From a virus: a stretch of DNA of 46,645 bases. Location of the stretch: the IMG/VR virus record IMGVR_UViG_3300020185_000080, positions 1 through 46,645 of that record; one strand, given 5' to 3'. Positions 1 to 46,645 of the stretch are shown here, piece after piece. Made by a program: the position numbers and the translations under genes. Below the pieces are notes generated by a model that saw only the letters and a program-made list of their open reading frames with translations, made no database searches and had not been told where the DNA came from. The stretch's first letter is position 1, and each line of letters starts with the position of its first letter.

Positions 1-246
1 CTGGCTCGTATCACCAATAATAGGCCGTGGTCTGATCGGTAATCCGCCAGATCCTCCGCCAACAACAGGTAATACTGGCAAACCCACAACATCAATGACA
101 CCATTCTCGTATAAGTCACGAAGCGTGAGCCCCCTATCTAATGCGTCACCGCGCCGACCCAAACGAACTTCAAGCGCCTCTTTGAGTGCTTTGACAGACG
201 GATCGCTGCTATTAGGTATGGCAGGTAACTGAGTTTCTCTAGACAA
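1..246 (-). CDS. Tail-associated protein, N-terminal part (truncated by window edge)
   Basis: An open frame of 82 codons runs off the left end, so the C-terminus is missing. A TTG start at 246-244 is proposed because a GGAG Shine-Dalgarno lies 10 bases upstream inside the preceding gene and no ATG is available. It overlaps the stop of the 541-aa gene by 8 bases. The reading VKALKEALEVRLGRRGDALD resembles the opening of small tail or fibre proteins in podovirus-like genomes, and a Gly/Pro-rich stretch (VVGGGSGGLPIRPRP) follows. Function is otherwise unknown. The start codon is inferred; the coding nature is well supported by the uninterrupted frame and composition. Confidence 0.6.
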   Translation of the reverse strand, partial: MSRETQLPAIPNSSDPSVKALKEALEVRLGRRGDALDRGLTLRDLYENGVIDVVGLPVLPVVGGGSGGLPIRPRPIIGDTSQ

Positions 247-1864
247 CTTTAGCAAGCTCCTTTACCGAAGTGGCTAACTTGACGTAATCAACATGTGCTG
301 TGCCTTCTAACTCGATACGCCATTCTGATGCGGTGTATCCCCCAGGCAATCTAACTAACGTGTCATTTGTGCAAGCTGTTGTAGAACGAAGCACATTGTC
401 CCCGTATATCTTGACGGATACTGTACCTACACACGCCACACTAATCGCACCTAGATTCATAGGTATCGGAGATTCAAACGTCTTTGATTTCCATGTGTAA
501 GTTAGTTCACTGCCTGTAGCCCATTTGTGTAAGACGCTACCATTTGCCACATAAAGTGCATCTTCTTTGGCTGAATAGAATCCGCAAGCTGCGCTTACAT
601 CTGTAAACACCCATGCTTGTTCCGTGCTTTCAGGATCAAACACAAAACCTTGTGTGTTCGTAAACCCAACATACTTGCCTTCGTAGCGATACGCATGAAT
701 CTGTGATGGGTTAAGTGCTTGCCATTGTTCCCTCGTAAAAATAGCTTCAGTCACCACGCTTACAGTATTCCCTGAAACTAGCACCAAACCATCAGGGCTT
801 GCATAAATAGTAGATTCGCCCATATCAACGACAGATCGCTTACTGACACAAGATTGGTATTCATCTAGTTCAAGCACCGACACACTCGCAGGGTCATGCC
901 CCACAGCTAAATGGGGCTTCCCTGTTGTAGCAACCACTAGCCCTTGCGAGTTAGGAGAGATGCCTACAATGTCGTCTTTAAGCGTATAGCGGTAGTTCAG
1001 CGGAAAAGCGTACGGAATGTAAGGCTCAGAGTACACCAATGTTTTACCAGAAAAACCAACAATAGCGCCACTTGGTAACGTAGTTGCACCTAACATCTGA
1101 CCTGAAGGAAAATCAGACGCATCATCATCTGGCGGCCTAACCCAAGTCACTGTAGGTACAACTTCACCTAAACCTGCAGTGGCAATCGTATCTAAATATG
1201 TGGTGGTCCCAATCGGAACGTCTGCAACAAACTGAAAAGCAGTAGCCGCAGTGCCAGAATTACTTCGGTACAAACGCTTAAATGAGCCCGTGCCTAAATT
1301 ATAAGCCCCTGATGGCGCAGTCGCGAAAGTCACAGTTACGTTCTGCCCATCGCGCACATTCACGGAAGTGCTCAAAGGACTAATCGTAGATTCTTCTCCC
1401 CACGCATCGACCCATGTGTATAAGTAAGATCGGTAATCGTCTAAAGAATCTGCAACAATCGTACCTCCAACAGCTAATGTTGGAGCCACTGTCGGAGCAG
1501 GAAGCCCTAGCCGATATGAAGCCACAGGCATAGGGCTAGCGCCAACAGCAATGTCATTTCGTGTAATTCGGGGATAAGCGTATCCTGTGTAGACAACTTT
1601 GTTAGTAACATCAAACGCGTTAGGGACACGCGCAACGTCAACGTCCATACCGAATTCAAACCATGAACCTGTAGTATATTCGTATATGCTTTGTGCCGAT
1701 GTCGTTAATGGGTTAGGTGACACTGCTGTTGTAGTCTTTAGTGGCTTTAGTCGCCCGTCACCCACTTCACAGTTTTTTGCGTACGTCGCAATGTTTGCTT
1801 TCAATGTTTTTGGAGATAGCGCAGTCGACATACCTCCAAAATCTGCAATAATAAAGCCTGGCAT
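239..1864 (-). CDS. Tail tube/nozzle-like structural protein (541 aa)
   Basis: The 541-aa product begins MPGFIIADFGGMSTALSPK and is rich in short beta-strand repeats with Gly, Ser and Thr. There is no enzyme motif, signal peptide or membrane segment. Length, opening and repeated strand pattern fit the beta-propeller stabilisation or nozzle proteins of podovirus tails (the role of P22 gp10 or T7 gp12), but this is inference from general character. Its ATG shares one base with the TAA of the upstream endolysin gene (TAATG), so the two are probably translationally coupled. It may alternatively be a tail-fibre base protein. Confidence 0.55.
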   Translation of the reverse strand: MPGFIIADFGGMSTALSPKTLKANIATYAKNCEVGDGRLKPLKTTTAVSPNPLTTSAQSIYEYTTGSWFEFGMDVDVARVPNAFDVTNKVVYTGYAYPRITRNDIAVGASPMPVASYRLGLPAPTVAPTLAVGGTIVADSLDDYRSYLYTWVDAWGEESTISPLSTSVNVRDGQNVTVTFATAPSGAYNLGTGSFKRLYRSNSGTAATAFQFVADVPIGTTTYLDTIATAGLGEVVPTVTWVRPPDDDASDFPSGQMLGATTLPSGAIVGFSGKTLVYSEPYIPYAFPLNYRYTLKDDIVGISPNSQGLVVATTGKPHLAVGHDPASVSVLELDEYQSCVSKRSVVDMGESTIYASPDGLVLVSGNTVSVVTEAIFTREQWQALNPSQIHAYRYEGKYVGFTNTQGFVFDPESTEQAWVFTDVSAACGFYSAKEDALYVANGSVLHKWATGSELTYTWKSKTFESPIPMNLGAISVACVGTVSVKIYGDNVLRSTTACTNDTLVRLPGGYTASEWRIELEGTAHVDYVKLATSVKELAKVV

Positions 1865-2232
1865 TAGTAACTCCAGATTGTAGGTCTAGGGAATTTTCCT
1901 GATGCGTCTAAATCATCAAGATGTATGAAACGCGACCCGCCTTTTTGATTCACACCAATACCGGTCATGCCGTGTTTGAGTGCCACTTCAATCACTTTAA
2001 GCGCGCGATCCCCTCGAACACCAATATCAACCGCCCGACCCGAAGCGTGTGCACCAGGAGTCGCTTTTCTTGCTTCAATCGGATGCTCTGGCGCACGATA
2101 GCCAGACGTAATAGTGAATGGAAAATCGCACTCATGGCGAATCGCGTTAAGTTTCTCTAGAAACTCAAGCGTTATCCCCTCTTTGCTTGTGTGTTGGCAT
2201 CGAAGTTCGTCAGCAGTGAAGTAACTTTTCAT
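1864..2232 (-). CDS. Peptidase M15-type endolysin (L,D- or D,D-peptidase)
   Basis: This 122-aa single-domain zinc peptidase should cleave peptide bonds in peptidoglycan. It shows the M15 (Peptidase_M15_3/hedgehog-type) signatures: SGYR at residues 43-46, the zinc-ligand block HASGRAVD with H62 and D69, and the final ligand block IHLDD with H104. The length is typical of phage M15 endolysins with no wall-binding domain. There is no signal peptide, so release would need the holin-like proteins encoded just upstream. The ATG overlaps the previous stop as ATGA. A second, unrelated wall hydrolase lies at the right end of the window (46140-46535). Confidence 0.88.
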   Translation of the reverse strand: MKSYFTADELRCQHTSKEGITLEFLEKLNAIRHECDFPFTITSGYRAPEHPIEARKATPGAHASGRAVDIGVRGDRALKVIEVALKHGMTGIGVNQKGGSRFIHLDDLDASGKFPRPTIWSY

Positions 2233-2411
2233 GGTTTTGGGATATCCCCGTTAAAATAAACCAAGCACGCAATTGCGCCAGCACTTAATACCCATAAAAT
2301 CTTCTTCACAACACTCTCACCGACCACAGCGTAAAATCGTTGGTACGCTCTGTCTGCCGCCATCTCAGCAATTTCTTGCTTCTCGCTTTCAGTTAATGGG
2401 CGATGTTCCAT
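2229..2411 (-). CDS. Small single-span membrane protein, candidate holin or antiholin
   Basis: The 60-aa protein has a charged N-terminus (about residues 1-35, predicted helical) and one membrane segment near residues 38-55 (ILWVLSAGAIACLVYF). It ends in ATGA overlap with the M15 endolysin, the usual holin/endolysin arrangement. The size, topology and context suggest a lysis accessory protein, but no family was recognised. It is the first gene after intergenic operator site 1, so it may be independently transcribed together with the endolysin and the 541-aa gene. Confidence 0.6.
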   Translation of the reverse strand: MEHRPLTESEKQEIAEMAADRAYQRFYAVVGESVVKKILWVLSAGAIACLVYFNGDIPKP

Positions 2412-2425
2412 ATAAATTTCCTAAA

Positions 2426-2441
2426 TACTGTACATACAGTA
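2426..2441. promoter_or_regulatory. Perfect inverted repeat TACTGTA-CA-TACAGTA
   Basis: Seven-base arms with a two-base spacer lie 15 bases upstream of the ATG at 2411 and 7 bases from operator site 1. This looks like a dimeric regulator site. It resembles a LexA box, but has CTGT-N4-ACAG rather than the canonical CTGT-N8-ACAG. Confidence 0.45.
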
Positions 2442-2448
2442 ATAACGT

Positions 2449-2472
2449 TAGTAGCTGAACTGCTATTCTATA
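2449..2472 (-). promoter_or_regulatory. Repeated palindrome site 1 (operator/promoter element)
   Basis: The core reads TAGTAGCTGAACTGCTATT on the plus strand and belongs to the genome-wide family with consensus AGTAGTT-S-ARCTACT. It lies upstream of the leftward lysis unit that starts at 2411. A -35-like TATAGA is present in the family position, but the matching -10 (AACGTT) is weak, so this may be an operator or a weak promoter. Confidence 0.5.
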
Positions 2473-2478
2473 CTATAG

Positions 2479-2838
2479 CTAGGTTTTTCGCTTGTTCATC
2501 ACGCCTTCAGCTAACCCGCCCCCAAAGTAAAACGTCACAATAATTATCATAATCATCGAAATACTAAACACTTCCATCACCTTAATGACGGGTTCCATTG
2601 GCTTGTCTAAGAAAACAAGAACAATACATAGCCAAAATGAGATAACGTATGAGCCACCAAACATTAATGCTAGGTAGCGTTGTGCAATCTTGAACGGCGC
2701 GTAAGCCGCTAGTAGGTCTGTTTTAGCCTTAGTGCGGGCCTCAACCATCTCAACATCTGAGGTGTGCATATCGTCAATGAGCTCTAGCCCTTTGCTAATC
2801 ACATCCCCACTACCAAAAATCGTTTTTAAAATACCCAT
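2479..2838 (-). CDS. Holin-like membrane protein (119 aa)
   Basis: The product has a soluble, charged N-terminal half. Two strong hydrophobic segments follow, near residues 55-77 (YLALMFGGSYVISFWLCIVL) and 88-108 (VFSISMIMIIIVTFYFGGGL), and it ends in the basic tail NKRKT. Layout and length resemble the holins of gene-transfer-agent/3TM type found in many marine phages. If so, it forms the inner-membrane lesion that lets the M15 endolysin out. It is separated from the 60-aa membrane gene by the 67-bp region carrying palindrome site 1. The holin call is inference from topology and neighbours. Confidence 0.65.
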   Translation of the reverse strand: MGILKTIFGSGDVISKGLELIDDMHTSDVEMVEARTKAKTDLLAAYAPFKIAQRYLALMFGGSYVISFWLCIVLVFLDKPMEPVIKVMEVFSISMIMIIIVTFYFGGGLAEGVMNKRKT

Positions 2839-2841
2839 GCG

Positions 2842-3270
2842 TTACCTCACATAAATGGCTACACCAAACAGAGCCCCTATTATCATAACCACAGTAATAA
2901 TTGTTACTAACAGGCCTGTTGCTAAATTTTCTTTACGTTGATTAACTTTAACCCTATGTTTCTTAGCCGCTACTTTTTGTTTTTTATAAAATTCATCACG
3001 GAATTGGCAGTACTTATAGTAGCCTTGAATAGACTGTTTGTTGAGCATAAACTCTAGCTCTTTTTCCTGCCGCTCGATTTGCTGCTTGGCTTGGTAAGCA
3101 CCCAACACATCGCCATTACCCGTTTTAACTTTCTGTTCAATCGCCTGGCTTGCACCAAAATACTTAGTTAAAGCTGAACCTGCGTCCGCAATCTCCTTGC
3201 CGTTAACTAGCGTTTTTTTAATCACTGCAAAGGCAGCATTGGCCGCCATCAATTCTGCTAGCATATCCAT
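2842..3270 (-). CDS. Membrane-anchored protein with long coiled coil
   Basis: The 142-aa protein has an alanine-rich start and a highly charged Lys/Glu/Gln helical middle (about residues 50-115). A single C-terminal membrane segment lies near 117-140 (GLLVTIITVVMIIGALFGVAI). It sits next to the holin-like gene with a 3-base gap. Tail-anchored coiled-coil proteins in lysis clusters can be virion, spanin-like or holin-regulating, but there is no lipobox or signal peptide to support a spanin. No family was recognised. Confidence 0.6.
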   Translation of the reverse strand: MDMLAELMAANAAFAVIKKTLVNGKEIADAGSALTKYFGASQAIEQKVKTGNGDVLGAYQAKQQIERQEKELEFMLNKQSIQGYYKYCQFRDEFYKKQKVAAKKHRVKVNQRKENLATGLLVTIITVVMIIGALFGVAIYVR

Positions 3271-3440
3271 AATCTCCGTGTGTACTCTACGGGAATCCCG
3301 TATGGTTCTCTTGATGGTTGAACAACAAGATACTCTGCATTTACTTTGTATGTAGTAGGTTCAATTAACGGCCTTTGCCCTTCGGGTGTAAGAGTTGGAG
3401 ACACATGCACGGGGTATAATTCCAAAGGGCTAGACCACAT
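3258..3440 (-). CDS. Small hypothetical protein (60 aa)
   Basis: The 60-aa frame (MWSSPLELYPVHVSPTLTPE...) overlaps the start of the next gene by 13 bases. Its ATG is embedded in the TAATG junction with the gene upstream, which supports translation. It is proline-rich at the N-terminus and has no membrane segment or recognised motif. Confidence 0.5.
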   Translation of the reverse strand: MWSSPLELYPVHVSPTLTPEGQRPLIEPTTYKVNAEYLVVQPSREPYGIPVEYTRRLWIC

Positions 3441-3667
3441 TAAATACTCTCAGTATTTTTTACACAGAATACGATAGTCGTCGCTCTCGGCTCTACTTTA
3501 ACTACTGTGTAGCCCAAAAAAAGATGGACTTCTCGTTCAAAATTAGGGAGCTTACTCACCTCAATAAGTTCTACCACGCACTTTTCCTTAGAGCTAAAAC
3601 TCTTCATCAGCACTGGCATTTTGATCTCACCTGTTGAGAGCATAATAGCGATGACAATTGAGTACAT
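3440..3667 (-). CDS. Small hypothetical protein (75 aa)
   Basis: The product starts MYSIVIAIMLSTGEIKMPV, so the N-terminus is mildly hydrophobic, and the rest alternates strands and charged residues. It is the first gene after palindrome site 2. An AAAGG Shine-Dalgarno lies 9 bases from the ATG, and the stop overlaps the next start as TAATG. No family was recognised. Position between the fibre array and the lysis cluster suggests an accessory role only by context. Confidence 0.55.
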   Translation of the reverse strand: MYSIVIAIMLSTGEIKMPVLMKSFSSKEKCVVELIEVSKLPNFEREVHLFLGYTVVKVEPRATTIVFCVKNTESI

Positions 3668-3676
3668 AATTAGCTA

Positions 3677-3705
3677 CCTTTATGAGTTGAACTACTATAT
3701 CAACA
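3677..3705 (-). promoter_or_regulatory. Repeated palindrome site 2
   Basis: GAGTTGAACTACTATATCAAC on the plus strand (3684-3704) matches the genome-wide element. The family -35 position reads TGTTGA on the minus strand, but the -10 position reads TAAAGG, which is also the Shine-Dalgarno of the gene starting at 3667. A promoter here is therefore doubtful, and the site may act as an operator or roadblock. The rest of the 94-bp gap (3668-3761) shows no terminator. Confidence 0.45.
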
Positions 3706-3761
3706 CCTAGTTGCCTTCGGCTTGTTGTAGCCAGAGAAGGTTTCACCTCTGTACTCTATGG

Positions 3762-4124
3762 TCATACAATCTCCACCCAAGCTGTTGTTGCTTCATCCCA
3801 TTCGTATGCTTGACCATCATCTGGTATATCTGTTGGTGCTTTCCATTGGCAAGTGTCTTCTACTAATACCCAAGATGGATAGGGGCTTGGTGCTATGAAA
3901 GCATTTCTGCCAGCATCATAAGTAAAACCTACACCAGCATAATTCTTTCTAAATGAACCATTGTAAGAAGTTTGCTTCCACCAACCGCCAGAATTAATAG
4001 TGGATAGAAAAGTAATACCTAAGTCTTCTTGTTCAACACCAGCAGCGTCAGTGATAATAGAATTATCAACCACCTGTATGCCTACAACACTGTTCACCTC
4101 ATTTAACTGTGCAAAGTGTGCCAT
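3762..4124 (-). CDS. Short tail-fibre protein (MAHFA... family)
   Basis: The 120-aa protein starts MAHFAQLNEVNSVVGIQVV. It carries the recurring motifs WWKQTSYN, KNYAGVGFTYD and PYPSWVL, and ends in the W-x-A-P-x-P-DDG-x-Y-x-W-D-E pattern. This family is common in tail-fibre regions of marine T4-like and podovirus-like phages, where it is annotated as a fibre or fibre-associated protein. It is the last gene of the fibre array. A strong AGGAGG lies 6 bases before the ATG, better than most neighbours, which could give high expression. Confidence 0.8.
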   Translation of the reverse strand: MAHFAQLNEVNSVVGIQVVDNSIITDAAGVEQEDLGITFLSTINSGGWWKQTSYNGSFRKNYAGVGFTYDAGRNAFIAPSPYPSWVLVEDTCQWKAPTDIPDDGQAYEWDEATTAWVEIV

Positions 4125-4133
4125 ATAATCCTC

Positions 4134-5210
4134 CTACGCGGTGTATGAACCACTGCCATTAAATATAAGTATAGTGTCTGAACCAGACGTTGAAACTGTG
4201 GGGGAGCCAGATGTTGTGCCTGAGTATTTTGAAGTTAACATTCTAAGAATTACTACCCCAGAACCACCAGAACTACCTGTTCTTAAAGTTCCGCCAGAAC
4301 CACTTGAAGACCCTGCACCACCGCCACCAGACCCAGTGTTTGTAGTACCATTTGTAGGGCCATTAGCAGAGCCGCCTCCACCTGTGCCACCATTAGCAAA
4401 CGCATTATTATACCAAGACCCACCACCGCCACCGCCAGCCCTTGTTACAGATGAACCCGTAATGGAAGATGCTAACCCATTACCGCCCGTACCAAGTCCT
4501 GTTGACCCATCAGTACCAGCCGTTCCTGCACCACCGCCCCCACCACCATAAAATGTAGAAGAACCACCAGCGTTACCACCTCTAGTACCTTGTCCAGCTA
4601 TACCCAAGCCGCCAGTTGTGCGACCTGCCCAAGTATCACCTGACCCAGAGCCTCCATTATCACCTTGTGCACCATTTGTAGTATAGTTACCACCAGCGCC
4701 ACCCGTAGATATAATAGATACTCCAGTACCTACAAGTGAAGAGTTCCCACCATTAGTAGCATCAGTAGCAGCGACCCCTCTTGCTCCAGCAGCCCCAACA
4801 GTTATGGTGTACACAGCCCCTGCCGCAAGAGAAGCTGAAGATTCACTTGCGCTTGAACCACCTGAAGTTTCTGATAAATAGCTATTTCTATAACCACCAG
4901 CACCGCCCCCAGCACCTCCATCAGCACCGCCACCGCCACCAGCAATTACTAGGAATGAGGTTTGTACAAAGGGGTCTATTCCACCAACACCTTCACCAGT
5001 GTTTACCCAGACATTAGCCCCTGCCGTGACAGTAGTAGCAACATACTGCTCACCGCTTGTAGAGTTAATCCATAGGTGACCTACGGCTGGAGGATTAGAT
5101 GATATTGTGGGGTCTGACGCAGATACTGTAGAAGGTAAACCTGCTGCTGCTGCTGCTGCAATGTCTGCTGCCAGCCCTGTGTAATCCGAGTTTTCTCTTG
5201 CCTTGGTCAT
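4134..5210 (-). CDS. Glycine-rich tail-tip adhesin (358 aa)
   Basis: The N-terminus (MTKARENSDYTGLAADIAAA) matches that of the 180-aa fibre at 9786-10328 and is probably a shared attachment segment. From about residue 85 the protein is dominated by GGGGG, GGAGG and GGTGGGGSA runs separated by polar loops. This is the organisation of polyglycine-II sandwich adhesins such as the S16 gp38 receptor-binding tip, and of Gly_rich domains in fibres. The loops would carry receptor specificity. The C-terminus (GSSGGSGVVILRM... ILIFNGSGSYTA) looks like a closing beta unit. It starts 3 bases after the small gene upstream, with GGGGAG as Shine-Dalgarno. Confidence 0.75.
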   Translation of the reverse strand: MTKARENSDYTGLAADIAAAAAAGLPSTVSASDPTISSNPPAVGHLWINSTSGEQYVATTVTAGANVWVNTGEGVGGIDPFVQTSFLVIAGGGGGADGGAGGGAGGYRNSYLSETSGGSSASESSASLAAGAVYTITVGAAGARGVAATDATNGGNSSLVGTGVSIISTGGAGGNYTTNGAQGDNGGSGSGDTWAGRTTGGLGIAGQGTRGGNAGGSSTFYGGGGGGAGTAGTDGSTGLGTGGNGLASSITGSSVTRAGGGGGGSWYNNAFANGGTGGGGSANGPTNGTTNTGSGGGGAGSSSGSGGTLRTGSSGGSGVVILRMLTSKYSGTTSGSPTVSTSGSDTILIFNGSGSYTA

Positions 5211-5213
5211 GGG

Positions 5214-5444
5214 CTACTCCCCTACTGGCATCAAAGCCTTCAACGCATCCGCATCACTGGCTGCATCCATGCTCACTTGCAATGCTGCATCGTTGGTACG
5301 GATGGTTGCCCTTGCTGCTTCGGCTGCTTCACTCTCCGCAGGGATGGTTGCCTTGATGTCTAAGGGTGCAAACGCTGCGTTTCGTGCTGCTCTACGAGCG
5401 TCATGGGCAATGACTTTAGCTTTTGTCATGTCTATAGTAATCAT
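5214..5444 (-). CDS. Small fibre-array protein, possible assembly chaperone
   Basis: The 76-aa alanine-rich, predicted helical protein starts MITIDMTKAKVIAHDARRAA. Short proteins with this KA..I..D..R..R opening occur beside fibre and adhesin genes in many tailed phages and are often called tail assembly chaperones. It lies directly upstream of the glycine-rich adhesin (3-base gap), as a dedicated chaperone would, and overlaps the preceding gene as ATGA. The role is inferred from position and composition. Confidence 0.6.
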   Translation of the reverse strand: MITIDMTKAKVIAHDARRAARNAAFAPLDIKATIPAESEAAEAARATIRTNDAALQVSMDAASDADALKALMPVGE

Positions 5445-5653
5445 GCGCCTACTCCATCTGTTAAGGTATCTGCATCAACTGACCACGCATTGCGAAATGT
5501 GCGATCTGAAGGTACAACTGAGTCGTCCACAATCTTAAACTTCAAGCCAGTAGGTACGTCTTTTAAGGCTGTCTCTGCGTCCGTAAGGGAACAGTTCGAT
5601 GCGGGGGTTATTACACAGACATTTCCGTCTGCTTCTTGGTATATAATTTTCAT
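5441..5653 (-). CDS. Small fibre-array protein (70 aa)
   Basis: The 70-aa product (MKIIYQEADGNVCVITPA...) resembles short proteins found in fibre clusters just before the 76-aa type. Its motif RTFRNAWSVDADTLTDGVGA at the C-terminus is typical of that small partner family. ATGA overlap with 5214-5444 indicates co-translation, so the two may work as a pair with the glycine-rich adhesin. Its leader AAGGAACAAACTAATG is an exact copy of the leader of the next gene upstream. Confidence 0.6.
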   Translation of the reverse strand: MKIIYQEADGNVCVITPASNCSLTDAETALKDVPTGLKFKIVDDSVVPSDRTFRNAWSVDADTLTDGVGA

Positions 5654-6053
5654 TAGTTTGTTCCTTAGTTATGAGCCAAAAAAAGTTAATCCGACTTCTG
5701 GGCTATCTAAAAAGTAGTTACTTGGAAGTGTCGTTCCAAACTTCATAGCAGTAGTTGTTTTTGTATCGTTACTAGCCATGCCTACACAAGCCCACGACCA
5801 GCTTGTATTAACGTAACGAGCATTAGCGGTAGCACAATAGTTTGTATTTGCAAAGGCTGTAGCAAAGTTTACTGTGTACCGACCTACCGCATTGTCTGTA
5901 ACTGAACTAACGCCATAATTTCCAAGTACGGCTAATGTTCCTGTGCCGTTAAATACTACCCAAGCCTTTGCCAGCCTAGTGTTAGTGTTAGAACTACCAA
6001 CTGTGTCAAAGTTGTCATCCCCTCTAATTGTTGATGCCATTAGTTTGTTCCTT
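5651..6053 (-). repeat. Duplicated 16-bp start-site leader bracketing one gene
   Basis: CATTAGTTTGTTCCTT (plus strand) occurs at 5651-5666 and again at 6038-6053. On the minus strand each copy is a Shine-Dalgarno plus ATG (AAGGAACAAACTAATG). The two copies bracket gene 5669-6040 exactly, so recombination between them would remove or add one complete translatable gene. Confidence 0.7.
5669..6040 (-). CDS. Fibre adhesin module, FNGTGT family copy 1
   Basis: This 123-aa protein is one of three consecutive paralogues sharing AWVVFNGTGTLAV...GVSSVTDN..G.YTVNF.TA.....Y. Here the shared block spans about residues 26-70, and the C-terminal third differs from the other copies. Short beta-rich proteins of this type are common in marine phage fibre loci and probably form exchangeable distal domains. 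The gene is bracketed by the duplicated leader at 5651 and 6038. Receptor binding is inference. Confidence 0.7.
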   Translation of the reverse strand: MASTIRGDDNFDTVGSSNTNTRLAKAWVVFNGTGTLAVLGNYGVSSVTDNAVGRYTVNFATAFANTNYCATANARYVNTSWSWACVGMASNDTKTTTAMKFGTTLPSNYFLDSPEVGLTFFGS

Positions 6054-6055
6054 TG

Positions 6056-6430
6056 TTATTCGTCAAATGCTATGTAAGAAACATGAGCAGCGTCACCATT
6101 CGCCCCTGCTGGAGTTAAAGTTTTAATGTCTCGTAATGATGCAGTTCTATCTCCGTAACCTCTTGCGATATAATAAGCACCTGAGTCTGACACCTGTACA
6201 GATTCACAATAAATATCACTAGGTAGGGCTGTAGTCCAATTTAAAGTGTAATCACCTGTGGCATTATCTGTCACTGAACTTGTATTATAAGAGCGTTTAA
6301 TTGCTAATGTTCCTGTGCCGTTAAATACTACCCAAGCCTTTGCCATACGCTTATCCAAAGCTGGTATGCTCGGCTGAGTCGTTGTGCTTCCGTCTGAGTG
6401 CAGGAGGGTGTTTGCTTTGATTGTGGACAT
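6056..6430 (-). CDS. Fibre adhesin module, FNGTGT family copy 2
   Basis: The 124-aa product starts MSTIKANTLLHSDGSTTTQP, followed by AKAWVVFNGTGTLAIKRSYN, SSVTDNATGDYTLNW and a divergent tail. The ATG at 6430 is preferred over the upstream in-frame ATG at 6496. It restores the MST(I/V)KAN opening shared with the next paralogue and gives a one-base gap to it instead of a 65-base overlap. Function is presumed fibre tip or fibre-associated, as for its paralogues. Confidence 0.7.
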   Translation of the reverse strand: MSTIKANTLLHSDGSTTTQPSIPALDKRMAKAWVVFNGTGTLAIKRSYNTSSVTDNATGDYTLNWTTALPSDIYCESVQVSDSGAYYIARGYGDRTASLRDIKTLTPAGANGDAAHVSYIAFDE

Positions 6431-6431
6431 G

Positions 6432-6827
6432 TTATTGGCCTCCCATGATTTGTATAGAAGCAATATCCGCATCGCTTGAGTATGGGGTGTTTCCATTATG
6501 CCCGTTATTGCAAAGCGTTCTTATTAAAGAAGTCGTTCTATACGTTGAGGTTTCTCGTATAACTAAAAGGTATCCAGCGTTGTAAGCAGTAGTGTGACCC
6601 ATTGATAACAAGGCACTAAAATTCGTATCAGCCATAGGTGTAGAAAAGTTAATAGTGTAGTCGCCAGTTCCATTATCTGTAATACTGGATACGCCCTCAG
6701 AATCTCGGATTGCCACTGTACCTGTGCCATTAAAGTTAACCCATGCCGTAGGTATTAGCTGCTGACTTTTAACAGTAGGTATGCCACCTGACGCATTTTG
6801 TATGTCGTTTGCTTTGACTGTACTCAT
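6432..6827 (-). CDS. Fibre adhesin module, FNGTGT family copy 3
   Basis: The 131-aa product opens MSTVKANDIQNASGGIPTV and continues with the shared block TAWVNFNGTGTVAIRDSEGV and TDNGTGDYTINFSTPM. The start at 6827 forms an ATGA overlap with the gene upstream and is chosen over 6839. The MSTxKxNxIQNxSGG opening is a widespread start of marine phage fibre proteins. The divergent C-terminal third (YLLVIRETSTYRTTSLIRTL) is the likely variable part. Confidence 0.72.
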   Translation of the reverse strand: MSTVKANDIQNASGGIPTVKSQQLIPTAWVNFNGTGTVAIRDSEGVSSITDNGTGDYTINFSTPMADTNFSALLSMGHTTAYNAGYLLVIRETSTYRTTSLIRTLCNNGHNGNTPYSSDADIASIQIMGGQ

Positions 6828-7303
6828 AAGACCACCCACGTTGACCCAGAGGCCACAGTAATTACTCTACCTGCTGCCACAGTAATTGGCCCCACGGACG
6901 ATCCGTTCTCGTTGCCAGTGAAGGTTATGTTTTCATCAATGACCTTGGCGTTGGTGCGTATCACGCTGTTAGTACCCAAGCTAGGCCCACCTTCTGCTGC
7001 TGCAATCGCTTTGAATCGTGCATCGGAAGCTGACTGTGTGTAATGATCTGCCACAGTAAAGGTCTTCAAGGAGATCACAGTCACTTCATCGTTCAATAGC
7101 AGTGCTACAGTGAACGTGATGCTGTTGCCGTTGGTCGCTGTGAAGTCTGTTGTGTCCGTTAGTAATACGCCATTGACATAGACTTCAATAAAGTTAGGTG
7201 TGTAGCTTAGACCTGTCTTTACTGTCTGTCCTGCTGTTGCTAAGAAGGAGACCTTTTCCTGCGCTTTTAAACTTAGCTTTGCGCTTCTGCCTAAGTAGCT
7301 CAT
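6824..7303 (-). CDS. Fibre protein with two modules shared elsewhere in the array
   Basis: The 159-aa protein has an N-terminal beta module (about residues 20-85: TAGQTVKTGLSYTPNFIEVY, VNGVLL, NDEVTVISLKTFTVADHY). A related module lies in the 640-aa fibre near residues 105-190. Its C-terminal module (GGPSLGTNSVIRTNAK... to the end) is the same type as most of the 87-aa protein at 9201-9464. This mosaic shows shuffling of short fibre domains within one phage. It overlaps both neighbours by 4 bases. Confidence 0.72.
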   Translation of the reverse strand: MSYLGRSAKLSLKAQEKVSFLATAGQTVKTGLSYTPNFIEVYVNGVLLTDTTDFTATNGNSITFTVALLLNDEVTVISLKTFTVADHYTQSASDARFKAIAAAEGGPSLGTNSVIRTNAKVIDENITFTGNENGSSVGPITVAAGRVITVASGSTWVVL

Positions 7304-7773
7304 CCTGCGATCTCCTGTGCAATAGTGACACTACCATTCAAGACATTATCTCTATTCATTTGAACAGTCCCATTATTAATTTTCATTTCAACTGTGTAAG
7401 TAGTTGCAGACGTAGTGTTTGGACTGTCTAAGTATGTAATAAATAATGGCAATGGAACGTAGTCATCAACACGATTAAAACCATAACGGCCTAATTCCCT
7501 GACTACAGTAGAACCTCTTTTGATTCTTACATGAATATTATTTTGGTTAGTTGCTTGTCCAACAACAGCCCCACCGCAATTAAAAGTAACTAATACTTTA
7601 CTGGATGAAGATTGAGGTGTAATCGTTACTGTCATATCTGCTATTGCTACATAAGAGCCACTTGCGTTTGTATACGATGGAGAGTTCACCGCATTTTGAA
7701 CGACCTGAATAACACTACCCGTAGCTGCCTGTATGTTATCAATGCCAGTAGCACCCGTTATCGTTGTAGTCAT
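7300..7773 (-). CDS. Fibre adhesin module, GSVIQV family copy 1
   Basis: The 157-aa beta-rich protein contains the block ATGSVIQVVQNAVNSPSYTN and the alternating strands of a jelly-roll-like domain. Related blocks (MPSGSVLQVLYVES, MPAGSVIQVITKTH) open the domains of the 198-aa and 176-aa genes upstream, making three paralogues. It ends with ATGA overlap onto the next gene. Interpreted as a fibre or adhesin module; no receptor can be named. Confidence 0.68.
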   Translation of the reverse strand: MTTTITGATGIDNIQAATGSVIQVVQNAVNSPSYTNASGSYVAIADMTVTITPQSSSSKVLVTFNCGGAVVGQATNQNNIHVRIKRGSTVVRELGRYGFNRVDDYVPLPLFITYLDSPNTTSATTYTVEMKINNGTVQMNRDNVLNGSVTIAQEIAG

Positions 7774-7776
7774 AAC

Positions 7777-8070
7777 TTACCCCTTTGGATTAGCTGACTT
7801 CACTGCTGCTCGTAGAGTCTGCAAGTCAGTCAAGGTATCACCACCATCTAAGAGAGCATGGATGCAGTCTTGAATGGATGGGTACGCTGCTTGGCGACTA
7901 CGGGCATACGCTGCTGCGTCATATTCGGCTTGAAGCTGAACAATCTTAGCTGCGATTGCTGCGTCTGTTGGTTGAGTTTGTACTTCATCCAACCACTCTA
8001 ATTCATCTCCACGTAGTACCCACTGGGCGTTTGGAGTTAGTGCTTGTAGTGCTGCTACTTTATCGGTCAT
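7777..8070 (-). CDS. XkdW-like small fibre-associated protein or chaperone
   Basis: The 97-aa helical protein contains the pattern IVQLQAEYDAAAYARSRQAA then YPSIQDCIHALLDGG and ends in SANPKG. The sequence Y....R..AYPS..D....L.DG....L is the hallmark of XkdW-type and related tail-fibre assembly proteins that accompany fibre genes in many phages. It sits between fibre modules with a 3-base gap to the next gene. The chaperone role is inference. Confidence 0.65.
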   Translation of the reverse strand: MTDKVAALQALTPNAQWVLRGDELEWLDEVQTQPTDAAIAAKIVQLQAEYDAAAYARSRQAAYPSIQDCIHALLDGGDTLTDLQTLRAAVKSANPKG

Positions 8071-8083
8071 GATTTGTTATCCT

Positions 8084-8680
8084 TTAAGATTGAACTTCTA
8101 TTATTTCTAACATGGAGACTGCTCTTGATGTCGCACTAGCATGTGACCTGTTTATGTATATACCACCAGTGTCATTTTGAACAACCACGCTAATCTCTAC
8201 TGTATCTCCAACACTGCCTGTCAATGTAGACTTTGCAAATCCCGATTTAAGATGTATTTCATACAAGCCATTATAGGCAATATTTGTTTTCATCATTGGT
8301 ACGTCTGTGCCGTAAAAGCCACCATAAGACCTAGTATTATCAGCAGTTTGTAATATTTTAGTATTGTTGATTTCAAATCTTACTGAAGGATTTGTGTTGT
8401 CTTGGTTATCCGCATTACTAAACGGAGCCATATACACATTAGTTTTTAAAATGAAAAATGAATTAGCTGCTTTTCTAGTAAATGATTTTGTAAGAATATC
8501 CCTAGATATTGTATTTGAACCAGAGGCTACTGTTTGAACATTGCTCTCAACGTAAAGAACTTGCAACACTGAGCCACTGGGCATACTAGCACTCGTCATG
8601 CCACTCAACTGGTTCGTCAGTGCAATCGTGCCAGAGCCGCTTACTGTTTCAAGAACGTCTGTTTTTAGTTTAGAGGTCAT
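8084..8680 (-). CDS. Fibre adhesin module, GSVIQV family copy 2
   Basis: The 198-aa protein starts MTSKLKTDVLETVSGSGTIA, a typical fibre opening. It then has MPSGSVLQVLYVESNVQTV, followed by a beta-sandwich-like region with strands such as FFILKTNVYMAPF and a C-terminal strand VSMLEIIEVQS. It overlaps the gene upstream as ATGA. The domain resembles the jelly-roll heads that end fibre proteins, so it may be one of several alternative tips. This is inferred from paralogy. Confidence 0.68.
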   Translation of the reverse strand: MTSKLKTDVLETVSGSGTIALTNQLSGMTSASMPSGSVLQVLYVESNVQTVASGSNTISRDILTKSFTRKAANSFFILKTNVYMAPFSNADNQDNTNPSVRFEINNTKILQTADNTRSYGGFYGTDVPMMKTNIAYNGLYEIHLKSGFAKSTLTGSVGDTVEISVVVQNDTGGIYINRSHASATSRAVSMLEIIEVQS

Positions 8681-9204
8681 TGTGCGATCTCCGTTAATTT
8701 AATGTTGTAAGAACTCGTACCATGATAAGCATAAACAGTTCCGCTTCCGTCACATAAAAATGACACGCCATAAGTAATAGCTGATGTACCCCCTGCAACC
8801 CCTTGAGCAGTTAAATGGACAGGTGAATACAAATTGCCTGATGTGTCCCTGTGGTAAAACGGGTAATTATCAGAGTACATAACTGAACCAGCTTTAGTTA
8901 TGTTCATTAGCAACCCTGCGTTGCTAGTTGCGTATGCCATTCCTGAGTCAACTTCAACTACTATTATACTGTTTGCATATTTGGGGGTAATGGCTAATTC
9001 AAAAGCTGAACCTAAAGCTTGATATGACGATGCTGTTGTTGAGACAGAAGCATTTTGACTATGCGTTTTAGTAATAACTTGGATAACTGACCCTGCTGGC
9101 ATCTTAGTTGTGCCTTGTGAATGAAGGTCAAGTGTCTTACCACTGGCAATCTTAATCACCTCACCGCTAGGGTGGGAGAGTTCTTTAAGTTCTAAGGTGC
9201 TCAT
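8677..9204 (-). CDS. Fibre adhesin module, GSVIQV family copy 3
   Basis: The 175-aa product starts MSTLELKELSHPSGEVIKIA and contains GKTLDLHSQGTTKMPAGSVI with strands characteristic of this family, ending YNIKLTEIAQ. The start at 9204 is chosen over the in-frame ATG at 9216 because it creates the ATGA overlap seen at most junctions of the array. Its GEVIKIASGKTLDLHSQGTT opening is very common in marine phage fibre proteins. Confidence 0.7.
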   Translation of the reverse strand: MSTLELKELSHPSGEVIKIASGKTLDLHSQGTTKMPAGSVIQVITKTHSQNASVSTTASSYQALGSAFELAITPKYANSIIVVEVDSGMAYATSNAGLLMNITKAGSVMYSDNYPFYHRDTSGNLYSPVHLTAQGVAGGTSAITYGVSFLCDGSGTVYAYHGTSSYNIKLTEIAQ

Positions 9205-9464
9205 ACAATGCTCCAAGTGCCTGTTAGGGTCACTGTGTAACCATCAGCTATTGTTACTGGGCCAGCAGTCATACCATTGGTATTGGCAGGTATCGTGATG
9301 TTCTCGCTGATAGTGTTTGCGTTTGTGCGTATGATTGATGCAGTACCAAGTGACGGGCCTCCGAGAGCTACGGCAGAGTTAATCTTTGCTGCTGTGACTG
9401 AACCATCTTCAAGGTCACTCGTACCTACAGATTCAAATGGACTGACGTTACCTATATATGGCAT
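9201..9464 (-). CDS. Short fibre module (87 aa)
   Basis: The 87-aa protein starts MPYIGNVSPFESVGTSDLED and ends in the module GGPSLGTASIIRTNANTISE...VTLTGTWSIV. That module is also the C-terminal half of the 159-aa gene at 6824-7303. The opening GNxP and DGSVTxAKI motifs recur in fibre proteins, where they follow trimerisation stalks. It may be a free-standing, detached fibre segment. It overlaps both neighbours by 1-4 bases. Confidence 0.65.
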   Translation of the reverse strand: MPYIGNVSPFESVGTSDLEDGSVTAAKINSAVALGGPSLGTASIIRTNANTISENITIPANTNGMTAGPVTIADGYTVTLTGTWSIV

Positions 9465-9784
9465 TAGCTGATCTCCAAGATGCTCGCAAACACTTCAAGA
9501 TCTCCAGCAACACTAGCAGTCAATCCAAGAATGTCACCCGCTTCCAGGTTAATTGGCTTGTCCATTAATAAAGTAGCGTCTGCGGGTACGGGTACTGTCT
9601 TGCAAATGTGGCGATAGGTTGTGCCACCATCAACTGTAACCTCAACAGTGACATCCGCATCGTTAACCCCATCAATGTTACTGATGTACAGTGCGTGAAT
9701 GACAGACTGTGTAGCTGATGGTGCGGTGTATAACGTAGTCCGTGATGTGCCAATTGCTACACCCGCGTTCTTAAATGTGTTCAT
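9464..9784 (-). CDS. Small beta-rich fibre-region protein (106 aa)
   Basis: The product (MNTFKNAGVAIGTSRTTLYT...) has the pattern LYTAPS..QSVIHALYISN and NLEAGDILGLTASVAGDLEV. Such small beta-sandwich proteins occur near the fibre and neck genes of many marine and Gram-negative phages. No catalytic motif is seen. It is joined to the next gene by a one-base overlap. It is probably a virion component; exact position is unknown. Confidence 0.6.
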   Translation of the reverse strand: MNTFKNAGVAIGTSRTTLYTAPSATQSVIHALYISNIDGVNDADVTVEVTVDGGTTYRHICKTVPVPADATLLMDKPINLEAGDILGLTASVAGDLEVFASILEIS

Positions 9785-9785
9785 G

Positions 9786-10328
9786 TTAGCCTCCCAATGC
9801 GATTGCCATAGCGACAGATGCGCCGATTGGATCGTAAGTAGTATCGTGATTGTGTGAAGCAGCCGCTTTGCCTGCCAAAGCCGTTGTTATGCCCGAAGCA
9901 TAAGACGCATCATCGTTAATGGCTGCCGCCAGTTCATTCAATGTATCTAAAGCGCCCGGTGCGCCACCTATTAAATTAGTAATCTCAGTGTCCACATAGG
10001 ACTCTGTAGTCTTTGAATCAAGGGCTGTTTGTAACCCACTTATCACTGAAATCGCATGGTTCGTTGGATGGGTGTACACAGTGTTAGTATCGGTAAACAG
10101 TGCGCCTGACGGAACATTCGTGAGTACCTGACTGTCGTCTACCTTTCCATCTAAAGCTGTTTGCAATCCAGTAATAACTGAGATGGCATGGTTCGCTGGG
10201 TGTGCGTAAGTTGTATCGGTAAAGACAGCGCCAGAAGGTACATCGGTTAATACTTGACCATCGTCCACCTTACCCGCAAGATCGCCTTGGAGCGCCGTGT
10301 AATCTGCTAGTTCTCTTGCCTTACTCAT
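9786..10328 (-). CDS. Tail fibre stalk with duplicated repeats (180 aa)
   Basis: The N-terminus MSKARELADYTALQGDLAGK matches the attachment segment of the glycine-rich adhesin. Two tandem repeats follow with the pattern (V/D)DxQVLT(N/D)VPSGAxFTDT...HPxNHAIS and then LQTALDxK. After that comes the DTLNELAAAINDDASY helical linker and the metal-binding-like HNHDTTYDPIGA typical of trimeric fibre stalks. The 640-aa fibre has one more copy of the repeat plus linker, so these two genes share a recent ancestor segment. Confidence 0.72.
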   Translation of the reverse strand: MSKARELADYTALQGDLAGKVDDGQVLTDVPSGAVFTDTTYAHPANHAISVITGLQTALDGKVDDSQVLTNVPSGALFTDTNTVYTHPTNHAISVISGLQTALDSKTTESYVDTEITNLIGGAPGALDTLNELAAAINDDASYASGITTALAGKAAASHNHDTTYDPIGASVAMAIALGG

Positions 10329-10331
10329 GGG

Positions 10332-10607
10332 CTATTCTCCTGCTGCTGCATCACGTTCAGTGCGAGTCACATAGTCTTCACGGGCTGTCACCAGAGCCAC
10401 AAAGTCTGCTTGATTGCTTGGGATTGAGTCTGTAAAGCTAGCGTCATTCATTAGCTTAGTAGTCCACTCCTGTTGCATACGTTTCCAACAGTTGTTCTTC
10501 TTGCCTGTGACTGCACCTTGTACCCATTCATCAATGCTGAGTAAATCGTTAAGCATCACTGCTTGTTCGGTGTCGGTTAATTCAACTGTGATTGTTAATG
10601 TTGCCAT
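10332..10607 (-). CDS. Small fibre-array protein (91 aa)
   Basis: The 91-aa protein (MATLTITVELTDTEQAVMLN...) is mainly helical and includes DLLSIDEWVQGAVTGKKNNC and a C-terminal FVALVTAREDYVTRTERDA. Proteins of this type appear next to fibre genes in marine podovirus-like genomes. It lies directly between the 640-aa and the 180-aa fibres with a 3-base gap downstream. An assembly or chaperone role is possible but is not shown by the sequence. Confidence 0.6.
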   Translation of the reverse strand: MATLTITVELTDTEQAVMLNDLLSIDEWVQGAVTGKKNNCWKRMQQEWTTKLMNDASFTDSIPSNQADFVALVTAREDYVTRTERDAAAGE

Positions 10608-10648
10608 TGTTGTTGCCTCTTTTATGGTGGGTTATTTCGCCCGATTGT

Positions 10649-12571
10649 TTAGCAGACTAAATAGCCGTTAAAATAAGATTCGTCATTAATATCTGTCTGA
10701 TTATTTCCACCTGCCTGTAAAAATTCAATTACACAAGTGTCGTTAGCGTCCATATCTGCCAAAACTGCATTATTAAAATTCCAATAACTTGGGTCAGTAG
10801 ACATACCATCAAAATCGCAAATTGAGTGATAGCTTCGATTAGACGTTCTAATTCTCACTTGGTAATACTGTGTGTTTGTATCTAGGTTATCTAAACGAAC
10901 AGAGATTTGTAGCTGATACTTACCTGTAACTGGGGCAACAAATGTATTTGAAGCGTAATCTTGATTCTGGTCAAATTGTTGGTTTGCAAAAGCAATCTGC
11001 AACCAAGCGTTTAGACCCATATTATTTTGAGTATTAGCGTAAGAACTAAAAGCTGGCTGCAAAGGCTTGGTGACTATGCCAGCATTATCAATCTGCATAC
11101 CATATCGCCAGCTTATCGCTGCGTCTGCTGAACCTGATGCTGCTGTGTACCATTGATGTGCGCCAGAAACTTGCCTATACTTTGTGGCTTCATCTGTAGA
11201 TATATACCTGTCACCACCATGCGCCTGTGAGTAATACGCATTGTGTTGAAAGTCCATTTCCCCACTCGCACCTTGAGGTTTGTACGAAGTCCACACACCA
11301 TTCCCACCAACTTGTAAAGCAGAGTGTGTATTGTGATGGGCCTCTGGAACCACACCAATGCCCACGTTGCCATTCGTATTGATTCTTAAAGCCTCTGTAT
11401 TACCACCCCCGTTACTGGTGTTGCCGTTTACGTTTAAAACCATTGCACCAGCGTCAGATTCGACATTTACTGAACCTGAATTATCACCGATAGACAAAGA
11501 GCCGTTAGCATCTGCAGATTCAAAAAAAGCTACAATATTGCCGCCAGTAGGGTCTTTGACGTGTAAAAATCTAGCTGGTGAAGTCTCACCAATGCCCACG
11601 TTCTCACTAGAATCAATCGTAATCGCTGTACTCGTAGCGTTATCATCAATGCCTGTAGACTCAAAGCCAGCAATAACACCCGTCATAGTGCCGCCAGCCA
11701 GTGGCAGCTTAGTAGCAATACTATTGGTGACAGTTGTAGAGAAGTTAGCATCATCCCCTAATGCAGCCGCTAGTTCGTTTAGCGTGTTTAGCGTAGCTGG
11801 AGAAGAATCAACAAGGTTAGATACTGCGGTGTTTACATAGGACTCTGTAGTTTTACCATCTAACGCAGCCTGTAAACCTGTAATAACCGAGATCGCGTGA
11901 TTGGATGGGTGGGTGTACACAGTGTCAGTGTCAGTAAACAAAGCCCCAGAAGGCACGTTGGTAAGTACCTGACTGTCATCGACCTTGCCCGCTAGTAACG
12001 CGTCAGTTTCTGATTTCTTGTAATGGTCAGACACCCCAAACGCGGTAAAGGCAACAATCGTAATCTCGTCATTTAAAGTCGCACCGACGTTGAAGACAAT
12101 AGAGCTACCATCAGTCGCCGTGTAATCAACTGTACCCATACCCACGCCGTTCAACATTACAATAATGTTATTGGGTAGGTACGCTAATGTTGCAGAATGA
12201 ATGTCTGTCCCAGTAAATGTCGTTTGCCCTGCAGTCGCTGTGTAGCGGTAGCTGTTCAACGAAGCGTAAGCCAACATAATGTCGCGAAATAACTGAGCAG
12301 TTATACGGATCTGCGCTCTATCATCAGTCGTAAATGACGCGGCGGTTGTGCCTTCTTGGGCACGAATAACTGTCAGCGTGTTACCCACAATCGCTGTACA
12401 CTTTACAATCTCTTTTGTGGAGTTAGTCGGTGTGGATAACGTAATATAAGTGTGATCACCTGACGCAAGTGTTGGAAACGATGAAGCATCGACCACAGTG
12501 ATTGTCGTAACAGAAGCATTGATGTTCGCTGCCAGAAAGGTTGTCGCGTCATTTGTAAACTGAATGGACAT
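10649..12571 (-). CDS. Major tail fibre with C1q-like tip (640 aa)
   Basis: Domain order, approximate residues: an N-terminal attachment domain (1-105), a beta module (105-190) shared with the 159-aa gene, a stalk repeat and TLNELAAALGDD linker (190-280), a peptidase-free shaft with IDSSENVGIGETSPARFLHV-type fibre motifs (280-430), and a C-terminal globular domain (about 504-640). The tip begins PAFSSYANTQNNMG, continues with ANQQFDQNQDYASNTFVAP and VTGKYQLQIS, and ends SYFNGYLVC. This matches C1q/TNF-like trimeric heads, so it is the best candidate for the main receptor-binding fibre. No self-cleaving chaperone signature is seen. Confidence 0.8.
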   Translation of the reverse strand: MSIQFTNDATTFLAANINASVTTITVVDASSFPTLASGDHTYITLSTPTNSTKEIVKCTAIVGNTLTVIRAQEGTTAASFTTDDRAQIRITAQLFRDIMLAYASLNSYRYTATAGQTTFTGTDIHSATLAYLPNNIIVMLNGVGMGTVDYTATDGSSIVFNVGATLNDEITIVAFTAFGVSDHYKKSETDALLAGKVDDSQVLTNVPSGALFTDTDTVYTHPSNHAISVITGLQAALDGKTTESYVNTAVSNLVDSSPATLNTLNELAAALGDDANFSTTVTNSIATKLPLAGGTMTGVIAGFESTGIDDNATSTAITIDSSENVGIGETSPARFLHVKDPTGGNIVAFFESADANGSLSIGDNSGSVNVESDAGAMVLNVNGNTSNGGGNTEALRINTNGNVGIGVVPEAHHNTHSALQVGGNGVWTSYKPQGASGEMDFQHNAYYSQAHGGDRYISTDEATKYRQVSGAHQWYTAASGSADAAISWRYGMQIDNAGIVTKPLQPAFSSYANTQNNMGLNAWLQIAFANQQFDQNQDYASNTFVAPVTGKYQLQISVRLDNLDTNTQYYQVRIRTSNRSYHSICDFDGMSTDPSYWNFNNAVLADMDANDTCVIEFLQAGGNNQTDINDESYFNGYLVC

Positions 12572-12583
12572 TATTTTCTCCTA

Positions 12584-13015
12584 TTAAGAAACAGTCACTG
12601 TCCAAGAAATTGTCACAAGGTCGTCTGAACCTTTATTCACCGCAGCAAACACTGTACGCGCTAACATCGTGCCGCCGCTCGATGCTGTAAATAAACCCGC
12701 TTCTGTCAAAGCACCTGTGGCATCCCCCGCTAACCAAGTTGTTGCATAGGTTACGGCTGCGCCAGAAGCAGTACCGCCACTTACGCTAAGTGCATTACGA
12801 TCAACTTCAGTAGCAAGTGTCGTGTTTCCTACCGCAGCTGCAGTAGTGCCTGTGCCAACCGCCATGTAACTGATGACACTGCCGCTGTTGCCAGCAAGTC
12901 GAGAAGCTAATAACTCTTTACCCGCAGTAACAACTAAGTTGTCTATTTCTCGAATAACCTCACCATTTTTGGTGATGGTTAAAGCACCTTTTAAACTAAT
13001 CTGATCGTTAATCAT
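12584..13015 (-). CDS. Fibre/baseplate-associated structural protein (143 aa)
   Basis: The product starts MINDQISLKGALTITKNGEV. It has the pattern NLVVTAGKELLASRLAG, then YMAVGTGTTAAAVGNTTLAT and LTEAGLFTASSGGTMLARTV with a final strand ISWTVTVS. This is a widely distributed phage structural family found just upstream of tail fibres. It probably forms a connector between tail and fibre. The gap to the fibre gene is 12 bases. Confidence 0.68.
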   Translation of the reverse strand: MINDQISLKGALTITKNGEVIREIDNLVVTAGKELLASRLAGNSGSVISYMAVGTGTTAAAVGNTTLATEVDRNALSVSGGTASGAAVTYATTWLAGDATGALTEAGLFTASSGGTMLARTVFAAVNKGSDDLVTISWTVTVS

Positions 13016-13020
13016 TTGTG

Positions 13021-13431
13021 TTACCCAAATAAAGCTTGGTTAAGATAGACTGCACCGAGTGTCGGTATCGCCCCATAAACAAGTGAGACATCTATCACAT
13101 CTGTCACACTTACTGTGTCTGTCATTCCGCGCTGGAACTGTACGTTAATCACAATCGCATCCGCGACTGAAACTACATCAGCAACTTCCTTCGTAAAGAT
13201 CAGGCTCAATGCATCTATTGCTGATACGTTGTCCGCTGCCACCTTGCTCAGTGCGATTGAAGTGTTATCAACAATCGTCGCAGCGTCAGCAAAAAACCGA
13301 TTCTTTGACTCGGCATCCACGTAGATACCCGCTGCAACCAACTGCGTGTAGATCCGATCCGCAATTTCAACTTGTCGAGTTGTTGCAACAAGTTCGACCT
13401 TCGCTGTAGTCGCTTCTAATTTAAGTGCCAT
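13021..13431 (-). CDS. Structural protein of the fibre region (136 aa)
   Basis: The 136-aa product contains two imperfect repeats around a (A/V)D(V/T)VSV(A/T)D motif (KEVADVVSVADAIVI and MTDTVSVTDVIDVS) and a C-terminal AIPTLGAVYLNQALFG. Repeats of this kind occur in phage tail-adaptor and fibre proteins. Its start is fused to the stop of the 124-aa gene upstream by a one-base overlap. No enzyme motif is present. Confidence 0.6.
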   Translation of the reverse strand: MALKLEATTAKVELVATTRQVEIADRIYTQLVAAGIYVDAESKNRFFADAATIVDNTSIALSKVAADNVSAIDALSLIFTKEVADVVSVADAIVINVQFQRGMTDTVSVTDVIDVSLVYGAIPTLGAVYLNQALFG

Positions 13432-13805
13432 TAGTAATCGCCACGTACCTTAAACTTCAGCTGGTCATAAACAGTTTGTATTGCACCGCTTGAATAGGTA
13501 ACTTCAACTTCACCCGTAAATGTCCCTGCAGTATCAAGCACGCCAGTAGGCCACTGCATGAAAACTTTTCCATCCGTGTATGGCGCTTGTAAAGTCATTG
13601 TGATTGTCGATTTAAGTGCTGTCGAACCAAGGGCTTTGAATTTCAACTTGGCTGTCGCACCAGTTAAATCAATAGGAGCCCAAGTAGATGAATTTTCTGA
13701 GTCGAGTATTTGACCCGCTGCTGCGGCGTTAGAATCACGCAATGTCAGGTTTAGTTCAGGCAGCGTGTCGCCTTTCACTAATTGGATGGTATCGTAATAC
13801 GCCAT
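13431..13805 (-). CDS. Baseplate/fibre attachment protein, BppU-N-like
   Basis: The 124-aa protein (MAYYDTIQLVKGDTLPELNL) shows the pattern KGDTLP.L.LTLRD....IDLTGATAKLKFK....... and ends QTVYDQLKFKVRGDY. This resembles the N-terminal domain of baseplate upper proteins and related fibre-anchoring beta sandwiches. It is the first gene of the fibre operon, 39 bases after the predicted start point of the promoter at site 3, and has a GAGG Shine-Dalgarno 7 bases from the ATG. Confidence 0.65.
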   Translation of the reverse strand: MAYYDTIQLVKGDTLPELNLTLRDSNAAAAGQILDSENSSTWAPIDLTGATAKLKFKALGSTALKSTITMTLQAPYTDGKVFMQWPTGVLDTAGTFTGEVEVTYSSGAIQTVYDQLKFKVRGDY

Positions 13806-13850
13806 TTTGACCTCAAGTAAGGGTTATTCTCAGCATTGACATGCCAAGCA

Positions 13851-13879
13851 ATTATATTAGCTCAACTGCTATTTCACTA
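13851..13879 (-). promoter_or_regulatory. Promoter with embedded palindrome, site 3 (fibre operon)
   Basis: On the minus strand -35 TAGTGA (13879-13874) and -10 TATAAT (13856-13851, exact consensus) are 17 bases apart. The repeated palindrome (AGCAGTTGAGCTA) fills the spacer. The predicted start lies near 13844, about 40 bases upstream of the ATG at 13805. This is the clearest promoter of the family. Confidence 0.68.
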
Positions 13880-13886
13880 ACTATAT

Positions 13887-16800
13887 TTAATCACCAGGCC
13901 ACCAATTCTTATATTGTGAGAAAAATGGCGTTACACGCCGTATTGTCTCTAAGGTTGAATCATTGCCCGTAGCACTGTTATAAACACCTTGACCAAAACC
14001 AAACGTAGGTACAAGTGTGCTTAATCCATCATCCCAGCTCTCTGCATTCATAACGCCGTAGCCTAATTCAAATGCACCCAACGTGCCTGACTTAGAGAAC
14101 ACTTCCATTGCGTACTTAGTGTCGCCCATGTTTTCAGTTCTATCGACCCCTTTCCAAAGCTCGCGTAATTCCATAGCAAACATTGTCAGCCCCGCAATCG
14201 CTACACCGCCAACAACAATAGGCACCATTGCATACGCTCCAGCCGACAGCATCCCTTCGCCTTTAGCATCAGAAAATCTACGTTTAGCCTGGCGTAATAA
14301 ACCCATCACCAATATGTCCGTTATAGCGTACAAGAATTGCTTCAAATGAAATGCAATCTTCATGTACGGGTTATTACCCCATGCAGGGTTTTGGAATCGG
14401 CTGGGGCGGAAAGAACTCTCAGTCACAAACTGCATAATCGCCCCATTAACCGCTCGGACAGAATCAGCTTCTACCTTACTCAACCCTTCAGTAAATGCTG
14501 GTTTGCCTAGCGCACGCCATGTTTTAACTTGCCTAGCCGTAACATGGAACGCATTTAGTTCTTCAAGTTGGTTAAAATCTGCTGCTTTCTCAATGTACCT
14601 CATGCCTAATGCAGTCGAAAATGTACGAGATGCCTTTGTTATCGCTTGCTGACCATTCAAAATAAAGTACTTACTTGCCATCTTCTGCGTAATAGTGCCG
14701 TTGTATGCTTCGTTTGCCGCATTACCTTGAATCTGAGCAAGTCCGTTTGACAGTACAGTACCTATGTCCATACCAATGCGACGCGCTTCACGAAGATCAA
14801 GTCCCTTAAACATATCTTTTACGCTTAACAAGTTAGCTGACCTTGCAATCGCCATACCCAACTCAGGAATAGACGCAACCCCAGAGTTAGCTAAGATGTT
14901 CATGTTAACTACGTTAAGTAATGTGTCCTGTGATTTGCGCAACTTACTGTTCATTGAGGTGCCAGTTCGACCCATCACCCCATCAAGTAGTGTCAATGCT
15001 TCATCAACCCCAGCTTGTCCGTGTTTCTTCTCAATACGCCCCATCGCTTCATGCCAACGCTTGTTCGGACTCCAGACTTTACGACCTGAACCTTCATCCC
15101 ATTTACCACCAAAAGGTCGAGCAACTTTAGTCAAGTCATCTTGGATAACATAGCCGCCAAAAGTATGTTCCCAACTAGCACGTTTGGCTGCAGACGCTAT
15201 GTAATGGGACATGATTGCATCAGGCTCCATTACTAAGTATTCCTTTAGATCGGCGTAAGGCACAGCCGATAGTATAGAATCAGCGAATGCGTGAGCACCG
15301 ACAGGCTTGCCAGGGGCAATCGTGCGCTCGTTAAACCCTTGACCATCGAGTAGATAAGCAATGCGGCTATTCATTTCTGCATCACCCATCTGCTTAAAGA
15401 CGTCGTACTGCATCAACATGGCTTTAAACGCTTCGCGCTTACCATCCACTTGATGATGATCAAAAGCTTGCGGGATCATGTCATTGCGAACTTGGTATGT
15501 TGGCATGTAGCCCACCAAATCAGCGTTAATATCGTTAATCATCTTCCGCAAGATCAACGAATGCTCAGTAACATTGTTGTTGTTTAGATCATCAAACGCT
15601 TGGCGTACCGCTTTTTGTTTGCCAATCTTTTTCATAGCAGTGGAGTAAAGCGCTTCGTAACGCTGCGTCAGCTCCATATTAAAGTTTTCGTAAGACTTCT
15701 CACCTGTGCGAGATCCTGTAGTCGATGCTTGCTGAAACAATAGCGCGGCAAGGTTCTTATCTAAGCGTTTAAAGTTACTGCTTACGTTACCTAATATCTT
15801 ATGCCCGAACTTTAAGAATTTATTGTGAGTTATCGGTTCCTTCTTTGTGCGGAACTTAGCCATGTTCAAGACTTCGCCCTTAGTTTCAGGAGCCGCTTGA
15901 GCTGAGACATCCGAGCGCAGGATAACCCCATCCAAATACTGTGAGAATGTCTCATTAAATGGGGAGCGCACTGCCTTCGTTAACACAGCCCAAAGCCCTT
16001 TCAGCTTCTTCACTAGCTCACGGAAATGTGAAGCTACGTTTAACAAGTCACCCCGATTGCGCTTCTCCTTATTTAAACCATCTTCTTCAGTAATGTATGC
16101 CTTATTACGAAGCACCCCTTGGGTCAAAGACAAAGCAACCTGATCGGCATACCATTCTTTAAACGCAGCCGAATCAGACGCTTCACTATAGTTCTGACGA
16201 TCTGCAGCAAACTCAGACAAAATAGAGGCTTTGTTCTTTGCTGAAGCATTAGCCCAAGAGAAGTCATAAACTAAATGCCCTACTTCGTGTGCCACCATTG
16301 AATATGTTTGCGGAGACATATTGGCTGCATTAGTATTAGTGAGACTCGAAGGCATCATAATGATCGCAAACTCGCCCATGTTCACGTAAGCTGCCTGCTT
16401 ATTCTCAATGCTTGCCTTCAATCTTGCTTTAAGGTTCTTAGCTTCTTTAGCAGTCAACACTCCTGACTTTGCCAAATCCTTAATCATAGTAGCTGCGTTA
16501 GACGTATCAGTAATAGCAACATTCTGCTTGATACCTACTGCGTTTAATAAGTTGGCTACTGTAGTCTGTACAGCCGCTAAATTCCCAAACGTCTTAACCC
16601 CTTTAGTAAAGTACCTACGTAACAATGCTTTTCGTGCAGTAGCTACATTCGCCTTACCTTGTGTGGTTGGGCCAAATCGAGTACTTGGCAGACCTTGCCC
16701 TTCTTTAGCCATCAAATTAGAGTCAGTCCATTGTGGGCCATACACGCGATAAGACGTCACCACCTGACCACCCTCAATGTCGATAGCAACAGTGACAGGA

Positions 16801-19800
16801 GCAAAAGAAGGATCATATCCTTCACCCTTCGTTCTAGGGTAAAGCGTCTGAACCCCTGTACGCCGAGCTTCATCTTGGTCGTTGTAAAGTTCAGTCGAAT
16901 CCTCTGATTGAAACTCTCTTACGTATTCATCATTCGCCCAGGCATTACCCATCTGGTTATCAGCAGCCATACTTTCTGGGTTATCCGCGTCTTCATCGAA
17001 AACTTCATCCTTTGCGTCCTGTTCCTCTTGACTGTAAACAGGATCAGGTAAGAACTTCAGTTTCTCAAAGCGACTGTCTGCATCCAACACTAGGCCATCA
17101 CGAACACTTTGTTCGGTATCACCTAGAATGTCGCCCGCTGGCTTGTCCGTCAACTTCGTGCCGGTATCTTTTCCACTAGTGGGAGACTTGTCTTTCTCCC
17201 TGCGCAAATTGCCAGCATGAGCTTCTTTAAGTTGCTTAAACAAATCAATGGTTTCATCAATTAAGTTTTTACCGCCTGCTTGTTCAATAGCCGCGCTAAG
17301 CTCATCCTGAATCTCTTTCTTTTCTTCTTTAGTAGACCCTGCGCCTATCTCAGAATGTTGTTCAACATAATCTGCTAAATAACCTCTTACAATTAACCGC
17401 TCAAGGTTATCACGAAGGAATTTGCGTTCTGAAGTAATTTTCTTAATCGCTTCATTTATCCCTGATAGAAACGCACCATCGGTTATTTTCTTCGCAGAAC
17501 TCTTTGTGTCGTAAGTAGGGTTTTTCTCCTTTAGCCGCTGCGATAAAGAAACGAGTTCTGCGGACTTCTCTTGGATCATCTCGTAAATACTAATGTGCGG
17601 CGACTTTGATTCAGCTTGATTAAAGTTAGCTTTACGCGGTGTGTTGGGTAGGACAGGTATAGGATTAGCGTTCAGACCACCTGTATCTTGCTCTTTACGC
17701 GTGTTCCTATGAACATCGTTCATCAAGTCTTTAACGTACAATGCAGCAATCTCAGATTCCTCGCTGCCTTCTTCCTCAAGCGTTTTAACAAGTGCTTCCA
17801 TCTGATCGCGCTTATCCTCTAAAAGAACCTGCGCATTCTCAAGAAAGTTATACACCGCACTGTCTTTGTTAGCTTCGTTCTGTTGCAATGAGTTCGCCTT
17901 ACGCGCATCCCCAACAGTCTTAAACGTGCCATCGGCCTCTTGGAAAATAACTAAAGAATCTGGAATAACTCTTGGCAATGTATACTGCCTTTGCAGATCG
18001 TATGGCTCGGTACGGCCTAAGTCTGCTTTCAGACGAGGTTGAGAGCCAACCGCCATACGTGCCAGGTTGCCTAGTAATGTTTCAAGCGCCTCTGAAACTG
18101 AACTGACTGTCGATTGATCAGAGTAACGAGCAATCGCAATCGCATCGAGCATAACAGTTTTTGCAGATTGTCCATTAGCCTCAAGCTGCACCTCAAGTAA
18201 ATTTGCCCCATCATTAGCAACCGACCTTGCATAGAATATCTTAGCTTCGTCGCGACCTTTTATACCATTATCACCAAAAATACCATTGTGCATACGCTCT
18301 GACTGAGTGCCTGTCACTTGCCCTGTAACGTCATTAATAATACTAGCCGACTGATGCGCTAACTCGTCGGCCTGCACCAAAGGCGCTAACTTCAATGCAA
18401 TGGCTTGTGTAGAGTCAACGTCCCGTATTGCATACTCTTCAAACAACGCTGCCGTATTCTCGGACTTAGCAATGGCTTCTTTAGTCATGCCATCTACGTT
18501 CTTAGTACCGCCTGTAATCTTCTGTAAATCCGCGTTATCAGGAAACATCCATGAGGACAATGTATCCAATGAATGCGATGATGATTCAAAACGAATGCCT
18601 TTTGATAAACGTAACGTATCAATCATGTGGTTGGGTGTGTACCCAAACTTCTCTTTAAAAATAGCCGCGTCAAACCGAGCGTTGTGCATAACAAGTGTTA
18701 CGTTAGGATCTTTCTGCCAGCCTGCTACAAGTGTCGCTATTTCTTCATCAGTCTGTATGTATTGAGTGGCGTCACCTTCTTTTACCGCTAGTCCTAAGAT
18801 CTCAAATTGCGGATCTGTTATGTAGGCTTCAGTACTAAGATCTGGATTCTTCAGTGAGTAACCCGTCGCAGTATTAAAGAAAGTCTCAAAGTCGACTGTT
18901 ATAATTCGCTTACCTGCTAAGTATTCACTACCGTTTGGTTTTAACGCATTGAACTTAGCGAGGCGCGAAACTGCTGACTCAAATGCAGTAACAAGAGGGG
19001 TATTAATGTCTGTAAATACCTCACGAAAGCGCATGGTCGCCCGATACATAGTATGAAAAAACTGATTTATAGAAGCGCGCTCTTGAGAAACTGTTTCTAT
19101 TACAGGTGACGTTCCTGCGGTATTTGCAGATACAGGCCGCCTGTGTTGTTCTTCAGCTACCGATGCATCGTAATAATTTTTATCATCGCGATTAATAATA
19201 TTGTTTTTAATCAGTAGCTCTAGTGTTCTATTCACATCCATCTCGGTGTGAAGAAATATCTCTCGAATATTTTCTTTAAACGTAGTACCCGTCCGAAGTT
19301 CTGGATTATGCATCTGCATAATACTGTTAACATATCGCTCCATCATGGACGTATTAACCATCATGCTCGGGAAATTAGGATTAACTTTACCCCTTGCATT
19401 AGTCATATCAGACTTCAACATTTCAAATAACTTTTCTGCACTGTGAACTGAGTCTCTAGACATCATATCTAAGGCTGTGAAGACTGCTGTTGCGTTATCA
19501 AGCATAAACCTATCAACATAAGACTCAGCAAATGCTTTACGCCTAAAACCTTTCTGCTTACTTAGCGCGTCTGAAATTAAAGTAAGGTCTATGCGTCCAC
19601 GTAATAACAATTTACCTAACGTGATCTTAGCGGCCCCTGCTGCCTCTTTGTTTGCTGCATCCTCCTGGCGCGTATTAAACACCAAAGAAAGCATATCAAA
19701 AAAGCGCTTATTATCAGGGTGATTTACAGCCTTCCTGAGATTAGGAGCCTTATGAGAGTTAGCCATCTTGATCAGTTTATCTACTCTCGTACTGAATTTT

Positions 19801-22800
19801 TCACCCTTACCCATCACATAATCATTGAGGTTATTAGTCTCGTAGAATCGCTTGAGTTCAGTTAATTGCGCAACAATCTCGTCACGAACCAACTTGGAGT
19901 CCCAGTTCATGCCAATGAGCACTTGTAGTAAGCCATCCATTGAACGATCTGAATCTTTAGGTAACTGCTCTTGCATAAGCAAACGAACAGTATTATGTAG
20001 CGTTTCCCAGTTAACAGCCGCTCTCTGTTTTTGGGATTGTTCTTTAGGCCCAGACTCAGGGCGTTTATTGTTACGGCGATTAACCGCACTACGGACTTTA
20101 CTCGTTGTGGTTTCTTCAACCTTCGCTTGTTGTTTAGCTGGTTTGCTTTCTCGCTCCGAAATGTCTGCTAGTAACTGACGTATGTCATCTTCACGCGTAG
20201 TCTCAATGATCTTACCCGTGTCACGCTTCACCTTATTCAGATAAAACTCATTGGCTAGTTCAGACAACTGATAATCGCTTAACGTACTTAGCCCTTCAGC
20301 AATGGTCTCCGCCATAGATTGCCCTGCTTTAACCTTAACCGCTCCTAATAAGCGTTGACCATACGAACCGCTAGACTCTTTTTTGCCTTTCTTTGTGTCT
20401 GTACCCGCATCAAATAAGAAATCGAGCTTCTCCCAAGACGAGCCTATAAAGCTGCCTTTGGTGTTGTTCATCTTACCAATAAGGGCAGAAGCTACTCGGA
20501 ATGCAGCGCCTTTCTCCCCGCTCTCAATCGGATTCTCAGGCGCAATGGATACGCCCCGTTCTTCGGCCATCTGTGTCAGTTGATCCGTTGATGCCGCTTC
20601 CAAGGCCGCGCGATCAGATTGCGTTTGGCTGTAACTTGCTTTTTGGCCTGCATCTTCCCGCTTGGCTTTATCTGCGCTGGTGATTGCATTAATAATTCGT
20701 TGGCGTGGGAATGCCCCTTTAGTGGTGGGCCGTGAATCAACGCCAGCTTTCTTAGCTTCAGCGACAATCTCTTCTTGTGAAATGTCACCATTAATGGCTT
20801 CTTGTATTAAGTCACCTAAAGGACGCAACTTACCTGCATCATCACGCATCGACTTAGAGCCTTTGCCTTCTGCTGGCTTACCCTTTTTATTCGCAGGGAC
20901 TTCTAATGGTTTTGCTGCAGCCTCATTAGTGTTGACTTGACCGCCATCGGGGTTTAGTCCTTTACGTTCTTCAGCGCGCACACGAATGTCTTCGTTAAAA
21001 AGTTCTTGTCGCTCACTCAGGTATTGCGTAGTCTGAGGGCCGTCTAATGTTGCTATATCTACATCTTTACCATAACGCTCACTCATTGCCGCTTCAACAT
21101 TGGACGCATTAGCTGCGCTTGTCATTTCATAACCAACTGCAACCCCCTCTGCATTGCGTGCAACCACAGACCTTAAATCCTGAGCCTTGGTTGTTGCCAT
21201 AATCTCTTCTTTAGTCTCTGCGTATCCTAATGTGCTTTTAGCATCTTTGTTGCCATCTTGCTCAAACGCTTTACCCTTAGCTTCATTGGAAGAAAACAGT
21301 ACGCCCGATTCATGCTTATACGCTACCACTCCTTCAGGCAAGGTGACTTTATCGGCAGCTTCTGGGTCTGCGGCATAGACTGAATCAAGCCCAGCGTTAG
21401 GATCAGTAATGTATTTAAGCTGGGCTTGTATCTGAACAGGCGCTTCAGGAATTGTGCCGTCCATAGCCCTGCGCGTTTGCACGTTCTCGCCGATAGTCTT
21501 CATCAAACCATACGACCCGCCTGCAGTACCCGAAACAGTACCCATGCCTCCGCCTGCTGCTGCGCCTGCAAAGAAAGACTCGGTTAACTGATTCCAATCA
21601 ACATCGTGTTCAGGCTTAACCATTTTTATAGCCAGCTGATTGGTCAACTCCTGTAACCATTCAGTACTACCTTCCACTCCTGACGAAATTGTTGCCCGTT
21701 TAGCAATATGCTTAGCTAAGTCGACAGGATTTTTTATTGTCCCCATTTCAGGCATAAGCCCTTTATAAATACTCTGGAATCCTCTGAATTCTAAAGCAGT
21801 GTTACTCAGACCCGTAGCAACTGCCAATAAAGGATTATCTACTCCTTCTGCCAATTGTGTATGTCGGGATTCGCCCATCATCTGAGCACCCATAGAGCTA
21901 ACCAAACCTGCTTTACCTGCTGCTCTCCAACCTATTTTTTTAATAAAACTTCGGCCTGTAGCTAGTGCAATAGCCGCAGGGATACCTACCCCAGATGCAA
22001 TAGCCGCAGCCCCAATACCTATATCCGTCGCAATATTTGGAGCGTTTTCTAATGTTTTTTCTATAACGTATCGCCCAATAGATTCTATAGAAGAAGTATC
22101 AACGTCCTCGTAAGAGTCAAACTCAGAAGGGCTTTTTGACGCTTCGATCATATTCCGAATGACGCCTTCTTCCCCCCATTCTTTCATCAAATCAACGCCC
22201 GCCATTTCACCCACTAACTCAGTGAATTGGTATAAGTTCATTTGGGTTTTATCAATGCCTTTATCCACTGCTCTTTGTGCAAAGTTACGGTAATCCCGAA
22301 CATGGGTGGATTGATCAATGGTCACTTCGCCATAGTCGATGGCATTCTTCGGGGGTTGTAGCGTGCCATTTTCAGCGGCATCGACTGACTCCGCAAACGC
22401 TAAATGATTATTGATACTGTTTTTATTGAAGTTAGTGGGCGTGGCGAGTCCTTCACGGAGTAGTTGCTCCATGATGGTATTGCCTTCTTCATCGACGTAA
22501 TTGCCCAGCACCCTGCCGTGATGGTCTTTTTTGCCCGAATCCCTCTCGACGTATTTACCAGAAAGTAATAATTCTCTAGTACGTTGCTGTGCCTCAATAG
22601 ATAAAGGTTCCGCTGACCCTGCATCTTTTCCTGACGTATTAATCTCAGCCGTATCGCCCCCTTCAAAGCGAACACGATGCGTAGCAGAACGGGTAGTATC
22701 GCCGTCATAAACCTCACCAAACGGAGAGTCAGTCGCTAGACCTGTACTACCATTTTCTAGATCTGCCGCTGTCCCTTGTATTTCTAAAAAATCAAGAGAT

Positions 22801-22874
22801 GCTGCAGTTTGATTCTCACGCTCAGTCGCTGCAACGCGGTCTAACCCTTGTAAATACGCAACATATTTAGACAT
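13887..22874 (-). CDS. Giant multi-enzyme virion protein: SNase-like nuclease, DnaQ-like exonuclease, metallopeptidase
   Basis: At 2995 aa this is the largest gene, placed where ejected internal proteins lie. Residues 52-145 form a staphylococcal-nuclease fold (VYDGDT) with R69, E77 and R121 matching the catalytic R35, E43 and R87. Residues 1322-1500 form a DnaQ-like 3'-5' exonuclease with D1328/E1330 (VDFETFF), H1397-D1402 (HNARFD) and D1485 (YAIRD). Residues 2191-2245 hold a zinc metallopeptidase motif, HEVGH 2196-2200, with EWYAD at 2240 as the likely third-ligand region. Hydrophobic stretches occur near 281-306 and 2879-2901, with a glycine-zipper-like stretch near 435-455. The rest is mostly charged helix. 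This matches polyvalent proteins and is probably injected with DNA; its targets are unknown. Confidence 0.85.
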   Translation of the reverse strand: MSKYVAYLQGLDRVAATERENQTAASLDFLEIQGTAADLENGSTGLATDSPFGEVYDGDTTRSATHRVRFEGGDTAEINTSGKDAGSAEPLSIEAQQRTRELLLSGKYVERDSGKKDHHGRVLGNYVDEEGNTIMEQLLREGLATPTNFNKNSINNHLAFAESVDAAENGTLQPPKNAIDYGEVTIDQSTHVRDYRNFAQRAVDKGIDKTQMNLYQFTELVGEMAGVDLMKEWGEEGVIRNMIEASKSPSEFDSYEDVDTSSIESIGRYVIEKTLENAPNIATDIGIGAAAIASGVGIPAAIALATGRSFIKKIGWRAAGKAGLVSSMGAQMMGESRHTQLAEGVDNPLLAVATGLSNTALEFRGFQSIYKGLMPEMGTIKNPVDLAKHIAKRATISSGVEGSTEWLQELTNQLAIKMVKPEHDVDWNQLTESFFAGAAAGGGMGTVSGTAGGSYGLMKTIGENVQTRRAMDGTIPEAPVQIQAQLKYITDPNAGLDSVYAADPEAADKVTLPEGVVAYKHESGVLFSSNEAKGKAFEQDGNKDAKSTLGYAETKEEIMATTKAQDLRSVVARNAEGVAVGYEMTSAANASNVEAAMSERYGKDVDIATLDGPQTTQYLSERQELFNEDIRVRAEERKGLNPDGGQVNTNEAAAKPLEVPANKKGKPAEGKGSKSMRDDAGKLRPLGDLIQEAINGDISQEEIVAEAKKAGVDSRPTTKGAFPRQRIINAITSADKAKREDAGQKASYSQTQSDRAALEAASTDQLTQMAEERGVSIAPENPIESGEKGAAFRVASALIGKMNNTKGSFIGSSWEKLDFLFDAGTDTKKGKKESSGSYGQRLLGAVKVKAGQSMAETIAEGLSTLSDYQLSELANEFYLNKVKRDTGKIIETTREDDIRQLLADISERESKPAKQQAKVEETTTSKVRSAVNRRNNKRPESGPKEQSQKQRAAVNWETLHNTVRLLMQEQLPKDSDRSMDGLLQVLIGMNWDSKLVRDEIVAQLTELKRFYETNNLNDYVMGKGEKFSTRVDKLIKMANSHKAPNLRKAVNHPDNKRFFDMLSLVFNTRQEDAANKEAAGAAKITLGKLLLRGRIDLTLISDALSKQKGFRRKAFAESYVDRFMLDNATAVFTALDMMSRDSVHSAEKLFEMLKSDMTNARGKVNPNFPSMMVNTSMMERYVNSIMQMHNPELRTGTTFKENIREIFLHTEMDVNRTLELLIKNNIINRDDKNYYDASVAEEQHRRPVSANTAGTSPVIETVSQERASINQFFHTMYRATMRFREVFTDINTPLVTAFESAVSRLAKFNALKPNGSEYLAGKRIITVDFETFFNTATGYSLKNPDLSTEAYITDPQFEILGLAVKEGDATQYIQTDEEIATLVAGWQKDPNVTLVMHNARFDAAIFKEKFGYTPNHMIDTLRLSKGIRFESSSHSLDTLSSWMFPDNADLQKITGGTKNVDGMTKEAIAKSENTAALFEEYAIRDVDSTQAIALKLAPLVQADELAHQSASIINDVTGQVTGTQSERMHNGIFGDNGIKGRDEAKIFYARSVANDGANLLEVQLEANGQSAKTVMLDAIAIARYSDQSTVSSVSEALETLLGNLARMAVGSQPRLKADLGRTEPYDLQRQYTLPRVIPDSLVIFQEADGTFKTVGDARKANSLQQNEANKDSAVYNFLENAQVLLEDKRDQMEALVKTLEEEGSEESEIAALYVKDLMNDVHRNTRKEQDTGGLNANPIPVLPNTPRKANFNQAESKSPHISIYEMIQEKSAELVSLSQRLKEKNPTYDTKSSAKKITDGAFLSGINEAIKKITSERKFLRDNLERLIVRGYLADYVEQHSEIGAGSTKEEKKEIQDELSAAIEQAGGKNLIDETIDLFKQLKEAHAGNLRREKDKSPTSGKDTGTKLTDKPAGDILGDTEQSVRDGLVLDADSRFEKLKFLPDPVYSQEEQDAKDEVFDEDADNPESMAADNQMGNAWANDEYVREFQSEDSTELYNDQDEARRTGVQTLYPRTKGEGYDPSFAPVTVAIDIEGGQVVTSYRVYGPQWTDSNLMAKEGQGLPSTRFGPTTQGKANVATARKALLRRYFTKGVKTFGNLAAVQTTVANLLNAVGIKQNVAITDTSNAATMIKDLAKSGVLTAKEAKNLKARLKASIENKQAAYVNMGEFAIIMMPSSLTNTNAANMSPQTYSMVAHEVGHLVYDFSWANASAKNKASILSEFAADRQNYSEASDSAAFKEWYADQVALSLTQGVLRNKAYITEEDGLNKEKRNRGDLLNVASHFRELVKKLKGLWAVLTKAVRSPFNETFSQYLDGVILRSDVSAQAAPETKGEVLNMAKFRTKKEPITHNKFLKFGHKILGNVSSNFKRLDKNLAALLFQQASTTGSRTGEKSYENFNMELTQRYEALYSTAMKKIGKQKAVRQAFDDLNNNNVTEHSLILRKMINDINADLVGYMPTYQVRNDMIPQAFDHHQVDGKREAFKAMLMQYDVFKQMGDAEMNSRIAYLLDGQGFNERTIAPGKPVGAHAFADSILSAVPYADLKEYLVMEPDAIMSHYIASAAKRASWEHTFGGYVIQDDLTKVARPFGGKWDEGSGRKVWSPNKRWHEAMGRIEKKHGQAGVDEALTLLDGVMGRTGTSMNSKLRKSQDTLLNVVNMNILANSGVASIPELGMAIARSANLLSVKDMFKGLDLREARRIGMDIGTVLSNGLAQIQGNAANEAYNGTITQKMASKYFILNGQQAITKASRTFSTALGMRYIEKAADFNQLEELNAFHVTARQVKTWRALGKPAFTEGLSKVEADSVRAVNGAIMQFVTESSFRPSRFQNPAWGNNPYMKIAFHLKQFLYAITDILVMGLLRQAKRRFSDAKGEGMLSAGAYAMVPIVVGGVAIAGLTMFAMELRELWKGVDRTENMGDTKYAMEVFSKSGTLGAFELGYGVMNAESWDDGLSTLVPTFGFGQGVYNSATGNDSTLETIRRVTPFFSQYKNWWPGD

Positions 22875-22884
22875 TCTTTAATCT

Positions 22885-25296
22885 CTATTGATTCAGGTCT
22901 TGCTTCTTTTTAAGGTGTTTATGCGCATCTGCAGTAGCTTGTGCTTTAGTAATATACGGGAACTGCTTCATTAGCAACTTGACCATATCATCAACAGATT
23001 CGTACCCATTCACGCCTCCCCCAGTAACGTAGATACCCGTATCTGGCGCAGCGGCTTTAACAAGTCGACCGAAATCACCAACATGATTAGAACCTGTTGT
23101 CCCACCCATACCCCACACTCCATCAGTGCCTGGTCCACTTTTAGCAACTTCCTGTGCAAGATGCTGGGCTAATATAGAAAGTAAGTGAGTCTGGCCCGCA
23201 CTAATAGGCTGTCCCTTAACTAAATTCAATTTATAGATTTGATCAATCTGAGTTTTATTTACAGTCATCATGTGATTCATGTACTTATCAAACTCATCTC
23301 GTGGCATAAATTGGCCCACTTCTTTCCCGTCAACTACGATCCCTGCAGCACCTAATCCTTTGGTAATTGCTCCACCCATAGCGCCTTCGTTATGAGTTTC
23401 AACGGCGGCTTCATCCGCAGCGGTTGCTGCTCTCGATGCACTAGTTGTCGCCGCGCTATCACCTAGAGGGGTATAAATACTTTTAGATGGATTGTCAGGG
23501 TCAACGCTTACTTGATGCACTACGCCATCAAATGTCACTGTTGAAGTTTTTATCGAAGGAACTTCCACAGGGTTTGCACGCCCTGTTAATTGATAACGCA
23601 CCATGTCCTTATTGGTTATAGTAAAACCTGCCTCTTTAAGAATAAGCATATCCACAGCTCGGCTTGCCAACGTACCAGCGCTAACAGTCGAACCTCCCTT
23701 CACTGTACTTCCAACAACTCGTTCTTGAGCAGCGGCCACTTGTTCAGTAGTAATTTCTGTAGAGGCTAGTTGCGATGTAGCTTCTACCTCAGCCTCTGAA
23801 GCTAATTGTTTTTTACTCTTATCCGTTTTGCCCTCAAGGGTAGCTTCTTCAGTTTTTTGGTCTCTCAGTTTTTGTCGTTCGTCATTAATCTTTATAAGTT
23901 TCTGCTGATCCAAATAGGCTTGTGTTTGCGCTTGTTGGTCTGATGAACCAGGATCAGTATTATCCCAATCTGCCTTAGATGCCACCCCATTATATCCCGC
24001 AGAAATATCTTGACCTAGAGCAACTGTACTGTTCACAGCCTGCCCACCATAACGCTTCAGACCACTCCATATATCTCCAGCTAATCCACCAACAGCTGTA
24101 GATGCTGTATCTGCTACTTCACCAATAGCTTCTCCCGTAGTAAGTGGATCTTCCGCCAACTGATCTATAAAACCATCTACACCTTGCCCTTGGTTACTTC
24201 CATACATTTCACTAACATAGGCTTGAGCCTCTTCGGGAGTCATGTCGAGTTCATCAACTAACGCTTGAGTTACACCCATCATGCTCTTAGGGTAATTATT
24301 AGCTACCAAACTAGGGTTCTTAAAAATATTATAAACCAATCTATTCGCAGCTATTTCTTGCGCATCGGGGTCTCTATTATAAGCACGCCCGCCTGTCTTT
24401 GCCCCTGTGTAAAGAGGACCAGGGCGATTGCTTCCAAATCTAACTGCTGGGTCTACTGCTGGGTCATTAATATCAGCGCTTAGGTTCTCTCCCAAGCCTT
24501 GAGTTAAAGTCGGATCTGTTTGTGTTTGCTGTTGCTGCTGCCCAGACAAAGCAGTAGTAGTTTGTCCTAGTTGTTGAGCATTCAAAGAGTCAGCTTCTTG
24601 GGCTGCCATAGCTTGATTTGTCGCCGAATCAATGACCATTGAAGTGTTAGCTCCATAATCAGCCTGACCTGCACGCTCTATAAAGGCTACAATCTGTTCC
24701 GCTGTAAACGCATCTGCGCCCTCACCACCAAGCATCTGCCCAATGTCCGTCTTCTGCCCATTTGCATCTTCCATCATCGGTACAAATACTTTTGTACTTT
24801 TGCCATCGCGACCCGGCCCTGCAATCTCTTCAAACCCTGCAAATGTAGTCCCTTCAGGTAGAAAGCCTTGACCCTCCAATATATCGGCAATTAAATCCTC
24901 GACTACAGGCATCTGAGCAGGATCATTCAGTGCTTGTTGTGCCCCCTCACGACTTGCTCTAAGTACAAGGTTTTCAGCCTGCTTACCCGTAATCTTCTTT
25001 TTCTTAATGTCTAGGTCAACATCACTAGCTTCTATCGACTGCTCTTGTATCAATAATGCGTTGTCTCTACCTTTCTGACCATCCTCATAAATTCGTTTAT
25101 CCTCTACGACTTTTGCTTTTGCACGCTCAGCCGCATCTTGGTTCAAGCGCAGTTGTTCGTCGGCCCTGATATTGCCTAGTGCTTGCTGCTGAAGCTGATC
25201 TGCGTAGTTATCATCTGCCACTTGATCCCGTTCTGCCTGACGGCGACGATCTTTGAGCCCCATGTACATTGCCCAGACATTATCTAAAGTAGCCAT
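22885..25296 (-). CDS. Internal virion/ejection protein (803 aa)
   Basis: The N-terminal 120 residues are a long charged coiled coil (MYMGLKDRRRQAERDQVADD, AERAKAKVVEDKR). A Gln-rich run (QQQQQTQTD) lies near residue 255, further helices follow, and the C-terminal 150 residues are more compact and include GTDGVWGMGGTTGSNHVGDF. There is no lysozyme or transglycosylase motif. The gene lies 10 bases upstream of the giant protein in the same operon. That order (small internal proteins, a middle-sized one, then the giant) is like T7 gp14-gp15-gp16, so a DNA-ejectosome role is the best inference. Confidence 0.62.
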   Translation of the reverse strand: MATLDNVWAMYMGLKDRRRQAERDQVADDNYADQLQQQALGNIRADEQLRLNQDAAERAKAKVVEDKRIYEDGQKGRDNALLIQEQSIEASDVDLDIKKKKITGKQAENLVLRASREGAQQALNDPAQMPVVEDLIADILEGQGFLPEGTTFAGFEEIAGPGRDGKSTKVFVPMMEDANGQKTDIGQMLGGEGADAFTAEQIVAFIERAGQADYGANTSMVIDSATNQAMAAQEADSLNAQQLGQTTTALSGQQQQQTQTDPTLTQGLGENLSADINDPAVDPAVRFGSNRPGPLYTGAKTGGRAYNRDPDAQEIAANRLVYNIFKNPSLVANNYPKSMMGVTQALVDELDMTPEEAQAYVSEMYGSNQGQGVDGFIDQLAEDPLTTGEAIGEVADTASTAVGGLAGDIWSGLKRYGGQAVNSTVALGQDISAGYNGVASKADWDNTDPGSSDQQAQTQAYLDQQKLIKINDERQKLRDQKTEEATLEGKTDKSKKQLASEAEVEATSQLASTEITTEQVAAAQERVVGSTVKGGSTVSAGTLASRAVDMLILKEAGFTITNKDMVRYQLTGRANPVEVPSIKTSTVTFDGVVHQVSVDPDNPSKSIYTPLGDSAATTSASRAATAADEAAVETHNEGAMGGAITKGLGAAGIVVDGKEVGQFMPRDEFDKYMNHMMTVNKTQIDQIYKLNLVKGQPISAGQTHLLSILAQHLAQEVAKSGPGTDGVWGMGGTTGSNHVGDFGRLVKAAAPDTGIYVTGGGVNGYESVDDMVKLLMKQFPYITKAQATADAHKHLKKKQDLNQ

Positions 25297-25311
25297 AGTT
25301 ATTCTTTCCTG

Positions 25312-25812
25312 TTATCCCATTATCATCATAGAAGCTAGGCTAGTCGCCGTGCCTAAATTACTCGCAAATGCGTCAGCACTGCGTTTCTTATTACCTGAGA
25401 TACGAGTTGATTCAAGACCTGCAGCATGGCGAAGCGCATCAGAGCCTGTCTGATTAAGATCGTTGTACATGTTCAGGGAATCACCAAGTACTCGAGTATT
25501 GCGCTCGTCTTGACTCAATATCGCAGAGTTCTTTGCCTGATCCGTAAACTGACGAGTAGTTATATCGCCCAATCGTTTTGATTGTTTCGCTGCCTGACCA
25601 GATAACGATACGCCTGCTCGACTTCGACTCCGATCATTGACGCCTTTTGCCGCCTTAGCCGCCATCTGAGAATTAAAATCAGCACGATCAATCAAGGTGC
25701 GGTCTGTTAAAGCACTCGCAGCGTAATCATCCAGTTGCTGTTGAAAGTTAGCTTTATAGCTTGCTTGATCCGCTTCTTGGCTCTTTCTTAATGCTTCTTC
25801 TGCACTAGCCAT
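25312..25812 (-). CDS. Small internal virion protein (166 aa)
   Basis: The product starts MASAEEALRKSQEADQASYK. The first two thirds are Gln/Ala/Arg-rich helix, and it ends in a hydrophobic Ala/Met tail (LGTATSLASMMIMG). The ATG at 25812 shares a base with the TAA of the upstream gene and is preferred over the ATG at 25818. Context and composition (small, alanine-rich, with a possible membrane-active C-terminus) suggest one of the ejected proteins that open the envelope, but no family is certain. Confidence 0.58.
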   Translation of the reverse strand: MASAEEALRKSQEADQASYKANFQQQLDDYAASALTDRTLIDRADFNSQMAAKAAKGVNDRSRSRAGVSLSGQAAKQSKRLGDITTRQFTDQAKNSAILSQDERNTRVLGDSLNMYNDLNQTGSDALRHAAGLESTRISGNKKRSADAFASNLGTATSLASMMIMG

Positions 25813-26498
25813 TACCAACTCCCTAACTTAGTAAACAAAGATGCACCAGGCATATTATTTCGTTTATCTCTCAATCTTAACGATTTAACGACTCCCGACT
25901 CATCAGGAAGAGACCCGTCATGGTTAAACGGAGAACCTGTGCCACTTAGAGCTTTTCTTGATCTTTGATAACTAGAATCAGCAATTTCAAAGTTATCTTT
26001 TTTCTTCAGTCCGTATGCAGCCGCAATCCCTGCCGCTCCATCCAGCATCGCGTTCTGCCTTGTCATAGACGCATTGGCTTCGGCGGCAGCAACACCAGAA
26101 GCAGCCGCTGCACCAGATTTAAGGCTTGCCACCGCATTGACGTTCTTCTTGTTACCTAGTTCGTTATACCCACTTTTCAGTGCATCCTGACGACCTAAAG
26201 CGACACTACTTGCGTTGTTCGTTGCTTGTGATAACTGCGCCCCATAACCTGTAGAACCAAAACCGCCACTTTGCCCTGACGCAAGTTGCTGACCTGTACG
26301 ATCTGTGCCAGCGGCTTGTGCCACATCAGCCGCAGCCATGCCTCCTAAACGAGAAGCATCGTCACGATTCATTTTCCTTTGGTAATCCGAAAGCAAAGGT
26401 TTTGATTGAGTTCGAGCCCGTGAAGTCTGTTCCTCTCCTAACTTAATCTCGGCTTTTTCCTGCTGAGATTGCTGTTGCTGTGGTGCACTGTTACCCAT
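25812..26498 (-). CDS. Small internal virion protein with glycine/alanine-rich core (228 aa)
   Basis: The N-terminal 60 residues are polar and Gln-rich (MGNSAPQQQQSQQEKAEIKL). The central region (60-160) is rich in Ala, Gly, Ser and Asn (AAADVAQAAGTDRTGQQLAS), and the C-terminus is basic. Proteins of this composition occur between the adaptor and the large ejected proteins in podovirus-like genomes. Hydrophobic Ala/Gly patches (AAAASGVAAAEANA, DGAAGIAAAYGL) could insert into a membrane. It overlaps its neighbours by 1-8 bases. Confidence 0.58.
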   Translation of the reverse strand: MGNSAPQQQQSQQEKAEIKLGEEQTSRARTQSKPLLSDYQRKMNRDDASRLGGMAAADVAQAAGTDRTGQQLASGQSGGFGSTGYGAQLSQATNNASSVALGRQDALKSGYNELGNKKNVNAVASLKSGAAAASGVAAAEANASMTRQNAMLDGAAGIAAAYGLKKKDNFEIADSSYQRSRKALSGTGSPFNHDGSLPDESGVVKSLRLRDKRNNMPGASLFTKLGSW

Positions 26499-26928
26499 GC
26501 TGTAAGTCCTTATAGAAAACGCGGGTTTCCCCGTTAAAGCCTGTTATCTTGCGATACTTCTCCCAGCCTTTTCGATTGCTACTAAACACAATCTGATCAA
26601 AGCCTTTAGCCGCAGCAAACAAGGGTAAAGATTGATAAAGCCTCATAAGCCCACTGCTCTGTTGAGACAGATACGCATAGTCGACATGAAGTACTGCTTT
26701 TTCAGAATAACAATCCGTGTATTCCTGCATGACAATAAAACCAAAAAGATCATCGCCCTCTTCAGAGATAATGTCGTACAGATAGACCTTGCCGTTGTAG
26801 ATTGCACGCATGACATCTTCTGTCATACAGTCACTACCGCCCTTGTCTATGGCGTCAGAAATACCACTTGCGTAATAAGTATGTTTGTCACGAACTCGAT
26901 AAGGGGTGATCGGGTCGAAGTGAAACAC
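26491..26928 (-). CDS. GNAT-fold-like virion-associated protein (145 aa)
   Basis: The start is a GTG at 26928-26926 with a strong GGAGG 7 bases upstream, overlapping the previous stop as TAGTG. The 145-aa protein has the strand-helix order of a small acetyltransferase-like fold: YLYDIISEEGDDLFGFIVMQ as central strands, SSGLMRLYQSLPLFAAAKGF as the helix, then IVFSSNRKGWEKYRKITGF. Similar proteins sit beside internal virion genes in podoviruses (the T7 gp13 position). A clear acetyl-CoA loop (Q/RxxGxG/A) is not present, so enzyme activity is doubtful. Confidence 0.6.
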   Translation of the reverse strand: MFHFDPITPYRVRDKHTYYASGISDAIDKGGSDCMTEDVMRAIYNGKVYLYDIISEEGDDLFGFIVMQEYTDCYSEKAVLHVDYAYLSQQSSGLMRLYQSLPLFAAAKGFDQIVFSSNRKGWEKYRKITGFNGETRVFYKDLQHG

Positions 26929-27548
26929 TAAACGCCTCCGTAACTCACTGTGCGTACTGCGCGTCCGTTGTTGTTTTCAGCACGGCCTCGCATCTCTATA
27001 ATAGCGGCTTGGAAAATAGCGCCGTGATATGCCGCTAACGAACTATCCGCCCAAGGCATGCCCGGCATTGCATACAAACGCGCTAATGACCCATCAATTA
27101 AATGCTCATGGATCTCTTGCTCAACCGCACTATCGACACCTGTCGACTTAGACGTTGTGCTTAAAACTGCACGTATCTTCAAAGTCACAGCAGCAGTAGG
27201 CACAGGTGTTAGTCGCAAGGTCTTACCAAAATCAACCAAAGAACAAAAAGTCTGCGATAAGTTAGGTGGTGTTTGCGAGTCTGCTATTTGTGGAATGTCT
27301 GTTTCTTGCGTGCCTGACTTAATAGACTTGAGTTGCACAATACGTAAGTCAGACTTGGGTACTTCTAATTCAACATCAACTAGGCCCAGTATCACGTTAT
27401 GCTCTTCTAAATTAACGCGCCACAATAATGACTTTGATAAAAACTCTTCGGATGCACGCCGTAATGCACGAACAATAATAAGATCAGTACACTCAGGGAC
27501 TGAAGGTAATATTTCAGGGATAATGCTTTCAAATGTAACTATAGCCAT
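26928..27548 (-). CDS. Head-to-tail adaptor-like protein 2 (206 aa)
   Basis: The 206-aa protein starts MAIVTFESIIPEILPSVPEC and has a helical N-terminus (ALRRASEEFLSKSLLWRVNL). A beta-rich middle with a SKSDLRIVQLKSI-like strand follows, and the C-terminus is helical (DGSLARLYAMPGMPWADSSL then a Tyr/Gly-rich end). The plan is that of tail-adaptor proteins that bind under the portal in podoviruses. It directly follows the 204-aa adaptor-like gene with no spacer (TAG then ATG). The call rests on order and fold pattern. Confidence 0.6.
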   Translation of the reverse strand: MAIVTFESIIPEILPSVPECTDLIIVRALRRASEEFLSKSLLWRVNLEEHNVILGLVDVELEVPKSDLRIVQLKSIKSGTQETDIPQIADSQTPPNLSQTFCSLVDFGKTLRLTPVPTAAVTLKIRAVLSTTSKSTGVDSAVEQEIHEHLIDGSLARLYAMPGMPWADSSLAAYHGAIFQAAIIEMRGRAENNNGRAVRTVSYGGV

Positions 27549-28163
27549 CTAGATTTCCTTCGCTTGCGCATCGCCAATGACCGATACACCCATCTGTTTA
27601 GTGAATGTTTCGTAATAAGCCGCAGCCTTAGCTTCATCAGATGTGTCTGCATCCTTCAAAAACGCCCTGTGAAGGACAAAGGAGAGTAAAGGGTTGCCGT
27701 AGGTCGAATCTATATCAATCGACGCGTCAGCAGCGTAACTGGGCGGATCAACAGTAAATACAGCATCTAATTGCCCACTGCCATTGTTAGGCGGGTAGCA
27801 TAGAAAGTTTCTGCCATCCAAACGCTCCAAAATCACATACTTAACAGTGGGTACTTGAGGCTTTGCATACCAGTTAGGTTCTTGTGAATCTAAATCTTTT
27901 TGATTTGCTAAACGCACAACAGGGCCAGCTTGATTCGAGATCACACGATGTAAGTGACGCTTGCCAGCAGGGATCGTTTGATAGACCCCAGCAACCAGCG
28001 GCATAGTCGCTCTTGCCGTAAACAAAAGCGGCTTCATGGTGGCTATCTCTAACACACCATCATTAACTGCATTCAACAACTCAGCTTGAGGCCATCTTAC
28101 TGCAGTCTCATCCAGTAGGAGAGTCGAAGCTCGGCTCAAAATTGATGAGATAGCAATAGTCAT
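27549..28163 (-). CDS. Head-to-tail adaptor-like protein 1 (204 aa)
   Basis: The start at 28163 (MTIAISSILSRASTLLLDET) is chosen because AGAGG lies 10 bases upstream. The earlier in-frame ATG at 28193 would overlap the upstream gene by 25 bases. The pattern RASTLLLDET.VRWPQAELLNAVNDGVLEI then strands, and a C-terminal NPLLSFVLHRAFLKDADTSD...AAAYYETFTKQMG matches a large phage family found between capsid and tail genes (DUF6682-like or gp6/gp4-type adaptor). It probably seals the portal exit. Confidence 0.68.
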   Translation of the reverse strand: MTIAISSILSRASTLLLDETAVRWPQAELLNAVNDGVLEIATMKPLLFTARATMPLVAGVYQTIPAGKRHLHRVISNQAGPVVRLANQKDLDSQEPNWYAKPQVPTVKYVILERLDGRNFLCYPPNNGSGQLDAVFTVDPPSYAADASIDIDSTYGNPLLSFVLHRAFLKDADTSDEAKAAAYYETFTKQMGVSVIGDAQAKEI

Positions 28164-28168
28164 TTGGG

Positions 28169-28504
28169 TTAAACCTCTTGGAATATGTTCCATGCAACGT
28201 CGCGGTCTGCGGCGCTGATGTCGTAGCCTAATACTTTCTCAATCGCTTTTACTTTTGGAGTGCCATCACGACCAAAATTATCTGGATTGCCTTCTTCTAC
28301 CACTTGCGCTAACGCATCAAGCGTAGAATTGGTTTCAGGCTCTTTCTTAACTTTAGTCGCTTTCTTTGCGCCAACTCTGGTACACCCTTGTGCCAATGCT
28401 GACACAACAAGTGATTCGCGAACGTCCATTTCAACGCCTGCTTCCATACGGATTGCAACGCCATTTAAAGCAACCATTTGTAAAATTGGGGAAACTAACT
28501 TCAT
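28169..28504 (-). CDS. Capsid-proximal small protein with LEM/HeH-like end (111 aa)
   Basis: The N-terminal half is compact (MKLVSPILQMVALNGVAIRM) and a Lys/Glu-rich linker follows (KKATKVKKEPETNS). The C-terminal 50 residues (LAQVVEEGNPDNFGRDGTPKVKAIEKVLGYDISA) resemble the small helical domain seen in phage proteins next to N4-gp56-type capsid genes. It lies just beyond the terminator that follows the capsid gene, so it depends on readthrough or on another promoter. A head-completion role is possible. Confidence 0.6.
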   Translation of the reverse strand: MKLVSPILQMVALNGVAIRMEAGVEMDVRESLVVSALAQGCTRVGAKKATKVKKEPETNSTLDALAQVVEEGNPDNFGRDGTPKVKAIEKVLGYDISAADRDVAWNIFQEV

Positions 28505-28522
28505 GAGTGGGTAACTCCTAAA

Positions 28523-28556
28523 TGAAAAAAATGGCTCCCCCTCGAAAGAGGGAGCC
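28523..28556 (-). terminator. Intrinsic terminator after the capsid gene
   Basis: On the minus strand GGCTCC-CTC-TTTC-GAG-(GG)-GGAGCC forms a hairpin with a two-base bulge, followed by seven T residues (ATTTTTTTC). It begins 7 bases after the capsid stop. It would cap capsid mRNA from the promoter at site 4 and lower expression of the adaptor genes downstream. Confidence 0.8.
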
Positions 28557-28562
28557 TCGCAC

Positions 28563-29681
28563 TTAAAGTGCAGTGTCGACAGTAATAACGCCGAAGTCTT
28601 CCAACAATGTTGGATTAGCAGGGTTGCCTTTGAACTGTGGCTTTAAGAAGCCAAAGATCTTTCCGCAAGCAATGCCAGGTTGGTTATTGTAGTCGAAGTA
28701 ATCTTCGTCCCAATAAGCCGCGCCTAAATCCGCCATGCCTAGTGCCTGAGCACCGCATAACAACATACGTTGGCCTTCAGTATTACCAGATGCACACATC
28801 TTAGATCCAGATGCAGCGCCACGGGTATCGAACACATGACGGAACTCATGGATAATCATGCCGTCAACCATTACTGAGTTGGTTCCTTTGAATAGACTAT
28901 TCTTATCACCACGAACACCAGCATGGCGCACGTTGGCAATAAAATCAGAGTCTAGCTTTAACTGAGCCATACCCTGTGGAGTCATAAACAAATGATAGAC
29001 CTCATCACCCCCTGTACCCTTAATGCCACGAATATAGTTATCCTTAGCATGAGCCTTCAAGTTTACGATGTCCTTATAGGTCGTCGCAGTAAGTACGCCA
29101 TCAGCGGCAGCAAAGCCAGTGCCAGCGGTTACACCTGAAGATTTTAAGTGAACACAGCGGTTCGTGGTTGGCGCTACGTTAGCAGCTGGAGCGAAGTCCA
29201 AAGTGCTAAGTACGTTAGTCGCACGGGTTGAGCCGTTAGTATTCAAAGTGTATGGCAATGAGCTCATGCTCAAGAATGCCATTTGGTCAAGACGATCACC
29301 CATCCAATAACCTAACTTATCGCGTGATTGCTCACGGAAGTTAACAATGGATTTCTGATCAGCCATACGACCTTGTAAGCGGTTAGCATGACGCAACTGA
29401 TCAATCTGGATCACTGTGTCATACGCTTTCATGGCCTCTTCATTGCCTTCCAGCGTAGCATCACCTGCGATACCATCACCTTCTAAGTCAGCAACTAGAG
29501 TTAGAACGGCGCGAGCGCCCTTCTCGGATTTGGTCAACGTCTCAATACGTTGAACCATCGCGTTATGGCCTTTACCAGCAAATTGGTTAACAAAAGACGT
29601 ATTACGAGCGACGCGCCAAAGGTCACGAGCCCATGCAGTCTTTTGTTCGCTAGTAAGGGCAGCAAAATTGGTTGTAGCCAT
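28563..29681 (-). CDS. Major capsid protein, N4-gp56 type (372 aa)
   Basis: The 372-aa protein (MATTNFAALTSEQKTAWARD) shows the pattern of the N4-gp56 major capsid family: an N-terminal WARDLWRVARNTSFVNQFAG helix, the RIETLTKSEKGARAVLTLVA strand, a long helix with AYDTVIQIDQLRHANRLQGR, and a C-terminal GADLGAAYWDEDYFDYNNQP-like block. It forms the icosahedral shell with an HK97 fold. The gene has its own promoter (site 4), a 170-base leader and a terminator, consistent with high expression relative to neighbours. Length is within the usual range for the family. Confidence 0.88.
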   Translation of the reverse strand: MATTNFAALTSEQKTAWARDLWRVARNTSFVNQFAGKGHNAMVQRIETLTKSEKGARAVLTLVADLEGDGIAGDATLEGNEEAMKAYDTVIQIDQLRHANRLQGRMADQKSIVNFREQSRDKLGYWMGDRLDQMAFLSMSSLPYTLNTNGSTRATNVLSTLDFAPAANVAPTTNRCVHLKSSGVTAGTGFAAADGVLTATTYKDIVNLKAHAKDNYIRGIKGTGGDEVYHLFMTPQGMAQLKLDSDFIANVRHAGVRGDKNSLFKGTNSVMVDGMIIHEFRHVFDTRGAASGSKMCASGNTEGQRMLLCGAQALGMADLGAAYWDEDYFDYNNQPGIACGKIFGFLKPQFKGNPANPTLLEDFGVITVDTAL

Positions 29682-29800
29682 TTTGATGTACCTTATTTAA
29701 ACAAAAATGTGCAAATTAACTGGAGCCTTATGCACCAGTTCTGGGTTCCCGTATCGTGAGGACAACGAAATAACACGCCTTTTAATGTGGGCGATCACAA

Positions 29801-29818
29801 CGCGGTTAACGCACCGCG
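29801..29818 (-). other. Hairpin in the capsid mRNA leader
   Basis: CGCGGT and ACCGCG form a 6-bp stem with a 6-base loop. It has no following T run, so it is not a terminator. It lies about 120 bases upstream of the capsid ATG within the transcript predicted from site 4, and could stabilise the mRNA or shape translation. Confidence 0.4.
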
Positions 29819-29859
29819 CTGGTCGAGCTCATGTATCGTCTGAGCTACTACTGAAATGA

Positions 29860-29888
29860 ATGATAATAGCTGAACTACTATTTCACAA
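29860..29888 (-). promoter_or_regulatory. Promoter with embedded palindrome, site 4 (capsid)
   Basis: On the minus strand -35 TTGTGA (29888-29883) and -10 TATCAT (29865-29860) are 17 bases apart, with AATAGTAGTTCAGCTAT as spacer. A partial second copy of the motif (GAGCTACTACTG, plus strand) lies at 29842-29853. The leader to the capsid ATG is about 170 bases. Confidence 0.65.
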
Positions 29889-29891
29889 CAC

Positions 29892-30863
29892 CTAAACCAA
29901 ATCACCGCGCATTCTAGCGCGTGTCGCTTCAGGTAATGCGTCAAATTCCTCATCAGTCAGCTTCGTAATGTCAACCATTTCGGAACTGGTCTTTCCACCA
30001 GATTCCCCTTGGTTCATTTTCGGAGGCTGAGCATTAGAGGCTTCAACATTACCTTTTACGTTAGTCTTTCGAGTCTTAACAGCCGCCTTTGGCTCCGCTG
30101 TCTCAGTCAAAAGCTCTGGGCGAACCACACGGACTGCTGCGTTAGCCGCACGGCGAACCGCTTCGGCAGGTAAATAGCCTTGATTTAGGTACGCACTCTG
30201 AAACACCAGGGCTTCTGCGTTCAAGTCTTCATCAAAAACGTCAGAATCTGTGTCTAGCTGTGGGTATTCCTTAAAAACGGATGTGAGCGTCGACTTTAAT
30301 TCCATCTTCGCTTCCACACGCGCTTCTAAAGCGTCCATGTCGATAGGTTCAGAAGCAGTTTGCTGAGTAGCTGCGTGCAACTGTTCATCAATTTCTGCTG
30401 CTTTATCCAAGTCGCCATCAAGTACGGCTTCGTTACGTTGTTTTGACAATGCGCGCACATCAATTGCAGGAATCGCCTGTGCTTTAGCCAAAGCTTCAGC
30501 TAACTCTTTGCGTAATTCCGCTGCTTCTTGTTCAGCTTTACGCTGCTTAGCAACAACATCATCAAGACGCCGCTTAGGAATCATGTGCTTTTTGGAATCT
30601 TCGACTACTTCTTCGACTACTTCTTCGACTACTTCGTCAACTACTTCTTCTTCGACTTCTTCGTCAACTTCTTCGTCAACTAGCTCTTCTTCGACTACTT
30701 CGTCAACTACTTCTTCGACTACTTCTTCAACTGTGGCTTCAGAAACGGCGGCTTCTTCAATTTCATTGCCAAAATCTAAACTTTTAAGATCATCATAATC
30801 TTCAGAGCCAGTTTCTTCTGGTAAGTAATTTTGCATATCTATTGCTGCGTTTGCTTCGGACAT
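29892..30863 (-). CDS. Scaffolding protein (323 aa)
   Basis: The protein is strongly acidic and helical, and lies between portal and capsid genes, the usual scaffold position. Residues 40-90 are an acidic repeat made of VVEEV, VVDEV and VDEEV units. A coiled coil follows (AKQRKAEQEAAELRKELAEA), and the C-terminus ends FDALPEATRARMRGDLV, a basic helical end of the type that contacts capsid proteins. At DNA level the acidic part is a degenerate 12-bp tandem repeat (TTCTTCGACTAC on the plus strand). It should be removed during head maturation; no protease is encoded nearby. Confidence 0.78.
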   Translation of the reverse strand: MSEANAAIDMQNYLPEETGSEDYDDLKSLDFGNEIEEAAVSEATVEEVVEEVVDEVVEEELVDEEVDEEVEEEVVDEVVEEVVEEVVEDSKKHMIPKRRLDDVVAKQRKAEQEAAELRKELAEALAKAQAIPAIDVRALSKQRNEAVLDGDLDKAAEIDEQLHAATQQTASEPIDMDALEARVEAKMELKSTLTSVFKEYPQLDTDSDVFDEDLNAEALVFQSAYLNQGYLPAEAVRRAANAAVRVVRPELLTETAEPKAAVKTRKTNVKGNVEASNAQPPKMNQGESGGKTSSEMVDITKLTDEEFDALPEATRARMRGDLV

Positions 30864-30883
30864 AATTCACCTATTTTTTGGGG

Positions 30884-33010
30884 TTAAGGGGTCTTGCTTG
30901 GGGTTTTCTTTGCATCAAGAGCACTACGCTCTTTTTGATCGTTTTGCATCAGCGATACCGCAGTGCGAGTAATCGAATCCTGCTGACGAGTCTGTGCAGT
31001 GATTTGCGCTAACTTCATTCGAGCCTCTAACTCTTCACGTTTCAACTGCACCTTCGCATTCAACTCTTCCAATGCACGCTCATGTAAGTTGCCGTCCTCA
31101 CCAAGTTCTTCAGCTTTCGCCATAGACAGCATTGTTTGCGCTTCTTTAAGAGCTTGATCAGCTTCGAGGTTAGATAACTCAAGTTGAGCGGCTTGCATCG
31201 CCATGTCTTGCTGCTGCTGTTGCATCTGCATCTCTTCTTCACTCGGTGCAGCAAGCCCTGTTAGTTGCTTAATCTCTTCTGCAATGTCTTTCTTCTGTGC
31301 TAAGTGGCTGTACTCAACCACGCGATAATCAGGAATCATTACGCCAGCTTGACGCAACTGCAACGCTTCAGAGAACTGACTCTCTTCAAAGTTATCGCGA
31401 GCAGGTTGTGTGCTAATCACTACGCTGTACTCACCCAAGGTCAGGTCGTTAATGATCGTGCCTTCAGGTGTTATCTGATTAACCATTATTTGCTCTTGCG
31501 CATCAGACTGTGCTGGGTCGGGCATTTCGGGATTTGTAATCTGAATCAAGCGTTCTTCCACATAGAATTGCTGTACCAATTCAAGTATTTTCTCGGCCAA
31601 CATGTGACGAGTGCGTGCCAGGTTATCCAGCGGCACTTGTATCTGTATTTGTCCACGCTGCTGCTTAGACTTGAGTGCTACGCCAGAGACTTCGGCAGAC
31701 TCATAACCCAACATAGCGTCAGAGACACCTGAAATTTCCTTGATGTTATGCGCAGCTTTCTGCGTAATGCGATCAATGCCTGTAGGTATCTGGTTCGGTT
31801 GAATCTTAGATGGCGGAGCGGTGCCACGCGCATGTACAATGTGCAGACCTGTCTCAGCGCCACGTTCAGTCAAATCTTCATTAGTCATGTTGACTAAGGA
31901 ACCTTCTTCGGTAATCCATCCACTGTTAGCGGTGGTGTTAACGATGTGTAATTCTTGAGAACTGATCTTGTTGAGTTGCTCTTGCGGTGAAATCAAGTTC
32001 TTCACCATTCCAAAAGGCTTACCTCTGCGGAAATAACTGAAATACGGCACAACGGTAAATGTCTTATAGGGTGACCATTCATCGTGCAGTAGAATTTTAT
32101 CGGCACTGACTGTCCAACGGACTCTAGGAGCCAGCCGTTTTTGGATAAATAGGCCAAACTCCTGCCCAAATTCCTGTCGCTTGGTATCATCCCAAGTTTC
32201 AGGGACGGGTCGCATATCCCCTGTTTGTGGATCAATAAACCATTCGGACATACACATACGGCGATGCTGTCTTTCAACGACGCGTACACTGCGGATGGTT
32301 TTATCAGTAGCTCCATCATCAGTAAGATCAAAACTGGCAGAGTCACCAAACTTATTATCTTCCACCGCAACACTGTCACCGCCGTACACATCACCACCCA
32401 CAGCTAATGCTTGTAATGAATCCGCGATCTTCTCGCCGTAAGTTCCCTCAATCTGGTCGAGTGACAACCAGCGTGTGGTAATCACTTCGTTCCATGTCTT
32501 AGGGTCGTACTCTTTTGCGTCAACGTCAATTAGTACGTCCAACGGGTCAAGTGAGGTAATCTCAACTTCACCTTGAATACTGTCATCAAAGTTAATCCGT
32601 ACATCGAAATAACCTCGGTCTTGGATCAATCCATCTGAGAACACTTGGCTCTCCACCCAATCCAATTTGTTATTGTCACCAATCTGCATCACGACCTTGG
32701 TTAACGCTGTCGCGGTGTCTTCATTACCATTTGAACGGGGTTTAAAGTTCATCTCTGCGCGTTTTGCTGTCTGCTCACCTAATACTGTGTTCACTGTCGA
32801 TAGTATGGTGTTAATGGTTAAGGCTGGGCGGCCTTCATCTGCAAGTTTCTTCGCATCACCTGAGTCCCACTGCTCACCGCAGTAGAAGCGATCATACTTC
32901 TTAGCTAAGCCAACATACTCACTGTGCCCGTTGTCACGTAAGCGGACGTAGCGTTTCCAATTATCGTATGCGACCTGTGAAGGTTCCTTCTTTACTTTTC
33001 CGTGTGCCAT
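30884..33010 (-). CDS. Portal protein, P22-like (708 aa)
   Basis: The 708-aa length is close to P22 gp1 (725 aa). The N-terminal region has the pattern FYCGEQWDS..A..L..EGRPALTINTILSTVNTVLGEQ, a hallmark of the P22-like portal family. It continues through DRGYFDVRINFDDSI and PLDVLIDV strands into the ring core, then a C-terminal barrel of long charged helices (QQQQDMAMQAAQLELSNLEA to the end). Twelve copies should form the DNA channel at the capsid vertex. It is preceded by site 5 and a weak terminator, so portal transcription may be separate from terL. Confidence 0.88.
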   Translation of the reverse strand: MAHGKVKKEPSQVAYDNWKRYVRLRDNGHSEYVGLAKKYDRFYCGEQWDSGDAKKLADEGRPALTINTILSTVNTVLGEQTAKRAEMNFKPRSNGNEDTATALTKVVMQIGDNNKLDWVESQVFSDGLIQDRGYFDVRINFDDSIQGEVEITSLDPLDVLIDVDAKEYDPKTWNEVITTRWLSLDQIEGTYGEKIADSLQALAVGGDVYGGDSVAVEDNKFGDSASFDLTDDGATDKTIRSVRVVERQHRRMCMSEWFIDPQTGDMRPVPETWDDTKRQEFGQEFGLFIQKRLAPRVRWTVSADKILLHDEWSPYKTFTVVPYFSYFRRGKPFGMVKNLISPQEQLNKISSQELHIVNTTANSGWITEEGSLVNMTNEDLTERGAETGLHIVHARGTAPPSKIQPNQIPTGIDRITQKAAHNIKEISGVSDAMLGYESAEVSGVALKSKQQRGQIQIQVPLDNLARTRHMLAEKILELVQQFYVEERLIQITNPEMPDPAQSDAQEQIMVNQITPEGTIINDLTLGEYSVVISTQPARDNFEESQFSEALQLRQAGVMIPDYRVVEYSHLAQKKDIAEEIKQLTGLAAPSEEEMQMQQQQQDMAMQAAQLELSNLEADQALKEAQTMLSMAKAEELGEDGNLHERALEELNAKVQLKREELEARMKLAQITAQTRQQDSITRTAVSLMQNDQKERSALDAKKTPSKTP

Positions 33011-33045
33011 TTGCGATCCTAAAAATGCCCAGTAATAATATATGC

Positions 33046-33074
33046 ATCGAAAGTAGTTGAGCTGCTATTCTACC
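33046..33074 (-). promoter_or_regulatory. Repeated palindrome site 5 (portal)
   Basis: AGTAGTTGAGCTGCTATT (plus strand, from 33052) is a full copy of the repeated element. In the family register the -35 would be GGTAGA and the -10 TTCGAT, both weak. It lies 36-64 bases upstream of the portal ATG. An operator or weak promoter is likely. Confidence 0.5.
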
Positions 33075-33090
33075 GCCTCAATTCTAATTT

Positions 33091-33116
33091 CAAAAGGTGT
33101 GGGCCTTTCACCCACC
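33091..33116 (-). terminator. Weak intrinsic terminator after terL
   Basis: On the minus strand GGTGGG-TGAAAGG-CCCACACC folds with one bulged base and is followed by TTTTG. The T run is short, so termination should be partial. It lies between the terL stop and palindrome site 5. Confidence 0.5.
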
Positions 33117-33181
33117 CGTCTTTGGCGACACCCCATCACCTCCGATACCCCAAAAAACTAAGTTGTTCAGGGCTACGAACT

Positions 33182-34960
33182 CTATGCGCTCATGGAAGAA
33201 CGCCTATTATGACTGCTTAACAGCCCTGCCAGACGTTTCTCGCGCCAGCCTTGCACGGGTTTCTTAACCACGGCTCTAGGTGTCACTATGTCATCGAGCA
33301 TTAATCCAATCCACGCCAAAGCATCCACGCAGTCATCGTGTACGCCCATTGGGAAACGCAAAAACTCGTTCACCATCAGTTGTACTGTGTCATCACCGCT
33401 GGGAAAATACACCATGCCCTGCTGCATCCGACCTTGTATGGATCGCGCGCGAGTCTGCTTATCTCTTTTACCAGGCTTTAATCCTTCGTAATAAAATGAA
33501 TATAAGCTCCGCTCACGAATGCGTTGATTTAGTAGCGGCCCCATCGCCATTTCTATCTGACCCCGCTCAATGCCTGTAATCTTTGACTTCCAGCGCACGT
33601 ACATGTCCAAGATCGCTTCCACTATTTCAAGCGAGCCTTTCTTGAATCGTTTGACATCGAGTACCCAGATGCTGTCTTGCTGGTCGACGCCGACTGTGAT
33701 CCCCACTGTGAAATCGTTCGCTTCATTTTTGCCAATCGCCAAGTCCCACGCGGTGTAAGTGTGTAACTCGTCAAGGCTAGGTCGTTCCGTGGGCTTATAC
33801 CATCGAAACATGTCTCTGGTAAAATACTCGCCATCATCAGCAACAGGATTTTGCTGATACAAAGCACTCCAATCGCGAGGCCCAACAGCACGCTTAATAC
33901 GTAGCAAAGCAGTTTCATCGTAGCGTTCAGGGTGTAACGCTTGATCCTTTTTACGGAAAGCTTCATCTTCTGTTGCCAACGCTGGATACTGTATAACGTC
34001 CCATTCATCGCCTTCATTCTCTTTCATTTTAGTGAGTAAGCGCCCTGCCAGATCATCGTCGTGCCAACGCGTTAAAATTATGAGTACTCCGCCTCCTGGT
34101 GCAAGTCGTGTGTACGCTGTTGAGGTGTACCAGTTCCATATACTAGAGCGGTTTGTTTCTGATTCTGCGTCATCGCGGTTCTTAATCGGATCGTCGATGA
34201 TTAAAACGTGGGCTCCGCGTCCTGTGATCGGGCCACCTACGCCCGCTGCCACATATCCACCTCGACTTGTCGTGTTCCATCGCTGTGCTGATTGGCTGTC
34301 TTTATCTAACTTAGTCTCTTTAAATACTTGGTGATAACGCTGATCACGTAAGAGTTCACGCACCTTGCGCGAGAAGTCCATTGCCAAATCACCGGTGTAC
34401 GAGCAACTGATTACTTCATGCTCTGGGTGACGACCCAAGTGCCAGCCAGGGAATGTTTTACTCGCAAGCTCACTTTTGCCATGACGCGGTGGCATAAAAA
34501 GCATTAATCGTGGGCTTTTACGATCAGCAACGTCTTTAGAGAACTGTTCTAATCGAGCGCAGATGTCTTTATGCACCCACCCTGCTTCGTACTGATCATT
34601 AAATCGTTCTACGAATGGTAGTAATCGACGACGGCATAACTCTCGTCGCATTAATTCAAGTTTAGCTTCTTCTTTCGCATTAAATGCGTCAGCCGCTGCC
34701 TTTTCATCGTCAATGATTTGTTGCGCAGCTATCTCTCGATGCGTGGGCCGATCCACTGCTTTTTTAAGCTGCTTTCGTTTCGTTTTAGCCACTAAGGGTT
34801 TCTTAGGCACTGCCTCTTTTCGAGCCTGTGCGCTGTCAGTCACGTCTTGTGCAAAGTCACACTTAACGCAAGTATTCTCTGACGCAAACAACGTCTGATC
34901 TGTATCACACGTAGGGCAACGCTTACCTTTCTTATGCTTGATCATCAGCGTACTCAGCAT
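33182..34960 (-). CDS. terL: Large terminase subunit with N-terminal zinc ribbon
   Basis: This ATP-driven DNA packaging motor also has nuclease activity. The N-terminus has a C15-x2-C18 and C31-x2-C34 zinc-ribbon motif that most TerL proteins lack. The ATPase domain has Walker A PPRHGKSE (157-164), Walker B VLIIDDP (D256-D257) and the LTRWH motif (296-300). The RNase H-like nuclease has D406 (YTAWDLAIG), E465 (GIERG) and D542/D543 (HDDCVDALAW). It overlaps terS by 29 bases from this ATG, or by 14 if the in-frame ATG at 34945 is used; neither has a strong Shine-Dalgarno. Confidence 0.92.
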   Translation of the reverse strand: MLSTLMIKHKKGKRCPTCDTDQTLFASENTCVKCDFAQDVTDSAQARKEAVPKKPLVAKTKRKQLKKAVDRPTHREIAAQQIIDDEKAAADAFNAKEEAKLELMRRELCRRRLLPFVERFNDQYEAGWVHKDICARLEQFSKDVADRKSPRLMLFMPPRHGKSELASKTFPGWHLGRHPEHEVISCSYTGDLAMDFSRKVRELLRDQRYHQVFKETKLDKDSQSAQRWNTTSRGGYVAAGVGGPITGRGAHVLIIDDPIKNRDDAESETNRSSIWNWYTSTAYTRLAPGGGVLIILTRWHDDDLAGRLLTKMKENEGDEWDVIQYPALATEDEAFRKKDQALHPERYDETALLRIKRAVGPRDWSALYQQNPVADDGEYFTRDMFRWYKPTERPSLDELHTYTAWDLAIGKNEANDFTVGITVGVDQQDSIWVLDVKRFKKGSLEIVEAILDMYVRWKSKITGIERGQIEMAMGPLLNQRIRERSLYSFYYEGLKPGKRDKQTRARSIQGRMQQGMVYFPSGDDTVQLMVNEFLRFPMGVHDDCVDALAWIGLMLDDIVTPRAVVKKPVQGWREKRLAGLLSSHNRRSSMSA

Positions 34961-35519
34961 CTGTTATGTCATGGGCTTGTGCCATAAGGCTGTCGCTGGC
35001 TGCACCCATTAACTTCAATAATGATGCGTCATCTAGTTCCGCTAACTGATCTACTTTTTGTATATTCGTCACGTTTACATCAATGACTTGTTTATCTTGT
35101 GACAAACCATGCAACTTCATCTGCATTTCTACACCGCGAAACCATTCCATTGCGTTAGCGGACATTCTTTTACCCATCTCAATGTCCATGTGGGCATCGA
35201 CCATATCGTATTTCACCATTTCACTGGCTATGTCCATTCGGTCTTGGTGCAACATCTCCAAGTGATGCTTCACCGCAGGGTCATTGAGTAGGTTCGTTGC
35301 TTTGCAAACACCCATCCCTGCTCGCTTGGCGGCTGCCAATTTAGTCAGGCCCATCGAAATTCCAGCAACAAGATTAGTCTCCTGTGCATTTAAATTACGT
35401 AGGTCGTGTATGTGTCCGTTGGCTTGTGACGCGATTTCTAAGCCGCGCATTTCAAGTTCTGCTTCGGGGGAAGTCAGATCTAAAGGTATATCGTAAATCG
35501 ACTTAGGGGTATCAGTCAT
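34932..35519 (-). CDS. terS: Small terminase subunit
   Basis: The 195-aa protein lies directly upstream of terL and overlaps it. Residues about 43-85 form a helix-turn-helix-like region (LNAQETNLVAGISMGLTKLA then KRAGMGVCKATNLLNDPAVK), the usual DNA-recognition fold of small terminases. A helical oligomerisation segment follows, and the C-terminus is acidic (DITDAEYADDQA). It should bind the packaging site and load TerL. It is the first gene of the leftward arm, with an intrinsic terminator 20 bases before its ATG. Assignment rests on position and fold, as TerS sequences vary. Confidence 0.8.
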   Translation of the reverse strand: MTDTPKSIYDIPLDLTSPEAELEMRGLEIASQANGHIHDLRNLNAQETNLVAGISMGLTKLAAAKRAGMGVCKATNLLNDPAVKHHLEMLHQDRMDIASEMVKYDMVDAHMDIEMGKRMSANAMEWFRGVEMQMKLHGLSQDKQVIDVNVTNIQKVDQLAELDDASLLKLMGAASDSLMAQAHDITDAEYADDQA

Positions 35520-35538
35520 AAACTCTTATCGTTGGATG

Positions 35539-35564
35539 AAAAAAAGGGGGCGTTGCCACCCCCT
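35539..35564 (-). terminator. Intrinsic terminator inside the terS leader
   Basis: On the minus strand AGGGGG-TGGCAACG-CCCCCT forms a 6-bp G-C hairpin followed by seven T residues. It lies downstream of promoter site 6 (start near 35598) and 20 bases before the terS ATG. It is a strong-looking terminator inside a leader, so late transcription should need antitermination or readthrough. Confidence 0.8.
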
Positions 35565-35600
35565 AACTAGCTATTAACTAGAGGAAGTCCCACATGAAGA

Positions 35601-35633
35601 TTGGATAATAGTAGCTCAACTAATATTACGCAA
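35601..35633. promoter_or_regulatory. Divergent control site with embedded palindrome, site 6
   Basis: Leftward: -35 TTGCGT (35633-35628) and -10 TATTAT (35610-35605), 17 bases apart, toward terS. Rightward: -35 TTGGAT (35601-35606) and -10 TATTAC (35624-35629), also 17 bases apart, toward the early genes. The palindrome AGTAGCTCAACTA lies in both spacers. Whether one or both promoters work is not known. Confidence 0.6.
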
Positions 35634-35697
35634 CAAAGTCCTCAAAAATATTGAAAAAATATTCAAATTTCTAGAAACATTTGCGTGTCGTCTATGT

Positions 35698-35778
35698 AGG
35701 TTCCTTTCTCACAGAGGGGGAGTCACCCCGATTTCGTATATGCGGATCGGGTATTTGGGTTTCCAGTAAAAGGAACCT
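35698..35778 (+). other. Structured leader RNA of the early rightward transcript
   Basis: A perfect 10-bp closing stem, AGGTTCCTTT (35698-35707) with AAAGGAACCT (35768-35778), encloses two hairpins that share bases. One is GGGG (717-720) with CCCC (726-729); the other is CCCGAT (727-732) with ATCGGG (746-751). They cannot form together. The element ends about 25 bases before the first early gene. The remaining sequence from 35520 to 35802 holds sites described separately and no gene. Confidence 0.45.
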
Positions 35779-35802
35779 TGTTTTCGTTTAAAGGAGCAGT
35801 TT

Positions 35803-35973
35803 ATGAGTTTATTAAGAGTAGTAGACGATGTGGTCGTTGAGTACAACGAGCCATTAGCACTTTACATCAAAGCCAGTAAGGACGCTGAGCAGGACATGAT
35901 GGACATGGATATAGAGATACAGCATAGGCATCGGGCCTTTGCTTCACTACTAGAGGAGCAGGATCATGAGTAA
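35803..35973 (+). CDS. Small acidic early protein (56 aa)
   Basis: This 56-codon frame starts at ATG 35803 with GGAG 8 bases upstream. It reads MSLLRVVDDVVVEYNEPLAL then a Met/Asp-rich helix (MMDMDIEIQHRHRAFASLLE) and ends EEQDHE. It is the first gene of the rightward arm and overlaps the next gene by 8 bases. No family was recognised. First-expressed small acidic proteins in phages often counter host functions, but nothing in the sequence shows this. Confidence 0.65.
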   Translation: MSLLRVVDDVVVEYNEPLALYIKASKDAEQDMMDMDIEIQHRHRAFASLLEEQDHE

Positions 35974-36217
35974 TGGCAAGGTATGGGTAGTTCGGTGTGT
36001 GAACCCAATGCAGTGCGCACACGGGGACGACGTAGTTGTTGCGGTATTCAACACTCAGATGGGGGCACGGTTGGACTCCGAAAGAAGAGGTTACCCAACA
36101 AGGGTGATAGGCCCAATGGTAGTGCAGCAGCCCAAGGCCGCTGAGATCCAAGCGAAGATCGAGCAGCTACAACGCGCATTAGTTAAGCAACTAGAGAAGG
36201 AGCAGGATCATGTATGA
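35966..36217 (+). CDS. Small early protein (83 aa)
   Basis: The protein starts MSNGKVWVVRCVNPMQCAHG, with a compact strand-rich N-terminal half containing two cysteines. It ends in an amphipathic helix (AAEIQAKIEQLQRALVKQLE) closing with KEQDHV. The last codons are also the Shine-Dalgarno of the next gene. The gene is bounded by two copies of AGGAGCAGGATCATG (35954-35968 and 36198-36212), so it can be seen as a duplicated or inserted cassette. Unknown function. Confidence 0.68.
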   Translation: MSNGKVWVVRCVNPMQCAHGDDVVVAVFNTQMGARLDSERRGYPTRVIGPMVVQQPKAAEIQAKIEQLQRALVKQLEKEQDHV

Positions 36218-36356
36218 GTTAGCAAGCATGGAGTGGCTAATGATAGCCATGATCTATGCAGCCGGTATCTATGGCTGTGTAGCAAGTAGTAGTAAAGAAA
36301 CAGGGGCTGTAAGAGCAGCCCCTGCAGTACGTAACATTAAACCGAAGGAGCAGTAA
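36210..36356 (+). CDS. Small membrane-active early protein (48 aa)
   Basis: This 48-codon frame reads MYELASMEWLMIAMIYAAGI then YGCVASSSK, giving one likely membrane segment at residues 8-25, and a basic tail (RAAPAVRNIKPKEQ). It overlaps the preceding gene by 8 bases and uses GGAGCAGG as Shine-Dalgarno. The next gene begins one base after its stop. Its size and topology are like early inner-membrane proteins of phages; its partner is unknown. Confidence 0.6.
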   Translation: MYELASMEWLMIAMIYAAGIYGCVASSSKETGAVRAAPAVRNIKPKEQ

Positions 36357-36357
36357 A

Positions 36358-37911
36358 ATGAATACATTTACAACAGTACCACAAGTAATCACAGCTTTAC
36401 AGACAGTTGCCGCTAAAGGCACTGAATGGGAAGCTATCTTCAATAACCCCCAAGAGGCTATCAAAGCTCTCAAGGCACAGCCTGCTAAAAAGGCTATGTC
36501 GAAAGACATGCGGGTGTACGACACATCGCCAGTTAGGGATGCAGTTTGGCAGATGCAGCGTGTAATGAGTAAGTCATCGGCACACGCTAGAGGATTGGTG
36601 GGCATGGGTAAGTTGGATGCGCCCATTGCTGCTCAGGCATTGGACGCTATTCATCAGTCGTTTGAAAATATGCGAGCTGACCTTGCCGCACATACTAGAA
36701 CGGCGGACGGCGTACTCAGTCATGAGGATGTCACAATCACTGTCGTTGCTGGCGACTTTGACGAGATGCGTGCGCAGTCCCCCACTGCTGACCTTTACGG
36801 GATAGAAGATGGTGAGACACAGGTGATGGAAGACTCTTACGAGTCATCCGCCCATTGGGATGCAGAAATGCAGGACAATGGGGACAATAGTACTAAGGCT
36901 GCAAAGCCCAGTGAGTCGGAAACCACAACGATGGCAGCGATGCACACTGCTTGGGACGCTTTGCTCTTAGAGCATGGTCGCACCCGTTGGAGTGATTCAC
37001 TGTATGCGGAAGCAGCGTTTGAAGATACATCGTGGCCTGACCACGATCTGTGGGAAGGTTTCACAGAGCGCATGGCATCTGCCGCACTCAACAGTGTGGA
37101 CTACGCCAAAGGTGCTGCTGCGAAAGCAGACGCTAAAGAAAAAGGGCGCAAGCGTTGCTACGTGCTTACTACTCCCTTCGAGGACAGTAAGCTCAAGCCC
37201 TATACTCGCTGGGCAATTAATGCTGGGATGCGCCGCATCTGGCGTGATCGTCAAGTCCTTGCTGGTCGATTGGAGGCTTACATAACCCAGTTGTCGGATA
37301 TGGAAGCAGCCGCGTTTGACGAGGAACGTACCAATGCCCCTTCAAATTGGTACAGCTTAGTACTGGCGAGACCCGAGCCACGGGAAACGTCTCTGATGTA
37401 TTTCGATGTATCGGAAAACGAGTTATGGGATAACGTACGCGGAAGCGTACTCTCAAAAGAGGCTGCGTGGTGTGAAGGAATTGGGTTCGAGGGTGAGAAC
37501 TACAAATCTATTACCAACGGCACTTCTCAGGTGCACATGGCAGAGTGGGAAGGTAACACTCCTAAAATAGAGCACGAAAGTAGGTGGATTAACTACTTAA
37601 TTGAGAAGTTGGAGGGGCTTATCCAAGGATTGGATAGCCTCTACGCTGAACTCGGTGTGGTTGAGCAAGCAGGTTCATACCTTTGGAAGTGGCGTTCCGA
37701 AGCGCCCAAGGTTGACTCGTTCAACTCCCCGCCTACTCCACCTGTGTACTGGAACCTCAAAGGGTTCTACCTCACAGAAGAGGATGCGCTAGTCGCATTA
37801 GAGGCTGAGTTTGAGGATCTCAGTGAGAAGCTGGCCGCTGACGAAGGTGACGCTTTCGAGCGCGCTTTTCTGGCTAATATGGTTATGCACGGCGTTGGTG
37901 GCGGTGCATGA
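36358..37911 (+). CDS. Unrecognised 517-aa early protein
   Basis: The product begins MNTFTTVPQVITALQTVAAK. It has an N-terminal helical region (1-120), an acidic, Ser-rich segment (about 130-190, containing DNGDNSTKAAKPSESETTTM), a basic patch (AKADAKEKGRKRCYVLTTPF near 255-275), and a Trp-rich C-terminal half (for example RWAINAGMRRIWRDRQVLA, SYLWKWRSEAP). There is no Walker motif, zinc site or nuclease signature. It has AAGGAG 8 bases before the ATG and overlaps the next gene by 4 bases. Size and early position suggest an important host-takeover or DNA-metabolism role, but this is conjecture. Confidence 0.7.
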   Translation: MNTFTTVPQVITALQTVAAKGTEWEAIFNNPQEAIKALKAQPAKKAMSKDMRVYDTSPVRDAVWQMQRVMSKSSAHARGLVGMGKLDAPIAAQALDAIHQSFENMRADLAAHTRTADGVLSHEDVTITVVAGDFDEMRAQSPTADLYGIEDGETQVMEDSYESSAHWDAEMQDNGDNSTKAAKPSESETTTMAAMHTAWDALLLEHGRTRWSDSLYAEAAFEDTSWPDHDLWEGFTERMASAALNSVDYAKGAAAKADAKEKGRKRCYVLTTPFEDSKLKPYTRWAINAGMRRIWRDRQVLAGRLEAYITQLSDMEAAAFDEERTNAPSNWYSLVLARPEPRETSLMYFDVSENELWDNVRGSVLSKEAAWCEGIGFEGENYKSITNGTSQVHMAEWEGNTPKIEHESRWINYLIEKLEGLIQGLDSLYAELGVVEQAGSYLWKWRSEAPKVDSFNSPPTPPVYWNLKGFYLTEEDALVALEAEFEDLSEKLAADEGDAFERAFLANMVMHGVGGGA

Positions 37912-38261
37912 ACGTATTTACAGCTATGAACCAGGCTACTGTTGCTCCTGCAGCAGTGGCCTGGGATAAGGTCAAGCTCGTTGTGCGTATCGTTGATGGG
38001 GAAATGCGTGATGCGCGTAACCCCGACATCGTATACTGCGAACCACCTGTACAGGGTAAGCCCTGTCCAAAGTGCTTGCAGTCGCAGCGTCTGGTCTTTT
38101 ATGAAACAGGGGAAGTGAAGATTTGCTTCTGGTGCACTGATGGTCGTGGCGTCATATCGAGTAACGATATGAGCAACTACCGTAAGCGGATAAGGCTAGG
38201 TTTAGTGATGTGTTATAGGAGAACACACATCCCTCGATTGGCTCCCTTGATTCTCGATTAA
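37908..38261 (+). CDS. Zinc-ribbon protein resembling a primase zinc finger (117 aa)
   Basis: The central block GKPCPKCLQSQRLVFYETGE then KICFWCTDGRG has C53-x2-C56 and C73-x2-C76. The spacing and the flanking pattern (PCPxC, then a strand pair, then CxxC-x-GRG) are like the zinc-binding domain of DnaG/T7-type primases. Primase catalytic (TOPRIM) motifs are absent, so this is a stand-alone zinc ribbon or a remnant. It is the last gene of the early block and overlaps the 517-aa gene as ATGA. It could bind single-stranded DNA near the neighbouring candidate origin. Confidence 0.65.
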   Translation: MNVFTAMNQATVAPAAVAWDKVKLVVRIVDGEMRDARNPDIVYCEPPVQGKPCPKCLQSQRLVFYETGEVKICFWCTDGRGVISSNDMSNYRKRIRLGLVMCYRRTHIPRLAPLILD

Positions 38262-38264
38262 CCG

Positions 38265-38310
38265 ATGTACCCGAAAGGGTACATTACCAATGTACTCTAT
38301 GGGGTACATT
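38265..38310 (+). repeat. Two tandem TGTAC hairpins
   Basis: ATGTACCC-GAAA-GGGTACAT (38265-38284) is a perfect 8-bp stem with a GNRA tetraloop. AATGTACTC-TATG-GGGTACATT (38289-38310) is a 9-bp stem with one wobble. They start 4 bases after the stop of the zinc-ribbon gene and have no T run, so they look like mRNA 3'-end protecting structures or processing sites rather than terminators. Confidence 0.6.
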
Positions 38311-38333
38311 GCTAATGTGCTTTATCATGTCAT

Positions 38334-38376
<43 letters not shown>

Positions 38377-38410
38377 TGGGGTGTGTGTGTGTTGTGTAGT
38401 GTTATGTGTT

Positions 38411-38480
38411 TGTTGTCGATTGTCAGTTGTTATGCATTGATTGTCAGTTGTCGATTGTCGATTGTCGATTGTCGATTGTT
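38411..38480 (+). repeat. Degenerate heptamer array (CGATTGT)
   Basis: CGATTGT-type units repeat head to tail, four of them in direct series at about 38452-38479, with related CAGTTGT units before. It is noncoding and lies between the hexamer array and the candidate origin. Confidence 0.7.
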
Positions 38481-38769
38481 ACGTGTCTCAGAACAGTCGA
38501 CAGTCGAGGGTATCTGCAACCCCGATTGGGTAGTGGGCAGGGTGGGCTTAGTCTCTACCATTGTTGTTGAATAAAGAGTATGCGGTTTATTAGTGTATTA
38601 GTTATAGATGATAACAATGGTAAAAGGGTGGGACACTAGGGCCAGTGATTCGGTACGTATATAAGTAATTGTGTATATACCCAATATCTGGCGTAACTGC
38701 CTATTATTGGTGGGCCTGACAGCCCTGTGCGTGATCACATAAAACTAGAGTGGTCATCTGCAACCCCTC

Positions 38770-38821
38770 GACACTCGCACCCCGTAATAGAATATCTTAG
38801 GGTGTGAGTGTCACCCTTTTT
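38770..38821 (+). terminator. Intrinsic terminator closing the early block
   Basis: GACACTCGCACCC (38770-38782) pairs with GGGTGTGAGTGTC (38800-38812): 13 bp with one G-T pair and a 17-base loop. ACCC and TTTTT follow. It should end transcripts that begin near 35.6 kb. Confidence 0.7.
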
Positions 38822-38849
38822 ATTTTGCCTATGCCTCTTGGAGAAAATC

Positions 38850-39026
38850 ATGTCAAGAATGTGCGAAGAAGAATTACAATTGATGGCCGATAAGTGCCAT
38901 TCGTTGCAGGCCCAGTGCGACTCCTTAAAAGAAGACGTTGCGTGGTACAAAGACCAGCTCGCTAAGTATGTTGTAGCCAACAGTGATCTGCAAGATGCCC
39001 TAGCCGACATACACGACAGGCCTTAG
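38850..39026 (+). CDS. Small coiled-coil protein (58 aa)
   Basis: The start at 38850 is preferred over the in-frame ATG at 38808. TTGGAG lies just upstream, and the earlier start would place hydrophobic codons inside the terminator region. The product is one charged helix with heptad-like spacing (EELQLMADKCHSLQAQCDSL, then DVAWYKDQLAKY). The stop codon at 39024 is the first base of the direct repeats at 39024-39061. No family was recognised. Confidence 0.6.
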   Translation: MSRMCEEELQLMADKCHSLQAQCDSLKEDVAWYKDQLAKYVVANSDLQDALADIHDRP

Positions 39027-39236
39027 TTGGGCAGAGTTGGCCCTAGTTGGGCAGAGTTGGCTTTGGCCGCAGTTAGCCAATTAATTCTATAGGAAACAAG
39101 TGCTTACACAGATAGTTTTCGTGTGGGCTCAGTGGGCAGAGTGTTTTCACCTTGTTGCTAAATAAAAACACTTTACATAAAACACTATTTGTTTTCCCAG
39201 ACCAACAATGCTCACAACTAAGCCCACTCTGCCCAC
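39024..39236 (+). other. Candidate iteron-type replication origin
   Basis: TAGTTGGGCAGAGTTGGC occurs twice with a 20-bp period (39024-39041, 39044-39061). GTGGGCAGAGTG occurs at 39132-39143 and inverted (CACTCTGCCCAC) at 39225-39236. A one-mismatch copy, GTGGGCAGGGTG, lies at 38533-38544. Between the inverted copies is an A/T-rich stretch (39144-39224). No gene lies in 39027-39341. The only other structure in that gap is the hairpin TCGGTACA (39283-39290) with TGTACCGA (39305-39312) in the leader of the next gene. Confidence 0.45.
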
Positions 39237-39341
39237 CCCTCGGATAAGTCCGCAGGACGGGGGCTCCAGCTGGGCTCACTTTTCGGTACATGTATAGTTT
39301 TCTGTGTACCGACACTATTATCGCTATAAAAGGAGCAGTTT

Positions 39342-39638
39342 ATGACTGAAAACGAGCAGAAGTTACTCGATTTTTTCCGCAACATCAAGATTAAGGCCGA
39401 TGCTCGATTGCGTGAGCAACGAACCATAATTAATGAGCTGCGATGCGAATGCGATGCGTTGGCTAAAGAAAGTGCCGTGCATCGAACGGGCGAAGAACAC
39501 TCGGACGAGCTGCTGGACATAGAAATAGAGCGCACTCGCGGCTTAACTGTTCTGAACACGCATCTAATGGAGGATAACGCCCGCCTCCGAAGAGAAAACC
39601 TCGGAATTTGGACGGCAGGCATTACTGCTAGTCTATAG
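39342..39638 (+). CDS. Coiled-coil protein (98 aa)
   Basis: The product (MTENEQKLLDFFRNIKIKAD...) is mainly charged helix: REQRTIINELRCECDALAKE, then a short polar break, then IEIERTRGLTVLNTHLMEDN. It follows a strong AAAGGAG leader that is a 17-base exact copy of the leader of the first early gene (AAAGGAGCAGTTTATGA at 35790 and 39329). It is the only gene between the candidate origin and the next noncoding stretch. Unknown function. Confidence 0.65.
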   Translation: MTENEQKLLDFFRNIKIKADARLREQRTIINELRCECDALAKESAVHRTGEEHSDELLDIEIERTRGLTVLNTHLMEDNARLRRENLGIWTAGITASL

Positions 39639-39645
39639 CAATTTT

Positions 39646-39725
39646 TGACACCTTGTAACCATGTACATGGCTTACTTTGTAATTCCCCGAAAGTAGTACG
39701 GGTATAGGCAAGGTGTCACCCTTTT
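39646..39725 (+). other. Three-way-junction-like RNA/terminator element
   Basis: TGACACCTTG (39646-39655) pairs perfectly with CAAGGTGTCA (39709-39718). Inside lie the palindrome CCATGTACATGG (39659-39670) and CCCG (39686-39689) with CGGG (39699-39702). CCC and TTTT follow. The end GTGTCACCCTTTT is identical to that of the terminator at 38770-38821, so it may be a terminator with an extra fold. Confidence 0.5.
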
Positions 39726-39841
39726 CTGGCTAATTCATGGAGTAGACTCAGCTTGGTCTGTGGTGAGTTAGTTTGCCGAATTCCTCCCTCGGGTAAGCTG
39801 GGAAGAACAACTTGGGGTAGCGCCCAGCATTCCCCTGTAGT

Positions 39842-39888
39842 ACTCCCTACCAATGGGGAGCAGTACCCCACTCCCTACCAATGGGGAG
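39842..39888 (+). repeat. Two 19-bp direct repeats with internal hairpins
   Basis: ACTCCCTACCAATGGGGAG occurs at 39842-39860 and 39870-39888. Each copy can form CTCCC/GGGAG. The 28-bp period is near 2.7 helical turns. They could be protein-binding sites or part of an mRNA leader. Confidence 0.7.
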
Positions 39889-39953
39889 TGGCCTAATCAC
39901 CCACGGCGTTGCATTCGGCAGCGTCTTAATTAAATCAGTATAGGAAGTATATT

Positions 39954-40397
39954 ATGTCTAAGTCTCTTAAAGCATTACTAGGTGGATTCACACCAACTGA
40001 ACTACCACAGGATATGAACTCACTCATACCAGAGGGTGAATACAGTGCCATTATCGATAAGGTCGAAGTCAAAACCTCTAAAGCAGGCAATGCCTACTTG
40101 TCTGTATGGCACAAACTACAAGGCAACGCCTACTATAATAATAGTATGGTGTTTGATAACCTCAACGTGGGCCACTCTGATCCGAAGGTGCAGGCTTCTG
40201 CATTGGGGACTCTGGGCGCACTGTTGAAATCAGCAGGTATGACTCCCCAGGCAGGAGACACTCTTGACGATATGGTGTCATCTTTGCCAGGTTGTTCTAC
40301 GACCATGTACGTCACTCGCCGAGATGGCGCTAACGGATACGGGCCTAGCAATAATGTTAGCCGCTATGTATCTCCCGCCATCCCTGACGCTGCGTAG
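39954..40397 (+). CDS. DUF669-like single-strand DNA-binding candidate (147 aa)
   Basis: The pattern IPEGEYSAIIDKVEVKTSKA then GNAYLSVWHKL and VFDNLNVGHSDPKVQASALG matches the phage DUF669 family, which often lies near recombination or replication genes and is thought to act like a single-strand binding protein. The family's OB-like beta start and following helix are visible, and the C-terminus (NNVSRYVSPAIPDAA) is less acidic than classical SSB tails. It lies ahead of the polymerase block but is separated from it by the large palindrome (site 7), so it may form its own transcript. Confidence 0.68.
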   Translation: MSKSLKALLGGFTPTELPQDMNSLIPEGEYSAIIDKVEVKTSKAGNAYLSVWHKLQGNAYYNNSMVFDNLNVGHSDPKVQASALGTLGALLKSAGMTPQAGDTLDDMVSSLPGCSTTMYVTRRDGANGYGPSNNVSRYVSPAIPDAA

Positions 40398-40420
40398 TCA
40401 CACAATGACTCAAAGCTCAT

Positions 40421-40463
40421 TAACAGTTCAGCTACTTGCACTTAGTAGTTGAACTGTTATATT
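40421..40463 (+). promoter_or_regulatory. Promoter with double palindrome, site 7 (csrA-polymerase operon)
   Basis: AACAGTTCAGCTACT (40422-40436) and AGTAGTTGAACTGTT (40444-40458) form a 15-bp inverted repeat, one mismatch, with a 7-base loop. Two copies of the repeated element face each other. -35 TTGCAC (40436-40441) and -10 TATATT (40458-40463), 16 bases apart, point rightward to the gene at 40505. Each half also matches the single-copy sites elsewhere. Confidence 0.65.
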
Positions 40464-40504
40464 CTAATTACTCACTCACACATACTCAACTATAGAAGGA
40501 TACT

Positions 40505-40804
40505 ATGATGTCTGAACACGTTAAAACCCTCGCCATGTACCGCTCAGTCAGATATGACTACACCTCCATTCAAGAGGTAACCTCCAACTACGAAGACGAC
40601 AGTAATTACGTAAGAATCTCGGACTGTACCGAGGTCAACTTCATTGAACGTGACCAAGCTAATGTCCAAGAGGACATGATCCAAGGAACGCTAAGCGAAA
40701 TAGATGCTGTCGAAGAAGACTATGCTCGAACTAGGATGAAGCTCGAAGAAAAGCTCAACGAACTAAGAGCATTACCCGCCCCTGAAAGGATGGTTGCTGC
40801 ATGA
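40505..40804 (+). CDS. Small acidic protein (99 aa)
   Basis: The first gene after site 7. Two adjacent ATG codons (40505, 40508) follow AAGGA. The product (MMSEHVKTLAMYRSVRYDYT...) has a strand-rich N-terminal half and an acidic C-terminal helix (EEDYARTRMKLEEKLNELRA). It overlaps the next gene as ATGA. No family was recognised. Co-transcription with csrA and the polymerase is likely from the tight spacing. Confidence 0.62.
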   Translation: MMSEHVKTLAMYRSVRYDYTSIQEVTSNYEDDSNYVRISDCTEVNFIERDQANVQEDMIQGTLSEIDAVEEDYARTRMKLEEKLNELRALPAPERMVAA

Positions 40805-41004
40805 GCAAATTAAAACAGCAAATCGCGCACCAAAAGCAAATCGACTTACTCAAAGGTGAGATTGCTAATTATGAGCAAGCCTCAAAAGACAGCCAATTTG
40901 CAACCTATAACGCAAACAAAGCGGTTCTTTTGAAGGCTAAACTGGAAACAGTTATAGCAGCTGAACTAATAAGGAGAGACTCAAATGCTGATACTCCAGC
41001 GTAG
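40801..41004 (+). CDS. Small coiled-coil protein (67 aa)
   Basis: The 67-aa protein is almost all helix (MSKLKQQIAHQKQIDLLKGE, then KAVLLKAKLETVIAAELIRR). Its last 20 bases overlap the start of csrA, whose Shine-Dalgarno (AAGGAG) lies inside this gene. Translation of the two genes is therefore probably linked. Unknown function. Confidence 0.62.
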   Translation: MSKLKQQIAHQKQIDLLKGEIANYEQASKDSQFATYNANKAVLLKAKLETVIAAELIRRDSNADTPA

Positions 41005-41224
41005 GATCGGGGAGTCCATATTCATCGGCAAAGACCATGAAATAGAGGTCTGCGTCATCTCCTCATCGAAAGGTGAAGTAAAGCTAGGTTTCTATGCCCC
41101 TACTTCCATTCCAATCTACCGCAGCGAATTATTACGTGAGGATAATCAAGATGACTTTTACAAAACAGCCCCCAGAAATGTACTGGAGTCTTCTAACGGA
41201 CTGCCCTTTTCCCGCGTTCTTTAG
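40985..41224 (+). CDS. csrA: CsrA/RsmA-family RNA-binding regulator
   Basis: The first 53 residues have the CsrA pattern: MLILQRRIGESIFIGKD, an extended strand (EIEVCVIS), GEVKLGFYAP and IPIYRSELLRED. L4, R6-R7 and R46 (equivalent to R44 in E. coli) are the family's RNA-binding residues. At 79 aa it is longer than the usual 60-65 because of a C-terminal tail that overlaps the next gene by 74 bases. CsrA dimers bind GGA motifs near ribosome-binding sites and change translation or mRNA stability. A phage copy could retune host carbon metabolism or its own mRNAs. The gene sits in the replication operon with AAGGAG 8 bases upstream. Confidence 0.85.
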   Translation: MLILQRRIGESIFIGKDHEIEVCVISSSKGEVKLGFYAPTSIPIYRSELLREDNQDDFYKTAPRNVLESSNGLPFSRVL

Positions 41225-41696
41225 CGGAAAAGGATCAAAGCTAGACCACTCCAAAACGCAGTGGTTATTTCAGGGTGCCATGATGCACATGACCCTGCAA
41301 GCGATGGTGTCTGTCGATCACAATGATCGTGCTAACTTCCAAACAAAAGTCAGAGGCACGGAGCACCGTGTGTACTCACCTATCGGGTATTACATGGCAG
41401 AGGATGACTTTGACTACTTTGAGTCAAGCAGCTACATCCCCAACTTCTTCCCCGAGGACGAGTGGTTACGCCACATCGTCAGTAACTATGTGGGATGGGT
41501 CATCACCCGAGACCAAGCGATGATGCTGATGCATCTAGAAATCATCCATGACAACTATCCCATCGAGGATATGTTCGACCAATTCGAGTATGTCGCGCAG
41601 CACTTCGGACTCTTTCTGCCTTCACGGGATGAAAAGATCCCCGTGCTGAATAAGCCGCCCGAGGCCGTACAACCGCACCTTCAGTTGGTGCACTAG
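41151..41696 (+). CDS. Hypothetical protein of the replication operon (181 aa)
   Basis: The start at 41151 (MTFTKQPPEMYWSLLTDCPF) is preferred over an ATG at 41094. GAGG lies about 8 bases upstream, and the longer reading adds a poor N-terminus overlapping csrA by 131 bases. Even so it overlaps csrA by 74 bases. The product has no known motif and is rich in Phe, Tyr, Asp and Met (EDDFDYFESSSYIPNFFPED). Its position between csrA and the polymerase suggests a replication or metabolic accessory role. Confidence 0.6.
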   Translation: MTFTKQPPEMYWSLLTDCPFPAFFSGKGSKLDHSKTQWLFQGAMMHMTLQAMVSVDHNDRANFQTKVRGTEHRVYSPIGYYMAEDDFDYFESSSYIPNFFPEDEWLRHIVSNYVGWVITRDQAMMLMHLEIIHDNYPIEDMFDQFEYVAQHFGLFLPSRDEKIPVLNKPPEAVQPHLQLVH

Positions 41697-41704
41697 GAGC
41701 TGTT

Positions 41705-41944
41705 ATGTCAGAAAAAACAGTACATTTTGACGGGTATTACGTGGATTGTTTAGTAAAACACTTCATCCCCTACATGCCTATCCGATGGGGAGCTACCCCC
41801 GAAGACTCAGACCCTGCTTGTGACCATGAGCTGGATTTCGACGTCATTCGCGTAGTAGCGAATACACCTGAACAGTGTGAATTACCCACGCTTGACGACA
41901 TAGAAGTTGAACTTGTAAGCAAACTACACATGGAGGCGTTATGA
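41705..41944 (+). CDS. Small acidic protein (79 aa)
   Basis: The product (MSEKTVHFDGYYVDCLVKHF...) has three cysteines, an acidic middle (PEDSDPACDHELDFDVIRVV) and a helical C-terminus (DDIEVELVSKLHMEAL). GGAG lies 6 bases before the ATG and the stop overlaps the next start as ATGA. No family was recognised. Confidence 0.6.
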   Translation: MSEKTVHFDGYYVDCLVKHFIPYMPIRWGATPEDSDPACDHELDFDVIRVVANTPEQCELPTLDDIEVELVSKLHMEAL

Positions 41945-42132
41945 CTGCATATCAACAAATGATGCGAGACCAATTAACTCGCAAAGTGTTATTCAATGAG
42001 CGTAAGCGCATTCGGCGGGCATCCGCCAAACAGATCGAAATTAACAAGCTCATGGTGTCACAACGCCGTGCAGTGGAGGATCGGGCAATTGCCCGTGAAT
42101 TACATTGCGAAGTGTCAGATTTCGCTTACTAA
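41941..42132 (+). CDS. Small basic protein (63 aa)
   Basis: A Lys/Arg-rich helical protein (MTAYQQMMRDQLTRKVLFNE, then KRIRRASAKQIEINKLMVSQ and RRAVEDRAIARELH). Strong positive charge and helix suggest nucleic-acid contact. It lies immediately before the DNA polymerase with a 25-base gap, overlaps its upstream neighbour as ATGA, and could be a replication accessory protein. The function is not shown by the sequence. Confidence 0.6.
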   Translation: MTAYQQMMRDQLTRKVLFNERKRIRRASAKQIEINKLMVSQRRAVEDRAIARELHCEVSDFAY

Positions 42133-42157
42133 AACCTACCATTTCAGAGGATAACTC

Positions 42158-44095
42158 GTGAAAATTGAAGATTACACCTTACTGACCCTAGATTTTGAGA
42201 CCTATTATGGTCGCGGCTATTCATTAGGCCGTTCTGATACGAACACCATCGACTACATCACCGATGACAAGTTCAAAATTCACTGTGTCGGTGTCAAAGT
42301 CGATGACGAGGACGTAGAAATATTCCGTGAGGACGAGATGGCGGAGTTCGAGCAGTTCTTGCTGGATCTCACTCGTTCAGGCGAGCCTATCGCGCTCGTA
42401 TGCCACAACACAGCCTTCGATGGCATCATTTTGCATCACCACTTCAACTGGCACCCTGATTATTACGTCGATACGATGTCTATGAGCAAGGGCATGTTCG
42501 TCGGTGCGTCTGCATCGCTCAAAGCCTTGTCCAAACGCCTATGGTCTGCGGATAGTGGCAAGCGTAAAGGCGATGAGCTGGCATTATCCAAAGATATTTA
42601 CGATTTACCTCGCGAATTGATGGACATTATCGCCAATTATTGTCTTCAAGACGTCAAATTAACGTACGACGCCTTCCGAGTGATGTACGAGCACTTCCCA
42701 GAAGACGAAATGTATCTAATTCATGCCCATATTCGTATGTTTTGTGAACCTTGGCTCCGGGTAGACACCAAAATCACCCAGGAGGAAATTGACGCCCAGG
42801 TGACTGAAAAACGTGCCGCCTATAAGAAAGCGGGCCTCCCACTGACTGTATTATCGTCCGATCAGAAGTTCGGTATCTATCTAGAGACCCGTGGGTACGA
42901 ATTACCCGCCAAAGAGAACGCTAAAGGCAAGTGGATTGCTGCGCTCAGTCAAAAAGATTGGGAATTCCTTAAATTCATGGCCGCTCACCCCGAGCTGGCT
43001 GATGTATTTGCTGCGCGTAAGTACGCTAAGTCAAATATCCAAGAATCACGCGCTCGTCGGTTCTTATCCACTGCTAAAAAGTTCAATGGCCTGATGCCTG
43101 TACCCCTGAAGTACTACGGCGCTCACACAGGCCGTTCTTCAGGCGGAGAAGCACTCAATTTACAGAATTTACCGCGTATTAACCCAAACGACGCGACTTC
43201 AGGCCGCTTGCGTCGCTCTTTGTGTGCACCCGACGGCTATTCCGTCATCGTGTCCGACTTATCCAACATCGAAGCGCGTGTACTGGCTTGGCTCTCTGGC
43301 AACACTGAGCTTATGGAGCTTTACCTTACAGGTGGTGACCCGTATCTACTCATGGCCTCAAAGATTTATGACTTTGATTACAACGATGCCCTCACACGCA
43401 AGTCTGAGAAATCATTCAAGGCTATGCGTAACGTAGGCAAAGTAGCTGTCCTCGGCCTCGGTTTTGGCATGGGCGTTAATAAGTTCTGGGTCACAATGAA
43501 CACTGGCCCAATGGGTATGGACCCTATCCCAACCACAATCGACGAAGCCAAGCACATTGTCGGTCTTTATCGTGAGACTAACTTCCCTGTGGTCGACTAC
43601 TGGGACAGATGCGATGAGATCATCAACCAGATGCTGTCGGGCAATACAGCGCTCACCTTTGGCCCCTTAGAAATCCACAACAACAACATCATCTTGCCTA
43701 ATAACATGGCCCTTCAGTACCCCAATCTGTGCATGAAAGAAGATATTAAAGGTCACAGCTTCCAGTACTCACCCGAACTTAACCAGTATGGCGAGCTCAA
43801 GACGCGTAAGTACCTATGGGGTGGCACACTGACTGAGAACATTGTGCAGGCGCTCGCTCGCATCATCATCACCGAGCAGGCCATCGCCATCGAGAAGCAC
43901 CTCGACGACACCTACGGCCTCGATCAAGCACGCCTTGTTCACATGGTGCATGACGAACTCATTGTTGTCGGCCCTGAGAAATACGCCGAAGCTATTTATA
44001 AAAGCATGATAGCCATCATGTCCACCCCGCCCTCATGGGCACTCGACCTGCCCTTAACCTCCGAAGGTGGCTGGGCAAATAACTACATAAAATAA
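42158..44095 (+). CDS. polA: Family A DNA polymerase with 3'-5' exonuclease (645 aa)
   Basis: A GTG start follows AGAGG by 7 bases. The DnaQ-like exonuclease has D12/E14 (LDFETYY), H83-D88 (HNTAFD) and D165 (YCLQD). The polymerase has motif A with D367 and E372 (SDLSNIEARVLAWLSG), motif B with R424, K428, L432 and G437 (the O helix) and motif C H598-D599-E600 (VHDELIV). L432 aligns with E. coli Pol I F762, a position that affects fidelity and dideoxynucleotide sensitivity; Y766 is Phe (F436). There is no 5'-nuclease or RNA polymerase domain. It is the main replicase and the exonuclease is related to that in the 2995-aa virion protein. Confidence 0.95.
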   Translation: MKIEDYTLLTLDFETYYGRGYSLGRSDTNTIDYITDDKFKIHCVGVKVDDEDVEIFREDEMAEFEQFLLDLTRSGEPIALVCHNTAFDGIILHHHFNWHPDYYVDTMSMSKGMFVGASASLKALSKRLWSADSGKRKGDELALSKDIYDLPRELMDIIANYCLQDVKLTYDAFRVMYEHFPEDEMYLIHAHIRMFCEPWLRVDTKITQEEIDAQVTEKRAAYKKAGLPLTVLSSDQKFGIYLETRGYELPAKENAKGKWIAALSQKDWEFLKFMAAHPELADVFAARKYAKSNIQESRARRFLSTAKKFNGLMPVPLKYYGAHTGRSSGGEALNLQNLPRINPNDATSGRLRRSLCAPDGYSVIVSDLSNIEARVLAWLSGNTELMELYLTGGDPYLLMASKIYDFDYNDALTRKSEKSFKAMRNVGKVAVLGLGFGMGVNKFWVTMNTGPMGMDPIPTTIDEAKHIVGLYRETNFPVVDYWDRCDEIINQMLSGNTALTFGPLEIHNNNIILPNNMALQYPNLCMKEDIKGHSFQYSPELNQYGELKTRKYLWGGTLTENIVQALARIIITEQAIAIEKHLDDTYGLDQARLVHMVHDELIVVGPEKYAEAIYKSMIAIMSTPPSWALDLPLTSEGGWANNYIK

Positions 44096-44553
44096 GGAAA
44101 CACTATGGTCAAAACAATACAACCTACAACGATGCGTGGTGAGAAAGTGTACAAGAAAAAGCAAGCAGATGCGCTGATACATAATGTAATCGACAACGGG
44201 CACTTAGGTAAACACACCGCTACTGAGTTAGCGCGAAAGCATAAGGAGATTGAAGACGCTATCGAAGATTGGAATGCGCGGTTAAGCGTACATAGGAACA
44301 GAATGATGGCCACCGAAACGGAAATTGCCAAGGTGTGTAAGTCCACCAGTGCCAGTGTGCGTACTGCAGCGAACCATCTAGGGGAAGGACTAGTTCGGCT
44401 GGAAAAGACAGCTAACTTCGATAAGTTAGAACGACATGTTGCGCTCTTAGAGCGAGCAAGTGCAGCCCTGCAATCATTAGCAGAGCTAGAGAAAAATGGT
44501 CGCCTCGCACAAATCATGAGTGCGATGAAGTAAACACTACATAAAATAAGGAA
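44082..44553 (+). repeat. 18-bp direct repeats around one gene
   Basis: ACTACATAAAATAAGGAA occurs at 44082-44099, spanning the end of the polymerase gene and the leader of the next gene, and again at 44536-44553 as the leader of the gene after it. The copies bracket gene 44105-44533, which could be gained or lost by recombination without harming either neighbour. Confidence 0.75.
44105..44533 (+). CDS. Coiled-coil protein, cassette gene (142 aa)
   Basis: The basic, helical protein (MVKTIQPTTMRGEKVYKKKQ...) has long charged helices around residues 30-75 and 95-140 (for example NFDKLERHVALLERASAALQ). No known domain is seen. Its leader is one copy of the 18-bp direct repeat, and the repeat's other copy serves the next gene, so this gene looks like an inserted cassette. 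Function unknown. Confidence 0.65.
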   Translation: MVKTIQPTTMRGEKVYKKKQADALIHNVIDNGHLGKHTATELARKHKEIEDAIEDWNARLSVHRNRMMATETEIAKVCKSTSASVRTAANHLGEGLVRLEKTANFDKLERHVALLERASAALQSLAELEKNGRLAQIMSAMK

Positions 44554-44559
44554 TATCGT

Positions 44560-45246
44560 ATGGAATTAACCAATAACACGAATACTAGTTATCGTGGACA
44601 CAAACTTGCCGACCCTAAACTGACCTTGACTGTGCCTAAAAACAAAATTAAGCCATTCATGCGTTTGTATGCAGAGATGGTTGATCACTTTGGCACCCAT
44701 GTTCGAGCAGAACAAGCCATTGGGTTATCTAACTCTGTAATTACTAAAATGCGGGCTAAATCTGTGCTCTCAGTTCGCTCAGCTAGAATCCTACTCCATG
44801 CGCACGCTCGGTATGTGCCTAAAACCCCATCACGCCCTAACGTGGTTAGAAAAAACCCAATTGTTCATGTTACTTATGAGCAAGCCACTAAACCTTCACT
44901 AGAAGAGACCCCTATTATGCTCAAAAAGACCAAAAACAAAAGCAAGGCTTGGACTACGAGAGAAACTAATTTTTTAATCAATAACCCAAACATGCCCTCC
45001 AAAGAAATCAGTAAAAAGATAAAAAGAACTCTAGCGGCCGTCAGTCAAAGGCGTAATAAGTTAGGCATCACCCAATCCATCGATAAAGCGCCACCAAAGC
45101 ATATTAAGCTCGGTCCCGCAGTCACTAAAGCTAAAGCTGCAGTACCTGTCACACCTGTCTACACGTATGAAGGTAAGCACAACATTGCAACCTTCAACAA
45201 GTTAGGTTGGTTCACTCGCACCTTGTTAGGCGTGAGGGCAGCGTAA
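44560..45246 (+). CDS. DNA-binding candidate with two helix-turn-helix-like domains (228 aa)
   Basis: Two regions look DNA-binding. Residues 30-82 have an HTH-like pattern (FGTHVRAEQAIGLSNSVITK and RAKSVLSVRSARILLHAHAR). Residues 125-168 form a Myb/SANT-like helix set (KAWTTRETNFLINNPNMPSK, then EISKKIKRTLAAVSQRRNKL). Between them is a Pro/Lys linker. No enzymatic motif is present. The combination would suit a transcription or replication regulator and makes this the best visible candidate to bind the repeated palindrome. This is inference only. Confidence 0.68.
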   Translation: MELTNNTNTSYRGHKLADPKLTLTVPKNKIKPFMRLYAEMVDHFGTHVRAEQAIGLSNSVITKMRAKSVLSVRSARILLHAHARYVPKTPSRPNVVRKNPIVHVTYEQATKPSLEETPIMLKKTKNKSKAWTTRETNFLINNPNMPSKEISKKIKRTLAAVSQRRNKLGITQSIDKAPPKHIKLGPAVTKAKAAVPVTPVYTYEGKHNIATFNKLGWFTRTLLGVRAA

Positions 45247-45446
45247 TGAAAGTTTTTTCAGACCACATAAGCTACATCATCCCTTTCCAGATGTTTCCCC
45301 TGACGCTTTTGTACATTGTACTCAAGCTGTCAGGCTATTTAGCGCTAAGTTGGTGGTTTGTAGCCTCCCCCATCGTTGTGTCAATCCTGATATTCACAGC
45401 GATGGTAGCTATTTGTAGTATTGAAGAAATCTTAAAGAAGGAATGA
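45246..45446 (+). CDS. Small two-span membrane protein (66 aa)
   Basis: The ATG at 45246 overlaps the previous stop as TAATG and is preferred over the in-frame start at 45207. The product (MKVFSDHISYIIPFQMFPLT...) has two hydrophobic segments (about residues 13-32 and 36-58) and an acidic tail ending EEILKKE. It could be an early membrane protein or a holin partner for the SleB-like hydrolase downstream. Topology only; no family was recognised. Confidence 0.6.
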   Translation: MKVFSDHISYIIPFQMFPLTLLYIVLKLSGYLALSWWFVASPIVVSILIFTAMVAICSIEEILKKE

Positions 45447-45448
45447 TC

Positions 45449-45871
45449 ATGAGTAATGTCACATTTGAATTAACAATGACTCGGACAATCGAATATACCC
45501 ATTCATTCGAGATGAACGAGACGCACGCAGAAAACGCGATCGCTAAGTATGGGTCCATGCTTGAATACAAAAGGTCAAAAAATGATCTTGCGCAGTTTAG
45601 AGACGGTAATGCTCCAATTGAAGGTTTTGGATGGAAGAAAACGACCTATCCCGATGAATGGACAGCTATACAACAAGAGTATGAGCCTAAATCGTATGAA
45701 GTTACTATTCGTGGGGAAATCGAAAAAACCATTAGCGTTGAAGCTTATGACGCTGGAGAAGCGCAGCTTCTTGCGGGTGACATATTCGATGAGAGGATAA
45801 AACTCTATCTTAACAATAACCCAACCGCCAAGTATAAAGAAGCAGTTATGAATTGTGAGGTCGTCGTATGA
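45449..45871 (+). CDS. Hypothetical protein (140 aa)
   Basis: The start at 45449 is chosen because AAGGA lies 6 bases upstream; the ATG at 45443 is too close to it. The beta-rich product starts MSNVTFELTMTRTIEYTHSF. Two short related segments (FELTMTRTIEYTHSFEM and YEVTIRGEIEKTISVEA) suggest an internal duplication of about 90 residues. The stop overlaps the next gene by 4 bases. No family was recognised. Confidence 0.6.
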   Translation: MSNVTFELTMTRTIEYTHSFEMNETHAENAIAKYGSMLEYKRSKNDLAQFRDGNAPIEGFGWKKTTYPDEWTAIQQEYEPKSYEVTIRGEIEKTISVEAYDAGEAQLLAGDIFDERIKLYLNNNPTAKYKEAVMNCEVVV

Positions 45872-46143
45872 TCACTTTAGTCGAGCAATGGTTAGCCAAC
45901 CCAGCCTCAGTTGAGTACAAAACGCTCCTAGCTAATAAAAATAGAGCCCGTACTACGTTTAATAGATCTAAAAGCAAAGCAATGAAAGAAGTAACAAAGC
46001 ACGCGTTCTTCGCAGCTGATATGGCCGAATGTTCAGCCTTTGCCGAATTAATGGGCCAATCAGTTTATGCCGCTAAATTCCGATACGCCGTTAAGCAGAA
46101 TATTGCTGATTTTCATAAATCATTATCAAAAGGATCATTATGA
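45868..46143 (+). CDS. Small helical protein (91 aa)
   Basis: A basic, alanine-rich helical protein (MITLVEQWLANPASVEYKTL, then KSKAMKEVTKHAFFAADMAE). It overlaps its upstream neighbour and the SleB-like hydrolase gene (both ATGA), so the three are translated together. No known motif. Confidence 0.6.
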   Translation: MITLVEQWLANPASVEYKTLLANKNRARTTFNRSKSKAMKEVTKHAFFAADMAECSAFAELMGQSVYAAKFRYAVKQNIADFHKSLSKGSL

Positions 46144-46535
46144 TCGCTGAAGCCCTCTTCTGCCTTGCGCAGAATATCTACTTCGAAGCCCGCTCGCAGC
46201 CGCTCATTGAGCAGGTTGCAGTGGCGCAGGTCGTTCTTAATCGTGTGTACTCACCCAATTACCCCGATACAGTCTGTGCAGTGGTTTATCACAATAAATA
46301 CCCTAAAAAACTGCATAAGTGCCAGTTCAGCTGGTTCTGTGACGGAAAAAGTGATGTACCCCGCTCTGCGGAGGCCTGGTTAAAAGCAAATCAAATTGCT
46401 TCCCTGGTGCTTAGCCCAGATTTCCCTGATTTAGTGGACGGCGCGACTCATTATCACGCCGATTATGTCAGGCCCAGCTGGGCAGCTACACAAGTACAAG
46501 TGGCACAAATCGGTAGCCACATTTTCTACCAATAA
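46140..46535 (+). CDS. SleB-like cell-wall hydrolase (131 aa)
   Basis: The protein matches the Hydrolase_2/SleB family: ALFCLAQNIYFEARSQPLIE with catalytic-type E16, VAVAQVVLNRVYSPNYPDTV, then CQFSWFCDGK and ATHYHADYVRPSWA. It should cut glycan strands of peptidoglycan. There is no signal peptide. It lies on the right arm far from the M15 endolysin and holin-like genes, so it may serve a separate step. Its ATG overlaps the gene upstream. Confidence 0.85.
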   Translation: MIAEALFCLAQNIYFEARSQPLIEQVAVAQVVLNRVYSPNYPDTVCAVVYHNKYPKKLHKCQFSWFCDGKSDVPRSAEAWLKANQIASLVLSPDFPDLVDGATHYHADYVRPSWAATQVQVAQIGSHIFYQ

Positions 46536-46618
46536 TGAGTACTTATGATTGACGCCAGTGATCTGTCATACGCCATATTTGCAATAACTTATACACAATA
46601 ACCAATAACGGAGGACGT

Positions 46619-46645
46619 ATGAACGTAACCTACGACAGTGCGGGG
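46619..46645 (+). CDS. Start of next rightward gene (truncated by window edge)
   Basis: An ATG at 46619 preceded by GGAGG (4 bases upstream) opens a frame reading MNVTYDSAG to the window end. The gap 46536-46618 between it and the hydrolase gene holds no other gene or terminator. Too short to assign. Confidence 0.55.

What the first reader, a model, noticed from the sequence alone, without database searches (positions are those of the whole stretch)
2449..40463. One palindromic element recurs before most transcription units
The pattern AGTAGTT-S-ARCTACT (with TATT..AC next to it) is found at 2449-2472, 3684-3704, 13857-13873, 29866-29882, 33052-33074, 35611-35627 and (doubled, inverted) 40422-40458. 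Every copy is intergenic and lies upstream of the first gene of a leftward or rightward unit. In four cases it fills the 16-17 bp spacer between good -35 and -10 boxes (TATAAT at site 3). The copies are more alike than the promoter boxes themselves. This fits one phage- or host-encoded regulator acting on all phage promoters, comparable in logic to multi-site repressors or stoperators.
Basis: partly seen in the sequence, partly recalled or inferred. Interest (0 to 1): 0.82.

Follow-up and report, generated by a model that had tools for sequence, protein, structure and literature searches.

The report
Scattered operators of a phage repressor
The repeated palindrome is very probably the docking site of this virus's own lambda-like repressor, placed at nearly every block of genes so that one protein can silence almost the whole genome while the virus lies dormant; the strategy is known from a few phages, but I found no description of it in this lineage or with lambda-type sites.

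Summary
The element is a 19-bp odd-length palindrome, ATARYAGYTSARCTRYTAT, at 2457, 3689, 13863, 29872, 33059, 35617 and, as a pair, 40429/40451. All eight are intergenic although 93% of the window is coding, and the element is conserved at the same places in relatives. It is not a hairpin: at the three most variable mirrored pairs, base-pairing is rarer than chance. The window is a fragment lacking about 16 kb. Overlapping contigs of the same phage carry there a tyrosine integrase and a lambda-CI-like repressor, whose DNA-binding domain best matches lambda repressor. Three phage groups with different CI-like repressors each carry a different dispersed odd palindrome; nine relatives with no integrase or HTH_3 hit show none. 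Best explanation: dispersed operators of a temperate phage's CI-like repressor. About half lie between sigma-70-like -35 and -10 boxes; others lie in short gaps inside operons without a visible promoter and may act as roadblocks. Multi-site phage repression is known (P1 C1, L5 stoperators); lambda-type symmetric operators spread over early and late units are a new variant. Binding is inferred, not shown.

The parts
2448..2466 (-). operator-like palindrome, in the 67-bp gap upstream of leftward gene 2229-2411; no clear sigma-70 promoter
   Evidence: conserved in L144 (17409) and L152 (18556)
3680..3698 (-). operator-like palindrome ending at the ribosome-binding site of gene 3440-3667; no clear promoter
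   Evidence: conserved in L144 at 18651
13854..13872 (-). operator-like palindrome upstream of gene 13431-13805; TATAAT at +7 from the centre
   Evidence: conserved in L091, L093, L125
29863..29881 (-). operator-like palindrome upstream of the major head protein gene 28563-29681
   Evidence: conserved in ten or more relatives
29860..29888 (-). sigma-70-like promoter TTGTGA-17-TATCAT whose spacer is the palindrome
   Evidence: boxes conserved as TTGYGA/TATYAT in most relatives
33050..33068 (-). operator-like palindrome upstream of the portal gene, downstream of a terminator-like hairpin after the terminase gene
35608..35626 (-). operator-like palindrome upstream of gene 34932-35519, which precedes the terminase large subunit gene
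35605..35633 (-). sigma-70-like promoter TTGCGT-17-TATTAT around the palindrome
35545..35564 (-). intrinsic terminator between that promoter and gene 34932-35519 (leader terminator)
   Evidence: GC hairpin in the same place in relatives
36176..36194 (+). degenerate copy in the window; relatives G002/L012 have a good copy upstream of their own rightward unit in the equivalent region
40420..40438 (+). left copy of the paired operator before the rightward early unit
   Evidence: conserved in L007, L012, L013, L116
40442..40460 (+). right copy of the paired operator, 22 bp centre to centre; TTGCAC-16-TATATT around it
40954..40972 (+). weaker copy overlapping the end of gene 40801-41004, next to the ribosome-binding site of the csrA-like gene 40985-41224
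   Evidence: conserved but coding, so uncertain

Best explanation
The element is the operator of a lambda-CI-like repressor encoded by this temperate phage, in the ~16 kb missing from the window. A repressor dimer is predicted to bind each odd-length 17-19 bp palindrome with one helix-turn-helix per half-site. At about half of the sites it would cover the -35/-10 spacer and block host RNA polymerase. At sites without a visible promoter in short intra-operon gaps it would act on weak promoters or as a roadblock to elongation. The paired sites at 40429/40451 would bind two dimers, probably cooperatively, at the early unit. A copy overlaps the -35 of a TTGACA-N19-TATAAT promoter just upstream of the repressor gene, centred about 43 bp before its predicted start, which suggests self-regulation. 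The result would be silencing of early and late units in the prophage, and superinfection immunity. Shown by sequence: the sites, their conservation, the linked repressor and integrase genes, the co-variation. Inferred: binding, repression, cooperativity, self-regulation.
For: (1) Far above chance, and 8 of 9 sites intergenic. (2) Conserved at orthologous positions in relatives whose DNA is 74-99% identical. (3) Contigs of the same phage supply the missing part: L144 overlaps window 1-2891 at 96.7%, G001/L007 overlaps 39.7-46.5 kb at 95-96%. Both encode the same CI-like protein (100% identical); G001 also encodes a tyrosine integrase. (4) The CI-like protein hits HTH_3, phrog_4 'transcriptional repressor' over residues 23-215 and lambda repressor by sequence (E 0.0002). 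Its predicted DNA-binding domain matches lambda repressor-operator complex 1lmb (TM 0.83 by target, rmsd 1.8). (5) Co-variation: group 1 helix KQQSAISQY with ATARYAGYTSARCTRYTAT; group 2 helix SQGAISHY or TQSAISHY with ATATTAGYTATRCTAATAT in every contig found by CI homology except L163, which has only weaker copies; group 3 (G016) helix GQSNFSHY with ATAGTACNANTNGTACTAT at about a dozen places. (6) De novo search: dispersed odd palindromes exceed all shuffles in all tested CI-bearing records and form no dispersed family in 9 relatives with no integrase or HTH_3 hit. (7) The copy before the CI gene lies in coding sequence, where synonymous positions are unusually constrained (5 of 7 codons invariant against 14 of 67 elsewhere; the two that vary do so only at the operator's Y positions).
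Against: No binding, transcript or lysogeny data exist for this phage. The CI gene is not in the window itself. The C-terminal domain was modelled poorly (pLDDT < 50) and gave no solved-structure match, so dimerisation and inducibility are not established. There is no divergent cro and no OR/OL cluster beside CI. Several sites lack a recognisable promoter, so simple promoter occlusion does not explain all of them. The window-type records belong to one group, so they are not independent data points.
Confidence: 0.87

Rival explanations
1. The palindrome is bound by another phage DNA-binding protein, such as 44560-45246 (D5-like), acting as repressor or activator of phage promoters.
For: 44560-45246 hits phrog_323 'transcriptional regulator, D5-like' and is encoded in the window.
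Against: Only its C-terminal ~100 residues are found in motif-bearing relatives, at 64% and 45%, while the motif is nearly unchanged; no homologue found in groups 2 and 3, which have equivalent palindromes.
Confidence: 0.05
2. It is the binding site of a host transcription factor that the phage borrowed at its promoters.
For: Host RNA polymerase is presumably used: no phage RNA polymerase was recognised by the family scans of the major window proteins and of the tested proteins of the missing region.
Against: The palindrome changes between phage groups together with the phage's CI recognition helix and no dispersed family is seen in related phages without a CI hit.
Confidence: 0.04
3. It works as a nucleic-acid hairpin (RNA leader/terminator, or an N4-type single-stranded promoter hairpin).
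For: It is palindromic; the pair at 40421-40459 can form a 16-bp stem flagged by the terminator scan.
Against: At pairs 4/16, 5/15 and 8/12 Watson-Crick pairing is below independence (13, 17, 16 of 43 against 19.7, 20.9, 23.1 expected). In L013 the long inverted-pair stem is weakened while each 19-mer stays. No Rfam match.
Confidence: 0.02
4. It is only a conserved element of the phage's own sigma-70 promoters with no dedicated protein.
For: About half of the copies sit between -35-like and -10-like boxes.
Against: The spacer is more conserved than the boxes, copies also occur without boxes, and in G016 two copies surround a ribosome-binding site.
Confidence: 0.02

Closest known systems
Phage P1 C1 repressor and its dispersed operators (22 sites, PMC8546580)
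   Same: One prophage repressor with about 20 operators scattered over the genome
   Different: P1 operators are 17-bp and asymmetric; here they are symmetric, odd-length, with a lambda-like helix-turn-helix repressor
Mycobacteriophage L5-type immunity repressor with stoperators (PMC9283540, PMC6550527)
   Same: More than twenty sites in promoters and short intergenic gaps across the genome
   Different: L5 sites are 13-bp asymmetric, bound by a monomer and oriented with transcription; here they are palindromes, presumably bound by a dimer
Lambda CI and its 17-bp operators
   Same: Closest solved structure of the DNA-binding domain; aligned helix keeps Q and S at the lambda Q44/S45 places; odd-length palindrome; paired sites about two helical turns apart; a copy near -43 of the repressor's own predicted promoter
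   Different: Lambda operators lie only at OR and OL beside cI (own knowledge); here they are spread over early and late units and no divergent cro was found
Streptomyces phage phiC31 repressor and its conserved inverted repeats (own knowledge, no paper read)
   Same: Dispersed palindromic operators of a phage repressor
   Different: Different repressor and host; recalled from memory and not compared by sequence
Bcep22-like podophages (Lessievirus; JC1, PMC9144972)
   Same: Similar anatomy: ~61 kb temperate podophage with integrase, repressor, csrA-like gene and a giant protein
   Different: No operator family is reported in that paper's text (no occurrence of 'operator' or 'palindrom')

Membership tests
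Multi-site (dispersed-operator) immunity repressor systems | many copies of one site spread over early and late regions | tested here: met
   8-9 in the window plus 4 in the missing part
Multi-site (dispersed-operator) immunity repressor systems | temperate phage: integrase and repressor genes | tested here: met
   in overlapping contigs of the same phage
Multi-site (dispersed-operator) immunity repressor systems | the repressor binds the sites and silences the units | not testable with these tools
   supported only by co-variation and presence/absence
L5-type stoperators / P1 C1 operators | asymmetric recognition sequence | tested here: not met
   site is a 19-bp palindrome; asymmetry of L5 and P1 sites from PMC9283540, PMC8546580
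L5-type stoperators | site stops elongation rather than initiation | not testable with these tools
   2457, 3689 and two G016 sites lack a convincing promoter or contain the ribosome-binding site
Lambda CI family | lambda-repressor-type five-helix DNA-binding domain | tested here: met
Lambda CI family | C-terminal S24/LexA-like domain with Ser-Lys dyad (RecA-stimulated self-cleavage) | tested here: inconclusive
   phrog_4 covers residues 23-215 but no Pfam S24 hit, low-confidence model, no PDB match
Lambda CI family | operators clustered at OR/OL between cI and a divergent cro | tested here: not met
   no divergent gene beside CI in L135/L136; sites are dispersed

The most novel reading that the evidence does not exclude
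A lambda-type symmetric repressor is used both as a promoter operator and, at promoter-less sites in short intra-operon gaps (2457, 3689; in G016 with the Shine-Dalgarno AGGAGG at the centre of the palindrome), as an elongation roadblock, giving direct repression of every early and late unit. The repressor and its dozen or so dispersed sites have changed specificity together between the three phage groups examined.
Probability: 0.3. Interest if true: 0.72.

Novelty: new variant of a known kind. Interest (0 to 1): 0.56.

Why it matters
If true, it shows genome-wide silencing by dispersed lambda-type operators in an uncultivated temperate phage lineage. It also offers a natural experiment: phage groups in which a repressor helix and a dozen or so scattered sites have changed together, which makes the question of how multi-site immunity systems change specificity directly testable. 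In practice, the palindrome can be used to find the repressor, the immunity group and the transcription units in metagenomic phages.

Tried and rejected
Hairpin, N4-type promoter and leader-RNA readings: rejected by the absence of compensatory pairing, the weakened long stem in L013 and no Rfam match. Phage RNA polymerase promoter: no such gene recognised by the family scans. The 44560 protein as regulator: poorly conserved. The terminator reading of 40421-40459: weak T-tract, and the stem is not kept while each site is. Sites inside genes: 41909 dropped as a likely coding coincidence (3 mismatches), 40963 kept as uncertain. Structure prediction of the full CI gave only a confident DNA-binding domain. 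A bacterial-genome scan with the portal gave one MAG contig only, so the host is unknown. The general promoter scan found no excess of sigma-70-like sites over shuffles, so promoter claims rest on position and conservation only.

Full report
WHAT IS THERE. The window is an IMG/VR virus record of 46,645 bases. It encodes a podophage-type set: terminase large subunit, portal, major head protein, internal virion protein, family A DNA polymerase, endolysin. Leftward late units run from 35.5 kb to 0.2 kb and rightward early units from ~35.8 kb on. The finding's motif is confirmed. Extended, it is a 19-bp odd palindrome, ATARYAGYTSARCTRYTAT, at 2457, 3689, 13863, 29872, 33059, 35617, 40429, 40451 (centres) and a weaker 40963. 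With up to 2 mismatches shuffled windows hold 0.07 copies on average; the window holds 8. Eight of the nine sites lie in the 7% of the window that is non-coding.

CONSERVATION. Relatives with portal proteins 86-100% identical to the window's carry the element at the orthologous places, while flanking intergenic DNA has drifted. Before the major head gene the -35 (TTGYGA) and -10 (TATYAT) boxes around it are also mostly kept. A motif-only scan of IMG/VR returned many relatives of this phage, a second, distant group, and single hits in unrelated contigs.

NOT A HAIRPIN. In 43 distinct sites nine positions never vary. At the three most variable mirrored pairs, complementary pairing is less frequent than independence predicts (13 against 19.7, 17 against 20.9, 16 against 23.1 of 43). 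At pairs 4/16 and 8/12 a deviation in one half tends to go with a consensus other half. That is how sites of a dimeric protein behave, not stems of a nucleic acid.

THE MISSING REGION AND THE REPRESSOR. The record is not complete. L144 overlaps window bases 1-2891 at 96.7% and carries the repressor gene further on; G001 (L007/L135) overlaps 39.7-46.5 kb at 95-96% and continues on the other side. Together they imply about 16 kb more, a genome near 63 kb (inference from coordinates). That region encodes a tyrosine integrase (Arm-DNA-bind_2 plus Phage_integrase) and a 219-residue protein with HTH_3. Its best solved-structure relative is lambda repressor (E 0.0013 alone, 0.0002 as profile). phrog_4 'transcriptional repressor' covers residues 23-215. 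The AlphaFold model is confident only for residues ~12-88, and that part superposes on lambda repressor bound to operator (1lmb, rmsd 1.8). The aligned recognition helix keeps Q and S at lambda's Q44/S45 places. Further copies of the palindrome lie in the missing region, including one just upstream of the CI gene and one between CI and integrase.

CO-VARIATION. Group 2 (L158-L164) was found by CI homology. Its helix is SQGAISHY or TQSAISHY and its intergenic palindrome is ATATTAGYTATRCTAATAT, with copies beside CI in several members; L163 has only weaker copies. Group 3 is G016, a 55-kb relative (portal 57% identical) with a helix of GQSNFSHY and ATAGTACNANTNGTACTAT in front of the corresponding units and behind CI. 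The half-site shifts from ..AG to ..AC as helix residues change from AIS to NFS. In a search that was given no motif, the largest family of intergenic odd palindromes was 7 in the window, 8 in G002, 4 in G001, 13 in G016, 6 in L165 and 5 in L160, each above all 30 shuffles. Nine relatives gave 1-4, mostly within the shuffled range; the two exceptions (G009, G010) are local clusters rather than dispersed families. In those nine no integrase and no HTH_3 protein was found; several are fragments.

HOW IT PROBABLY WORKS. At about half of the sites the palindrome lies between -35 and -10 boxes with the start predicted ~19 bp from its centre, so a bound dimer would exclude RNA polymerase. The two sites at 40429/40451 are 22 bp apart, on the same DNA face, fitting a cooperative pair. 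Before the CI gene, in five lineages, a copy overlaps TTGACA-N19-TATAAT, its centre ~43 bp before the predicted start, similar to the place from which lambda CI activates its own promoter (own knowledge). It lies inside a coding sequence, but synonymous positions there are unusually invariant. Sites 2457 and 3689, and G016 1034 and 6967, have no convincing promoter; the G016 ones even enclose AGGAGG. They may be roadblocks, the stoperator-like part of the system. All regulatory statements are inference.

COMPARISON. Dispersed repressor sites are known in P1 (22 sites, asymmetric 17-mers, PMC8546580) and in cluster A mycobacteriophages (more than twenty asymmetric 13-mers, monomeric repressor, PMC9283540); from memory also phiC31 (inverted repeats). 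Lambda CI supplies the closest fold but has clustered operators. The present case combines the lambda-type symmetric operator with the dispersed layout. The papers I searched do not describe it, but most of the subscription literature was not available to me.

LIMITS. No experiment; host unknown; the CI gene is linked through overlapping contigs, not read in the window record itself; C-terminal domain unresolved; co-variation rests on three repressor groups.

Noticed in passing
35545-35564 (-): A strong intrinsic terminator sits between the 35617 promoter/operator and gene 34932-35519 (just upstream of the terminase large subunit gene), with a GC hairpin in the same place in relatives; only ~25 bp follow before the gene, which suggests a leader terminator and possibly antitermination of the late unit.
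   Followed up: partly
13887-22874 (-): A 2,995-residue protein with a staphylococcal-nuclease domain (residues 67-156) and a DNA polymerase A-type 3'-5' exonuclease domain (1379-1500); an unusual combination for a giant phage protein.
   Followed up: no
40985-41224 (+): A CsrA-like RNA-binding protein gene, preceded by a weaker operator copy at its ribosome-binding site; JC1-like phages also carry csrA (PMC9144972).
   Followed up: partly
window ends: The record is a fragment: about 16 kb with integrase, CI-like repressor, helicase and DUF5906/VapE-like genes are missing and seen in L135, L136 and L144.
   Followed up: yes
L172 1034 and 6967: Two group 3 palindromes enclose a Shine-Dalgarno AGGAGG directly before a start codon, so operator and ribosome-binding site coincide.
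   Followed up: partly
28533-28556 (-): Strong terminator directly after the major head gene, inside the late unit.
   Followed up: no
22885-25296 (-) and 36358-37911 (+): Large proteins (803 and 517 residues) with no match in PHROGs or Pfam.
   Followed up: no

Follow-up and report, generated by a model that had tools for sequence, protein, structure and literature searches.

Gp16 of phage T7, in the account given in PMC8954989, carries a periplasmic transglycosylase at its N-terminus, along with two membrane regions and a DNA-binding part located in the cytoplasm. The virion RNA polymerase gp50 of phage N4 is laid out, as outlined in PMC12633501, as a membrane N-terminal part, a central enzyme, an HExxH domain and a large helical C-terminus. 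Polyvalent proteins have been put forward as a general concept in phage–host conflict (J Bacteriol 2017, PMC5512222). Here, we analyzed a window of 46,645 nucleotides (the whole stretch of IMG/VR record IMGVR_UViG_3300020185_000080) from a short-tailed bacterial virus, in which a single protein of about 330 kDa would join two concepts usually handled apart, namely polyvalent proteins and gp16-type ejection proteins.

This giant protein resembles T7 gp16 and the core proteins of phages PhiM1 and E1004 in being the product of the last and largest ejection gene, with an enzyme in the N-terminal slot, two predicted membrane regions and a modelled helical C-terminal core. It differs from T7 gp16 in its length (2995 versus 1318 aa), in an SNase that replaces the transglycosylase, and in approximately 1900 extra residues with an exonuclease and a peptidase, and sequence similarity between both proteins was undetectable. 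With N4 gp50, it has in common the giant size, the gene order and an HExxH domain (HELVH at 2228 in gp50) ahead of a large helical C-terminus; however, no RNA polymerase domain was found by Pfam, nor any sequence match to gp50. The several unrelated catalytic domains and the zincin-like peptidase, encoded among virion genes, are shared with polyvalent proteins as described in PMC5512222, in the main text of which the terms SNase, staphylococcal nuclease and DnaQ are absent. The virion structural protein of phages KPP25, phiR18 and CRPAP1904 is homologous in its C-terminal part and similar in gene order, but neither the SNase nor the exonuclease was found in it, and the CRPAP1904 protein comprises 2107 aa; the KPP25 homologue is annotated as a virion structural protein. 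Listings of open-licence papers yielded no description of an ejection protein that contains an SNase or an exonuclease of the polymerase kind.

Gene position and probable ejection-protein scaffold

The features of the locus that bear on the scaffold are the following:
13887..22874, minus strand: predicted giant gp16-type ejection protein, 2995 aa, 329.6 kDa (open reading frame and translation; computed mass)
22885..25296, minus strand: 803-aa neighbour at the place of gp15 (assigned from its order and size; related loci L001, L002, L003, L004, L005 and L015 have homologues)
25312..25818, minus strand: 168-aa neighbour at the place of gp14 (assigned from its order and size; many related loci have a homologue)
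21483..22286, minus strand: module M2 (residues 197-464), which includes hydrophobic segment 287-305, the first of the protein (own iterated HMM; hydropathy)
14415..15842, minus strand: C-terminal core, residues ~2345-2820, with gp16-type resemblance (structural comparison of the model)
14172..14351, minus strand: second hydrophobic region, residues 2842-2901 (hydropathy)

The preliminary description had placed a 2995-aa gene at 13887-22874 in the ejection-protein position. Both the open reading frame and its position were borne out, and the strand, on which that description was silent, is the minus strand. The giant gene is the last and largest of a series of 168, 803 and 2995 aa, a small, medium and giant order that parallels gp14-gp15-gp16 of T7 as well as gp52-gp51-gp50 of N4, and it is surrounded by late virion genes (portal, capsid, structural genes and tail fibre).

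Approximately 90 related ORFs share the scaffold; among culturable relatives, phages of the KPP25 group have it too, and the SNase occurs in Aeromonas phage phiA008. The M2 HMM was found in 81 of 90 family ORFs, all nine misses being cut at the 5' end. Hydropathy over the whole giant protein placed hydrophobic 19-mers at three positions only, namely 287-305, 2842-2860 and 2883-2901. When the C-terminal core model was compared with 976 chains (the structures listed did not include N4 C2), ranks 1 to 3 were taken by the core proteins of phages PhiM1, T7 and E1004 (8vb2_A, Z 8.7; 9jyy_I, T7, Z 8.0; 9vvp_L, Z 7.7), with Z values that fall short of the caution threshold set by the tool for helical folds. 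Matches in BFVD included the KPP25 structural protein (1.2e-17) and internal core proteins from phages Ab05 and LKA1. A Foldseek search of the PDB alone left both models without a match at E <= 0.001, and nothing was obtained from PDB sequences with phmmer of the giant protein (E <= 0.1) or hmmsearch of profile A2 (E <= 1). Profile comparisons with T7 gp16, represented by the single T7 sequence, and with N4 gp50 likewise yielded nothing above the reversed controls. Taken as a whole, the scaffold looks like that of a T7 gp16-type ejection protein, and the giant protein is probably such an internal core protein enlarged into an enzyme carrier.

Enzyme domains and the kinship of the exonuclease

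Three enzyme regions were delimited in the giant protein, together with a related domain elsewhere in the window:
22380..22727, minus strand: SNase domain in the N-terminal slot, residues ~50-165, with D57, D59, T60, R69, E77 and R121 (Pfam, model, conserved residues)
18345..18923, minus strand: DEDDy 3'-5' exonuclease domain, residues 1318-1510, with D1328, E1330, D1402, Y1481 and D1485 (Pfam PF01612, identity to PolA)
17880..18212, minus strand: conserved block directly after the exonuclease, residues ~1555-1665, kept in relatives without exonuclease (hhalign E 1.6e-5, reversed control 0.52)
16005..16607, minus strand: zincin-like metallopeptidase region, residues ~2090-2290 (model against zincins; Pfam M78 in relative L016)
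16275..16289, minus strand: HEVGH, residues 2196-2200 (translation)
16155..16157, minus strand: E2240 of EWYADQ, likely third zinc ligand (invariant in 5/5)
42158..44095, plus strand: the phage's own family-A DNA polymerase (PolA), with an N-terminal exonuclease related to that of the giant protein (Pfam DNA_pol_A, E 5.2e-24)

The preliminary description had attributed to this gene an intact SNase-like active site, a complete DnaQ-type exonuclease and an HEVGH motif, within a polyvalent protein. All seven nuclease residues that it named (R69, E77, R121, D1328, E1330, D1402 and D1485) occupy those positions in the translation. The SNase fold and its catalytic residues R69, E77 and R121 were confirmed by a Pfam match above the cut-off (SNase PF00565, residues 67-156, E 4.4e-5) and by the structural matches of a model of residues 50..173; the N-terminal model has a mean pLDDT of 55.7. 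Residues 50..173 matched 5kee with Z 10.0 (104 residues aligned, rmsd 3.2), and all of the best 50 matches listed were staphylococcal nuclease structures. D57, D59, T60, R69, E77 and R121 were kept in 11/11 SNase rows (near copies included), and position D74 varied among relatives between D, N and G.

For the metallopeptidase, the signature also held. In the model of this region, the best zincin match was 8sw0 (Z 6.8, 84 aligned, rmsd 2.8), with matches to M1 aminopeptidases (Z 6.8 and 5.1) and to lethal factor (Z up to 5.5). There was no Pfam match at HEVGH in the giant protein itself, and at the equivalent site of relative L016 a Peptidase_M78 match lay above the cut-off (E 9.7e-6). H2196, E2197, H2200 and E2240 were invariant in five of five aligned relatives, and an HExxH motif was present somewhere in 71 of the 81 family ORFs uncut at the 5' end. 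On this modelling, HEVGH and E2240 are predicted to form a zincin-like peptidase.

The exonuclease stood with regard to its fold and catalytic residues, whereas the generic DnaQ label did not: the motifs (D-x-E, D and Y-x3-D, with Y1481) are better described as DEDDy, of the polymerase-A proofreading type. Pfam DNA_pol_A_exo1 (PF01612) matched residues 1379-1500 above the cut-off (E 4.7e-10), and no DNA_pol_A domain was found in the giant protein by the same search. The domain has 36% identity with its counterpart in the phage's own PolA (E 5.1e-15); with phage family-A polymerase exonucleases in general, it shares the DEDDy residues and 27–36% identity, but here it stands without a polymerase domain, inside a virion-type protein. 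Its catalytic columns were invariant in 7/7 aligned sequences, and it appears to be under purifying selection (dN/dS 0.15, window versus related locus L001).

As judged by sequence, this exonuclease is related to the exonuclease domains found in family-A DNA polymerases of phages, the phage's own PolA included. In a collection of phages, 11 records contained a match; the gene that carries it bears a DNA polymerase annotation, except in a few records, where it is labelled hypothetical. Among 80 exonuclease ORFs kept from IMG/VR, 75 carried a polymerase domain, the other five ran off the contig end, and none was a giant protein. A generic DnaQ domain from another source was rejected on these grounds. 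In a tree rendered unsafe by several long branches, the three giant-protein exonucleases formed a single clade (100/100) whose long stem (5.4) arises among the PolA exonucleases, and the phage's own PolA grouped with the CRPAP1904 PolA (93/92). A recent self-duplication of the own PolA exonuclease was thus unsupported, as that polymerase branches away from the giant-protein clade. The upstream border of the exonuclease insert gave a weak profile signal (E 0.07).

Domain exchange and possible functions

Domains are exchanged at two places on the common scaffold. The N-terminal slot holds an SNase or a lysozyme across the family (lysozyme in three of the 10 slots tested), and the middle slot, between M2 and the C-terminal core, holds the exonuclease, cpYpsA, NADAR or a 2OG-Fe(II) oxygenase. 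Relatives thus swap unrelated enzymes on one scaffold, and the giant protein unites an SNase, a DEDDy exonuclease and a zincin-like peptidase in one polypeptide, which supports the polyvalent concept invoked at the outset. The reading of the gene product as a polyvalent ejection protein in the preliminary description thus finds broad support, and the roles put forward there (attack on host DNA, repair of ends, degradation of defence proteins) are conjectural. The exonuclease itself was present in 3/90 related ORFs (9/90 cut at the 5' end), so it would be dispensable for ejection. In bacterial genome contigs, 227 stretches matched a pattern, with no relatives among them. The domains and their order, the gene position, the domain swapping and the kinship of the exonuclease with PolA are supported by computation.

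Several explanations compete with a gp16-type enzyme carrier or with the tasks of its cargo. It is unlikely that the protein originated from, or acts as, a cytoplasmic enzyme packaged in the virion in the manner of N4 gp50, in which the exonuclease would have taken the place of the RNA polymerase, under control of the C-terminal part. The order of parts described for gp50 (PMC12633501) and the matching size order of the ejection genes speak for it, but no profile match to gp50 rose above the reversed control, Pfam detected no RNA polymerase domain and the best structural matches are gp16-type proteins. That the nuclease domains have lost their activity and persist as structural or DNA-binding remnants is improbable: D74 is indeed N or G in some relatives, but the SNase residues are retained in all 11 rows, the DEDDy residues in all seven sequences, and the dN/dS of the exonuclease is low.

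NADAR, cpYpsA and 2OG-Fe(II) oxygenase-type domains serve in phage–host conflict. Their occurrence at comparable places in relatives makes a counter-defence or inter-phage weapon, which would break down host defence proteins, nucleic acids used in signalling or the DNA of rival phages, a possible though tentative alternative, but the sequence of the giant protein names no target. Somewhat more doubtful is a role in preparing or protecting the incoming phage genome, by trimming 3' ends for circularisation or removing blocked ends, rather than in attacking other DNA. An exonuclease of the polymerase proofreading kind would suit this task and would lie at the DNA entry site if the gp16 topology is valid; however, most relatives do without one and a tethered nuclease could harm phage DNA too.

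For the gp16-type enzyme carrier that we favour, we infer packaging, topology, activity, substrates and the peptidase role as follows. The protein would travel in the head and leave it together with the genome, with the SNase slot ahead of membrane module M2 and with the long loop between the membrane regions holding the cargo slot (the polymerase-type 3'-5' exonuclease), the zincin-like peptidase and the gp16-like core. If the T7 topology is valid, the SNase would lie at the periplasmic end of the tunnel, and the exonuclease, peptidase and core in the cytoplasm. The SNase, N-terminal to the first membrane region, sits in the place of the periplasmic peptidoglycan hydrolase of T7 gp16, and an attack on chromosomal DNA is therefore not its obvious reading; it may instead cut DNA outside the tunnel, where calcium is available. 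Close to the entry site, the cytoplasmic exonuclease may trim or degrade 3' ends; the peptidase may free cargo or cut host proteins. We propose, with considerable reservation, that in a lineage of podoviruses the genome-ejection protein became a device that delivers nucleases to two compartments, with a calcium-type nuclease in the periplasm, in the slot used for lysozyme by relatives, a proofreading exonuclease akin to phage DNA polymerase domains in the cytoplasm, and a built-in peptidase releasing or regulating the cargo.

In light of the kinship of the exonuclease, recruitment of a DNA polymerase domain as virion cargo seems possible. One swap site (SNase or lysozyme) precedes the first membrane region and the other (exonuclease, SLOG, NADAR or oxygenase) lies between the membrane regions, and this arrangement on either side of the first membrane region provides a testable rule for the compartment in which an injected phage enzyme would work.

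Enzyme domains of the giant protein

The preliminary description of one giant gene with two nucleases and an HEVGH motif holds, with both nuclease domains matched above the Pfam cut-offs and all named residues found at their positions:

13887-22874, minus strand: one open frame of 2995 codons encoding the giant protein
Residues 67-156: Pfam SNase match (E 4.4e-5, 24.3 bits; cut-off 21), domain with R69, E77 and R121
Residues 1379-1500: Pfam DNA_pol_A_exo1 match (E 4.7e-10, 40 bits; cut-off 23.6) to the exonuclease, whose named residues D1328, E1330, D1402 and D1485 begin ahead of the matched stretch
Residues 2196-2200: HEVGH, with no Pfam match
Residues 287-305, 2842-2860 and 2883-2901: the only hydrophobic 19-mers of the protein

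The N-terminal AlphaFold model (residues 1-480, 22 sequences) was weak overall, with a mean pLDDT of 55.7, and Foldseek alone returned no PDB match to it at E ≤ 0.001. With a second structural aligner, staphylococcal nuclease entries made up all 50 best matches listed, headed by 5kee (Z 10.0, rmsd 3.2 over 104 aligned residues, model residues 50..173). D57, D59, T60, R69, E77 and R121 were identical in all 11 aligned SNase rows, several of which are near copies of each other, and position 74 varied (D, N or G). Among relatives, the Pfam SNase match was above the cut-off in the Aeromonas phage phiA008 (E 7.9e-7) and in loci L016 (1.4e-4) and L019 (4.9e-5), below it in L002 (1e-3) and L020 (0.018), and not found in L004. 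Our own SNase profile matched 10 of 90 family ORFs, seven of these ten being its seeds.

With regard to the exonuclease, the catalytic D-x-E, D and Y-x3-D residues (Y1481 sits four residues before D1485) were invariant across a seven-sequence alignment of three giant-protein and four polymerase domains. Its best match elsewhere in the record was the N-terminus of the phage's own family-A DNA polymerase (42176-42550; 36% identity, E 5.1e-15). Matches at E ≤ 0.01 were found in 11 of 50,697 phage records, mostly in genes annotated as DNA polymerase. IMG/VR yielded 575 relatives; among the 80 ORFs retained, 75 have a polymerase domain and the remaining five run off the contig. In an 89-row tree, the three giant-protein exonucleases formed one clade (100/100) on a long stem among polymerase domains, and from this tree the donor cannot be named. 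Between the window and the related locus L001, the domain showed a dN/dS of 0.15 at a dS of 0.55; our own exonuclease profile matched three of the 90 family ORFs, all of them seeds.

In the SNase-bearing relatives L004, L005 and L016, hhalign detected no exonuclease (E 0.84, similar to the reversed control at 0.74). The block downstream of it was common to these loci and the window (E 1.6e-5; reversed 0.52), its upstream border was matched weakly (E 0.07; reversed 0.32), and the spacing between the same two motifs was 285 residues in the window, 90 in L004 and 41 in L016. The window and L001 are nearly identical in DNA at both ends of the gene (99.9% in codons 1-600, 98.9% in codons 2071-2995) but 76-85% identical in codons 1151-2070. 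Since the middle has diverged between near-identical ends, it seems to have been swapped as a cassette by recombination.

Family scaffold and enzyme places

Querying IMG/VR with the C-terminal part yielded 250 relatives, 80 of them retained; the C-terminal profile, run over all loci collected at that stage, gave 98 ORFs, or 90 once contained copies were removed, with 81 not cut at the 5' end. The hydrophobic module M2 (residues 197-464), whose profile was built from seeds within these ORFs and iterated on them, was present in 81 of the 90, the nine misses all being 5'-cut. HExxH occurred somewhere in 71 of the 81 ORFs, most commonly as HExGH, followed about 50 residues on by EW[YF]ADQ.

Ahead of M2, three of ten N-terminal slots tested held a phage lysozyme (L042, L077, L095), and the other seven gave no Pfam match. 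In the middle region, two relatives (L083, L070) carried cpYpsA and L098 had a weaker match to NADAR, while L084 and L065 gave no domain match; the 3259-aa relative in L046 (1292-11068) has a 2OG-Fe(II) oxygenase, DUF7831 and NADAR adjoining in this slot. Scans of 27 representatives returned the same domain kinds. Since enzymes are swapped both at the N-terminal slot and in the middle, the family is, as its sequences indicate, a carrier with two enzyme places, one before and the other after the first membrane region. Separately, a 3778-aa relative (L020, 9359-20692) probably has two peptidase domains, because it harbors three HExxH and two EW[YF]AD[QR] motifs.

Ejection-protein likeness and proposed working

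The C-terminal model (residues 2087-2995, 39 sequences; mean pLDDT 71.3, pTM 0.62) gave nothing with Foldseek alone against PDB at E ≤ 0.001. Re-alignment with 976 PDB chains placed the PhiM1 pre-infection ejectosome first (Z 8.7, rmsd 6.1 over 261 aligned residues), followed by the core proteins of T7 (Z 8.0, rmsd 5.3 over 237 residues, model 276..725 on residues 515..1272) and E1004 (Z 7.7, rmsd 6.0 over 263 residues). Zincins came next: puromycin-sensitive aminopeptidase (Z 6.8) and lethal factor (Z 5.5) matched model residues 3-220, and aminopeptidase N (Z 5.1) matched a wider stretch. All these Z values lie below the aligner's caution level for helical proteins. The 46 BFVD matches at E ≤ 0.001 included the KPP25 structural protein, internal core proteins of Ab05 and LKA1 and several 'large polyvalent protein associated domain' proteins. 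Sequence-profile comparison detected no relation to either T7 gp16 or N4 gp50. The hydrophobic 19-mers follow the two-membrane-region plan of gp16 as described in PMC8954989.

The giant protein would be packed in the head beside the 168-aa and 803-aa ejection proteins and expelled with the genome. By analogy with gp16 topology, its N-terminal slot would be left on the periplasmic side, with the segment flanked by the two membrane regions passing into the cytoplasm. SNases require calcium, which suits the periplasmic placement, and polymerase-type exonucleases require magnesium or manganese, which suits the cytoplasmic one. Candidate exonuclease targets are phage ends, competing DNA or signals. 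For the putative peptidase, possible roles are release of cargo or action on host proteins, as PMC5512222 proposes for polyvalent proteins.

N4 gp50, as described in PMC12633501, starts with a membrane-associated part and continues with a central enzyme, the HExxH domain C1 (2124-2375) and the large helical C2; the giant protein resembles it in layout. The N4 ejection genes run 150, 644 and 3500 aa. The central enzyme of gp50 is, however, an RNA polymerase, and Pfam found no such domain here. Since this domain is lacking and no sequence relation to gp50 was detected, the giant protein is not classed as an N4-type vRNAP. Polyvalent and gp16-type proteins are both known kinds. SNase, staphylococcal nuclease and DnaQ do not appear as terms in the main text of PMC5512222, and full-text literature searches gave, among the matches listed, no paper on an SNase or polymerase exonuclease in ejection proteins.

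Other genes of the window

Three further features accompany the giant gene:

5669-10328, minus strand: consecutive small genes with similar openings, after the giant gene; probably tail-fibre or receptor-binding modules
239-1864, minus strand: 541-aa protein matching phrog_511 'internal virion protein' (E 3e-138), although encoded well away from the ejection genes
26491-26928, minus strand: conserved 145-aa gene without a PHROG match; it precedes the ejection genes, where T7 has gene 13, and many related loci carry homologues
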